NCBI GenBank assembly: GCA_017506865.1
Contig: JAFCMP010000357.1
Coordinates: 927,994-991,993 of the forward strand
Length of the DNA stretch: 64,000 nucleotides
DNA from: Tribonema minus
Lineage: Eukaryota; Sar; Xanthophyceae; Tribonematales; Tribonemataceae
Reading direction: 5' to 3'
Shown: positions 1 to 64,000 of the stretch, one piece after another
Numbering within the stretch: the first letter of the stretch is position 1
Layout of the letters: each line of letters begins with the position of its first letter
The notes under the pieces: model-generated
The model's database searches: none
What the model was told of the DNA's origin: nothing
What the model saw: the letters and a program-made list of their open reading frames with translations, nothing else
Program-made: the position numbers and the translations under genes

Positions 1-926
1 CTTTCGCTGGCTGACACGTGGGTTTAGGGTTAGGGTTAGGCGTCGCGTGCCTCGGCGAGGCGATGGACGTCTTTATGGCCGCCATGCGCGCGTGGGTGTG
101 TATATTATGAAGTGCGGCCCCCTCAATTGCTGCTGGGGCTGACAAGTAATATCGCCACGTTCAACATACGATGCCATGTCAGCGCTGGCTGACATGTATG
201 TATGTGTTAGTACGGCCCCCTCGCTGGCTGACTCATGCGTTTAGGGTTGAGGTTCGGGTGAGGCGCCTCGCCCTTTGGTCTGAGTCTGGGTCTGAGTGCG
301 CACCCCCCCCCCTCTCGCACCCGTGCGCCTTGCCTCGTGCTCTTTCTGCGATGCCTGCCACTCCTATCTGCTGCATGCGCGTATCTGGACGTGATTAACC
401 GCCCACGAAGCCGTCGTCGTGTGGCACAGCGCCGCGCCGGCTCATGGTCCTGCGAAGTGCCAAACCTTAACACTAGCCCTGCCTTGAGGCGGCGTCACCG
501 CGGCTCTTGTCGCATAGCATCCGCCTGTGTATGTTGTGTCAGGCGCTTGTACACGCATACCTCAATGGAAGACGCCCCTAGAGCCCCCCCCCCCTTGCAC
601 CCCTCCCATTAGCGCAATGTGGCAGCGATCAACGACAGATCTGAGCTCCCCCAGCCTTTATTTACGTCCCGAAGTGCGCACTTTAAAGAAAGTACACGCT
701 CCCCCCCACCCTGCGGCATTCCGCGTGCAGGCAGGCGCAGACGCCGCGCTAGCCCCTCAACGCCACCCCCCTGGCGGCCACCGTCGCGTGGGCCTACCCC
801 CCTTTGGCCCCTCGCCTCACAAACCCCCGCATCTCCTCTTTGACGTCGCGAAGCGCGTACTTTATAGTACATTGAAGTGCTTGCCCCCCCCCCTCCCCTC
901 GGCACGCTGCGCACAGGTGGGCGCAG
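1..926. other. Upstream region with repeats, no convincing complete exon
   Basis: This stretch holds a perfect TTAGGG-type tract (23-40). A degenerate copy of the surrounding segment recurs about 200 bases later (from about 184, with a decayed TTAGGG-like part near 240). There is also a decayed copy (about 660-805) of the acceptor and first bases of the exon that starts at 927. Short open frames overlap on both strands but none shows coding character. Earlier exons of the LRR gene could lie here or to the left of the window. Confidence 0.5.
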
Positions 927-985
927 TCGCCGCGGGAGCCCCTCAACGCCGCCCCGCTGGCAGCGATCGTCGCGTCCGCGGGCGC
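658..985 (+). repeat. Tandem copy of a 3' splice site and exon start (LRR gene)
   Basis: The segment before and into the exon at 927, including the acceptor and the stretch agcccctcaacgcc, has an imperfect copy about 186 bases upstream (about 660-805). The copy keeps a GCGCAG acceptor-like site and the C-rich tract, but its frame is not maintained. Confidence 0.7.
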
Positions 986-3900
986 CATCGGCGGCCCCCC
1001 CGTGGCGCAGCAGCTGCTGGCCAAGGCGCTGCGCGCCGCGGCGTTCCGCCACGCGCCGCGCGGCAAGCGCCGCGCGCTGTGGCGCCTGCACCTCGAGGCC
1101 ACGTGCGGCGAAGGTGAGGCGGCGCGTCACGGCGCGTCACAGTTGAAATCATAGTATGTAAAATTGAAGTTGTGGTAGTCTGGCCCTGTGGCGCCTGCAC
1201 CTCGAGGCCACGTGCGGCGTAGGTGAGGCGGCGCCGCGGCACGTCACAGTTCAAGCATGTGTGGTTCAGATTAGAGGATTGAAATGCTGTTGAGCAATGA
1301 TGCGCATAGTGTAGCCTTTGAGTCTGGTATCTGACATGAACGCAACGTCCCTCACCTTACAATTGCAGTCTGGGGCGTGCAGCCCGTCGATTTGCAGCGC
1401 ACGGAGATGTGAAGGGTGTAGTTACAAGTGGAGTTTCGGTGGGCCGCCCCCGATGCGGCGTCGCGTGGAGATCTGACGCGACGTCCCGTTCTGTGCGGCA
1501 GTGGTACTGTGCAGCGGCGCAGTGGGTGCGCGCTGCGTGCTCAGCATGGCATCGTGCGGCGTGCATTCCGCTGCTGCGCGCGCGCCCGAGGCGCGCGCGT
1601 TGACGCTCCGCCGCTGCCGCGTGCGTCACAGACGAACGGTACACTCAGTATTGAAGGCCTATTGTCTGAGGGGTGTATCGGTCCGACATTTATATACATC
1701 GAATCGTTGCCATGCGCAAGAGAAGCCTGCAGCTGAGCGAGGCAGTCGTAGCACGCGCGAGCGGCGGCAACAATTCCCGGCGCTGCGCCGTCGCCGGATT
1801 CTGGCGCGCGAACGGGCCCCCTGAAACGTCGCGACCCGCACCCGCTGCCAACGCCAGGCAATGGACTCTTGCTTCGCTGGTGCTGCGCAGCCCGCATTGC
1901 TTCGTTCGCGGCGATACTGGGCCCATGAGCACTTGCTCTGCCGCCTGTGCAACCTCGTGCACAGCGACACTCCGCCCCTTCAACCGCTCGCCTCCCGGCC
2001 GCCCGAATTCGCCGCTGATCGCTGCTGCTCTGCGCCGTCCGCATCAACGCTCAGGCGAGAAGCTCGCCGCAGCGCGCAGCGTATCGGCGGCAGGCGCCGA
2101 CCCCGCGGCGGCGGCGCGCGCGGTGCTGCTGGAGGCGCTGCGCGAGGAGGCGCACGCCGCCAGCAGCAGGGCGGCAGCAGCGCAGCCCGCTGCTGCTGCC
2201 GCCGCGCCGGCCGCGTGCGCGAGCCTCGGCGACGCGCTGGTGCGCATGCTGGGCGGCAGGGCCGGCGGGGCGGACAGGGTGACGGGTGAGTTAGAGCGCC
2301 GTGTGCGCTCGGTGATGCGTCTGCGGCGGCATGAGGTTTAGACGTCGAAGTGGAGGGGCCCGGATAACGGGAGCGGCGGCGGGTTCTGAGTGTTTCTGGC
2401 TGCTTGTTTGGATTTTGAACTTCGCAGTGACTGCCCTCGCCATGGTTGCCTACATAGCTGTCGGCAGCATGCATCCGACGCTTCTTGACTCTGCCTGGAG
2501 GTACCGCCACGACACTGCCACCATACGGACTGCAGCCGTTAACACACGTTTTTTGTCACCGCGCCTCTCTCATGATTGCATTATGGGCGCGACCGCCGCC
2601 GCGGACCCGGCGCTGATGCTCACGCATGATGGAATGCTGCTGTCCCTGTCTGCCCTCAACAGTTACGACAGTTGAGCGACCGCTTTTCCTCATGTGTGTG
2701 CGCACGCCGTTCCCCCGCTGCACGCCAGAACTGCTGATGGACTCGTTCCTGAGCGCGATGGTGTGGCGCTACGCACAGCACAGGGAGCGCGTCGGCGTCG
2801 CGCCGGCGGACTGGGAAGGTGAGCCCCATTACTCAACGCTGCATCAGCGTCATCGTCGTCATCACAGCAGTTTGAAGCAGTGAAACGTCGCAGAATGTAA
2901 GGTGCGCCCGACCAGTGAGCGAGACAGGGTTCTCACACCCAGAGTGCATCATGAAAACCACGCTGCGCCCGCAGACTGGGAAGGTGAGCCACCTTGCTCA
3001 ATGCTGCATCAGCATCATCGTCGTCATCAACAGCAGTTTAGAGCAGTAAATCGTTGTAGACTGTATTGATGAGTCCAACCATTCATGGATGCAGGGTATC
3101 AGCAGCACCCAGAGTGATCATCACAAGCAGTTCATAGTCTAGCACTCGACCGTTGTGGACAGCCAAGGTGCGCCAAAGCATCAATACAGGGCAGCAGCAC
3201 CCGCTGTTATAAGAGCACACGGAGGCTGACCCGTCAGGATGTGCTCCACTGTGATATACTCGTGCGTGTACGCGCACACTTTGCAGCATCAAGATTTGAT
3301 GTTCGGTTTCTCAAGCATGGTAGGAGAAGTGTGGATCAGGGGGTCGCTGCCCTCGGCGATTGCACAATTGCGGTGCGTTCGTTCGCACGCTGCCCTCGCC
3401 TTTGCGCTCGTAACGCCGACAACCAGCCGCCGTCGCCAGCCACCACGTGACACCGCACCGCCCCAGCTTCAACTTCATTGCCACCGCCAACTTCAACGTC
3501 GCCGCCGCCGCCGCAGTCATGCACGAGCTCTTCGGCACCAAGCAGGAGGTCCTCGTGGCCCCCGCCTCCACGCGCGCGAGGGCGAAGGCGAAAAAACCTT
3601 CCGATGAGTTACCGCCGCTCAGCGGAGCGCGCCGCGTGCAGTGGACGGCGGTCGTGTGCGCGCTCGGCGGCAGCGGCGGCGGCGGCGGCGGCGGCGGCAG
3701 CAGCGCACTGGCGGGCGACACGACGGAGGCGCGCGCGCGGCTGCAGGCGTGCGCGCGGTTGCTCGGCAGCGTGGTGGACCTGGGCGTCAACAAGGCGCTG
3801 CGGGGTGAGCTGCCTAGATCGAGCCTGCTATGAGCAGCCGCACCCCTGTCATCTCAGACACTCAGTACGAATGAGCAGCAAACGACGCGTATTTGCCTCA

Positions 3901-6900
3901 GAACGGCAATGACGACGAGCAGCGCCCCGTGACAGCTGACATTGAGTGTCTGGTAGGCGGAACTAGTTGAGGCGCGGAGCGAGTCAACAAGGCGCTGTGG
4001 GGTGAGCTGCCTGGATTGAGCCTGCTTTGAGCAGCCGCACCCCTGTCAGCTTGGCGGTGCCGTAAATGCCCGAGCAAACGCCCCCCTGGACCCGCGGATC
4101 CGGACCTGTGCTCATTGAGCCTCTTGTGAGCAGCCGCACGCCTGTCATCTTGGTGGTAGGTGCTCGAAACAGGAATGAGGAGAAATCGTTGGCAGGGAAT
4201 GATGAGCATCCGGTAGGTGAGGCTGGGTCGGGTGTGCAGCGAGGCCCCCTGTCGCGGGGCACACGCAGTGAAGCGCACAACCGCACTGCAAGTCGGGACC
4301 GTGCGTGGCTGCGGCCGTGCTGCCGGTTGCACGTCAGCTGCTGGATGCTTTCGGCAGCGGCAAAGCCTGAGTCTACTCGAGGCCAGGGCGTGGCGGGCCG
4401 GCAGGCACGGTCAGGGCAAGCGGCAGCAGCGCTCGGAGGCTGCACGGCCTCAGTGCTCAGCGGCGCGCGCAGGCTTGGCGCGCGCGGATGCAGCGTCACA
4501 CATGCCGTCGCTGGACAGCGCAGCGCATGGCAAGTTGAAGTCGACCGCTGCCACATGCTCAGCAAACGGACATGTTCTCTCCCCATCCACAAATGGTTGG
4601 GAAGCATGAGCTCTTGCACACCATTGAGCACGGCTCTGACCGCCGTCACACCCTCATGTGTTTTTGCTGCTCACGCGGCAGGCACCGGCAGCAGCGGCGG
4701 CGGCGCCAGCGCTCCTTCCGGCAAGAAGAATGGTCCCGCAGCGAAAGCTGCTGGCAACGGTGGCGCTGGAAACGGGGTGAGAGTTTGCAGTCGCGCAGGT
4801 GTTGCCGACCCTGCTCTGGAGCGCGGCACTGGCCACGGGCCACTGCAACTGGAAGTGCGTGGGATGAGGCAGCAGACTCGCTTGGTTGGCATCACGCAGG
4901 CGTTGCGTGTTGCCGAGCGCTGCCCTGTGTGTCGGCAAGAGTCTTGTTGTCTGTAAGGTCACCATGCAGGGTTACTAGTTCCTATTGTTAAGCGCTATCG
5001 ACCTCACTTTGTCCTGTCAGTGGCCCTTGGCTGGGGCCGGCGCTGCCTCACGTTGTGCCCAACCTACCGAAGCTCGAGTATCTGTACCTAGACAACCAGC
5101 CAGGACTCACTAGAGGTGAATTCCGCCGTACCTGCAGAATATCACTGTGCGTGCATGGAAAACTTTTGTGACACCTGCAAGTGGTCGTGTTGTCATCGTG
5201 TCATTGTTTTGTACTGCCCCCCCCCCCCCCCCCCCCCCTCCCCCCACCATGCAGAATCCTGCAGCTGCCGTGCGTCTCGCTTCCTTAATACAGCTCCCAA
5301 TCCGTGCCGCCACCCTGAAAGCTGAAGGTGAGCAAGGGGAAACTCAATTCAATTTGCTTCTAAGCTCACGCTGGGTCAGTGAATGCACCTTCCTGGTCTT
5401 TGCCCCATGCATTGGGCCCTCATTCTTTCCTCTGCAGTGTCACTAGTATTCGCTGGGCAAGTTCACATGTTGTGATGTTATGATGTCCACATCTAAGTGC
5501 CAATTCACAAACGCTTGCGCACTTCAGTCCGCACACGCTTGCTGCATTGTTGAGGGTTGCGGTTTAGGGCTAGGGTTAGGAATTGGTTAGGGTTAGGATC
5601 AGGATTAGGGTTAAAGTTAGGTTGACCCTAAGGCGCCAGCACTCTGAAGGTAGAGGCGGCAACAAGGGCAGACGTGCCTGCTGATCACCGACGCGTACGC
5701 GCCTGCCACATGAGCTTTGCACGCTTGACCGACGTTTGTCGAGCACAAGCTGCTTTCATTGACGGCGAGATGCGCACACACGAGAGCGAGAGCAGACACA
5801 GCTCTGAGCACTGCCACGGCCAGGCGCACACATGACGCCCGCTCTGAGAGCAACCACAGCTCTGAGTCCTTCCACGCTGGACCTTTATATGAAACAATAC
5901 GCAAAGTATCAAACAGTGCCACGAGGGATTTTGGCAGGCGAATGCGCTTTCAGAACGTGGCTCGCAAGCTGTGAGGAGCATGCAACATGCGCAAATGAAA
6001 CAAAACTGCAACATCTTACCACAACATGGAGTTGAGGTCGAAACTGAAGTGCACTCAATGCGGTGATGTTCATTGCTGCTGAAATGTAGAAGATGCGAAA
6101 TATTTGCAGCCCCGCTCAGGACCAGCAGCCATTCTGCAGGGCGCACAGCTCACGACACCTTCTGACGCCCTTCAGTACTTCATCAGCCCCCCTCCCTCAT
6201 TACTCAGTGGGCACTTGCGGCATCCCCATGCACATTCTCCAATCACGCAGCACCCAACTCAGCGCTCAACTGCCATGTGCTGCTGCCGCCGCCACCTACT
6301 GCCAGCCGCATTTGCAGCGCCCGCGCCCTACATTGCCATCGCGCGCCTGCTGGCGTCCATAGAGGACGCGGGCGGCAGCCCCTCGGACGCCGCCACAGCG
6401 CTCTGCGCCGCCGCCGCGCGCCGCCCTCGCTGCGCGCGTCTCTGGGAGCACCTGGTCCTGCTGCAGGCGCGCTGCGCCGCCGGCGGCAGCAGCAGCGCCG
6501 CCGCCGCTGCAGGCAGCGGCCAGGGCGGCGGCGGCGGCGGCGGCGAGAGCGCCACGGCAGTGCGTGTCAAAGGCAAGGGTGCGACCCGCGGCGGTGGCGG
6601 CAGCAGCGCCGCCGCTGCTGCTGCAGGCAGCGGCGGCCAGGGCGGCGGCAGCGGCGGCGAGAGCGCCATGGCAGCTCGTACCAAAGGCAAGGGCGCGGCC
6701 CGCGGCGGCGGCAGCGGCGGCGGCAGCGGCGGCGACGGCGGCGCGGCAGCGGCTGCGGAGGTCGCGGCGGCGGCGTGCGCGCGCGGCGCCGCGCTGCGGC
6801 TGCGGTGCGGCGGCGACGAGGCGGTGCTGGCGCTACCGGCGGCGGCACTGGCTGCGGCGCGGCGCGCGCTGCTGCGCGGCACGGCGACAGCTACTGTGCG

Positions 6901-8047
6901 GCTGGGCGGCGTGCTGGCGGGCTGCGGGAGCGTGCCGACTTCGGTGCTGGTGTGCGTGGAGCGGGCCACGAAGATGGACCTGTCGGGGAATGCGTTGACT
7001 GCGCTGCCGCCGTGGCTGCACCTGTTCAACGTGAGCGACGCTGCTTCGGGTTGGCGCTGCTGGTGCCGATTGTTGTTCACGCATGCGCGTGTACGATGAC
7101 GGTGATGGGCATTGTCCATGTCTCCACCGTCCTCTGGTGGGTGCCTTTCATTTAGTGCTGATGAGCACACACCGGCGCTGCTGAATGCGAACGTGCTCCA
7201 CTGCATACAACAGCTCACGTCAAGGCCTCGCCTCGGAGATGCTGGTGATGGAGGCTTCGTGTCGAGCGTCCACTGCTCGCTCATCTACCATGTGCTTCAA
7301 AAGACCAGGCAATCTTGGTGACAGCCAACTGCTAGGCGCAACCATGCCTCCTTATGCGTAGCCTGTTGCTTCTTGCGGTCACACCCAGGCAGCAGTCCGC
7401 TTGTCCATGGCTGTACCCCATGGACGCAGATTGCACATGGCAGGCACTTGCAAAGCATCCCCGTCTGCTTCTGCCCAGAACCGCATCGTGCATATGGCAC
7501 ACCTTTGGTCCTCCTAGAGTAGATGATCATCGAAGCCGAGAACTGCCGCCAACACACCCCTCGAGCCCCCCCCCCGCCCCCCCGTTCTCCCCTGCCACAG
7601 GAGCTCGAGGCGCTGAACCTGTCCTCCAACCGCCTCGCCGCCATCCCGCTCGACAGCGCGCTGTGGCGCATGCCCCGCCTCCAGCTGCTCGTCCTGGACA
7701 ACAACGCGCTCACAACGCTGCCGCGCGGCATAGGCGCGCACGCGCGCGCGCTGCGGCTGCTGTCGCTGGAGGGCAATGCGCTGAACGCTGTGCCTGAGGC
7801 GATTGCGGAGCTCACGCAGCTGCGCTCGCTCAAGCTCGCGCGCAACCCTATTAGCGCGCTGCCGCCGCGGCTGTTGGATGCGCTGCCAGATCTGGCGGAG
7901 TTGACGGTAGACGTGGAGCCGCAGCGCGACGCCGCAGGCGCAGCCGCTGCCGCTGCGTCGGCTGCAGCCGGTAGTGGTGGTGGCGATGGTGGTGGTGGTG
8001 GTGGTGGTAGTAGTGGTGGTGGTGGTGGTGAGGACATGTTGATCTGA
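927..8047 (+). CDS. Leucine-rich-repeat protein, multi-exon (5' end uncertain)
   Basis: LRR proteins use LxxLxLxxNxL repeats as protein-binding scaffolds; the partner here is unknown. I read exons 927-1113, 2055-2285, 2729-2818, 3517-3804, 4682-about 4854 (uncertain), 5021-5115, 5265-5327, 6318-7030 and 7601-8047. All have GT donors and AG acceptors. Phases agree across the first four exons (each ends one base into a codon, the next supplies two) and again from 5021 to the stop at 8045. LRRs are visible in the 5021 exon (LPKLEYLYLDNQPGL), at the end of the 6318 exon (MDLSGNALTALPPW) and through the 7601 exon (LEALNLSSNRLAAIP, LQLLVLDNNALTTLP, LRLLSLEGNALNAVP, LRSLKLARNPISALP). The N-terminal exons are helical and Ala-rich; the 6318 exon has Gly/Ser-rich spacers. 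No catalytic domain is seen. The first exon has no ATG, so the start lies upstream. The LRR identity is firm; the 4.7-4.9 kb joint is not. Confidence 0.75.
1077..1253 (+). repeat. Tandem copy of an exon end and its 5' splice site
   Basis: The last ~35 bases of the 927-1113 exon, its GTGAG donor and the following intron (to 'cacagtt') recur about 109 bases downstream (about 1186-1253). The copy contains an intact GGTGAG decoy donor. Confidence 0.8.
2809..3085 (+). repeat. Tandem copy of an exon end, donor and intron start
   Basis: The sequence gactgggaaggtgagcc at the end of the 2729-2818 exon, plus about 100 intron bases, recurs with an offset of about 165 at 2974-3085. The copy has an identical donor sequence and a similar intron body. 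Confidence 0.85.
3786..4160 (+). repeat. Two to three tandem copies of an exon end, donor and intron start
   Basis: The stretch gtcaacaaggcgctg..ggtgagctgcct at the end of the 3517-3804 exon recurs about 197 bases later, at 3983. The intron part 'gagcagccgcac.cctgtca' occurs a third time near 4130. The second copy keeps an intact GGTGAG donor. Confidence 0.85.
5552..5630 (+). repeat. Degenerate TTAGGG-like tract in an LRR gene intron
   Basis: Several TTAGGG and near-TTAGGG units lie in the intron 5328-6317. The G-rich strand is the sense strand of the gene. Confidence 0.85.
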
Positions 8048-11000
8048 TGAGGCGGGGTTGGGCTGAAGGGGGGGGGGGGGGGAGCAAGGGGAGGCAGCAG
8101 GGGCAGCTTGGGGGGAGGGAATGTGATGCTTCGTTGAGGCTCCGTGTCAGTGAGTGCGCCTGGTGCAGACAGGTTTCGTAAGCTTGTTGAAGTGTGACTG
8201 AACGCACACCCCGCTTGTGTGCGCTGCCATGGCTGAGCCGCAACTGGACGCAAGGCCGCAACGTTTGTGAGTCTGCCACCTCACGAACGTTATTGTAGGA
8301 GGGGGCGGGGGGCAGTCTGCAACACTCAGGAGAGTACCTAATTTGGTGTTGACGCTGCGTGCGACGAAGCAGGGCCACTGGCACGTTGCGGGCGGAGTGA
8401 CAGGCCGTGCAAAGTTACTGCTTCGGAAACTGCTGCTCGCCGCTGCTCGAGTACTCTGAGCTGATGGCAGATGCGGTGTCCGCAGCAGCAGCAGGGGCTG
8501 GCTTCAGTGCAACAGCCTTCCTCCCCAAGTCCTGAGCAACCGCTTCCGGTTCACTGGACATGGCAGGGCCCCCACGCCGGCGGTGCCTCCTCTGCGCCAG
8601 ACGCGGTAGCTGGCTCGGGAATCGGCTGCGGCTTCGTTTGCATCAGGTGCTGGTGTGCGAAGGGATCAGCTCATACCCCCATGCTGACTGCCCTCCTTGC
8701 AGTGTATGGCACAGCAAGCCGCAAATCTGGGCTGGTGAAGTCGCTCACATCTCGGCATGTCCGTGCAGCGGTGAGCATCACCACCCTGCTAAGGCAGGTC
8801 GCCAGGGGCTCGCAACGTGGCCGCCGCTGTGTAGCTGCTGCTGTGCCTGGCTGGACGTCAATCATGTTATGTGGACATGGAAGCAGCGCAGTGTCGGCGT
8901 GCACCTCCTGCAGGGGCAGTCGTCGCAATCGGCGCACACACGCCCGCGACCTCCCTCCGTTGTGCCGTGGCTGCCATTCAGTCTGCCACCCACCCTACGG
9001 GGAATGGTGCACTCTGAAGTAGAGTCCGTGTGTGCGTGTCGTGGTGTCTCGGCCTCCTGCATAGCAGGGGCACCGCTCTTGCGGTGCGAGCAGGGGTCTG
9101 CGAGTCGCCCTTTGTGCGCTGCAAGCGGTTTCGCCTCACCGTTTCCCAGGTGCGTGGCAGTGTGCATGAAGCCTCAGGAGGGGGGGGGGGGGGGCCCTCT
9201 GGCATGCCAATGCCGCATGTTGTGTTCGACAGTAGACTAACGCAGTATACAAACGCCATGACCGTATCCTTTAACAGGTCAGCGCCTGCGATGGCGGTGG
9301 CCTCCTATGCTCGTGTGCGTTGCGCGATCGGCGATGCGCCTTGGCTGCGGCAGTGCAGGGGGGATTTGTTGGGTGACGCATGCTGCTATGCCAGTGCGCA
9401 GCTGCATGGTGTGCATTGCAGTTCGAGCCGGCGTGCTGACATGCTGCTGCTGTGCCGTGTGTTGCCAGACAGAGCTCTGCTACTTCAACTTCAGCTGCGG
9501 GCAAGGAGCCCCTCCTGTGCACCCCGGGCTGTCTGCATCATGCGGCTGACTAGATCTAAATGGCATGTGAATTCAACTACGATCTGTTTGTGGGATTCTG
9601 GTATTGCATTCTGCCCGTTGCTGGATGATCGTATGTTTGGCTATTCATCGTTGCATGCTGCTCGCTGCTGCTTGAAATGATGACACAACTGGCATGTTCA
9701 CTGCCTCCCACTAAGGATGGGCGCAGAGTATTGCCCTGTTGCGCAGTGCATCTGCACAACCTAGCCCTTCGTGCCCGTTGCCCTTTTTTGCCAGGCTGCA
9801 CCAATGCACAGCCATGCTCGGTGTATACTGAAGAGCCTGTGCATTGTCATTGATCATTCGTGCTTGGTGTCATAGAGTCATCGCTCCATGACGCAGTCGA
9901 AGTATCCTGTGAATGAGTCGCTGCTGATGCTGTATTCTGTTGGGCGCTCGCTCTCTAAAGGTAAGAAGGCAGGCGTCCCGCTTGCAGACAAGTGCACCAA
10001 CGGCCATAGGGGCATTTTGAGTTGGGCATTCATCTTTGGGTGCTGCCTGTCGTGCATGAGAAATGTGCTGCCCAAAACCACCAAGCACCGCGGCCGGGAG
10101 CAGGGCTAGAAGAAATCAAAAATGTGTTTAGCACTTGTTTGTTTTAGTATGTGCTCCTCAGAAAGCCCATTGTGATGAACAACACAATGTTTAATTATTT
10201 TGAAATGCGGTTGAGCAGGGTTGGGTTAGGGTTGGGGAGGTTAGGTAGGGTTTGGTTGATGAGACATGACATGCCGGCTCACAGATGACAGCGCAAAAAC
10301 ATCAGGTGCTCGGACCAAAGTTGTTGGTTCAGCGGTTTTGCTAAGTTTAAAGGGCGGTTATGGTGCCGGCGCTGGCAAGCAAGCAACAAGTGTACTCAAA
10401 AGGCAACGAACACAACCACGGTCAAGCCAAATACCCAGACGGGAAAGGTCCTGCCGCAGCGCATCACTGCCCCGGCCCACACACCAGCTGCTTTATGATC
10501 GGGCGTTTTGATGCGAGCCAGGCGTGCACCACCATTGTCAGAAGCAGTGCTCCACAGCAAACGTAGCCATCAACCACAACACCTCATTCATGCTGCCTCA
10601 GGGCACCCATAACTTTCTGCTGATGAGTCAGCAAGCCCATGCAGAGCGGCCGTGAGTGCCGGTACCATGTTGTGGGCGCAGCTGCTCAACCCTCAGAGCA
10701 GCCTGTCACTTCCGCGCTGCTCGCGTCCCAAGCATGGCCACCGTGGCCAGATGCATTGCGTTCCTGACGCGGCAGCGCGCGTTGCAGGAAATAGAGTGCC
10801 TAGAAGCGGTCGCATGTCGTGCATGCCAGGGCAGAGGCAGCACGTGTCAGAGTGCAGGACAGCGATGGATCAGAGCCATGGCGTTGACAGCTCGACCCCC
10901 CAATGAGGACCCCATACCGATCACAGATGTACCCCCGAGGTTGACCGCATCAGTTCAGATGACCTGCAGCGTCAGCGCTCATCGCTGCCATCATGGGCCA

Positions 11001-12631
11001 ACACCACGGGAACCTGGACACAGGGGCCTGACGTGTCTTTCGTGCCGCAAACGGGCCAGTTTACGGCGCAAATACAGGTGGAGCTGAACGGGGGCACTGC
11101 TCAGGCGCTGCAACCAGGTGGAGGAATCCAGACCATGATGATGCTATTCCACTGCTATTCCCATGCACCTGGCCTGAGGCTTCACCATCCGGAACAGGTG
11201 CCAGTACACTGCGTTTCAACCCCTCTTGTGGACACCAGACTGCGGGCCGTGCCGTAGTTGACCACAGGCTGATGTGGACGGGATGCTGACGGCGTCAGCA
11301 ACCAAACGGTCCGAAGGTTGGCTGGATGATGCTTCAACTTGAAGTTCCAGGAGCAAGCCGGCGCACCCGTCGGCGAAGCACACTCCCAGTGCAGCGGAAG
11401 CAGACAGGCGGAGAGGGCAAAACAAGGGACGGCGGGCATAAACAGCGCGTCAGTGCCCTGCGCTGAATGTACATGCTTCTACATAGTTATGCGAGGCATA
11501 AGGACAAACCCGTAGACGTCGAGGTCTTTGCCATTACTCAAAGGCGTGTGCGGGGCATGCACTGAACAGGGTTCTTGACTCTATCGAGACACAGTGAGTG
11601 AAGAGCTCGGAGAATGCCAGTGACTTTCAGGGCTGCATTTGACTCAAGCCCGGCAGGTGATGCCAACACTGATTAGTGATCAAAAAGCTCACCTGCCCCC
11701 CGGTGGGCAGAATCGGTCCCCGAAGTGCGGGGACAGCGCCATCGCTGAGCCCAATGACCCTGCGCCTGTGGTGCAGGGAAACACAGGTGCAGGGAAACAA
11801 GGCAAATGTAGTGAGCCCACGACAACTCTATGGTAGCCTAGAAGCTGTGGTCTGAACGTCAAGGCTCCGATGCGTGTTGCAGTGGATTGATTTCAAAGCC
11901 ATCATGACTGTGACACAAGACAGAAACGGAGTATTTCATGGTAACATCATCTGCAGCAATGAAGTGACATCACCTTGAGCCAGCTCGTGCCTTTGGCGTC
12001 CACGATGCAGCAATCCAACGATGTCACCGACAGGCGGAAGTAGAGAAAGAGAGTCGCAAACGTCACCCCTGCGGCGAAGCGCAGCTAATCTGCGTCCAGC
12101 GCTAGGCTGACCGCTGGGCGAAGGTCCATCCCGAAGGACCAGATCAAGACTCGGCCACTGCAGCAGGCCTCTGCTTGTACGGCAGTTGCTGCCGCGTGCA
12201 GTGAAACCTCGCCAATCCTTCACTTGACCCATCAAAAGTCGCCAACCATGTCGTGGTACGACCCCGGGGCTTGACCCACTGTTCCGGCACTACTTACTTC
12301 TACACTAAGCCTGCAGTGTACAACCGTCCGATTGCGACTCTCTTCTCCAGCCCCCGCTTTGCCGTGCACCGTGTGCCGCCGGTTGAGCTCCCTTCACTGC
12401 AGCGGGTGCTGTGTCGTGCTATGTCGTGCTGTGTGTGCCGTATGTCTTGAGAACATTGTGTGCTGTGCTGGTCTGTCGTCGTCGTCGCCTGTGGTGTGTG
12501 TGCCTACATAGTGCCGGCGGGTGAGAAAAACGGCAGGAAAACGGTTTTCTTTTCAAGAAACGGTTTTTTCCTGGCCTTGGGGGCGCGGTGGCGTATACCC
12601 TTCCAGTCGTGATCTTGCAGTGGTGGCGCCC
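8048..12631. other. Long intergenic region, no supported gene
   Basis: Open frames here are short, overlap on both strands and show no recognisable domain or consistent exon structure. GC content is lower and more even than in exons. It contains a G run near 8071, a G run near 9180, a TTAGGG-like tract at 10221-10258 and a short inverted repeat around 11331-11347 (core CTTCAACTTGAAG). Unrecognised short exons cannot be excluded. Confidence 0.5.
10221..10258 (+). repeat. TTAGGG-like interstitial tract
   Basis: Units of ggttaggg, with variants such as gttgggg and taggtaggg, form a short decayed telomere-like tract in the intergenic region. Confidence 0.7.
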
Positions 12632-15600
12632 ATGATAGACGCACCAGGATCGGCGGGCGAAAATGAGCGTATTTTAGGGCTTGTGCCGAATGCAGCAGGC
12701 GCTACGCATCAGATTGGCAAGCGGAGGCGGAGGGGGAAAGGCCGCAAAGACAATGAATCGGCTCCTCTGCAGCAAACCGCGCAGCCATCGGCTGCCTGCG
12801 CAGGGCTTTCTCTACTATCGTCCCGTATCGCTGATGATGATGCGGACCCTCATCGTGCAGAGGAGAAAACTTCGGTCCCCCTTCAACCACAGTCGCCATC
12901 AGCTGGACCGTTTCTGCAGCCTGAGGAAAGAGACGAAGGAGAGGTTAATGCCCGTGTGGTCGCAGTGCTTGGTGGCGAAGGTGCGCAGGATAACAGTTGC
13001 GATGCTGAAGCGGCGGGCAGGCAGCAAGTGGGGGGCGGCGCAGGTGCTGTGGCAGCATGCATACCCACTGCTGCTGGAGCTAGCCTCGTTCACGGCGGCA
13101 GCACGACTGGGCATGATGCAAAGGACGTCACGCGTCAGCCCGTCGGCGGTCAGCTTCTGTCTGCAACGCAGCGACCGCCCATTGAAGTTGGTGCCCACCT
13201 TCCACTTGAAACATCAACAGGACTTGAGGGTGACGCCGGCAATGTAACCAGTCTCGGAGGGCCTGCCAATCCCCTTGCAGTGCACGGCAAGGCAACTGCT
13301 CCTGAACTGGAGAGTGCTGGGCCAGCCTGCACCACAAGCGACGATGTTGCGGTCCAAGGCACCACTCTGCAGCTCGCCCCTGCGGGGAGCGGCTGCGCAC
13401 TGAACGAGGACAAAACTGCGGTGGCATTGCTTTTGGCTTCGGCGCAGGCATACTGCGTCGCGCACACAATCTTCAATCAGCCAAGAAGTTCGAGAAGGCG
13501 CAATCATGGCCGACGCTCCTCGAGGCAGCAGGCAGCGGCCGCGGCTACCGTGGTGTCGACGCCGGATGGACAGGCCCCTGCACAGAGCATCGCGGGCGAC
13601 AGCAGCAATCAGCAGATTTTCCTTGCAGCGATGATTTCCGTGGGCAAGGCGGAGTATGCGCACAATACGCTGCTGGCTCAGCAGCGGCAGGGCCAGCCAC
13701 TGACGGCGGCGCAGCTGACCGAGGCTGAACGGGCCGTCGACGCCAGCATTGAGGCGGCCATGCTCGACATGTTCACGTCGCTGAACTCCCGCGCGCCCAT
13801 TCTGGAGCGCCTGTCCCTGCAGTCTGGAGGACAGGGTGCCCATGTATGACCTCCACGGCCTGGAACCGATCTTGGGCATGGTGCAGGTATGAATGTGAAT
13901 TCATGAATGTGAGCACAGTGTGAACGAGTACCACAGCAAATTGCATAGCTTGGAGTGCAACAGTATTTGTGAGGCGTAGCTAGATTGCAGACATCCAGCA
14001 TTTGTACACATCAATATCAACCACATTACATCATGCGTTCAAGTGGCATAATGCTGAAAAACACCACGAGACATATTTGAATGTAAGGAGCCAAGTGGTG
14101 CACAAGCAGGTTTTTTGCCCCTCACGCAAAATTGAATCAAAGTACACAAGGAGACAAGTACAATCATATCACCGGTAGCTGTTCTGATGAGTTCTGCACA
14201 GTGACTCCACAACATCATACCGTTGTTAATAATGGTAACCCATACCCCTTTAAGTACATGCATGAAGTCTGTTGTGGACATTAGTGAAATGCTTCGAACG
14301 GATACACTCACGAGCATTCAGCTACAACTTGCCTACGACACAGTGCTGGAGTTCACTTGCCACATCTTATAAAGCACGGCAACATTGCACTGACCGCATG
14401 ACTGCCCAAAAACAAATACTGTGAAGTACCGCCTAGTGGCACTTGAGCATTTTTGAGCTTACATATCGTGCATGTATAACTTACAGGATAAGTGACCCGC
14501 GTGTTTGCAATGTTGAGCACTGATGCCGCCTTCAACATGCGCAGCACATGCAAGAAAAACGGGTTTGAACTTTGGACGCGTTGAGATGTGCTGGCTGATG
14601 CCGAGCGGACACAACGGACCTGCTCATGGTAGTTGAACTTGTACGTCTCAATCAGCAGGCATGCCAGCAAAGCTGGTGGTGGCTCATGGCAGAATGATGA
14701 TGTCAAGTAGTGCTGGCCCAGGCTAGGGTTCAAGCTAGGTTAGGGCTAGTTTAGGGTTAGGTCCATGGCGCACACTGAGCACTGCTTTCCTCGACATCCC
14801 GCGCGCGCAGATGTTCTTCAAGGCAATCCTCGGCAGCGACCTCGGCGTGTGCGGCTGCGCGCTCCTCATCACGGGGTGGGGCAAGCACACCACCGACGGC
14901 GAGTCCAAGCTCAAGGACAGGGTCATCGAAGACGCCGAGAAGCGCGGCCTCGTCGTCACCCTGTACATGCGCAACGCGGGCGTCGTGGGGGTGTGCACGC
15001 CTCAGCTGGCCGCGATCGTCGCGAGCCTCAGGAGCGAGCTGGGGGATCCGGCGTGCGGGGAGTACACCCCCGCGAATGACGTCGCGCAGTGCCGATTCAC
15101 GCCGCCGTACGCGCGCTGCGCGCACCGCGAGGCCCTCGCTCGCCGCGCGCCCTGCACGCCGCCTCAGGAACTTGCGTACGCACAGCCCCTGCCCGCACCC
15201 CACAGCACGCAAGAGCCCGCTGCGCAGTGCCCCCCCGACCCAGCATACGAGCCGTCAGCGCCTATTTACGGCGCGTCACCTGCACTGTTCACTCCCTACT
15301 TCAACCCCTACTTCAACGCCGCAGGCCAGGCGTTCCCCTGCCAAGCGCCAAGCGCGTGGGCTCCCCACTGGCTCTCACACCCAGAGACCCCATTCACGGG
15401 CCGTGTTGAGAGGGCACATGCCGCCGAGCCGCCAGCGCTTTCGGAGTCTTATCACAGGGCAGCTCAGCACTCTGCACACCCACAGCCCTCATACTTTGGC
15501 GCCGCGCAGAGGCCGTATGCGCCCGCCTGGCAGCCCCCCTCCTGCCCCGATGCGCAGGGAGGGTGGGGTGCATATGGTGCAGGCACGTACCAGGCAGTGG

Positions 15601-15707
15601 CGGAGTTCGGGGGCGAGTTCCGCTGTGCACCGGAGGAGCAGGGGGACTCGCGCACCTCGTGGGGCTCTGCCTTGTTCATCAACAAGAGGGCGCGCTTCAG
15701 CTACTAG
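12632..15707 (+). CDS. Smr-domain protein, possibly with a frame break upstream of the domain
   Basis: Smr (small MutS-related) domains bind or cleave nucleic acids. Exon 13823-13886 encodes DLHGLEPILGMVQ with the DLHG motif. It ends on a codon boundary at a GTATG donor and joins the exon 14811-15707, which opens with an ATG codon and carries LLITGWGKHTTDGESKLK, the TGxGxHS-like core. Together they make one complete Smr domain. The tail of about 190 residues is rich in Pro, Tyr and Ala, ending in RARFSY then TAG. Immediately upstream, an open frame from ATG 12632 to a stop at 13847 encodes about 405 residues rich in Ala, Gln and Gly with a basic patch (GKRRRRGKGRK). It overlaps the DLHG exon in a different frame. 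Either an intron ends at 13822 (acceptor ccctgcag) or there is a frameshift. Domain identity is firm; the gene's 5' part is a proposal. Confidence 0.65.
14722..14761 (+). repeat. TTAGGG-like tract in the Smr gene intron
   Basis: Degenerate units such as gctagggtt, ggttagggct and tttagggttagg lie about 50 bases before the acceptor at 14810, with the G-rich strand in the sense orientation. Confidence 0.75.
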
Positions 15708-17255
15708 TCCCCCTGTCGGCCGCACACGGCTGCCCGAGCAGACCTGCACTCAGCAATGGCCAAAGCTGTCAGTTGGCAGCCCCGCGCTCCCCCCCCCCCC
15801 CCCCCCCCCCCGCGCGCGCTGCTATGGCTACATGCGACGGATCTCAGTACACCCCTGTCGGCTGTGAGGTGTAATTGTCACTTGTTGCCCTCATCCCAAC
15901 TCTTTCCCAACCCCCTCCCCCTTGCCCCCCTCCCCCCGCCCTCCCCTCCCCTTCCCCCCCCGTTCAACCAGTTATCACCAGCCGGACGAGTACTACTTAT
16001 CAATGCCGGGGAGACACCCAACCATTCATTTGTTGCCCCCTGTTGGCAAGAGCACTGTGCACACAGCAATGGCAACAAGAAGTTACTTGAAGTACCACTG
16101 CTACAAAGGCGTGTGATGTTCAATCCTTGCTGCTGTGGTTTGTGTGTTGCCAGGAAAGTGCGCATGTAATTGTTCACCTCTCGCATTGGATGTCAAGCTT
16201 GCTACCTGAGTACATCATGCAGTACACTGTGATGGCGTGAGGCAGAACCGTGCTACTTGCTGTCTGTCAATCTGCCCGTGAAGTCAACGAATGTCACCTG
16301 GAGCAGTGCAGCTCATGCTTGTCTGATGCTTGAGATCGTGTGAAGTAGCCTTGTCCGCATGCATCACAAGTTTGTGAGATTAGATGGATGGCCTTGAGGC
16401 ACACAAGTCGCGTTTACATCTCTGTAAGTGCTTTCAGGGGGGGGGGGCGGTCACACGCCTTGTAGGTTTCAACAGGCGTGGTTGCGCACTCATTTGCCAT
16501 GATCATTAAAATAGTGATGGCGCCATGCAAGCGTGGGAACGGATGAGCTCCCAGGCACATGCTACTGAGCAGGTGTGAGTTGCATCATGAAGCTGGCACT
16601 CTTGAGCGCATCAGGACATTTCTGAGGGCAAATGGCAATGAGCGATCACTGCGAGTCAAAAACATAAAAGTGGGCAGCATCCCGGGGCTCAAATGGTCTC
16701 GCATTCATTTCCGTAGAAAGCGGTATTCGCATGATGCACTTCTCAGTATGCCGTAACCACGACTCCAGGATACTGCGCTGCCGTCATGAGGCGGCGGCAG
16801 AAGAGCCAACTGAAAACGTCTGCAGGACGCATTTATACACACTGCCCGAACTACCATGGCAGCTCCAACTCACACAACACATACTTCAACTTGAAGTATT
16901 CAACAGACGTCCTCAGAGGACTGAGAGAAAAATCACTCCGCACCCCCCGCCGGCTGTGGCAAAGGAGACCGACCGTACACGGCCAAAAACTTGTGGTTTG
17001 CTGCTGTGTGTTGACGAAATACGCGCGCTGACACTGTACACGAGAACACGTGCTGCGTCCGTAGCAACCGCTGTGATGCAGCAACCGCTGCTGCCGCAAT
17101 GACCTGTCGCTGCCAGCAACACGCGACGCAGCGGCTTCTGCGCGCATCGAGCTGTGTGCCCGTACGCCCGCCGACGCTGGCCCAGCGCAAACGCGCTGAT
17201 GCCGCGCACCCATGCTGCCTTGCGCCCCCTCCCCCCCCTTTACGTTTGCACCGCC
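15708..17255. other. Intergenic region between convergent genes
   Basis: No exon is convincing here. The region has C homopolymers (around 15789-15811 and 15905-15960), a G run near 16439 and a perfect 9+1+9 inverted repeat at 16881-16899 (ATACTTCAA-C-TTGAAGTAT). It should hold the 3' ends and terminators of the Smr gene (+) and the transporter gene (-); no specific polyadenylation signal can be assigned. Confidence 0.5.
16881..16899. repeat. Perfect inverted repeat, 9-base arms
   Basis: ATACTTCAA and TTGAAGTAT flank a single C. The core TTCAACTTGAA is shared with many other places in the window. It lies between two convergent genes. Confidence 0.8.
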
Positions 17256-20200
17256 TCACACGCTCTTGTCGTCGTACAGCGTGCTCGCGATGGACGTCGA
17301 CGCCGCGGCGAGCGCGCCGCACACGCCCGCGGCGACGAATGCGCGTTCCGCGAGGCGCCTGGCGTGCGACATGCCGCCACCGCCACTACCATTACCACTA
17401 CCATTGCCATTGCCACTGCCATTGTTATTGTCGCACAGGCGCAAGTGGAACAGCGGAGGGTAAACGAGCGCGAGAGGCACGGAGCACAGCGCGCCGACGA
17501 GCCCCACGAACGCGTCGAACGCGGCGCCGCCGAGCAGCGCCAGCAGCGCGACGCCGCCGCACACGCCCATGCGCAGCGCGTTCTTGCCCCAGCGGCGGCG
17601 CTGCGTCGGGGGGCGCGCGCTCTCCAGAGGGGTCCAGATCATGGCCTCGAAGATCTTGGTCGCGGGGAAGAGCTGGGGGAGGGATGGGGGGGAAGTGGAT
17701 GGGTGTGAGTGCGCAGCGTAGTTGAGGTTCAATGTATGCGGTTGTAGGGTATGGTCCGCGTGTGAGGAGCGTCCACGCTTGAAGCTAGGACGAGCACGCG
17801 ATAAGAGTACGTGCTGCCAAAGCGCTGGACCTATGAACCGGCCTACTGGTGTAGGTTGCACGTACAGCACATCTGCACATCAGTTGTGGTGTTGAAAGTG
17901 AAGAATTGGCCTCCAGTACAAGACGTGCCGTCTGTGTCGGCAGGCACCCGCGCTGAGCGTACACATTGGTCAAGGCCCTCTCTGAGGGATGCTATCAGAG
18001 CGTTGCCATTTCAAATGACTCATCAGGCGTCACTTCATCACTACTTGCCCCCTGCCCCCCCCGTTCTCTTCTACATGCCCCGCCCCAAACAAGGGGAAGC
18101 GGGGGGGGCTTTTGGGGGGGGAGGCACTATGACCGCAAATAGGTGACTCACCTGCAAGGGGAAGGTGAGCATGATGCCCACGCTGTACAGGATGCGTACC
18201 AGCTTGCCCTCGGTGGAGTGGACCGGCAGCGTCATGGTCACAAACTCGGGCACCTCTGGCCCAAACGCGAGGTACCCCGCCAGTCCTGCAAGCACAAACA
18301 GGCGAGCACAATAAAGCAACAGCATGCACATCAGTGGAAGGTGCAATGATTGGCGCAAGGGCTCATGGGCGTAGCCCTTCTTGCATGCAATCTGGGCAGG
18401 CCCCTCGCATATGCTTTTCAGTTCCAGGTGGGCCATTCTGAACTCATGAAGCGGGCGCCGCGCTGCACAACATGATCACGTCTCCCCCGCTCTGTGCGCG
18501 CGTGCCTGCGCAAATGGATACCCCGACTGTGTACCGTGGGCATCTGCATTCGCGCGCTCCGGAGGGCATGACAGAACGCAGCGGAAGCCTGCCAGGCGCG
18601 CAGAAAGAAGCGCATGGACAACATCCACATCACCCCTGTTGCGCGCTTGGACTGCCGTGACGGCGCGCGCTGCCGCCGCTGCTCTCATGGGCGCGCGCGC
18701 TGAGCAACGCAATCCTCGCCGCGCATGCACACGGCAGCGCTGAGAACCGCGCGCTGCACCGCCGATGCTGTGAGACATGCCCTTCAGGCGCAATGACCCG
18801 TGTTGCCACACCGCATGCCACGAGGCACTGAACTTCAGGGTTGCACTGATAAAGGCTACTTCTTTAGAAACATTTTGTGTTGTCATGGGTATGAGCATCA
18901 CGACACGCACGGCAGCGCCGACACGCAGCAACGACGCCGCGGTATGCGCTCAGCGCTCGCCTGCGCAGCAGCGCACTTGGAGCCGCGCCGCGGCGCATCC
19001 ACCACACTCGATGCCTGCAGCGCGCCCTGTAGTTCTGTACGCGCGCAGCAACGACCAACGCGACGACGGCAGCAAACCAGCGGCCGTGCATCTCGCGAGA
19101 GTGCCACGGCAGTGCCACCGAAGAAGAGCAGGAGAAGGACGCACCGAACAGCAGGAAAAACGTCACGACGCCCGCCGAGCACGCGCACAGCAGCGCGTTG
19201 AAGCGGTGGCGCAGCGCGGGCGCCATGGCGTCCTGGATCGGCAGGATGAGGCCGATGCCCTCGAACGACGCGACCGCGCTGCCGAGGACCATGAGCGTGC
19301 GGCGCGGGTTGAGCATCACCACGCCTTCCGCGGCGCCGTCGACCGCGTACTGCGTGGCGACGTGCCAGAGCGTGAGGGTCAGGCCCACGAGCAGGCCCGC
19401 GTTGGCGAAGAGCATGCCGGCGCCGAGGTACTGGATGCGCCGCACGCACGCGAGGGGCGCGTAGATGGCCAGCTGCCACGGGGTGACAGTTTTTTTGGAG
19501 GGGGGGGTGGGGGGGGGGGGGAGTGAGAGGTTTAAACGGTGGCGTGGAGCCCCTCAACAATGATGTAGCAGGATAGTAATTGAATGGGCGTTGGCGACCA
19601 GCATGCCGGCGCCGAGGTACTGGATGCGCCGCACGCACGCACGCAAGCGGCGCACAGATGGCCAGCTGCCGCGGGGTGACAGTTTTTTTAGGGGGGGGGG
19701 GGGGGGGGGGGGGGGAGGGGGAGAGAGAGTGGGAGGGAGGAGAGAGAGTTTTGAAGAGGTTGTGGAGCCCCTCAGCGATGATGCGGCGGGGGTCATGGAT
19801 CGGATGTGTGTGTGTGTGAGTGAGGTTCAGTGTTGCGGAGCCGTTCAGCAAGGCTTTGCAAGGCGCCGTCGACCGAGAACAACAGCGTGTGCGGAGGCAG
19901 CGTTTTGCAATGAGCTGCACCGCACAAAGGTACACGCACATGCGCGAAGGGCGTCAGATGGCCGCGTGCTGCAGGGAAGATCAAAGGGGGGCGGGGCAGG
20001 GGCGGTTGACTCAGTGCTGCTGCATGGCAGTCAATAGAATCAGGATGCTGCAGGAGTAATTGAAAGTACGCTCACATGTGCAAATAGGGACCGCCACGTG
20101 CGCATGTGCAAGGGACGCAGCGATGGCCAGGCGCCGCAGGCTAGAGCAGGGTTGCACGGGAAAACTGACCCTAACCCTAACATTAACCCTAAAACCAGGG

Positions 20201-20967
20201 TGAAGGGGCAGGGGGCGGCGGGCTCAGTGCTGCTGCCTTTCCGTTGACGGAGGAGGCAGAGGCATGTCACTCCTCCACTATGAATTTCTTCATACCCTAG
20301 TACAGTTTGGGCAGTGTGCACCTCAACGAGCGAAGCGGCGATGCGCAGGGCACGAGCACGCAAAAGCGTGAGTGCGGTGATGGGTCAAAAGAAGAGGACC
20401 AACAACAGGCTATCAATTGACCATCTGCGATGCCGTCGTGGCCTATAGCACCCGGCGCGTATGAAGATGCGGGCTGACGCTGCGCACAGCAAGTACCGTA
20501 GTCCAACATCTCATAATCGACTGTATGCAACGTGCGCTGGCCGCCTTGCCATTCTTTGGTGAGCCTGAGCCACGGCCCGCTGCGAAGTGGGCAGCTGCCA
20601 CTAACAATTGCTGTCTTGCAATCAGGAGCTCTTGGTCTGTGCGAGATGAGGAGTTATGCAAGCCCTACTGCTGGACCCAGCCCTTGCAAGCGAGCCTTGA
20701 TGCGTGTCACATGTGCGCATGCTGCGGTACCCTTTGAGCGCTGCGCACCAGCAGGACTGTCGGTGTGCCAGTGCTCAACAGGCCATGCAGCCGCCTTACC
20801 CGACTTGTTATACATGAGAGATCCTGGCGAGCTACATACCTGCAGTCCGATGGACTGCGCCATGGTCAGTCCCAGCAGCTCTCCCAGATTGGAGGCCACA
20901 AAGATGTAGTACGTCGTGCAGAAGCCGAGCTGCAGACGGTAGCAGCAGCAGCAGCAGCGGCGGCAGC

Positions 20968-21008
<41 letters not shown>

Positions 21009-23931
21009 CAGCAATGACTGGCACCATCAGTCCATGAGTTGAAATCGGAGGCGCTGCTTAGGTACTTGAAGGCTTGCCATGGTGACTGCTTCAATTAAGC
21101 GCCATTGTGGAGGTCGCTCGCTTGCGTACCACTTGCAGCCTTGCGCCGGAGGCTGCTTTGGCAAGTGCTGTATATAGTGAGGTCACTGCATGAGCAATGC
21201 GCCAAAGGGCGCACAGTGCACTCAGAGGTGGGATGCACAGCGAGCACGATGGGGTGTGTACGCGTGCAGCAACGGGCTTTCTCGATGTACGATTCTGCAG
21301 GGGCTACGTTTCACAGAGAATGATGACAAAGGCTATGCATCGTGCAACTGGTGTGTCAGTGCACATACATGGCGCATATAACTTTCACCGGCATACTGAC
21401 ATGGTTCCCCCATCGCCCTAGCAATGTGCGCTCGCACCTGCGTGCCTGCGCACCAACCCTAGCCGTTACCGTAAACCTAATCCTAACCTTAAGTGCACTT
21501 GCCTGGCTGAGCACCAGGCTTGTCTCCACGGCCGCCCTGCCCACACGCCCTGCGGCGGCATACCCAATGTCCCCAAAGGAGTGCGCTCCCGTGCTCCTGA
21601 AGAGGAGACACACACACATACACATATGGAGGTACAGATCCAGGCAAGCAACGTCATGAGATAGAGTGTCAGCAGAAGGCAAACGCAGAGATACAACACT
21701 CCTGCCGCGGCGTTGTCGACGTCCTCCGAGGAGTGCGCTGCAGCGCTCCTGAGAAACACACATGCACACTCACACACATGCATGACGCGGTTACGCCATG
21801 TAATGATGAACATATGCCAGCGCACAGCAAAGATTGAGTGCAGTGCACAGCGTGGCTTGAGGGGCAATGCTTCGGGGCACAAGCGTTTGCATGCATGAGT
21901 TGTAGCAATGGCAAGTGAGAGTGGGGGGGACTGAGCACTGCCACCCCCCCCCCCTCTCGGGCGGGCAGAATGCATACAGCAACTTTGACATCAGCCAACA
22001 TTTTTCAGAGGTTGCAGCACCAGTTTGGTGCTCACTTGCGAGGATCACTTTAATCACTTGAACTTGATGTTCAGTGTTCATAGGGGTGCAGTTGCGGTTG
22101 GCCGCCACGCACCTGCACTCTAGCAGCAGCAGCATCGCCAACGTGCTCAGGATGCCTGCGAGGGCCAGTATGACAGAGGACCCCACCGCGCCGCCGAGCG
22201 AGAAGACATGCGGTAGGTATAGAACGTACGTCCCAACCATACCCTTGATGTAGGTGACTGCACGCGCGCAGCGGGATGGCAGAGGGGTTAGGTGGGGGGG
22301 GGGGGACGTGAAGGAGAGCAGTACGCGGTACTTGAGGCATTGATATCATTGAGTCATACCTCACATACGTACTCAATCAAATACATGCACTGATTTGTCT
22401 GCGATGTCACCTTGTGGGTGACAGCACGCGCGCAGGGACGACAGAGGGGTGAGGTGGGGGGGGGGGGGGGCATGAAGGAGAGCAGCGCGCGGTAACTCAG
22501 CACCGGCGTGCAGCGCAGGTGACTGAGAGGCATTGATATCATGAGTCGTACCATACGTACGTACCCGATCATACACATGCATTACTCGTCTGCGATGTCA
22601 CCTTGGTCATAATTCGCATTGGGACAAGGCAAGGCAGAGGGGCGTCGCCGAAGCCTACGCAGAGTCGAAACAGGGCTCTGCGTAACGGTGAGAGTGATTG
22701 GTACATAAAAGTCTCCGAAGCAGAAGTGCGCAGAACGGCACGGCAACAATGAGCGTGTCGCTCACAATGACGGCGAACATCAAGTTGCCACCTTGAATAG
22801 TGACTGAACTCATTCAGCTGCAGAGGGATATTGATACAGATGCACCTGAGACTCGTATAATCGACGAACATTCTCCTTGACGTGGTGCAGCTCATGCGCC
22901 CGGATGCTACGGGGCTCAGTGAAAAAAGCAGCATTCATCATTGGAACAGCTGAATGTGAGTCCGCAACCGCCGCCATCTCCACAAAATACCAAAGCTGTA
23001 AATTCGATTATCGGTTGTCGAAGCGCTGCTGCAGCAGCAGCAGCAGCAGACAACCCACATACGTGCCCTTAAACACACTCCAGCACACAAAAATACAGTG
23101 CGGCCGCGTGCCATCGACTTCAACTTTGTCCAATTGTGACCACAACCAATGCCCGCTGCGCACGCCGCCCCCAACACTCACCGGCGGTGCGGCCCAGGCC
23201 CGAGCCCTTCCTGCCGTGCGCGCTCGCGCTAAGCTCCCCGCCCCCGTGCCCGCTGCGTCCCCCCCCACTCCACACACCCCCCCCATCCAGCAGCGGCAGC
23301 TTCTCCCCCCCCTCCGCAGAGGGGGAGCGCACCAGCGCCACCTCGCGCAGCAGCGGCGGAAACGCCTCGCCGCTCCGCGCGCGCCAGCTGCGGTTGCGGC
23401 GGCGCTGGCGGCGCGGGAAGGCGCCGCCGCCGCTCTCAACTTCATCTGTGACGCTCCCCTCGAACTCGCTGAAGTACTCCACGTCCTCGTCGTCGTCGTC
23501 CGCGAACAGCGAGCCGCCGCCCTTGGCCATGAACTCCTGGGCCTGCCGGGGGGGGTTGGGGGGGTGGGGTGGGGGGGGATATCGAAGTGCTCAGCACTGG
23601 CTTGCACGCGTCAGCGTCGTGGCTGGGGCACGATCAACGAGTGCTCCCAGGCCGTGCGCAGCTGTTTGGTCTGCCACCCTTCAACAGAAACTGCACGAGC
23701 TCAGTGCAAAGGTCGCAGAGATGGCGACAGCATCCACTAGGTGTGACATGCAGGCCTGCGTTTGTTTGCTCTTGCAGGGCAATCAACACCCTGCGACCAC
23801 CTCACATCATGAAATGCGTAAACCCCACGCCTTACTTTATTTCTGTCCCTCGCACCCTCGCTTTGCAATACTTCGCCAGCACGGCCTTGCCTGCTCTCCA
23901 TGTCGGCATTAAAGCTCACCTCGAATGCCAT
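17256..23931 (-). CDS. AAAP-family amino-acid transporter (PAT/SLC36-like)
   Basis: AAAP family members are multi-pass membrane carriers that move amino acids, often with protons. Exons on the complement: 23182-23542, 22113-22257, 21503-21596, 20840-20929, 19145-19472, 18152-18285 and 17256-17672, with every phase matching. From ATG 23530 this gives 518 residues. An upstream piece ending at 23920 (MAFE before a GTGAGC donor) also joins in phase and may hold the true start. The acidic N-terminus (FADDDDEDVEYFSEFEG) is followed by IKGMVGTYVLYLP (first membrane segment), AHSFGDIGYAAAGRVGRAA, LGFCTTYYIFVASNL, ASFEGIGLILPIQDAM, YLAFGPEVPEFVTMTLP, RILYSVGIMLTFPLQ and LFPATKIFEAMI, matching the family in order. 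The C-terminus has a Gly/Asn-rich loop. One donor is GC (exon 21503). Substrate and membrane are not determinable. Confidence 0.9.
19417..19780 (-). repeat. Tandem copy of a 3' splice site and exon start (transporter exon 19145-19472)
   Basis: The start of the exon ending at 19472, its acceptor and the C-rich tract recur upstream in the gene (about 19600-19720). The stretch gtggagcccctca recurs too (about 19546 and 19761). The copied exon frame is close to, but not identical with, the real one. Confidence 0.85.
20168..20194 (-). repeat. TTAGGG-like tract in a transporter intron
   Basis: The + strand shows ccctaaccctaacattaaccctaa, so the TTAGGG strand is the sense strand of the minus-strand transporter gene. 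Confidence 0.85.
20940..21006. repeat. CAG/CTG trinucleotide repeat in a transporter intron
   Basis: A near-continuous run of cag units (with cgg and tag interruptions) lies just upstream of the acceptor of the exon 20840-20929. On the sense strand it is a CTG repeat, serving as a mixed C/T tract. Confidence 0.85.
21452..21490 (-). repeat. Decayed TTAGGG-like tract just inside a transporter intron
   Basis: The + strand has ccctagc, cctaatcctaacc and related units, within about 50 bases of the donor of the exon 21503-21596. TTAGG is on the sense strand. Confidence 0.6.
21535..21780 (-). repeat. Decayed copy of a transporter exon start and acceptor
   Basis: The first half of the exon ending at 21596 (encoding AHSFGDIGYAAAG) has a decayed copy at about 21700-21760 that still reads AHSSEDVDNAAAG on the minus strand. 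The CTCCTGA acceptor region and a CA-rich stretch are copied with it. Confidence 0.8.
22240..22640 (-). repeat. Two further copies of a transporter acceptor region
   Basis: The acceptor region of the exon ending at 22257 (gtaggtgactgcacgcgcgcag..cagaggggt, then a G run on +) recurs near 22410-22500. A shortened copy lies near 22590-22640. The linker containing cattgatatcat is also repeated. Unit length is about 170-180 bases. Confidence 0.85.
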
Positions 23932-24967
23932 GTTGTCAACGAGCGCTGACCATGTACTGCGGCGCCTGCGCTCCGGCGGCGCGCCGGCATTGAGCGAGAC
24001 AGCCCTGCTGCGCTGCGCAACATCGACACTGCACGACAGCAGACACACAATGACAACTCTCAATGCTAAGTCATGTCGGTGGCAGCACCGAACAGTGCTG
24101 AAGCCCCTTGTTTCAAAAGTGACATGGTTGCAGACCCAATCCAACCAAGAATGAGTGTCCGCATACGGCTCTGCACATGCTGTTTGGGCCAGGCGGTATG
24201 GGTGTCTGGATCCAGCTGGTGGTGTGCGACTTTGGATGCACACTCAGCTGCACACAAGGACATTGTCACAGACTTGCAGCATTTAAAGCAAGACAGCTGA
24301 CAAAAAGAAATGTTTGTGTATGCGAAAGTTTTAAAAAGCTCGCCACCACAAGTACCCATACCTGCGCCAGATCTGATAATCAAGAAGCGGCGGCATCGCA
24401 TACCTGTTGAGCCAGGCATCGCAACGACATACATTTACTTCTCAGCTGAATGAGAAAACCTGAAGATGCAGTGTAGTCGACACATTTTATTATTTGCAGC
24501 TTATGGGGTGTACTGCTCACAGCCTCGAACGCAAATACAAAAAAAATGGCTCACCTGTCCCCCTGGAACGTGCTGGCCAGCAGGTGCTGGGTGGGCGTGA
24601 CTGCAGCTGGCAGGGTGAGCCGCCTTTGTCTCGGCGGCGACAAGGGGACATCGTTGCTGGTACCATTAGTTTCCATGTTTGTTGCTGATCACCAGAGGCT
24701 ACACAGAAGTGGATACGCACCACACGGAAAGCCTCCAGGGTGCCAGGGTATGCAGTTGTTCGCTGTGTTCTGCCAAGGAGCACCGAAACAATGCGGCTGT
24801 GAGCGCACTCACTAGTCTCCTGATGGGCAGGGGATTGGACACAGCAGCTAGAGAGCTTTTCGGCTTCCGAGAATATCTCAAGTACTTCAAGTTCACGTTG
24901 AAATGTCAAACTTCACTGTTGATGTTGAGGTTCGTTAATAATTACCGGAAAAAGCAGAAGAAGGAGG
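23932..24967. promoter_or_regulatory. Divergent intergenic region between transporter and repeat-protein genes
   Basis: About 1 kb separates the 5' ends of two divergently transcribed genes, so promoters of both should lie here, but no specific element is recognisable. A segment at 24550-24612 is flanked by splice-like sites on both strands and could be a 5' exon of either gene. Confidence 0.3.
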
Positions 24968-27900
24968 ATGAGGTTGAAAGCGTCGGCGAGGGCGTTGCAG
25001 CTCTGCTGCTGCATCTGTTGCTCGCTCGCATTCACTGATGTGCGCCTGTCCGTGGCCCTGGATGACTCCAGAGTGGAGGATCTTGTCATGGTATCAACCG
25101 AGGTAAGCGGACCATCTCGACACACAGTGTGTACTGTAGCAGCATCCTACTGTATCACATTTTCCACGAAATGATTAGCATGCAATTCTGTTCCACGTTG
25201 AGTGGCGCCGCGGATCTTTCTCTCGCTCGACAAGACCGTGTTCGGATTTATTTCCCAGCCTTCCAAGGGCACACGTTGCACTATAGGCAAGCGCTTCGCA
25301 GGACTTGCTGTCGTTATGTTACGATGGTCATTCAACAAGTACGCAGCAGAAGGCCGCGATCGTGATCGCAAGTAGGCCTTCTCCACGGTTGATGCTCTAC
25401 CTCAAGTTGGCAGTTACATCAGCTCTCTCTAGGGCTTTAGCTTTAGCCTGCGTGCGAAAGAGCCTAAATGATGCTGATATTTGTAGATGTCTTGAGCAAA
25501 CATATAGCAACACCACAATCCCCCATGCTGGATCAGAATATACACACGAGAAACCAACAATACTAGTACTGCGAATGATTGTGCACTTTGTTGAACAGTG
25601 CTTAGAAGTTACACACCTCCAGTGGCGTGGTTCAGCCACAAAGTGCTTGTAATCATCCTCCCGGGAGTCACACAACTGTGCATGGCACACCTGACATCAG
25701 TGCACTGCCCAACAAGCCTACAAACACCAACGCCTTCTCCGCACCACCGCAGGACCCTGTCGCGGCCGCCACCGCCTTCTGCATCAGGCACGCGCTCGAC
25801 ACGCGCCTCACGCAGCAGATCGCGCCCACGCTCGCGGACCTCGCCGCCGACCACCAGGCGCTCGTCACCGTGCGCGAAACCGTCCTCATCAACGACGGCG
25901 GCGAGCGGCACGAGGTGGCGCTGCGCGCGGGCATAGACGACGCCGACGACGTCGCGGCCGCCTTTGCAGAGGCGCACGCGCTCACGCCGGAGAGCGCGCT
26001 GGCGCTGGGCGACGCGCTGCACGCGCGCGCGGCGCTGATCGCGGAGCGCGTCGCTGCCGGCGCGGTCGCGAGCGTGGGCGTGGATGCGGGCGGCGGCGCG
26101 CCGCGCGTTGCGCGCTTCGTCGTCGGTGGGTGCGCGAGCGCGCGACGGTCGGGTGCTGCCGCCTGTGTGGCTGTATGTATGAGCAATTGGTGTCAGTCTT
26201 TGTATGCGGCTTGTTAGCTGTGTGTTTGTACGGCTATCAGTGGGTCTCATTGCTGGCACCTGCTTCGGGTTGGCAAGCGTCAGACGTGACGCCAGATGTG
26301 CTGTCATCAGGCTGATGATATTCTGTGTTGTGAGCATGCTGGCGGGCATAACGTATTCCTGATGCGGCTGCTTTGGTATCATTACCCAAGGCAGTGCGCT
26401 GCTATGCAACCGGAGGTGTGGCGTCAAATGACGCCTTGCAGTTGCATACACTGGTCACTGTGTTGGCGATGTGCTGCCTCCCACCTCGTCAAACTATACA
26501 CCATGATCGATTCCTCTCATTCTGTGACTTCCAGCTGCTGCTGACAAACAACCCGGTCATCATCACCTTCAGGCATGACAGTCCTGAGACCCCACTCACT
26601 GGCACCCCAGTCAGGCACCACTGCGCTCTGCCGCTAGCGCCCTCCGTCGCCACTCGACCGCTCAACACAGCACGCGCGCGCCATCACGCTCAGTGTCCGC
26701 ACTGCCTCCACACGCATGCATACAGGCGCACAGGACCCGGCGCACGCTGCCGCCGCATTCGCCGCGCGCCACGGCCTCTCCTCCGAGGACGCGGACCGGC
26801 TCGCTGCCAAGCTCACAGCGCTGGCGGAAGCTGCCGCGCCCGCGCCGCCGCTACTGCCGACGACGAAGGCTGCCGCGCTGCCCGTGGTCGTGGATGGCGT
26901 GCAGCGGCTCATTGTGGTCAGACGCAGCAGCGGCGGCGGCGACGGCGACGCCGCGGCGGCGGCGGCGGCGCGCAAGGTGCGCGCGTTCGCGGCGCGCCAC
27001 GGCCTGTCGCTCGCGCAGGAGGGCGCCGTCCTGCAGGCGCTGCGCCAAAAGCTGGGGGAGGAGGGGTGGGCGGACGCTGATGACGGCGTCGCGGCGGCAG
27101 CGGCAGCGGCTGGAGGGCTGCTGCCGCCGCTGGGCGCGGCGCGGCCGCCGCTGCCGATCGTCGCGGCGCGCCTGCGCGCGCACGCACGCTCGGCGGCGGA
27201 GGCGCTGCGCGCGTCCGACCCCGCTGCGAGGTGGGCGTACGTCGACCTGTACGCGAATGGCGAGCTGGCGCCGCTCGTGGTCGCGCCGGGGGAGGAGGGC
27301 GCCGCTGCTGAGCGCTGGTGCGCGGAGGTGGGCTGCGCCACGGCGGCGGACGCGGCGTTTGTGAGGGGCGCTGTGGCGCGCCGCGCGGCCGCGGTGTTTG
27401 GTGCGCCGCCCTCACAAGAAGACGCTCGTGACGAGCACAAGAGTGCAGCGGCAGCAGAGGAGGACTTTGCGGCGGCGGCGGCAGCAGCAGTGGCAGTGGC
27501 GGGAGGTGCGGAGGCAGTGCCAGCTGCGGCTGCTGCGGGACCGCAGGGAGCGGACGATGTGATGGGGGCAGCAGCACCTGCTGATGTGCCATCAGCTTTG
27601 CAAGTGTCCTCCGCTGCGGAGGCAGCAGGTGGCAATGACGCGGTGGCTGCTGCTGCGAGAGCGGCAGACGCGGAGGGCAAAGCGGTGGCGGCGGCGGCGG
27701 CAGCAGCAGCGACGGCAAAGGATGGTACAGCAGTGCAGGCAGCAGAACCGGGCTCTGTGAGTGTCAGTGATGTCGCCAGCAGCATCAATGAAGGCCACCA
27801 CGGCTTACCGGCAGCCCTCAGCGATCACAACAGTGACGGCATACAGACAATTGTTGCGGCAGACAGCGCCAGCGAGGGTGCAACAGGAGAACCAGGTGCG

Positions 27901-28734
27901 GAGCAGGAGGGCGACGATCAGCAGCATGCAGCGGACGCAGCAGTGCTCAGTCGCGCCCCCGCGCACCTCTCAAAGCAGCAGCAGCAGGCGCCGCTGCGCG
28001 CCTCAGTGGACGCGCACGCATCATCGCTCAGCAGGTTCATAGCTGAGCGCGACGACGTGCTCGGGAGGCTTGGCGACGCGGCGGGCGCCGCTGCCGCTGC
28101 GCCGCGCGCTGCTGCCACCGTCAGCGCGTCGTTGGTGCACGGCTGCGACAGCGGCGTGGATGGTGGCCATGCTGCAACCTCCGCGCACTGCGCTGCTGCC
28201 GGCGCTGCGCTGGGGCCCGTCGCTGCTGCCGCCAATGTGTCGCACGCGGCCGGCGGCGCGTCGCGGCAGGCTAGTGACCGCAAGAGCGACAATGTCGATC
28301 AGTTGCGCAGCAGCTTTGCAGCGGATGCTGCAGAACCACCGGCGGAGGTGCAAGCATCCGCATGGGAGGCAGCTGCGGTGCTGCGCGGCGGCAGCGGCAG
28401 CGGCAACGGTGGTGCTGCAGCGGCACCACACGCGTCCGATGACACGGCGATGGCGGCGGAACGCAGCGACGCCACAGTGCTCAGCAGATCCGCCGCTGCC
28501 GCAGACTCCCCAGCAGCGGCGCCGCAGCCTGCCGATGCAATACTGGCAGCGGCCGCTGTTGATGCGCCGCTGGACGGTGCTGCTCGTGCTCCGCTCAAGG
28601 CGGCGCAGCTGCCGCGCGGCGGGCCGTGGCGCGTCGCGGCGGCGGGTGTGGCCTCCGCAGCAGCGCTCGGCGCTGCGTGGCGGCTGTGGCACCCGCGCCG
28701 ACTGCAGCGCGCCGCGCGGCCTGCCAAGCTGTGA
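24968..28734 (+). CDS. Putative secretory/membrane protein with divergent tandem ~60-75-residue repeats
   Basis: Exons 24968-25102, 25753-26125 and 26726-28734 join in phase to give 838 residues. The first exon begins MRLKASARALQLCCCICCSL, which looks like a signal peptide. The repeats share the pattern 'VxxDG...LxVxxGxDPxxAAxAFxxRHxLxxxxxxxLxxxL': copies include DPVAAATAFCIRHAL, DDVAAAFAEAHAL, DPAHAAAAFAARHGL, RKVRAFAARHGL and a fifth, weaker copy with AAAERWCAEVG. The first repeat is split by an intron exactly before its DP. Then follow about 420 residues of Ala/Ser/Asp-rich low complexity and a hydrophobic segment near the C-terminus (about 803-824, VAAAGVASAAALGAAW) with a basic tail, so a single-pass type I topology is likely. 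Similar 'AFCxxHxL' repeats are, to my knowledge, common in protist proteins, but function is unknown. Confidence 0.75.
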
Positions 28735-31381
28735 CCGCTGGGACAGGGGATGGGGTGGGGCTGGGGGGCGCGCTGAGCGTTGATGGTGGGTTAGCGCCGC
28801 GGCTGCTGTCACTGCTACTCGCCACTACGCGTAGAGGCCGCGGCGCGTCACTTACACGCGCAACTCACCAACGGCGCTGTTGCGGCTGATGCATATGCTA
28901 ATGCCACACTGCTGCGTAGTACGGCGGGCGTGGCGCGTGTGCGCAGCGTTGCTGCGCGCACGGCGCCAAGGCCCATGCTGCCGCGCCACGGCGCTACACG
29001 CCGCAGCGTGGCTGTGCACGCACGCTGTGGTTGCAGGGAATTTCAGTGTGCCGCAGTGCTTCAGCGCTAAGCAGCGCGCCACTGCCACATACAGCGATCT
29101 TGGCGATGGGGCCCTGCTGCTGCTGCCGCTGCCGCTGCATTTGCCGTTGATGCTGACGACCTGAGAACGTGCTCATGGTAGCAGCAGTGGCTGCAGTAGC
29201 GGTGGAGGTTGTGGCGGCGGCAGCAGCAGCGGCGGCAGCAGCGACGGCAGCGGCGGCGGCGGCAGCGGCGGCAGCGGCGGCGGAGGGGCATCGCCGTGCA
29301 CGCAATGGCAGCACCTGCGCACCGCGTCGCCATCCCGTGCCGGTGTTGTGTTGGTGGGACAGGTGCCCTGTGCAGACGCGCGCTGCTCCGCCTATGCAGT
29401 TGTGTCCAATGCTTACGGCGTCGGTGGGGGGGGGGGCTGCTGCTGCTGCTGACGGCAGGACGGATATTGTAGTCGGACCGCCCACCCATTGTTTCACGTG
29501 AGAGAGGCTGGGTGCTGCAGGCGTGGGCTAGTGCGCTGGTGCAGCACTCTGTGAGCGTGAATGACTATTGTTGACGCAGCGTGCGCTGATGATCACAGAC
29601 ACATTGGGGCACACTGAGTGGACTGCTTTGAGGTTCAAGTACGCGAAGGCATCACATATCTGTTGAGTTCCGTAGTGGTGCAGTTGAATGGAAGGTGTTC
29701 CCTGCAGGGGCAGCGGCATCAAATGCCCCTCCGCCCTTGAGTGTGTCAATAAAAAAGTGAATCATTCTACAGTGCGTCTGACAGACTGCCAACAATGACA
29801 CGGCCCCCCACGTGCCTCAACCGGCGGTGTGCATGTTTACGGTTGCATGTACACTCTGTCCATTCATGCAGAAACGCTCAAATCATCCGCCAAGCTTGCG
29901 ACCAGAGTCCATACCTTATTGTCAAGAGCCTCAACGCTCATTGACGCTAACTCATATTCGCACATAAAACAGGTGACACGTGCGAGCTTGTTTTGATGGA
30001 GAAGGATGCTCTGCAAACATGTGTTGGAATCCTCCCTGCGTTGGAATCCTCCCTGTGTTGGAACCCTCCCTTTCACATTGCCAACTCCAGTAATTGGGAC
30101 TGAATGACGACAGAACAGATTGCCAAGTAGTGCGCTGTCCTCTGCCATGCTCATGAACGCACAACAGGCAGCAATGTGACTGAATGGAGGATATCATGCA
30201 GCTTCCAATCCTGCACGTGTATGCAGAATCTTGATTGCTTGGTATCATCGTACTTCGTGTATAATTCAAAGCGCATGTGTTTACATGCAGAATTTCTGGA
30301 GTCAAAAGGCCAGCAATGCTACATACCTTGATGAAATCCGCGAGCTTTCATGCCGGCCGCATGTCCGACCAGCATCAATCAGTCTTGTAGCGATGCATGT
30401 CGTTACAGTCGGGTCTGATTGAACACTGTGTGCCTGCAGGGCCACTGTTCAGATGAGGATGCACATGCCATCTTATCTGCCGTATATGACAGCCTAGCTG
30501 ACGAGCCACAGCAACAACATATGCTATTGTACACATTTGCTTGCACTGCTCAGACAACGGGGGCGGGCCATGTCAGACTGTGTGTTGCGAGCGCACTCGC
30601 CGCAGACATCGCAGTTGTCCGCGCCTGCCTGCAGGTAGCATGTGGTGGTGATGTTTGCTCTTGAAAGGACGCGTCGCACAGCACACCAGCGCAGAGCATA
30701 CGTCGCAGAGGCAGACGCAGAAGAGAGCCGGTCGGATGCTGCCATTGCGACGTCTGATCGCCATTATGATTTACAGCACCCAAGGTACTTGCAGGAAAAC
30801 AAACGCCTCTTAAAATAGCATTCGTCATTGCCAATCACGCCTGTGAGCTGTGACACTCGCACCTCACAGGTTATCATGCAACTTACATGGTGTACTGCGG
30901 AAACGACTCGCGCAACGCGCGCACTCAGCAGGAGCATGCTCTGAGCCATTACGTCAAATGACATCTGGTTGCTGTGCGCTAGCCAATGACCTCGGCTTTG
31001 ATGACTGCAGCGTACCGCACTGCCACGAGCACCGAAGCATGTGCGTGACCCGCATGTTGAGCCAGCACAGGCTGATCTACCGCACCGTAGCAACAGTACA
31101 TCTCAGAACACGTGCTGTGGCTGTTATCACTGGCAGCGGCTCGTGGGTACGCCATCTGTATGGCAGGCGCCGCGCGTGATGGCGGCGTGCGCCTCCGCTA
31201 CGCCTGCGCTGCCGCCGTGGTACCGTGCGCAGTACTGCCGTGACCGCTCTACATGGACTTATGTCCACAAAGAACGCTGCAATTACCATTATACCGCGCA
31301 TACTTCGAAGTACTACGCTAACACTTATTGCTGCTGCCGTACGCGCAGGCCTGGTTCGGCTGCACGCCATTGGTGCTGCCG
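28735..31381. other. Mostly non-coding interval with one exon-like segment
   Basis: Apart from the exon-like segment at 30440-30634, I see GCN-repeat low complexity (29165-29285, which opens Ala-run frames on both strands) and a three-unit 16-17-base repeat (ggaatcctccctg.gtt) around 30025-30071. Other frames look random. Confidence 0.5.
30440..30634 (+). CDS. Orphan exon of unknown gene
   Basis: A 195-base segment (65 codons) is open throughout. It is preceded by a good acceptor (gtgcctgcag) and followed by CAG|GTAGC, and is in phase 0 at both ends. It encodes GHCSDEDAHAILSAVYDSL and onward to AADIAVVRACLQ, an ordinary non-repetitive composition that contrasts with the flanking sequence. 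No partner exon is identified, and it could be a leftover of a decayed gene. No domain is recognised. Confidence 0.35.
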
Positions 31382-34078
31382 TTATCGCTCAGTGCTGCCA
31401 TTGACGCCCTCACCAGCGCCAGTTTGATCAACAGTGGTGCCGCTGCTGCCAACAGCGACGGCACCGCTAGCTACAGTGCTGCTGCTGCTGCTGCTGCTGC
31501 TGATGGTGCCGCTGCCGCTGGCGTCACCGCTACCACCGCTGCCGATGCCGGCAACACTGCTGCCGCCGTAACCCTTGCTGCCGCCGCCGCCGCTGCCGCC
31601 GCCGGCGCCGCCGCTGCCACCGCCGCCGCCGCCGCTGCTGCTGCCGCCGCCCTCGTCGCGCAAGCACCGCGCAGTGACGTCTGGCGCCGCGACCCATCTG
31701 CCCTGCAGCGGCGAGTCCACAAGCCACACGCCGCCGCCGCCGCCGCTGCCGCCAAATGCGTCAGTGCTCATGAACGGCCTCCACACCTGCGCCGCCGCCG
31801 CCGCCGCCGCCGCGCACGCAGCGCCGCCGCACGGGTGCGCCGCCTCAATGTACGCTGCCACGCCCGTGGCGGGGTCCAAGTCATCGTCTATAACCCAGTG
31901 GCCGCCTGCATGTGCCGTCCAGTAGAGTGCGTGGTGTTGCGGCACGTCCGTGTGCGGCTCCGCTGCCGCTGCCGTTGCTGCGTGCGCGTCTGATGCCTGG
32001 CGCGGCGGCGCGGCGGCGGCGGCGACGGCTGGAGATGCCTGCGCCCACCACGGCGCCGCGCTGCCGCCGCCGCCGCTGCCTCCGCCGGACGGCGGCTGCA
32101 GCGAGTACTCGCCGATCAGAGCTGGCGGCAGATCGCTGCCGGACAGGCGTATGACTGGGCAGACGGTGCTCAACGGTACTCCTTGCCACACGTCTAGCGC
32201 AGTTGCTGGGTCGCTGTTAAGCATGGCCGCCTCTGCTGTTACAGACGTGCTGCCGCGCGCCGCAGCTGCTGCCGCCACAGACACCGCTACTGCTGCTGCG
32301 GCGGCGGGAGCTACAAGCGGCGCAGGGGGCGCGCGGCGCGACGGCCTGAAGTCATCCGGCCGCGCAGCACTGCCGCCTGCGGGCACGATCTGTGCTGCCG
32401 CGGCGACCGTCCTCAGCATGGCGGCGTGCGCATCGCTGGGGACGCTGCCGTTGCCGCCGCCGCCGCCGCCATGCAGTGCGGCCTGCATTCCAGCTAGCTG
32501 CGCCAGGAACACCGGGTGCTGCTGCTGCTGCTGCTGGTGCTGCCGCCGCTGCTGCTCCCTGACAGAAGTGGCGTCCTCCGCCGCCCGCACCCCTGCGACG
32601 GTCACTGTGCGCTGCAGCGGCGGCGGGTGCGCGGCAACGCCGTGCGGCGAGTGCGCGCTCCGCGCATTGGGCGATGACGGCGGCGCTGCTACTGCGCCAC
32701 TGCCAGTCCAGACGGACGCCCCCGGTAAGTGAACCCACTCCGCCGCCTCTGCGCGTGCTGCATCCGCACTGCCGCCCCCCGCCCGCACCGACGCTCCCGC
32801 TGCGTGGACCCAGTCACCAGCGTCTGCAGCTGTGTGCACCTCATCTGCCCTAGCTGCCGCAGCCCCCGCTCCGGCCCCTCCCCCCTCCTGCAGATCCGCG
32901 CCGTCCGCCACTGCCGCTGCTGCGCGCTGCTGCCGCAGCGGAGGCGGCGGCGGCAGCACCAGCGTGGCGGCGCTGGCTGCGGCGGTCCGGGAAGCTGCCG
33001 CGGCGTCTGCGCGCGCCTGCAGCAGGTGCTGCCACTGCCGCCGCATCTCGCGCGACGTGAGCACGTCCTCGTCCGGCTCCTGCGGCGACGGCGGCGGCGC
33101 GGCGGAGAGGATGATCGTGCAGCGGCCGTCCTCCGCCGCACTGCCGCTGGTGCTGTTGGCGGCGGGCGGAGGGGTCGGGCCGCTCACACTTGAGCTCGAT
33201 GCACCTGCCAGGGCAGCAGCACCGCCACTGTCCAGCACCGCAAGCACGGCTGCAGCGTCCGGCGGCGGCGGCGGCGACTGCAGCGGCGCCAGGTGCGGTG
33301 CTGCAGGCGGCGGCGGCGGCGGAGGGGCAGCGGTCGCTGCAGCACCGCTGAGCCGTTGCAGTGCGAGCGCCCACTCGTGCGGTGCCGCAGGGGTCGCATC
33401 CAGCGTGCATGCCGCCAGTGTGACAGCGCCGACGAGCGCCAGCCGCAGCACCGTGTCAACGTTGATGAACCCCACGGCGGCACCGGCGGCGCCGCTGCTG
33501 CTGCGCTGCTGCCGTGCGGCGCCGCGCGACCAGTGTTCGTCCTGCAGCGCGGGTGCACGTCCGCGGCGCCAGCGACCGAGCTGCTGGGGATGGTCTCCAA
33601 CGCTCTCGCTATCAACGCTGCTGCGGACACTCGAGGCGCTACTGCTGCTACTGCGACTGCCGTCGCCTGCGCAGCTGCCCTGGCTGCTGCTGCTGCTGCC
33701 GCGCTCCGGCGTTCCGTCCGACACGCTCCTGGTGCTGCTCCGTCCTGCGCGTTGCGGCAGCTGATCCTGGCTGAGCCGTGCCTCCGCTGCCGCCGCATCG
33801 CCGCCGCTGCCGCTGCTGGCACCATCCGACCGCGCAGCTCTGCCGCTGCTGTCCTCCGCAAGAGCGCGCGAGAGCAGCGACAGGCGGCCCTGCGCGCTCC
33901 ACGACGGCGCCGCCGCCATGCGCTGCCGCAGGTGCAGCGGCGTCGCCGCGGCGGCATCAGCGCTCAGCCCGAGTGCGCTGGAAGACGGCGACGCCCACGT
34001 ACGATCGCATTCAGTTGAGGTTGGGCGGGGACGGCGGCGGCAGCGGCGCGCTGTCTCCGTCATCGGTGTTGCTGTCAT
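31382..34078 (-). CDS. Large low-complexity protein with one membrane segment and a WVIDDD-type C-terminal domain
   Basis: One uninterrupted frame of 898 residues runs from ATG 34078. An in-frame GTG lies 24 bases further up, but ATG is preferred. The N-terminal ~200 residues are Ser/Arg/Gln-rich and should be cytosolic. A hydrophobic segment follows (about 208-225, VLRLALVGAVTLAACTL). Then come long Pro, Ala and Gly runs with a duplicated WVHxxGASV motif. A more ordered region (about 635-800) reads CPVIRLSGSDLPPALIGEY, HHALYWTAHAGGHWVIDDD, and ends VWLVDSPLQGRW. The order 'G-x-Y ... YW ... W-x-I ... W' resembles small beta-type repeats I have seen in protist proteins with no assigned function. 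The C-terminus is Gly/Ser-rich. Type II membrane topology is an inference. No intron is needed. Confidence 0.6.
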   Translation of the reverse strand: MTATPMTETARRCRRRPRPTSTECDRTWASPSSSALGLSADAAAATPLHLRQRMAAAPSWSAQGRLSLLSRALAEDSSGRAARSDGASSGSGGDAAAAEARLSQDQLPQRAGRSSTRSVSDGTPERGSSSSSQGSCAGDGSRSSSSSASSVRSSVDSESVGDHPQQLGRWRRGRAPALQDEHWSRGAARQQRSSSGAAGAAVGFINVDTVLRLALVGAVTLAACTLDATPAAPHEWALALQRLSGAAATAAPPPPPPPAAPHLAPLQSPPPPPDAAAVLAVLDSGGAAALAGASSSSVSGPTPPPAANSTSGSAAEDGRCTIILSAAPPPSPQEPDEDVLTSREMRRQWQHLLQARADAAAASRTAAASAATLVLPPPPPLRQQRAAAAVADGADLQEGGGAGAGAAAARADEVHTAADAGDWVHAAGASVRAGGGSADAARAEAAEWVHLPGASVWTGSGAVAAPPSSPNARSAHSPHGVAAHPPPLQRTVTVAGVRAAEDATSVREQQRRQHQQQQQQHPVFLAQLAGMQAALHGGGGGGNGSVPSDAHAAMLRTVAAAAQIVPAGGSAARPDDFRPSRRAPPAPLVAPAAAAAVAVSVAAAAAARGSTSVTAEAAMLNSDPATALDVWQGVPLSTVCPVIRLSGSDLPPALIGEYSLQPPSGGGSGGGGSAAPWWAQASPAVAAAAAPPRQASDAHAATAAAAEPHTDVPQHHALYWTAHAGGHWVIDDDLDPATGVAAYIEAAHPCGGAACAAAAAAAAQVWRPFMSTDAFGGSGGGGGVWLVDSPLQGRWVAAPDVTARCLRDEGGGSSSGGGGGGSGGAGGGSGGGGSKGYGGSSVAGIGSGGSGDASGSGTISSSSSSSSTVASGAVAVGSSGTTVDQTGAGEGVNGSTER

Positions 34079-36559
34079 CGCGTCTGACGGGTGTTGAGGC
34101 ACAAGGGCAGACTTGGTGAGCGGTCAGCCGCCACAGTCGCCGCTCTAAAGAGTGGCAGAAGGGGTGTGAGGACGTAATGTTGGGTAAGGCTGACTCACAG
34201 CTCCGCTTGACTGTTGTGACTGCTGCATGAGTGGCAGCAGCAGCATCGGCTGTGGCAGCCAGCATCATCGTCAGCAGAGGTGTCGGGATGGGCGCTGCAC
34301 CGACGCTGGCTGCGCAAAGACCAGCTGGTAGAACTGATGAAGGCGCAGAGAGCTCCACAGCGCATGGGAGAGAGAACCTCAGCTGTGGCATGGACTTGTG
34401 CACGCAACACTGGACGACGGCCACTGCACAGGGCACTCAGCACCGTTGAACATTCATGTATAGACACTTGTGCCTCGTGCACTATGATTTTAACATGAAG
34501 CGCCTTTGTTTCTCGAAAGCATATACATCAGCGTCGACATGGTCACTTGCCTTGTCGAGCAATGTGTTCGCCCAGCTAATGGACCGGCGCCACCGAAAGT
34601 ATTGAAGTCCAGAGAAGGCTGAAAGCTAATCAGCGCTTTGTAGTGCAGCCACAACTGACAAAGGCGCACGTGGGGGACGTAGAGAAGTAGCGCTGACAAG
34701 GCTGCAAAACATAGGCAGCATACGGCGACCCCCACCTCTGTGTATCTTAGCCAGTCGTGTGTTTTGCGCTGTCAGCGCTCGCGCGCGCCTGTTTTTCAAC
34801 TGCCACTTTGAAGTTTAAATTTCCAAGTTGAAGTCATCGCGGTGCTTTCTTCCTGTTCCTGTTCAACAGGACCTGTTGTCTGTTCCTTGTCATTGAAAAA
34901 TTGGTTACAGCGATCCAATGCGATGGCGATGGCCATGGCCCCATATACGTGTGACTACGGTCATCATGACTGGAAAAAAAAAATGCCCATCACCACATCA
35001 GCAAAAGCTTGCGGTCATGACCCTGTGAATATTCGATTTTTGAGCATGACATGGAAAACTGACATCGAGACCTGGCTCGGCTGGTGGCTTCGCGCAGCTT
35101 GTTTCCAGCCTTCAAGTTCGGGCCAACGACCCTACATGCCGCATATATGCTTTTTTTTTGCTCAGGGCTGCTTAGAGCGTCTCCACCGGTGCCTTTCTTA
35201 TGCGGTTAGGCCAACGCTTGAAACTCAACAGTTGCTGTTGGGCGGCGTCGCCCCGCACCGGCAGGGGTGATGTCATACCTGCTCGACAATCTAGCCGTCC
35301 AAGATAGGAGGCGAGATTGGAGGCGACTATAGCTCGCATATGGAGGCGACTATAGCTCGCATATGCGGCAGTCGATGACGCATGGTTTTTGCAAATCACC
35401 GCCAGGCATTGCACACGAATACCACGCAACCTAGAGCTTGTGCGTACAGCTTATCATAGCCATGCATCATTCGATAGCAAAACAACAGCGTTATCGCAGC
35501 ACACATCGCGCGTGCGCATTGGCAGCTGCAGTAGCTAGCACCATGAGTGTGCTTGCACCTGTTTTCACGCGAGCAACGTGCATGCTTCAAGATTTTATGG
35601 TGCGTGCGCTGCACGCAACAAAGCAGCTGCACAGCGCACGCACAGCGCAAGCACAACGACGCCAGCTGGTGGTGGATTTTACGAAAGGGTTGCAGATGAG
35701 CCAGGCTTGATGCTGGTGTGGCGATACTCGGCTAGCAAGATTTTAGCTGGACACGTCAATTAATCGGCTAGCCTTTGACTGCCACGAGCCGCTGTTGGAC
35801 GGCCCACCGGTGGAGATGCTCTTATTGACCGCGCTCCACAATTATTTGTGCCGTGGGGAGAGCGCCGAGCGCCAGCGCTGGTGATGGCGGTCGTACCCGC
35901 AGGACCCTGCGCGACCGAGCGTTTCTAGTCGCGCATGTTATGCGGCAAGGTCGAGCTGCACGCCCTTCCGACTCTCCAACAGGCGTGTTGACCCATTCAA
36001 TACATCGTTGATCAAGTGTTTTACTTGTTTTTCCCACTTGCACCAGCGCAACTTTTGCTTCTTTTTCATGCGAACCGTCGTTGCAAGTGCTCTCAACGAA
36101 CTACTCTGTGCATGCAAATCTCGTCTGCCGCTGATGTTCGCGTCACCGTGCAAAGCTCGCCCTAGCTGCTGCATGTAACTCTGAAAAGGGCCGACGCTCG
36201 ACGCTCAGCTCACTCCGAAAAGCAGAGCTCATACACCGATAGAACGCTTTGGTGCAACTGCTTTGCCCGCCCAGCTGTCGTGCAGCCGCTGCAGCGCCAG
36301 CGCCAACCAGGCACACACAGGTACTGATGACTTGCAGGTTTTGTCGGAGGGTCACGGTCACCACCAGAGAGCTTCCCTTTACAGACCAAGCCTTTTTACA
36401 GATAACCCGCACCCTGATTGCCCTCGGTTGTAGTGAGCGAAGCCGCCGCAACCAGTCACTGTCGTGGGGACCCTCGGAGGTGCGGAGGGGTTGCATAGCT
36501 TTGGCTGCTCACACTCACACCTCACACTTCTTGGCTGCTCTCACTCGGCTCACGCCGCG
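34079..36559. promoter_or_regulatory. Divergent intergenic region, no supported gene
   Basis: This lies between the divergent 898-residue gene (-) and the Myb gene (+). It contains a direct repeat of ggaggcgactatagctcgcata (about 35318-35361), an A run near 34974 and a pseudo-palindromic stretch at 34809-34835 (ttgaagtttaaatttccaag). Promoters for both genes should be here but cannot be pinned down. Confidence 0.4.
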
Positions 36560-37633
36560 ATGTTGAGGCAACAGGTGGGTGCAGACAATACTCTTTCTGC
36601 AAGATAGAACAGCCGAGACGTCGAGCATTGCTTGGCCTCATCAATGGTCAAGCGTGACCCCCAACGATGGTGTCCTGCAGTAACGACGTGTAATGCGAGG
36701 TACCTCAGAAGCTCAGCAGCGCCATCACCTCTCCTCCCCTCTGTGACATCTTGTCCTTACGCAGATGACGCCTGGTGTCATGTCTGCCAGGCCGGCGGGC
36801 AGCACCGTGCCTGAAGGCAGCAGGGCATGCGCAGGCATGCCTCTTCTCTCCTCGCGCAAGCCCCTGCACAGCTCCCCTAGCGGCAACTGCGTCAAACCTG
36901 CTGCCGACCCCACCACCGCGCAAGACCCCACACCGCTCGAACAGCGCAAGCGCTCGCGCTCGCTGTTCGACATGGATCAGGAGCCCCAGCGTCGCAGGAT
37001 GATGATCGGCGGTTCCGCAAGCAGCGCGGTCCACCATCAGCATCAGGCAGCCGAGCAGCAGTTGCCCTCCGTGCAGTCCATGCTCTGCTGCATGCGAGGT
37101 GTGCACCAGCAGCTCAAGCGGCAAGACACAGCGGCAGCACCTCGCTTCGGCTCGGACCCACCTCTGTCGGGAACCTCCCCGACTGGCTACTCCTCACCAT
37201 GGAACTGCGGCGCTCCACCCACCCACTTGCAGCAGCGGCAAGCACGGCATGTGATGCACTGCGGCGCGCCATCACCTTCTCCATGGCCGCTCCAGGCAGC
37301 ATCTGAATATCTCGGCAGCGATGATGGGCGTGTCACCCGTAATGTTCGGAGTCAGCCCTTGTGGGAGCCACACTGCATGGTGGAGCCTGTCTCCTCCCCA
37401 GATCCGGACTACAAGAACAAGCATCAGGCCATGCCTGCTCCATCACAAAACATTCAGCTGCCGCAGCCGCTGCTGTCATCGCCGCTGAAGGCGCAGCGGC
37501 AGCAGCAGGAGCAGCACCAGCAGTTCCCCGCGCAGCAGCAGCAGCAGCAGCAGCAGCCCCAGCAGTGCTGGCAGACCCAGCCACCAGCGCCTCAGCAGCG
37601 GCAGCAGTGGCGCCGCACAGAATCACCGCCCGT

Positions 37634-37668
<35 letters not shown>

Positions 37669-40600
37669 GGGTACAGGGTTCTGCGGCGCCGCAGCAGTGG
37701 CGGCCGGCGCCGCAGCGCGGCGCCCAGCAGCTGCCGCCGTCGCCGCAGCAGCACCCGCAGCCGCTGCGCCCGCCGCCAGAAACGCCGCACATCATCCGCG
37801 ACGACAGCTTCGCGCGCCTGCTGCTGCCGGAGCTGCAGGCGCGCGACGGCGGCGGCGGCGGCTGGTGCGTCGCAGAGGCAGTCGGCACGCTGAGCGCTGC
37901 CTCGCCCATTGGCATCGATCTGCGGCCCGACGAGAGTGGCACCGAGGTCGGTGCGACGGACAGAAGCCCGGCCGTCAGAGGCAGAGGCGCTGCGGCGGCG
38001 GCGCCGGCGGTGGCGAACGCCAACGATGGGTTTGTGATCGACACGTCGCTGTGGGTGACGGTCGAGCGCGGCGCCAAGGTGAGGCTCAGTGACCTGGGGG
38101 GTGGGTGGGGGGGTAGGGGGGGGGGCGTGGGATGCGCGCGCTGATTGTTATGCAAGTTGTGTGTCGTTGTGTGATGCTGTGGCGCGTGCGTGCATGAGCT
38201 CTCGGTGCGCCGTCTCCTGGCGCAGTGTGCACCAGTGTACACCGGCGGTGCAATGCAGAGCGCGTCTGGCTTGTGTATCACAGCACTGCGCTTTCACCAT
38301 GCGCGCTGCGTGCAGTGCAATTGTCTCCATGCGTCTTCTCAGAGCGAGGGCGTTTGCGCAGGGGTTCTGTGCGTCTAGCACTCTGACCAGCAGCACTGCA
38401 TCTGCATCCTTTGCTTTCCTGCTGGCCGTGCAGCCCATCTGCTGCAGTCGGCCTAGCCCTACTCCTAGCGTTCCTCGTAGGCGCTGGCGTCTCACCTCGC
38501 TCATCGAACATCAACATCCCGCGCATGTGACGCTCCTCACAGCAACAGAACCCCTTGCAGTTGTCTCTCCGCGCGCTACCTACCCACTGTTCCAAGTGTG
38601 CCCCCCCACCCCCCTGCACCGCACCGCCCTGGGTACACCCACCGTTGCATACGTGCGCGCTGCTGATGCCCCCCCCCTGTCCCCCCCCCCCCGTGCCTGC
38701 ACAGTGCGACGCGGAGCAGTGCACGCTGCGCGAGGAGACCCGGCGCATCGCGCGCCGCCGCCACTACCACGCGCTCTGCGAGCACCGCCACAGCGCGGGC
38801 CCCAAGGCCGGCATGCCGCTGCACCACCACCAGGTATGCCGCCGCTGTGCGCCGTGGCCCTCGCTCCTGCTGCCGGTGGAAAGCCTGCACCTCAACTTGA
38901 AGTTCAGCACTCACAGTGTGAAGATTGTTGAAACGTACTCGTTGACGTGTACATGGACCGTGGAAGCGCTGGGGCTGCGTCGGACCGGCACCAGCCAGCG
39001 AGCACGTAGTGTGATGCTCGTGCATCACGCAGTACAATGGAGGGGTTTGCACACGCATGGGCAGTGAAGTCCGCCGCATCGCAGCAAGTGTCAGTGCTCA
39101 TGTGACCGATGCGGCACGCCTCAGTTTGCATCGGTCGCGCGTCTTGCCCCCCCCCCCCCCACGGCCGGGGGCTCTTGCGGCCCTGTGTGTGACGCCACTC
39201 TGCTACACGCTGTCGCGAGTGCACCTCCGAACTGCGTCAACCGTCCTCTAGGGATGATCCAAGCCGTCGCAGCAGCACTGTAGTGAGGTGTGTGCTCACC
39301 TCCATCCCCGTGCAAGCCCCCCTACGCCCCCTTCGCATTGCCCGACCACACCGCCACGTGAAGCATGCTAGTCGACGCTGCGTGCATGAACGTCTCCGCC
39401 CGCCATTGCCGCCGCGCCCAACCCCCACCAACACCACCACGCGAGTCGCCGCCATCGCACGAGCTGCAGCCACGCCCTTCCTCTTACCCCCCCTTCAAAT
39501 CCCCCCCCCCCCCGCAGCTCGAGAAGGTGCGCAAGCACCAGTCCACGCACGAGGTGCAGTGCTGCCGCACGCTCGCGTCCGCGCTGCAGACGGACGCCGA
39601 CACCGCCGCAGCGCTCGCGCGCGCCGGCGCGGAGGCGTACCGCCCCGGCGCCTGGTCCGCCGCCGCCACGCAGGCGCTGGCGGCGCTGGTCGGCGGCGGC
39701 GGCGGTGGCGGCGGCGCGCAGTGGACGGACGTGGCGCGCCAGCTGACGGCGGCCACGGGGCTGCGCGCCAGCGCTCAGCAGTGCCTGGTGAGTGCGCGCG
39801 CGCGCCGCAGCGGCGTGGTCGTCGCGGCCGCAGCCTATGCGCGCGCCCCTGTTCGCTGCGCGCATTTCCGCGTAGCGCCACAAACCGCACGCGCAGACGT
39901 ACGTGTCTGGCTTGTTGGCGCGCGCACTGGCGGGCGGCGAGGCGAGCGCGGCGCTTCGGAGCTCCGCTCGTGGCACCACGTTGAGTCCCTGTTGCCGCTG
40001 CTGCCGATCGGCTGCGGAAAGCGCGCCGCGGCGACTGCACGCACGATGGACAGCCAGCCGCAGACACCAGGCCCAACTGCTGCCACTGTTTGCTTTTGTG
40101 GGAGTGATGACGCCATAACGCGCTGCGCTCTCTTGCCGCCGCTGCTCTCGCGCATCGCGCGACTGGCTGCTCGCATCGGCGCGTCACTGACACCCCCCCC
40201 CCCCCCTTTCCGCTGCACGCGCCGCAGCTGCACTGGCGCATCGCCGTCAACAAGGGCGAGACGGTGGCGGCGTCGCGCGCGTGGAGCGTCACCGAGGACG
40301 ACCGCCTCGTCGCGGTCGTCAGCGTTATGGGCGTGCGCTGGCCCGCCGTCGCGCGCCTGCTGCCCGGGCGCGACTTGAAGCAGTGCCGCGAGCACTACAC
40401 AAACGTGGTGAGTCAGGACTTGTCGGTGTGCGTACGTGTCATGTATGAACAGACAGCAGGCATGGGTGCGCCAGGCGGCACACAACGTGAAACGGATGCA
40501 GCGCCGTGAATTTGTCGGTGTGCATACATGACATACATATACGAACGTGGTGAGTCCGCGCGCGCGGTGCGAGAGAGTGAGTCAGCGAGGCAGCGGTCCG

Positions 40601-42095
40601 TAGCGGCGCTGTTTACGGTCAGTCGGTCGCAGCGTGCGGCGACGCGCCTTGCAGCAACTCGCTCAGGGAGAGCAGGCATGGCTCTGCGCGCGTTGCCCCC
40701 CCTGCTGTGGGCATCATCGTATGTGAAGAGGTGGTTTTTACACGGGGCGCGACGACAGCCGCTGCGCCACGGAGCGCTGCTGACCCCGTCCTATATACTT
40801 CAAGTTGATATTCTGGCAGCAGCGCGCGCCCTGAGGATGCTGAACCTGCAGCATCACTCCCCCTCTCCGCCGCGACGCCCCCCAGGTGCTGCCGGGCGGC
40901 AAGCCGCGGCCGTGGCCGACGGCGCCGCCGCAGTCAGCAACGCTCAGCGGCGGTGCTGCGCAGCCGCAACCGCGTCAGCTGCTCAGCGGGTTCAGGCACC
41001 CCAGCCACAGCAGCGCCGGCGCGCTGCCTGTCCCGCACTACGGTGCGGCCAAGGTACGGACAGCCGTCTCTGCGGGCGCACTCTGGGGGCATTCGCCTGC
41101 ATGCGCGCGCGGAGGGGGGGGGGAGCGTGGCTCGCTCACTGCAGGGGGGCCTGGCAGTTGATAAGGTAGACGGGGAGAAAGAGAGAAAGAGAGAGCGAGC
41201 GCATGCGCGATGTGCGGGAGCTTGGACTTGTGCACGCATGTGCGCGGCCCGCGCAACGCGCGCGCGCTGCGAGTTGTCAAAGTTGCCTCAGGGGTCGACG
41301 TGAAGTGCGTGCTGCCGCAGAAGTGCGTGCCGCAAGCGCGCGTGCTGAGCGTCGCTCTGTGCAACGCTCGGCGCTCGGATTCAGCAGAGCCTGCGCATGC
41401 ATGTCGCGTGAGCACTGTTGCAGTAGAGAGCGCCCGGTGCGCAGCGCTGTGCTCGATCGCGCCTTCCGCTGTGAAGTTCGCCTCCGCTCTGTGCACAGCA
41501 CAATCTGCGCCTAGCCACTCTGTCAGTAGGCCAAAAACTTCAACAGCGGGGCCCAGCCACTCACTGCGCTGAACGCAGTTCAACAACTTGAGTTCCTGAT
41601 GCTGTTCGACAGACGCCCGCCATGTCCCCAGCTTCCTGTTGACGTGTCTACGACTCCATCCTCGCACTCCTTATGCTCGTTGCGTCTGTCCCACAGGCGA
41701 GCGTCACGGTTAACCCAGAGCTGCAGAGGCAGCCGCCGCCGCCGCAGCAGCAGCAGCAGCGGCCCGCCGCCTTCCGCGCGCACCACCACCCGCCGCCGCC
41801 GACGGCGGCGCACTACCACTTCGGCGCCACGCAGCTGCCCCAGGCAGCAACGCTCAACGGCATGCGCGCCGCCGTCCCCACCTTTGACCAGCGGCACTTT
41901 GGCGGCGATGTCTTAACCATGGTCTCCTCGGGGTCTCCCTGCGGCGGCAGAGGCGCGCAGGGGGCGCCCATGCCCTTCGGCAGCGGCGGCCGCGGCGCCT
42001 ACGCAGCGGCGGCGGCGCCGTCCACGGCGGCGGCGGGCGCGCCGCCGCGCGCGTTCGAGGTCGTCGCCTCGCTGCTGTCGCTGCGCCACGTCTGA
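36560..42095 (+). CDS. Myb/SANT-type DNA-binding protein with polyQ region
   Basis: Exons 36765-38078, 38705-38833, 39518-39787, 40228-40407, 40886-41053 and 41697-42095 are all phase 0 and give 819 residues from ATG 36765. Because that ATG sits exactly on an acceptor (ttacgcag), a 15-base first exon 36560-36574 (MLRQQ, then GTGGGT) probably supplies the real start. The first exon is Pro/Gln-rich with long polyQ (about residues 235-305). Two Myb-like repeats follow. The first (W527 ... GAQWTDVARQL ... QQCL) is looser and interrupted by polyGly. The second is typical: AWSVTEDDRLVAVVSVMGVR, WPAVARLLPGRDLKQCREHY, with W590 and W609 and Tyr in place of the third Trp. It is likely a nuclear transcriptional regulator; its targets are unknown. 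The last two exons are Pro/Gln/His/Ala-rich, like activation domains. Confidence 0.85.
37520..37669 (+). repeat. CAG repeats encoding polyQ
   Basis: Two runs of CAG codons (around 37533-37558 and 37636-37668) encode Gln tracts in the Myb gene's first long exon. Being nearly pure CAG, they are likely length-variable. Confidence 0.85.
40396..40562 (+). repeat. Copied 5' splice site in the Myb gene intron
   Basis: The end of the exon 40228-40407 and its donor (aacgtg|gtgagtc) recur about 145 bases downstream (gaacgtggtgagtc, about 40543-40556). Intron sequence ttgtcggtgtgc.tac recurs with a shorter offset, so the array is rearranged rather than a simple two-copy tandem. Confidence 0.65.
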
Positions 42096-45000
42096 GGCAG
42101 CAGCCTACGTCCACGCTCCTTCCGGCTTCGTGCTGCACCAGGAAGCGAGCCGGTGGCGTGCGGCCGGCCATGGGGGGGGGGGCGCGGGGACACCGCCCCC
42201 CCCCCGCCGCGCGCAGCGGCTGCGCGTTGCAGCGGCTGCGCGTTGCGCCGCGTGCGCTTGCTGACGTCGTCCGCGGCGCGTGCGCGGCACGTGCAAGCGC
42301 GCGGCGCACAATGTCTGCGGGCACGGCAGGATGCCTTGCCACCGCCGCAACGTGCCGCTGCAGCACCGTGCTGCGCCGCGCGCACATGCCAGCCGGCCGG
42401 CGCGCGGACCGGAGAGGTGCGCAGAAGCGCACCGCGCCGTCTCGTTTTTTTTTTCGCAACGTCCCACGCGGGCGCACGGGCAGCGCCTCCCCCCCCCCCC
42501 CACACACACAGACATCCCTGTCAGTTGATTATTGGCGGAGCGTTGCCACGGCACGCGATCTACGTGGGCCGCCCACCGCTGAATCTCCAGCCCCCCCCCC
42601 CCCTCCCCCCGCCTAAGTAGCGCGCTGCGCCTGCACTATTGGGGGGGCACAACTGTGAATTGCGTGCTGTTGTGGCGCACAACCCACTGTGATTTTTTCA
42701 TCGGCCAAGCTAGCGCGGTTACCACGGCAACGAGGGTGTGTGCGAGCGAGCGCGCAGTGCGCTCCCACACACTCCCGCCGCATAGACAGTATGCGTGCTT
42801 GTGTGTCGCGTGTTATTCTTCATTCGTCGAAGCCCCCAATGCGCAGCAGCGTCCGGTGCCGCCACGGCGGCAGGCAGCCGCGCGGCGCGCGCGGCGGCGG
42901 CGGCAGCTGCCGCCGTCTTACAGTGGCTCTCGCCCGCGCCATCGCTTCGCCATTTCCTCCCTAGATACCGCTGCAGTGGTTTTCCGCTCCTGCTCGCGCA
43001 CGCGCGCCCGGAGTGTTGTGTTGTTTGGTTCATGAATTCATGAGTCCAGGATGTCCACGGACACATCCCCCGCTGGTACCCCCTATTCACGGGTCCAGAG
43101 GGTGTACCACTTTGAGTTTCCACCCCCCGCACAATCGCCCTGTCAGCCCCCCATCAATGGCCTGCAGAGGCCCTTGCATGTGATAAATGTGAACGATACG
43201 TGTACTCGCAACGCGTGGGGTGCATGTTGTGCTGCCTTGTGGCACAACAAGTGTGCTGGCTGGTGTCTTGTGCATGCAAATGCATGCAGTGTCCGCTTTT
43301 GCGGGGCAGTCGCTGTCCTGTCCTCCGCTCCGAAGTGGCGTGTGAGGAAAGCGGTCGCATGGTGCACGTGCCGCCTGGTGGCCTGCCGCGCACTTTGTTG
43401 CTGCGCGCGCCCAGATCCCACGCAATCATCATGCTGTTGCATACATACTGGTATGTACATATGGGGGGTGGGGCACATGGAGAAGGACGTAGGGGAGGAT
43501 CCCGAGATGCCATTTGGCGGCGGCGGCGTTTGAGTGGTTGTCGTTGAGACACTTTCAGAAGTCACACGACATGCAGATTCCGTACAGCAGCATCAATTTA
43601 AATTTTAGACCATCATCTGGGCTTTTTCGCGCGCTGAGCGAGAATTTTGAATAAAAAAGTACACTGCATGAAAACTGTGAGATGGGATCTGCGTGGAGCT
43701 GGGTGGCCCTTAGAAGGGTCTGTCTGTGGGGGGAGAGTCTTGCAGCTTTGTTTGGTATCCCTGCTAGTGTGTGGGGGACAGTCGCTTGCGGATGCTTTGT
43801 TGGGGGTGATATGGGAGGCCCGGTGAACCACCGTCCCGCTCATCAAGGAGGCGATGCTTTGCTTAGTTATATAGCCTTTCTTTCTAGCGTCAGCGCCTGG
43901 CGCCCAGTGACTCCCTCTGCTTATCTTTATGATATCGGGGTTCACGTAGATAGCCACAAACTCCAGTTCAGGGCCCATTATGGTGACCTTGGCCTGCATG
44001 AAAACTCTGAGATGGAGTCTGCGTGGAGCTGGGTGGCCCTAAGACGGGTCTGTCTGTGGGGGGAGAGTCTTGTAGCTTCGTTTGGTATCCCTGCTAGTAT
44101 GTGGGGGACAGTCGCTTGCGGGTGCTTTGTTGGGGGTGATGTGGGGGGCGGGGTGTGGCGTGCAAGCTTTGCATGCTACATCCAAGAGTGAGAACAAGGC
44201 GACACACCTACAACATGCCATTTCCACAGCCACAAGTGGAATATAATAAAAGTACACGCTTTTTCGCGCCCTGAGCGAGAATTAATAAAAAGTACACACT
44301 ACACCCAAGAGTGAAAACAAGGCGACACACCTACAACATGGCATTTCCACAGCCACAAGTGGAATATAATAAAAGTACACACTACACACCTCGGAAAATT
44401 ATTGTGTCGTGACAGGACAAGACGGAATGAGAGCTCCACTCTATTGCCTGAGCTGTGTGTAGAAACATGACAGTTCTTCTTCCACTCCTGTCATGGGCAA
44501 CGCGTGGAAGTGCCAGTTGCGCACAGCGTCCTGCTCTGTGCAGCAGTGCGCATCTTCTACACCAAAGTGCAAAGCTGTCATCACACTTCCTGAGCACTGA
44601 CCTGCTGAGACTAGAACACACTCTAAGATGCATCCATGGCATGTAACCGCAAATGGCAATGCAGCGCAACTTCAAGCAGAAAGACGAGGTACAGCCAGGC
44701 GCGCCGGTGGGCTCACAACAAGATGCTCCATTTGCATTGTAGGCCCGGCACGAAGAACCACACGGTCATCAACTTGACGCAACGGTAAAGACGTAATGCG
44801 CACGGGGCACGTTGTATGTAGCGGCGGGTAACGACGCGCCGCCGTGCGACATGCAAGGGGGAAGGGGGCGGCACAGCGTGTGTGGCGCTGCTGACACAAT
44901 GCCTACTTCAAGAACTTATCCGACTGACGCGTGTGTGTGTGTGTGTGCTACGTGGCACACTCAACTTCAACCTTCAAAAAGCGTGTGCGACTCTCGTCGC

Positions 45001-45838
45001 CCTCATCCCAAATACCCCCCTCCCCTCCCTCCCGCCCTTTTCCCAAATCACATCAAGTTACCTTGGGGTCATCCTGTGGCGCTTGACTGAAGTGTTGCTA
45101 ACGTCAACCCCCTACGCGTGCCGCATCTGTCATCGCCACTGCCTTCGCGCTGCTGAACAAACGCAACCTCAACTCTCTGCGCGGAACTCATCGCACGCGC
45201 CGCCGCGCTGCCTCCGCGCGGCGCACCCCCATGCGAGCGTCGTGCAGCGCCAGCGCAACAACGACGAGCGCTGCTGCTGCAAATGACCGGAGCACTGCCA
45301 CACTAGTCGCCGCGTCCACGCATGTTGAGGGCCGCCACAGCACACTCGTCTACTGCAGCCGCGCACGGTGGCCCCCCTGCCTTGCTCGTGCGCACGTCGT
45401 GCAGCGCCCGCAGCAGCGGTGCGCGCAGTTCTGCGGCGCAGCACCATGGGGCAGCAACACGAACGCCGCTGCGAGGCTCGCGTGTCGCCGCTTACGCGGA
45501 TGCTTACATCGTGGCGCGCGTGCTGCACGTTGCCGCGCCGCCAGCGCCACCGCCGCCGCCACTGCTGCCGCTGCCTCTGCCGCCGCTGCTGCCACGCCGT
45601 CGCCACTGCACCCGCCGCCACCACCGGCGCCGCCGCTGTCGCCTTTGCCGCAGCCGTCATAGTCACCGCTGCCGCGACGCCGACGCCGCAGCCACCGCAA
45701 TGCGCCGCACCGCCTCCGCACCGCCGCCGCCGCCACCGCTGCCGCGACGTCGCCGCTGCTGCACCGCACCGCACCGCCTCAGCACCGCCACGGCACCGCC
45801 GCCGCCGCCGCCGCCGCCGCCATGAGGCGCCGCGCCAC
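42096..45838. other. Region after the Myb gene, including a repeat block, no supported gene
   Basis: Outside the composite repeat (43617-44390), open frames overlap on both strands without domain signal. Between 45380 and 45830 GCC/CAC-type repeats open Ala-, Arg- and His-rich frames on several strands. Further 3' exons of the EF-hand gene (-) could lie at 44.8-45.8 kb. Confidence 0.4.
43617..44390. repeat. AT-richer composite repeat with nested direct copies
   Basis: A unit of about 165 bases (gcatgaaaact..gagatgg, then gcgtggagctgggtggccct, to gggggtgat) occurs at about 43665-43825 and again at 43996-44145 with only scattered mismatches. A second unit (aagagtga.aacaaggcgac to aataaaagtacac) occurs at about 44184-44257 and 44307-44381. 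A third (ctttttcgcgc.ctgagcgag) occurs at 43621 and 44257. Composition is clearly more AT-rich than the surroundings. A frame of 169 codons (43682-44191, +) stays open through both copies of the first unit, and an overlapping frame is open on the minus strand. This looks like an insertion or decayed mobile element; no transposase or reverse transcriptase is recognisable. Confidence 0.7.
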
Positions 45839-46227
45839 TCACGCCTTGCCGCCGTAGAGGCGCGTGCCCATCTCGTACAGCGCCCACAGCAGCGCGCCCA
45901 CGGCGCCGTCCTCGCTCGCAACGAACGCCGCGAGCTCCGGCGCCGACAGGCGGTCGTCGCCGTCCGCGTCGAAGCGCACCATGGCGGCGCTCGCGGCGGC
46001 GTCCACGAGCCCGCGCAGCGCCTTGGAGGTCGGCGCCGCGTACGGCGCCGCCGCCGCCGCTGCCGCTTTCTGCGGCGCCGCTGCCTCCGTGGCGGGGTCG
46101 CTGCCGTTGAAGAGGTGCGGCGTGCGCGGGGCGTTCGCCGCGACGAGGTCGAGCTGGAGGTCGCGCAGGCCGCGGCGGTCGACGTGCGTGGAGCGCCGCC
46201 CCTCCGCGCCGTACATGGTCATGATCA
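45839..46227 (-). CDS. EF-hand-containing exon, 3' part of a calcium-binding protein
   Basis: The exon begins after a CGCCCAG acceptor (exon end at 46227) and reads IMTMYGAEGRRSTHVDRRGL, then LRGLVDAAASAAMVRFDADG and DDRLSAPELAAFVASEDGAV. The loop DADGDDRLSAPE keeps Asp at 1, 3 and 5 and Glu at 12, but has Asp instead of the usual Gly at 6. The exon needs one base from a preceding exon, so it cannot join directly to the MGNS exon upstream (which ends in phase 0); at least one exon in between is missing from this model. The TGA at 45839-45841 overlaps a good GTGAGT donor, so the protein may continue into further exons. Confidence 0.6.
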
Positions 46228-46540
46228 CTGGGCGCGGGGGATAGGGTGTGTGGGGGGGCGTGATATGAGTGTGTCAGGCGGCAGCGGCGGGGTGTCGTAC
46301 GGGTGGGAGGGTGTGTGTGTGTGGGGGGGGGGTGATATGAGTATGTCAGGTGGCAGCGGCGGGGTGTCGCATGGGGGGGAGGGGGGGGGGGGTCACGTGC
46401 GTGGAGCGTCGCCCCTCGGCGCTTTCTATGGTCGGCGCTGTGGGGCGGGGGGGGGGGGGGTCATGTGAGTGGCAGGTGAGTCATGAGGTGACGGCGGAGG
46501 GGTGTCGTGCATGGTCATGATTGCTGGGCGTGGGGGGGAA
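46178..46540 (-). repeat. Copies of the EF-hand exon start and acceptor
   Basis: The stretch gtgcgtggagcg.cgcccctc.gcgc..tatggtc and the following G-rich tract (its acceptor on the minus strand) recur at about 46397-46460. The part catggtcatgat..ctgggcg recurs again at about 46509-46530. In between, a unit containing gtgatatgagt.tgtcagg.ggcagcggcggggtgtcg recurs at about 46260, 46330 and, in part, 46480. Confidence 0.8.
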
Positions 46541-48194
46541 AGGGGGGTCTATGAGCGGCAGGTGACGGCGGCGGGGTGTGGCTGGGGGATGTGTGTGCGC
46601 AGTTGCCATCCGTGTGGAAGAGGGAGAGGGGAGGGGGGCGGTGCATCGCTGCGTCACGACACACTTGCTGCTACGGTGATGGTGATCATGCAACGCGAGA
46701 CACTGTTGAGCTGCTGAGACGTGATGCCGTGTCACGCTTGTCCGGCGTCGCTGTCAGCGACGACGGGCGAGCGCTGGTTGGCAGCAGGCCATGCGCGCGA
46801 GCGCCCGGGAGCGCGGAGCGCTGCCGCATGGGGCCAGCCTTGTGTTGCCGACATGACAATCCGGTATCGTGTGTGGCCTACCAGACTGGCACTGGGTCAA
46901 AGCGCAGTGGGGAAGCAACTTCCCGGTACGCAGTTCGCACACCAGACGCGCAGCGAAAGCACTCTCAAAGCTGCGAGGTTGGAGAAAACTCACGCAGGCG
47001 TTTCAGTGAGGCAGCTCCGCTGCGGCTGACACTAACAGAACCATGGACTCGACACTGGCAAAGGGAGGTGCACGCACAGAAGCGTATGCGCTAGGGCTGG
47101 CATAGAGGCGCTGGCTGCGCATCAATAACGCCAACAAGTGCTTCAAATGCCTGTGGCCTGTTGTGCATGTCAACACCTTGGAGAGGTCAGTGGCGGCGCT
47201 TCGTTACGCAGCGGAATTCTAGCTGATTGCCAGGGCTGGTGAGAGATGGCCCAGTGCTCACGGCGCGTACCGCGATGCCCTCTAGCAGTACAGCTGTGCA
47301 CTTCGGAGCTCACGCATACAATTGTTTCACCATTTCAAGTGTACATCTACAGAAGCATGGCTATCGCAAGAGGCGCGTGCGGCGCGCTGAGACTCACAGG
47401 CAACGCGGTCCGATTTTGATGAGCTGCGCAGCAGATTGAGCCCCGCCGCAAATTCCTGCGTGTGCGGAGGCAGACAAGCAAGGCAAAGTGACACGTTGAG
47501 CCATCATGACAGTGGTCCGCTTGCCAAGTGAGCGCAGATGGGCGAGCCATCATGCCAAACTTCAACTTGGGGGCTGATGTCTTGAAGGGACTGAATTGGC
47601 GGCGCCTTGTATCTGGCACAGCAGTGTGATGAGCGCTGTGCCATGCAGTTGGCATCGCGACAGCACACTGCAGGAAGCAGTGACAGCTGCCGACACCAGT
47701 CTCCTGGATGGCATAGTTGGCGTGTGAGCTACCCCAACAGCTTAGTGAAAGTGTCACATAGTGGAAGACACACAGTGAAATTGTCACATTACTGGGTTTG
47801 CAGCAGCAGCGCTCAACATCTATACTATTCTGGAAATGTACAGCGGCAGCAGAGGCAGCATCATAAGTCCACGGCATTGTCCAGCCACACAGACAGCAGA
47901 CATTGCAGAGCAAAGAGGTCACAGGTAACCGCTGGATGATGGGCGAATGCGATGCCACTGCAGCGCTGAGGAAGGAGGGACGAGCACGTGAACGCGTCAT
48001 TGGATGTGACGCCAACACATATGCGTGCCATAATACGACGTGACCCACGAGGCAGACAGCAAAGCTGCTCCTGTTGGCGTGCCTCTAGGGTTGTCGGCAT
48101 GTCGCTATGCAAAGTCTCGGGTCCGTTATCATAACGCCCATTCTGCGCACATCGCTCGGCAACACCAGGTACATGAACGCTGGCGCCGGCTCAC

Positions 48195-48455
48195 CTTGAA
48201 ATCCAGCTCCCCGTTGCCGCTGAGATCCAGAGAACGAAACAGCCGCGGCGCCAGTCCCGGTATCGACGCTGGCGGCTCCACTCTCTCGATGAAGGTCCTC
48301 TCACACAGAATCGGGTGTGTCGAACTCCACACAATATCGTTGAAGGTCTGCTGCAATCGTTGCAGCGTGAGGGCGTCGAGACGGTCCGCGCTCAGAGGCT
48401 GCGAGGTGTTGTGATGGCCGTGATGCGCGCCATGCGCATGATGCGAGTTGCCCAT
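48195..48455 (-). CDS. First exon of an EF-hand protein with a possible N-myristoylation start
   Basis: From ATG 48455 the exon encodes 87 residues. MGNSHHAHGAHHGHHNTSQP is a His-rich leader with Gly2, which could be myristoylated. Then comes a helical region and RLFRSLDLSGNGELDFK. This is an EF-hand loop (D-L-S-G-N-G-E-L-D-F-K) cut by the intron precisely before its twelfth residue, which the next exon would supply. The exon ends in phase 0 at a GTGAGC donor. The layout (MGN leader, helix, EF-hand) recalls plant MGN-starting TLDc/EF-hand proteins, but no TLDc domain is seen here. It is probably the 5' part of the gene whose 3' part is at 45839-46227; the link is inferred. Confidence 0.6.
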
Positions 48456-49617
48456 CGAACCAACCCTGGATTGCTTCTGTCCGCTTTCAGCTGGGGCGAC
48501 TGTAGTGCCAGGAAGACTACACCGTCTAGGTTTCAAAGCAAGCCGCTATTGCCGTATATGATCCTTCAGCAGCTTCGCCGCGCCAGCGCTGTTGCACGAG
48601 TTTACATGCGACGTGTTGTCGAGTGTCGGCGAACCCCCCTTTGAGTGCCCCCGAGTGATAAAAATTCACGATCATGATCACGGATTTGGTGAGTGAGATC
48701 GATGTGATTGGATGGTCCACCTGGTGGTCGCGCACTGTGACAAACACCATAAATATTTTTGCCCGTGTTGAGAAAACATTGAACACTCTTACTTGTAGCA
48801 GCGAGCGAATGCAAGATACGGTGCTGCTATTGAGGGCAGCAGGCGCAGAGCAACGCCAATGTGCAGCAACATGAAGTGCCATCCCCCAACAGCACAGGAG
48901 CCCGGTCATCCCTCTTGAGCCACAGTGTGCTGTTCGCGAAGGCAATAATTTTCACAACAAAAATAATTGAATGCTTGAGCAGCAACGCGTGCTGCAGACT
49001 AACCATTGCCTGCTGCACTCATCATCCATGCACAGCTATGTACACGCACCCATTATGTCCCTGATGAGGCGCGACAGGCCATTAAAAGCCACGTAAAGCA
49101 GCGCACTCGCAAATGTGCTTGTTTCATACTCGGTCGCCTGTGTGCAGCTGCACCCGCAACGCCTGCTCAAAGCTGCTGCCCGCCTCTCCTTCTGCGCTGC
49201 TGCCGCCGCCGCCGCTGCTGCCGCCGCCGCCACCGCCTTCACACGTGCCACTGCCATCACCCGTCCCGCTGCCACTCCTGCCATCACCGTCGCCGTCGCC
49301 GCCGCTGCCGCTCGGGTCACCGCCGCCGCTGCCGCCGCCGCTGCTGCTGCCGCCATCAGCGCCATACACAGCTGCCACAGCAGCGACAGCAGCGGCATGG
49401 CGGAGCCGCCCTGGCTCGCGCCGCGGCGCAAATCGCCTCACCGTCTCCGCGCATGCAAAGCTTTGTCAATACAGGCACCGCGCACGCAGCGGCGCCGCTG
49501 ACAAAGCGCGCTCCACCTCTGGGGGTTCAACTTCAACTGAAAGTGTGTGAGTTGCATTGCCTTCGCTTCAGCAGGCAGGCAGACACATCCGATCGTGAAG
49601 CAGCCCTTGCTTCACTG

Positions 49618-52600
49618 ATGGGCAAGGTAAAGCCTGGTGGCCAACAGAAAGGCTCAGGCAAGGGCTGGAAGACTCAGGGTGGCAAGGGAGGTGCACCCAA
49701 AACGCAGACCGCGAAGCCCTGGGGAGGCAACAGACGCTTCCACGACATCAAGGGCGGGAGCGGGAGTGGAGGAACTGCCGCGAAGCGCAAAGGGAGAGGC
49801 AAAGCTCCTGTCAAGAAGAAGCATCAGAGCGCACTAGCGCCTGCTGTGCGCAAGGTCCCGAAAACAGTGAGCTATGCGGCCAACAGCACCATCCTGGTCT
49901 GCGGGGATGGCGATTTCTCTTTCACGAGAGGGCTGCTGAAGCACAGGCGCAGCGGCGCGGGGGTCGTGGCGACGAGCCTGGACTCGCACGATGTGGTGCT
50001 CAGCAAATACCCGGACGCGCTGGAGTGGCTGGACCGGCTTGCAGATGCCAAGGTGACAACACACTCAGTCAGTCATTTCTAAATCACATGCACACACATC
50101 CTGTGGAATTCGTTGCAACCGCTTGTCGTCCCGTCCGCCACTGCCAGTTGCCCCAGAGGCATCATCCTGTACCACCTGCAGCGGCAATTGCATGGGCAGT
50201 GAGTGTGCAGGACTGCTCACTTCGCAAGCTGTGCCATCATGCAATGCTGCTCACGAGCATGTTTGTGTGCCGATGACGGCTCGTGTAGTGGCAGTTCAGC
50301 GCACGCAATCCTGACTCAGTGTCATGCACGCAACGCCTTCGTTTGCACAGCTCTCAGTGCTGTGCTTGGGCCACGTACTCACCCTGCTACAGGCTTCAGC
50401 GGGCACAGCCTCCTGACATCAGCTAATGACCTCTGATAGAGCCACACAAGTCACTTCCGCTGCGACATAAATCATTGTGGGTTCAATGGTCGATTGCAGA
50501 AACGCAAGTGGACAATGCAACGTTGAGCGGCTGTGTGGAACCTTGTCTGCACAGAAGTCCCCGTTTTGGCACAGTGCCGCTGCATTTCAGCCTGCGCCTG
50601 CCACGCCCAGCAAGATGGTGCCGTGCCGTTTGAGCTACGACCATTTGTAGTGCCCTTCTCGTGTACTTCTACTTATCTCCTGCCCCTGCTGACTTATGGC
50701 TGCACACGCCAGCCCCAGCTGTGCTGCTGCTGAGCAGGTGACGCCCACGGCACCCCTGTCAGTCGCACTTGCAGCATTCGCTGCTCGCACGCTGCGTGTA
50801 GCACGCGTGCACTACGCGCTATACGCGTGCAGCATTCACCGGCGCTGCAATTGACGCGATGCACTCCCCCCTCCCCCCCGCGCGCACCGCTGAGCAGGTG
50901 CTGCACGGCGTGGACGCGACGCGGCTGGAGCAGGCGGTGCGGCCGCAACAGCTGTTCGACAGGGTCGTCTTCAACTTCCCGCACACCGGCGAGCAGAGGG
51001 TGCACCTCAACAGGTGCGCGCTGCGCCGCCGCCGCCACGCGGCAAGCGTGTGTATGGAGTACACTCAGAGTACATGGATCGCACTTGAAGCGTGTGGACG
51101 AGCGTGCCATCAGGAGCGTCAGTGCACCTGAGCGATGCCACGCTGCTCCTCCACAGCGCAGCGCAAGGCGGCTCGTGTGGGGCGGAAAGTGCTGCAGCAG
51201 CGCTCGGCGGCGGAAGCTGCGCGCTGCACCGGACGGCCACCTCAAAGCCGCTGACTTTGCTGATGCGGCAGCATGCGCCGCTCCCGTCGCTTCTGCAGCA
51301 CTGCGCCGCGCGTGCAAGCGCCGCGCCGTCGGTTCTCCAGCCATCGCGCACAGGGTCTGATGCTGACGGCAAACAGGGTGTGCGCGCCTGTGAACAGCCT
51401 CATGCAGTCGCTCTGCGGACACTCCTGGGTGCGCTCACTTCGCGCAGAGTGCGCACGAAGCACCCCCCCCCTCTCCCCCCCCCTGCAGAAGTCTTCGGCA
51501 CATCTACACACCGCCCTTACATTTCAATCAACAACCATAGCATACACCAATGCCCCCCCCCGTCGCCCCCTCCCAGGAACCTGCTGCGCAACTTCTTCAG
51601 GAGCGCGCGCGGCTACGTCAAGTGCGCGCCCGACGGTGGCGAGGTCCACGTCACCCTTAAGGAGGGGCCCCCCTACAACGGCTGGGAGATCAAGGAGGCG
51701 GCAGCCGCGGCCGGCATGCTGCCCATCAGGACGCTGGCCTTCGACCCCAACCAGTTCCCGGGGTACCGCCACCAGGTGAGCGCTGCTGCTGCTGCCGCTG
51801 CTGCTGCGCTGCTGCTGCTGCCGAAGCGCTGCTGCTGGGCACTTGTTGCGGGCCGTCTGGGTCCGCACGCCTCCAGCTGTACCGCGTCTGCTGCCACAGC
51901 CCCTGGGGGGCGCCGTGGCTCCGAGCCTGAGCGCCGACTGCATGCGCCGCTGCTGCGGCTGCTGCGCCCTTCAGCGTTGGAGTGTGCCATCTCGCCGCGC
52001 TGCGGTGCGCGACCGGCCCATGGGCACAGGCCGTCGCGCGCAGCTGACGCGCCTCCGTGGCTTCATGCAGCCGACACGCACGCGACGCCCGGGTCGTCAC
52101 TCCTCGCTCTCACCAACACCCGTTCGAATGGCCATTACCCCCCCCCCCCAGCCCCTGCCCCCCCCCCCTCCCCTCACACCCATCCCTCGCGCCCCCCCTC
52201 AGACGACGGACCCGAGCGCCAACGCGCTGGACGCCCGCGGCAGCAAGGTCCACGTGTACGGCCGCGCGCGCTGCCCGGAGCTCGACGGCGGCGCCGTCCC
52301 GCACGCGCCGCTGGTCGCGTTCGCCGCTACCGCCGCCGCGCCGCCGCCGCCGCCGGCCGCCGCGACTGTTGCGGACGGCAGCGCCGCATCTGATGCTGAG
52401 AGCGATGCCCTGATAAGCGTTGACGGCGGCAGCGATGACGAAGGCAGCAGCGGCGGAGGCGGCGAAGGCAGCGGCGATGATGGCGCTGCAGACTCGGGGA
52501 GCAACGACGGTAGCGAGCGCGGTGCCGCGTGTGACGGCGGCGTGCATAGAAGCCACGGTGTGAGCCGAAATAGCAGTAAAGCGGCGCAAAGAGGAGGTGC

Positions 52601-52832
52601 GAAGGGGGGCGAGCGGGGGGCGCATCATCATGGCTCGGTAGAAAATGGTCACGCAGGCGCTACGCGGCGAGAAAGAGCTGCGCGGGATGTGCCGCAGAAG
52701 GCGGCAGCAGGCGGCGTGCAGCTGCGCAGCGACTACTTCTATGTCCCATTTCATAGGTCCTTGCGGCATTTGATGCCGTTGGGGGGGGGGCAAAGAGGGG
52801 GACACTGTCATCACGACTGTTGCGGCCAATGA
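49618..52832 (+). CDS. BMT5-like 25S/28S rRNA (uridine-N3) methyltransferase
   Basis: Family members methylate a uridine of large-subunit rRNA in the nucleolus using S-adenosylmethionine. Exons 49618-50052, 50898-51013, 51577-51775 and 52203-52832 join in phase to give 459 residues. The first ~85 residues are Lys/Gly-rich (nucleolar-type). Then follow ILVCGDGDFSFTRGLL (the glycine-rich family signature), VATSLDSHDVVLSKYPDALE, HGVDATRL, FDRVVFNFPHTG, NLLRNFFRSARGYVK, EVHVTLKEGPPYNGWEI and FPGYRHQ. These are the family's conserved blocks in order. The ~209-residue last exon is unusual: after YGRARCPEL it becomes Ala/Pro-rich, then Asp/Ser/Gly-rich (ISVDGGSDDEGSSGGGGEGS), then basic, with DYFYVPFHRSL near the end. 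In-frame sequence continues upstream of 49618, but MGKVKPGG is the first convincing start. Confidence 0.9.
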
Positions 52833-55800
52833 TAATGGCGTCTCTCTGGACAACCATGGATGAAGCATATGTTCTCCTGTTGCTGCCAGTGTTTGTAGCA
52901 GTGTCGCATGCCGCGCAGAATGCGCAAGCAGCGTGCTGGTCAGAGACGTATACGGCGCGCGAACCCACATGATGTGCACCACAAACATTGTGGCGGTTGT
53001 GATGCCGTATGGTCATTGTTCACCTATACATGCATACATGAATCGGCTGTGTGCTCCCTGTCTGTCAATCGCCAAGGCATACTGGGGGTGCCGAACATTG
53101 CACATTACTGAAGGAGACAGAAGATGAAGTATAAGTATGCCAGTCCGCCGGCAGAAAGTACACACATGACACGGAGCCACTGACACCTTCAAACGCACAA
53201 ATTGTACAAGCACAGCACGATTGCAAACGATGCAGCAACATTCTGCAACTCGATGCAAGGCACAAGTTCAATGTTTTACATTCACAGTGTTTGTGGCACC
53301 AGGATTACTGTTATGGTAGCAAGCATGCCCTTGGTTCACTCGCGCATCATGGCGACACCAAAACTGTGCTTTCAGCAGCAGTGACGCACTGCGTCATTAT
53401 TGAAGCCTAACAGCCCCCCAGGCCAAGCATGTCGGATCACAAGCACCTCACTGAGTCAGAGTCCCGGTCTATGATGTGGCCCCCCTCCCATTTACAGCAA
53501 CAATGTGAGATCAAGCAGTGACCGGCCTTGACTGATGCGCCCGATGTACGTCTGAACTGCTGATGTGCTTGACTTGGCCGAGGCGTCGCAACATTGGACC
53601 CTACTGTAGTATGTGACTTCAATGAGGTGCTGAATTGGCCGAGGTGCTTGAACGCACTGACATGCTGATTTCATTGATGCATTGATGTAGTCTGATCTGC
53701 TTATGTGCTGAATACCGTGTGACAATGACATACTGCCTTGATTGAAGCACTGGACCCTATGATACACTTGAGCCGCTGAGTTGACTGAGATGCTTGATCA
53801 CACTGACCTGGCCTTGTGCAGGTTAAGGGGTGAAGTAGCTACAAGGCTACAAGGGTTATTACATGCACATGACAACAGACGCTTTATGGCATGTAAACAA
53901 CTGCCAGCACCATGTCCCACAAGACATACTCTGCCGTTATGCAGGTCTTTGCTGCCAGCGGTCTTTGGAGTCATACGAGCACACATGTTGATCAAGCTTT
54001 CACATGCAACAAGGGTACTCAACACACTTAATGGTATACTGCAAATTCATGCCCTGCGATCTAGACACCTGAATGAACTTGCAACACCACGCGACTTCAA
54101 CAGGCAGGCCATTGCAGTGCCACCTGGCATGATACATCTTCAAATGCAGCCACCACAAGTACCTAGTGACACAATTTCAGTTTTAAATTGCTGAGCACCT
54201 GCCACCTGTGGTGAGCTTCGTCACCAAGTGCCAATGCCAATGCATTGCCTCCGCCAAAGAGTCGCCAAAATGGCGCATGGCCACTGCAGCCACAATTGCC
54301 GCAGGTCCTCAGTCCTGCCTTGCCAGCATATGTACGTCCTGCTATGCAAGCCTCGCTCTTCACTAGCATGCCTGTCGCTCGCCTGTAAAATCGCTGATGG
54401 CTTTAAGCTCTATGTATTGTCTAGGTGCCAGTGCACGCTCAGCTTTGCGAGTGTGCAATCAAGACCAAGAAGCTAAATAACTTCACCAGTGCTCGGCAAT
54501 CAAGGCACATGCATAAAAGAATGCAACGTTATGAGTTGAACTTGAAGAACGAAGACCGGCGCGTCACTGCCACAGCGGCGTAAGCAAACAAGTCCCACGC
54601 AGATCTGAAGCAAGACCCACTTCCTCTCAAATGTGGCCATCATCATCACTTGCTGCACATGGCGCAAAGCGTCGCATCTCGAATGAGCAATCAGCAAAGT
54701 CAAGCAAAGCCAGTATGCGTGGTGAGCGTGCTACATCAACTTCAACCAGAACCAACACAGCAAGGCATGACGTGATGATGTGCACTTTTAATCGCATCAC
54801 GCAAACAGCACAAAGGCCATGCATCAACCATCACCTGAATTGAACAAACGAATGCGGCAGCATGATGATGCATGTCACCAGTCACCGTCGCTCGCGCGCG
54901 CGCCCGCCGCCCCTCGCAGCAAGCAGCAGCACCGCCCGCAAGACACGCGCCACAAGCAAGCCGCCTCCGCCAAACACAGACTTGTTCTTGTATTGCGCGC
55001 CGCCACGGTCCACCGGCCGCTGCTCCTGAATTGCGACACCTCCTTTGTCCTCAGTCCGACACAAGACGTTTTTGCTCCGATGGCAGCGCGCTCCTACTCC
55101 TCCGGTCCGATTACAAGTCCTTACTGCCGCTCTCCCGCAGAAATGGGTCCAACGAGCGCCCTCTAAGCACAGCCAGAGCCGGTCCTTACGTCCTTCCCTC
55201 ACAAGCGGCGGCGGTGGCTGCGCACGGGTACATGTACGGCAAGCTAGCGGCGGGCACAGCGCGGGGGAGTGAGGCGACGCAACACGTTACGCTCAGAGAG
55301 GGACGCGAGCAAGGCAAGGGCGCGGACAAGAGAGAGTCATCTCCAACGCCGGCGTTGCACCGCAAGCAGTGCTCAGCAGCTGCTGCTTGACTCCCCCCTC
55401 GCCCGATCCGCTCCACCGCCTGTGCCATTAGCTACAGCCAGCGCCCGCCTCTCTCTCTCTCTCCCTCCCTCCCTCCCTCCTGCCTACCGCTGCCACCGAG
55501 GTCCTACTCACTGCTGCTGCGCGTCGGCACTGCGACGCCTGAGGCCTGCGGACGCGTATCGCGCATGGGCAACGGGTGACTGTGAGACGCTGTCAACTAC
55601 ACAAACGACCGGCTGCTGCTGCTGTCATGGCGGCACTAATCGGCCGGCCCCTGACAGGCGCGAAGGCTCCAAGCTGTGGAGCGGCAGTGCAGACTTGCTG
55701 TGATCCACCAGTGCTCCCCCCCCCCCAACCCCTCCTACCCCCCCCTCCCCCCCCCCCTTCCCCAGCCCGTTGACATCCCCGGCGGCGGCCTTGACCTCCG

Positions 55801-56165
55801 CTTGGTATGCTCTATGCCGCCCAAGCAGGCAACACACAGCGCTCTGCCTGTGAGTCAGAAGTGGTACGTCTGTTGCGCTTCCTTCTTCACCACAAGCAGC
55901 GCTCGCCGCAGCTGCTGTCTCGCGCATTTGATGCCGAGCGCTGAGGCAGCGCATCTGCCTGCTCCGCCATTGACTGCACCACCATGGAAAAAGGCTCGCC
56001 TCTGACCTGCTCTGTGACTGCGCTGCTGTCGCTGCCAGCCCTCTCACCCCCCCGCCTACCCCCTCCCCCCAATCCCACACCCCACCTAGCTAATACACAA
56101 CCTTGCCCCCTCCTCCCCCCCGCACCCCACACACTACGCGCCCCTGTCCCTCGCCACCCCCCCCT
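52833..56165. other. Intergenic region, no supported gene
   Basis: The frames are short and shadow each other. Around 53530-53790 the sequence repeats short degenerate phrases (tgctgat, ggccgagg, gcttga), as in a decayed repeat. A 13-codon segment at 55766-55804 with an acceptor (ttccccag) and GTATGC donor could be an isolated exon. Pyrimidine-rich (ctcc)n lies at 55451-55480. Confidence 0.5.
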
Positions 56166-57881
56166 CTATTCCTCGTTGTCGTCGGCGCGGCCCGCATCGT
56201 CGTCGCCGTTCGCGCTGCCGCCGCCATTCGCCGCCGCCGCCGGCGCCTCCTCGCCGCGCTCCTCCCCCTCCGCAGCAGCAGCAGCGGCGCCGTCAGCGGC
56301 AGCGCCCTCCTCCTCCATGGGCGCCGCCGCCGCGGCACCGCTGCCGCCGCCCTCCGCGTCCTCCGAGTTGCGGCGGCGGCGCGGCGCCGGCGACGCCGAG
56401 CGCGACCGCTCCGAGCGCGGCGACCGCGAGCGGCTGCGCGAGCGGCCGCCCTTGCGCGGCGCCGGCGAGCGGCTGCGCGACTTGCTGCCGGAGCGCGAGC
56501 GCGACGACGAGTAGCGGCGGCGCGCTGCGCGGCGCGCGGGGGAGCGCGAGCGCGAGTCGCGGCCGCCGCCGCCGCCGCTGCCGCCGGCGCCGCCGCCGCG
56601 CGCGTTGGCTCGGTGCGGCAGGACGCGGATGTACGACTTGTCGAAGGGGTTGCGGAACTCTGAGTCGTCGAGCTTGCGCAGCGCGTAGTCCATGTCGGAG
56701 CTGCGCGGCGTGAGGAGGGGGTGGGGGGGGGGGTGAGCAAAACAGATGTTTGCGGGAGAGCAAGGGGGGGAGAGGGGGGGGGGGGGGGGATGCAAAGGCA
56801 ACATGATGTCGCGCTGTGCAAGAGGTGAAAGTGCAACGTCTACCGGAACAGACGACGCAGGGAAACGCAGTATGAAGTCGAAACCGCGAAGCGATGCGCA
56901 GTGCGCACTGTGTTCGCACTATGCGGGCGCGTAAACGCTTGTGTGCAGCATCCACAAAAGCGACGCTGAAGCAGACACAAGGCACGACACGCCACGTGCG
57001 CCGTCACCACAGTGCTTCACATGATGCATCTGGTGCATTGTCCACAGCAAGGACCTGTCGGCGCATCCGAGCTCGTGCGACCGCGCACCATGCGCGTGCA
57101 ATAGAGACCGCAGATGCGCCGCCATGCGATACAGACTGCAGTTGCGCCGCGGCTCACCGCGTCGCGTAGTGCACGATGCCGCCGCCGCGGTGGTCCACGT
57201 CCGTGTACACCACGTCGCCCGCCTTGCGCATGTGGTCCTTCAGGTCCTGCCAACTGGCGCTCGGGGGGAGCCCCGTCACGATGACGCGCCACTCCGTCTG
57301 GCGCCCGCCGCCCATGGGGGGGCCGCCGCGGCCTGCTAGTGCGGAAGGCGGCAGCGGACGCCCAACGTCAGTGAAGCCGTATGGGGCGTTCGTGTGGAGA
57401 GCGTCGTGAGGGGTGTGAGGTGTGCTGCGCGTGCATAACAATTGCGCAGGCATTATGATGTCGTGCTGTACTCGTTCGCGCAAAGGTCCATCCGGCGGGC
57501 CTCATTTAGAGAAGAGTGGCGCACGACGGCATTCAAAGCCCCCCTCCCCCCTCCTCCACCCCCCCTTGTAAGCAGTACACGCAGTTGATCTATTCACTCA
57601 CCACCGCCCCTGCCGGCGCCGAACCCGCGGCCGCCGCCGCGCTCGTCGAAGCCGCCGCCGCCGCCGCCCCCAAACCCCCTCTCGCGCGCCCCCCTTGCGA
57701 GCTCCACGCGCAGCCGCTGGCCATCCATCTCGTAACCGTCACGGCCGCTCACGGCGTCCTCCGCATCGCGCACGTCTTCAAAGGCGACGAAGGCGAAGGA
57801 CGGCGGGCGCGCGGGCGTCTTGAGGTCGATGTCGCGTATGCGGCCGTACTTGTAGAAGAGGTCCTCGACGTCTGCACGTCA

Positions 57882-57913
<32 letters not shown>

Positions 57914-58524
57914 GGGGGGGAGACAGAAGTTGTCGGCGAGGAACGAGGATGGTGGCGACAGCCAAACTGATGGAGCAGGAGAGGGGAGAATGTCGAATTG
58001 TGGCAGCTACCAACACATATTCAACGTGGCCGATCACACCTACTGGGTTTAAATGCGAGCGCTGCAGTGCCCGGCAGCAGTGGAAACATTGATGTGTGCT
58101 GCTGGCCTGCGGTAGGGGGGCACCAGGCATCTGGAGCGCACAGATCGGTAGCGAAGGAGATCAAGGGGCCCAAGGCAGCAAAAAAGGCAGCCTCCCTGGT
58201 TAGAGTGGATCGCCTCACACTGTAATCTTTATTTCATGAGAATTGCCCTCATCGCATGGAGGCAGTGCACTCAACGAAGACAAGCAACCCGCGCGGCGAT
58301 CAATTGATGCACAAGCCTCACGCATAAAATGATAATTGCGGGTGTAGGAGAACGTGTTGATGATGACAGTAGCTGCTGATTGCAAGAAGTATCCAAAAAT
58401 CGACGCAGGTGTGGGTGGCCGGGTTCATTGACTAGGAGCAACGACACCTTGCAACCTTCCTAAGAGGACGCTCACCCTTTTCCCTGACGTTCATGGGCAG
58501 GTTTCCAACATAGACCCTCGCCAT
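56166..58524 (-). CDS. SRSF1/SR34-type splicing factor
   Basis: SR proteins define exons and recruit the spliceosome. Exons on the complement: 58476-58524, 57602-57871, 57158-57332 and 56166-56700; all phases match, giving 342 residues. RRM1 opens with [20 protein letters not shown], then [15 protein letters not shown] and [20 protein letters not shown] (RNP1). A Gly/Arg-rich hinge follows. RRM2 is the pseudo-RRM with [20 protein letters not shown], the SWQDLKD heptapeptide that marks SRSF1-type proteins, then [18 protein letters not shown]. The RS domain (SRSRSP repeats) is shorter than usual and runs into an unusual ~80-residue Ala/Glu/Gly/Asp-rich acidic tail ending DDNEE. A 49-base first exon carries the start. 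The gene is divergent from SEC24. Confidence 0.93.
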
Positions 58525-58904
58525 TTTGGTTTCAGCAGACGCTCTGCTGTACACGCCCTGATGCAAATTGGCGGCCTGGGAAAACCGGTGGCCTGTCTTT
58601 CTGTCGGCGAGCTCGAGGGCTATGAAGCGACGATGAAAGAGCACAGGCGTGCAGGTCGTTCACCAGCTAGTCTCCTCTCGTGATATAGTCCTTCTGGATC
58701 GTGTGTGTGTGTGTGTTTTGGCTATCCATCCCCCCCGCGCGCGCCAGCACACTCAGAAACAGAAAAAGATCGCACGTCCGGTGGACGTTGTCTATCGCTA
58801 GTGTCTATCGCTAGTCTGGTGAAATGGCCGGCCTGCATGGATCAGAGAACTGAGGGAATCGTCATTGACTGCGCCCCTGGCACTGCAGCAGCACTTGCAA
58901 TCCG
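58525..58904. promoter_or_regulatory. Short divergent promoter region between SR protein and SEC24 genes
   Basis: Only 380 bases separate the two start codons, so a shared bidirectional promoter is likely. It contains a (gt)n tract at about 58699-58715 and a doubled gtgtctatcgcta unit (around 58787-58815). No TATA-like element is convincing. Confidence 0.45.
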
Positions 58905-61900
58905 ATGCAGCAGCAGCAGCACGCGCCGAGACGAGGCGCGACACACGCATCGCAAGAGCCGTTTGCGACAGACGAAACAGTGCCCGGAGGGGCGGTCTCG
59001 CGACCGCAGCAGCAGCCGCCGCTTGCATATGGCGCCATGCCACAGCAGCAGCAGCATCAAGGCATTGCCTACAGCGGCACGCCGCCACCCCAGGGGCCTG
59101 CTGGAGCTGCTGCTGCTGGCAACACTGGTGTTTACTCTCCTGCTGCACATCAGCAGCAGCCACCACCATACTCGCAACGGCCCGGCGCTGGTGCAAGCGC
59201 GCTGCGTCCCCCCTCAGCAATGACAGCACCTGTTGCACAGCTTAGTCCCCAGCCATTTTCACAAGGCCAGCAGCAGCATCTGGCTTCGCCCTCAGCTGCT
59301 GCGCCCCCAGCGCTGAGCCGGCAACATAACGGCGGCAGCAGGGATGGTGGCGCGCAGCACCCATACGGCCCGCCGCCAGGCGCTGCGCAGGCGCCGGCGC
59401 AGCAGCCGCAGCAGACCGCGGCACACTTGGGACCGCCGCCTCCTGCTTTCTCTGCATCTGGCTGGCAGCAGCAGCAGCAACAGCCGCAGCTGAATGGCGC
59501 GGCGAACGGCGGCAGGCAGCCGTATGGCCCGCCGCCAGGTGCGCCGCCACCGTTGCAGCACCAGCAGCAGCAGCCGCAGCACCAAGCATCGCATCTGATG
59601 CCGCCGGGGCCGCGGCCTGGACCTGGGCCTCCGGGGTCCGACAGCGCTCCGCTGCCGCAGCAGCTGCTGCGCAACGGCAGCAGCGGCGGTTACGGGCAGC
59701 AGCCGTTTGGCATGCCGCCCGGCGCGCCGCCACCGTCCCAGCAGCAGCAGCAGCATGCTGCGCTGCCGCCGCCGCCGTCGCAGCAATCCTACTACCAGCA
59801 GCAGCGGCGCCCGTCGCCAGCGTACCCGCAGCAGCTGGCGCAGCACCCGCCGCCGCCGTACTGCCAGCAACAGCAGCAGCAGCAGCAGCAGCAGGGCCCT
59901 CCGACCGGCTACGCGCCGCCCGGCGCCCCCGGCGGTGCCGCCGTCAGCGCTCAGCAGTACTCCGCACCCCCTCCTGCGGGCTCTCGTATCAACCCCGCGC
60001 AGATGCCGCGGCCGCGCCTGAGCGCTGATGACGGCGGCGCGGTCCAGCGCTACGACACGTGCACGCCGGAGGCGATGGGCAAGTTCCCGCTGGCGACGTC
60101 GGAGTTCATGGCGGTGGACGAGGGCAACGCGTCGCCGCGCTACGTGCGCGCCGTGCTGCGCTGCGTGCCGGCGACGCGCGACGCGCTGCGCGCCGCGGCG
60201 CTGCCGCTCGCCGTGGAGGTCACGCCGCTCGCGGAGCCGCGCAACGGCGAGGCGCCCGTGCCGCTCGTCGACTTCGGCGCCGCGGGACCGCCGCGCTGCC
60301 GCATCTGCCGCGCGTACATCAACGCGTATGCGCGCTTCGCCGCCGGCGGCGCGCAGTGGGCGTGCAACCTGTGCGGCGGCGCGCTGAACGACGTCGACCC
60401 CGCGTACCGCTGCGCGCTCGACGGCGCGGGGCTGCGCCGCGACCGCGCCGCGCGCGCGGAGCTCTGCCGCGGCAGCGTCGACTTTGCCGTCCCCGCGGAG
60501 TACGCCGTGCGCCCCGCGCAGCAGCCGGTCTACGCGTTCGTCATCGACGCGTCCGCCGCCGCGCGCGCGTCCGGCTTCACCGCCGCCGCCGCCGCCGCCG
60601 CGGAGCTCGCGCTCGACGCGCTGCCCGGCGGCGCCGGGCGCGCGCGCGTCGGCATCGCTGCGTTCACCGCGCCGTGCACTTCTTCGACGTCTCGCGCGAC
60701 GACGCGCCGCGCGCCGCCGTCGCCGTGGACGTGGATGAGCCCTTTGCGCCGCTGCCGGCGGCAGCGTGGCTCAGCCCGGTGGCGGCGCGGCGGGACGCGC
60801 TGCGGAGCGTGCTGGCGGCGCTGCCGGAGCTGGTGGGCGGCGGTGGCGGCGGCGGCGGCGGCGCGGCGGGGAGAGCGCCGTGCGCGCCGGTGGCGGCGCT
60901 GGCGGCGGTGGCGGACGCACTGCGGGTGGAGGGCGGGCGCGTGTTTCTGTTTGCGCAGGGGCCTTCCAACGTAGGTGAGCTGAGGTGCCGCTCGTCATGG
61001 CGTAGACTATATTAGTGGGTGGTCAAGCTGAGGTATGTTGACGATACCTTGGCACAGGCTGCGGAGGCATTCAATCTCGCTGCCAGGGTGCATGGTAACT
61101 AATGCCGGCGATTGCCAGATGGCGGCAGCTGCATGGCAGCCGTGGGGTGACAGCAGCTTTTTGATGCCGGCAATGCCAGCTGCTGTCAACAGTGCATGCG
61201 GTAATGTCGGAGGCAGTTTGCTTTGACGGCAGCGTTGGCGCTGCAGCGACAGGGCATGGTAGGAGGTACATGTGAACAGTGCTGACCAGGACAGCGCGTG
61301 CCGCATGTCGCAGGCCCTGTACATGAGCCGCGCAGCGCTGCAGCAGTAGGGTGCGGTATGAGGTGTGACCATTGCTGCTGATATGCAGGGGCTGTGCGCA
61401 CTTGGCACCACCGCTGTCCATGGAGGAACCCCAGAGGGCAGCGTCATCACGCCTAGCACGAAATCTGGGATTGTATCACAGGGCAGGCTGCGACAGTTGA
61501 CCTGATTAGGAGCCTAGACCCTCGAAAGCAAGGTGGAAGTTGCAGTTGGGGCGCACTTCAACTGTGACGTACTGTGCTGCCCCCCGTACCCCCGCCTCTT
61601 TGAGCACGCGTGGCGCTGGGCATTAAGAAGGCGGTCTGAGATGCCGCAGCGGTGCGTATGACTCTTACTGCGGCACATTTTATGAAGGTGGGATACCGCT
61701 GTAGACATCAAGGTGCCGCACCTTGCCACTTCCACGAGCTCACGCCAACAACCTGCATGAAGGAGGCCGTCGCTGCGCCGGCACTGTGCAGACGACGATC
61801 GTCGACCGCACCACCTTCGCACCTCCCCAGACCTGCCACGGCCCTTGCGCCGGGGCGCGTATTGCGCACCGCACGCACCAGCCGGCAAGGCAGCTAGCTA

Positions 61901-62263
61901 CGCACCGACCCGCGTGCTCCTGCGCCCCGTCGTCGTCGCTAGCAGTGCCCAACCGCTGTAGCCGTCTCGTGCCCTGAAACCGCTCCTTTCTTCCGACACC
62001 CTCAGGCATGGGCGCGCCGGCCCACACGGAGGACCTCGCCGCGTACGGCACGGAGCGGGAGCCGGCGCTGTACAGAGCGGCGAGCGACGGCGCGATGCGC
62101 GCGCTCGCAGAGCAGTGCGCCCTGTCGCAGGTGCGTCGCCTGTTGCACTTTTGTCACAAACTGCGAGTCACCGCGCCGGTGCAGAGGGTGGGCCTCGAGG
62201 TTGGTGGAGATCGGGCGACAGTGAGCGCGACGCCGTCGTGTCAGCCATCCGGGTGCTGCTGGT

Positions 62264-62304
<41 letters not shown>

Positions 62305-64000
62305 TTGTCCTGCTTGCTGCTGCCGTTCGCATGCTAGGGGTCCACGATCCCACGAAACGGCATGGGATCTCCACTTCAACTTCAACTTCAACTTGCTGCG
62401 TGCAAAGCAGTCCACAGCCTCACGAATCCACGTGGGAACTCTGCTTCAAATTGTGACCCCGCGCTGCGGTGCGCCTGTGTACACGCAAGTTACTGGCAAT
62501 GTACGTGGCTATGTTTTGCCAGTCAAGGTCGGCGGCTGTGACCTGGCACGGAGGGTCCCATTCCGACCATTGCTTTGCATGCGAGCGCTCATGCACAGTG
62601 CCAGCTTCCATCATCGGTGAGGCACGTATATAACGTGGCGACTTTCTGTAAGTGCCAGCGCCATGAGCAGGTCTACGTGGATGGTCGTATTCGGAGCATT
62701 GCTTCATTTCCGAGCTATGGTACCAACCGGCGGCGGGGCTCAGATTAGGCGCACCTGGTATGAACGCGTACCCAGATTGTGCTGTCATTGAGAAGTTTCG
62801 CGGGCGACGCGGCGGGCGGCGCGCGCGCTGGCATGTGCTGAGCACTGAGGCAGCGGCACTGATGCATCGTTTGTGCTCTGCACGCCCAGCACGTTGCCCC
62901 TGTACGTCGCCACAGCCCGAGCGCGATGCACATCTGCCATCAGTGGCGGGGGGGTGCATGCTGTCCTCGCAGCCACACGAGTGCGCTCGCGGCGTCGGCG
63001 CTGCCACTGGGCAGCGGTGCTGCTGCTGCGCAGCGCGTTGGCGTGGCCGTGTGGCCTGCAGCCGCCGGCGCAGCGCGCTGGGTCGATGGGCGTGCAGCGT
63101 CCAGTTGCCAATTCTGCCGCGCGCCTCTCGCGCATCACGCTGGCGCATGCCTATGGCTTCCGGCAGCAGCAGTAATTTCAGCGCCGTACCACTGCTGCCG
63201 CGGCCCCTGCAGTGCCAATTGATGCTTAAGTCTTGATGACAATTGACAGCAGCGCTTTCTCTGAGGGTTCGTGAGCCACTCCCCCCCCCCCCCCCTACCG
63301 CAGCAGCTCCTCATGAGCCCCCTGCCCCCCCCCCCCCCCCAACCCCCCCCGCTCCTCCGACCCTTTCCCTTGCCCTTGCAGATCTGCGTGGACATCCTGC
63401 TGCTCAGCGAGGGCGGCGCGCCCTTCGTCGACGCCGCGTCGCTGTGCCTCGCGCCGCACGTCACGGGCGGCCGCGCGGCGCTGCTGCGCGGGCGCGCGCG
63501 CGACAAGGAGACGGCGCGCCACCTCGCGGCGCACGTCGCGGGCTCGCTCGCGCAGTCCGCCGCCGCCGAGGCAGTGCTCAAGGTGCGCTGCAGCCCCGGC
63601 CTCGCGCTGCGCGCGTACGCGGCGGCGCCGGGGCTCGAGCGCGTCGCCGGCGAGCTCGAGCTCGCGGGCGCGGGGACGGCGCTCAGCGTGCTGTGCGAAC
63701 TTCAACTTGAGGGCGGCAGCGGCGCGCCACGCGAGGGCGACCACGTGTTCGTGCAGGCGGCGCTGCTGTACACGTGCGCGGCGACGGGGCGCCGGCTCGT
63801 GCGCTGCCACACGCTCGCGCTGCCCGTGTCGGCGCGCCTCGAGGCGGTCTTCAACGCGGCGGATGTGGAGGCGGCGGCGGCGGCGCTCGTGCGCGGCGCC
63901 GCGGCGGCGGCGCTGCGCGACGGCGGCGCGGCGGCGACGCCGCAGCAGCTGTGCCTCGGCGTGACGCAGCGCGCGTCGCGGCGCTGCAGGCGTACCGCGC
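58905..64000 (+). CDS. SEC24, COPII coat cargo-binding subunit (partial, with frame break)
   Basis: SEC24 pairs with SEC23 in the COPII inner coat and selects cargo at ER exit sites. Exons 58905-60974, 62006-62130 and 63382 to the window edge join in phase. The first ~360 residues are Pro/Gln-rich (PYGPPPGAPPP-type repeats), as in other SEC24s. The zinc finger is C465-x2-C468-x18-C487-x2-C490 (RCRICRAYINAYAR, WACNLCGG). The trunk begins at PVYAFVIDAS. After GIAAFT (60663-60668) the conserved continuation AVHFFDVSRDDAPRAAVAVD, then DEPFAPLP, lies in another frame, so one base is missing near 60669-60671. Exon 2 has EDLAAYGTEREPALY and LAEQCALSQ; exon 3 opens ICVDILLLSEGGAPFVDAAS and includes FVQAALLYTCAATGRR. 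The gelsolin-like C-terminus lies beyond the window. There is a possible second frame slip near 63973. Confidence 0.93.
62266..62302 (+). repeat. 37-base G homopolymer in a SEC24 intron
   Basis: An uninterrupted run of 37 G lies in the intron 62131-63381. Most intron homopolymers in this window are C on the sense strand; this one is G. Confidence 0.9.
62371..62396 (+). repeat. Tandem ACTTCA/ACTTCAACTTCA motif
   Basis: A three-fold cttcaa repeat (ccacttcaacttcaacttca then acttgc) in the SEC24 intron belongs to the AACTTCAACTTGAAG-type words that recur through the window. Confidence 0.8.

What the first reader, a model, noticed from the sequence alone, without database searches (positions are those of the whole stretch)
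658..46540. Introns of four genes carry tandem copies of their own exon-intron junctions
About nine introns contain an imperfect local copy of the exon end plus donor, or of the acceptor plus exon start, offset by about 90-220 bases. Both strands, both junction types and unrelated genes (LRR, AAAP transporter, Myb, EF-hand) are affected. Many copies keep intact decoy splice sites. Exon bodies are not copied whole. This suggests a genome-wide process, such as slippage or repair-linked duplication at the G/C runs beside junctions, or selection for decoy splice sites. It relates to the idea of intron change by tandem duplication of splice-site sequence but is not the simple AGGT model.
Basis: partly seen in the sequence, partly recalled or inferred. 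Interest (0 to 1): 0.9.

Follow-up and report, generated by a model that had tools for sequence, protein, structure and literature searches.

The report
Tandem copies of splice junctions
Many introns of this yellow-green alga hold decaying extra copies of the end of their own neighbouring exon and its splice site, most likely left by ordinary local DNA duplication that does little harm there; the same oddity has been described as "mirages" in a marine animal, the lancelet.

Summary
The window is the end of a 992-kb contig of Tribonema minus. Three of the four named genes (LRR, AAAP, weak EF-hand) have imperfect copies of their own junctions inside adjacent introns; the Myb case is no better than chance. 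In 293 kb, 31 of 240 trusted junctions (25 of 120 introns) carry 48 such copies, against 0 when introns are reversed or swapped between genes; 37 of the 48 lie in three genes. Two cullin genes with homology-supported exons have many. The copies drift like junk: splice dinucleotides are intact in 38 of 48, as general identity predicts; stops and indels accumulate. Copy edges are not tied to G/C runs. Best reading: recurrent local tandem duplication; copies spanning a junction survive because the outer splice site still works. This matches the "mirage" minisatellites of amphioxus (PMC3087553, passages). Junction-spanning arrays exceed uniform placement, 31 of 47 against 15.3, but only 12 of 34 against 9.0 when exons are masked. 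A known kind, in a lineage and at a scale I saw reported nowhere in my searches.

The parts
39..257 (+). One donor-type copy (39-103) and intron-part copies (to 257) of an array whose functional exon end lies upstream of the window (about -177; another donor-type copy near -82..-30)
   Evidence: HSPs -229/-82/39/194; copies at offsets 147 and 268 of intron -176..916, GT intact in both
661..789 (+). Acceptor-type copy (intron end + exon start), LRR gene intron -176..916, AG intact
   Evidence: score 88 vs null maximum 33
840..975 (+). Functional acceptor region it copies (exon starts at 917; 59 exon bases copied)
1074..1147 (+). Functional donor region of the LRR gene (exon ends at 1113; 40 exon bases copied)
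1183..1254 (+). Donor-type copy, offset 109, GT intact
   Evidence: score 111 vs 25
2800..2960 (+). Functional donor region (exon ends at 2818), first unit of an almost contiguous 165-bp tandem pair
2965..3129 (+). Donor-type copy, second tandem unit, GT intact
3786..3854 (+). Functional donor region (exon ends at 3804; 19 exon bases copied)
3983..4051 (+). Donor-type copy, offset 197, GT intact
   Evidence: score 113 vs 33
4114..4157 (+). Third, partial copy of the same array (intron part only)
19399..19529 (-). Functional acceptor region of the AAAP transporter gene (exon edge 19472; 74 exon bases copied)
   Evidence: PF01490
19588..19723 (-). Acceptor-type copy, AG intact
   Evidence: score 190 vs 36
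22249..22414 (-). Functional acceptor region of the AAAP gene (about 9 exon bases), first unit of a 164-bp tandem pair
22413..22605 (-). Acceptor-type copy, AG lost (TG)
   Evidence: score 83 vs 26
46174..46377 (-). Functional acceptor region of the EF-hand-like gene (exon edge about 46227) with an internal 71-bp tandem repeat
46388..46588 (-). Diverged acceptor-type copy (66.5% identity)
43664..44383 (.). Local duplications that touch no predicted junction (43664-43825/43994-44155; 44176-44260/44299-44383), predicted intergenic: the same kind of event elsewhere

Best explanation
The genome of Tribonema minus keeps acquiring local direct duplications with units of about 60-290 bp (median about 140), probably by error-prone repair of staggered breaks or by slippage, then growth of arrays by unequal exchange. 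A duplication inside an exon is usually harmful. One that spans an exon-intron junction is nearly neutral if splicing uses the outer copy: the protein is unchanged and the extra exon end plus splice site becomes intron. Those copies then decay neutrally inside the intron. Exon-containing copies stay recognisable longer because their partner in the exon is held constant. The structures are mirage-type minisatellites. Shown: the copies, their distribution in the sample, their neutral-like drift. Inferred: the repair origin, use of the outer sites, and near-neutrality at birth.
For: 48 copies at 31 of 240 trusted junctions, none in two nulls. Both junction types, both strands, several contigs. 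Same kind of duplication inside introns and between genes; duplication coverage within introns is roughly flat with distance from the junction (0.12-0.18). Dinucleotides intact 38 of 48, about 35 expected by my arithmetic from flank identity. N 132, S 133, 6 stop gains, 9 of 47 with indels; an N/S of about 1.3 is my own estimate for a neutral copy against an exon that also changes silently. Exon parts of neighbouring copies are less alike (0.81) than exon and nearest copy (0.88), as expected if copies drift freely. In cullin the outer sites reproduce the deposited protein at 12 of 13 introns, and the same exons align to Chrysoparadoxa and Ascophyllum. Precedent: amphioxus mirages, reported not to disturb splicing (PMC3087553, PMC3902484, passages); break-induced tandem duplications in mouse and human cells (PMC8355091, passages).
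Against: Spanning arrays exceed a uniform model (31 of 47 vs 15.3). Allowing a two-fold longer lifetime leaves 21.7 expected, P 0.002; also limiting the overhang to 84 bases leaves 17.2, P 1.1e-5. Arrays with at least 88% identity: 11 of 13 vs 5.2, or 7.0 (P 4e-4, 0.012) (all). Exon overhangs are shorter than uniform breakpoints predict (6-84 bases; KS P 1e-7), although four dropped arrays showed 195-224 and the C18 cullin about 107. Intergenic coverage is lower than intronic (0.05, or 0.03 without 81-bp arrays, vs about 0.14). In one cullin intron two copies share 93% of the exon part but no detectable intron part. Copies cluster: 19 of 48 in one cullin gene, 8 in the LRR gene, 10 in L019. 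109 of 120 trusted introns are ab initio.
Confidence: 0.74

Rival explanations
1. A duplication process aimed at junctions: transcription or splicing (bound spliceosome, R-loops, chromatin at exon edges) causes breaks near exon ends, so duplications start about 20-100 bases inside the exon.
For: Excess of spanning arrays (31 of 47 vs 15.3) and of young ones (11 of 13 vs 5.2), and narrow exon overhang; introns richer than intergenic DNA.
Against: With exons masked the excess is 12 of 34 vs 9.0, P 0.15, though that test is conservative; coverage is flat across introns; 16 of 51 arrays are interior and some duplications are intergenic.
Confidence: 0.15
2. Selection keeps the copies as decoy splice sites or alternative mini-exons.
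For: Many copies keep GT or AG (38 of 48; in the C18 cullin five acceptor copies keep AG and five donor copies a site I read as GT); N/S 0.99 is below my estimate of about 1.3.
Against: Intact sites match the neutral expectation (about 35 of 48); stops, indels and amino-acid changes accumulate; neighbouring copies are less alike than exon and nearest copy.
Confidence: 0.06
3. Slippage at G/C homopolymers beside junctions.
For: Poly-C tracts lie before several acceptors (seen in the sequence, not counted).
Against: Copy edges avoid G/C runs: 1 of 48 within 25 bases, 5.2 expected.
Confidence: 0.03
4. Assembly artefact.
For: One assembly only; no raw reads.
Against: Exon parts of copies differ from the exon by about 13%, some with indels, and are locus-specific; two cullin genes on different contigs show it independently.
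Confidence: 0.02

Closest known systems
Mirage minisatellites of amphioxus (Adh3, globin BflGb6/BflGb9, troponin C, PGBD5; PMC3087553 and PMC3902484, passages read)
   Same: Tandem duplications spanning intron-exon boundaries, at 5' and 3' ends, units reported from 10 to 160 bp, several copies, many but not all with AG/GT; reported not to disturb splicing
   Different: Here in a stramenopile alga and at 31 of 240 sampled junctions; exon parts about 87% identical; units often longer; splicing and copy-number instability untested
[quoted passage not shown] potato RdRp case, PMC4974935; review PMC3443670; passages read)
   Same: Local tandem duplication near splice signals; in potato the duplicated segment is intron end + exon start
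   Different: No new intron is seen here; copies lie inside existing introns and contain existing intron sequence
Introners / introner-like elements (PMC9860276, PMC4457414; abstract starts in a search listing only)
   Same: Repeated sequence tied to introns
   Different: Copies are private to each junction; one randomly drawn foreign intron per trusted intron gave no match
Break-repair tandem duplications (CST / Pol alpha-primase fill-in, PMC8355091; passages read)
   Same: Makes small tandem duplications at staggered breaks
   Different: Shown in mouse and human cells; only a candidate origin here

Membership tests
Mirage minisatellites | Tandem repeat whose unit spans an exon-intron boundary | tested here: met
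   31 of 240 junctions, 0 in two nulls; 165-bp and 164-bp tandem pairs in the window; C18 cullin with 5 junction-reaching acceptor copies and 5 donor copies. In several other pairs the aligned part is shorter than the offset
Mirage minisatellites | Both 5' and 3' boundaries affected | tested here: met
   31 donor-type and 17 acceptor-type copies
Mirage minisatellites | Many but not all copies keep AG/GT | tested here: met
   23 of 31 GT, 15 of 17 AG
Mirage minisatellites | Unit length in the reported range (10-160 bp) | tested here: inconclusive
   Median 140 in the 47 kept arrays, but range 58-286 and upper quartile 175
Mirage minisatellites | Regular splicing undisturbed | not testable with these tools
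   No RNA-seq; the conserved cullin protein implies use of the outer sites
Mirage minisatellites | Copy-number instability and homogenised central units | tested here: inconclusive
   One assembly; nearest copy not consistently closer to the exon (per-copy identities, compared by eye)
AGGT tandem-duplication intron gain | Exonic AGGT segment duplicated, intron equals one unit | tested here: not met
   Units contain existing intron sequence; extra copies sit inside existing introns
Introners | The same element in introns of many genes | tested here: not met
   0 matches of junction probes in randomly drawn introns of other regions

The most novel reading that the evidence does not exclude
Exon edges are hotspots of a splicing- or transcription-coupled duplication process that repeatedly copies the last or first 20-100 exon bases with the splice site into the intron, and is a main route by which introns grow in this alga.
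Probability: 0.15. Interest if true: 0.8.

Novelty: new member of a known kind. Interest (0 to 1): 0.5.

Why it matters
The mirage reports I saw are all from lancelets. Finding such arrays at about an eighth of sampled junctions in a yellow-green alga suggests a general mutational by-product rather than a lineage oddity. It gives a natural library of duplicated, decaying splice sites on which splice-site choice, intron growth and the tandem-duplication route to new introns can be tested. It also warns that gene predictors may mistake the copies for exons. None of nine searches of the open library listed such arrays in Tribonema or another stramenopile; I judged by titles and abstract starts, and most papers listed were not opened.

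Tried and rejected
G/C-run slippage: 1 of 48 copy edges near runs of 7 or more, 5.2 expected. Telomere-like repeats at copy edges: 3 of 48 vs 2.8. Microhomology beyond copy edges: none evident, identity 0.19-0.40 from the second base on. Selection on decoys. The reading that duplications are only a junction phenomenon: coverage flat across introns. First gene-finder runs failed through a traceback bug or drifted to tiny exons; only the model was used. A first decoy scan masked true copies and was replaced. still used wrong edges for one cullin intron, set right. In one search some printed alignments are a sequence with itself because the views overlap; those rows are not used. Four of 51 arrays were dropped (overhang of 150 or more, or intron under 200 bases) because the exon model there seems to include a copy; this is my judgement, and if they are real the short-overhang result weakens. 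Introns under 120 bases are counted in the 120 but were not scanned. L015 was left out of the intron set because it looks like dense intronless ORFs. Two of 13 cullin introns were left out for unclear edges.
Full report
Where the window lies. The window is G000:C357:927994-991993 of a 158-Mb, 554-contig genome. A cullin encoded just upstream is in public databases as "Cullin [Tribonema minus]" from a contig of 991,993 bases, the length of C357, so the species is the yellow-green alga Tribonema minus. The named best hits of a BMT5-like protein of the window are brown algae and relatives.

Sample. I held C357:800001-991993 (window included) and pieces of C1, C10, C50, C100, C200 and C500, 293,032 usable bases of 303,032; one 10-kb piece (L020) reads N. 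No RNA data were at hand, so I trained a gene finder on the sequence (39 genes, 200 introns). I kept 120 trusted introns: 11 of 13 cullin introns, with edges set by the deposited protein and by homology to Chrysoparadoxa and Ascophyllum, and 109 ab initio introns with well-scoring exons on both sides.

Are the copies real? In the window, copies at LRR junctions 917, 1113, 2818 and 3804 and AAAP junctions 19472 and 22257 score far above 200 shuffles; the EF-hand case rests on a weaker self-alignment; the Myb case is at the null maximum; BMT5-like and Sec24-like genes give no convincing copies. LRR, AAAP and Myb domains are confirmed by Pfam; the window's EF-hand matches stay below the curated cut-off. 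Over the trusted introns, 48 copies occur at 31 of 240 junctions and 25 of 120 introns, 31 donor-type and 17 acceptor-type; reversed introns, and for each intron one drawn from elsewhere, give none. They cluster: 19 in the C357 cullin (9 of its 22 junctions), 8 in the LRR gene and 10 in L019 (counted). The matching pipeline finds 177 local matches in the real sequence and 0 in each of three simulations.

Two cullin genes make it plain. In the C357 cullin, exon ends such as FLFAYIADK, HTGYMEWLE and TAFTSKRSRIKI recur as decayed copies in the next intron, and exon starts such as SETELSRHLYPL recur before the exon. A Pfam search of the genome found cullin matches on three other contigs. In the gene on C18 one exon start has five upstream copies that reach the junction, all with AG, plus a sixth partial one. 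The same exon's end has five downstream copies; the scan placed that junction one base late and its site column reads TG in all five, which I read as an intact GTG. Of the fetched loci of the cullins on C77 and C528, those on C77 also hold many local duplications and those on C528 none or one; their junctions were not analysed.

What the copies do with time. Splice dinucleotides are intact in 38 of 48, about 35 expected from 0.87 and 0.85 identity of the flanks. Exon parts of 47 copies show 132 nonsynonymous and 133 synonymous differences; changes in the copy alone would give a ratio of 2.43, and with silent change in the exon too I estimate about 1.3; there are 6 stop gains and 9 copies with indels. 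Neighbouring copies are less alike (0.81) than exon and nearest copy (0.88). This is neutral-like decay. One case does not fit easily: two cullin copies 93% alike in the exon part show no similarity in the intron part.

Is the junction special? Duplication coverage within introns is about flat with distance from the junction (0.12-0.18) and falls to 0.05 at 75-100 bases into the exon; further out it rises again to 0.14, where the bins run into neighbouring introns. Between genes it is 0.05, or 0.03 without arrays of 81-bp period. Treating overlapping matches as arrays, 51 arrays touch trusted introns and 35 span a junction. After four were dropped as probably misannotated, 31 of 47 span against 15.3 expected for uniform placement (P 2.8e-7), or 21.7 if spanning arrays live twice as long (P 0.002), or 17.2 if the overhang is also limited to 84 bases (P 1.1e-5). 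For introns up to 1200 bases 24 of 33 span against 13.3 or 18.4 (P 8e-5, 0.028); for arrays of at least 88% identity 11 of 13 against 5.2 or 7.0 (P 4e-4, 0.012). When exons are hidden before detection, 12 of 34 touch a junction against 9.0 (P 0.15) (all). That last test is conservative, because it also hides young copies that are mostly exon. I conclude that survival and longer visibility explain much of the pattern, and that a true excess remains possible. Exon overhangs are 6-84 bases in the scan, shorter than uniform breakpoints predict (KS P 1e-7), about 107 in the C18 cullin, and 195-224 in the four dropped arrays. Copies with long exon parts may be purged as pseudo-exons, or be annotated as exons and so escape my set.

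Mechanism. Copy edges avoid G/C runs (1 of 48 against 5.2) and show neither telomere-like repeats beyond chance nor evident microhomology. Small tandem duplications are a known outcome of repair at breaks with staggered ends (PMC8355091, passages); that this happens here is inference. A junction-spanning duplication leaves an intact exon if the outer site is used, so it is one of the few exon-touching duplications that selection would ignore.

Known kind. [quoted passage not shown] PMC3902484 (one passage) adds troponin C and PGBD5. PMC4974935 (passages) describes a potato duplication of intron end plus exon start that did make a new intron. PMC3443670, PMC2891723 and PMC2812944 were read in passages. 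The Tribonema arrays meet three testable features of mirages; unit length is only partly in the reported range; effect on splicing and copy-number instability could not be settled. Hence: a new member of a known kind, in a distant lineage and at a scale that I saw reported nowhere in my searches.

Noticed in passing
C357 upstream of the window, about -18722 to -19076 in window coordinates: The deposited Tribonema minus cullin (P0035) lacks a conserved stretch (CFTFTDDEERASRMLEEM...) present in Chrysoparadoxa and carries a glycine-rich stretch instead, beside a junction with copies; the gene model may have been misled.
   Followed up: partly
L028 (C18:397680-397934 with flanks): A second cullin gene with five junction-reaching upstream copies of an exon start (plus one partial) and five downstream copies of the exon end; an open frame of 1311 codons runs through part of the array.
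   Followed up: yes
window 5571-5630, 14730-14762, 20170-20195, 21455-21490: Short, partly degenerate telomere-like (TTAGGG / CCCTAA) tracts in non-coding DNA; not enriched at copy edges.
   Followed up: partly
C357 at -83819 to -83072, -80535 to -79826 and -73584 to -72716 in window coordinates: Arrays with an 81-bp period (27 codons) in predicted intergenic or intron DNA, perhaps unrecognised coding repeats.
   Followed up: no
L015 (C1:10001-20000): Dense, almost intronless predicted ORFs on both strands, unlike the rest: possibly a contaminant or other replicon.
   Followed up: no
window 6474-6919: In-frame imperfect 114-bp repeat inside an Ala/Gly-rich coding exon of the LRR gene.
   Followed up: no
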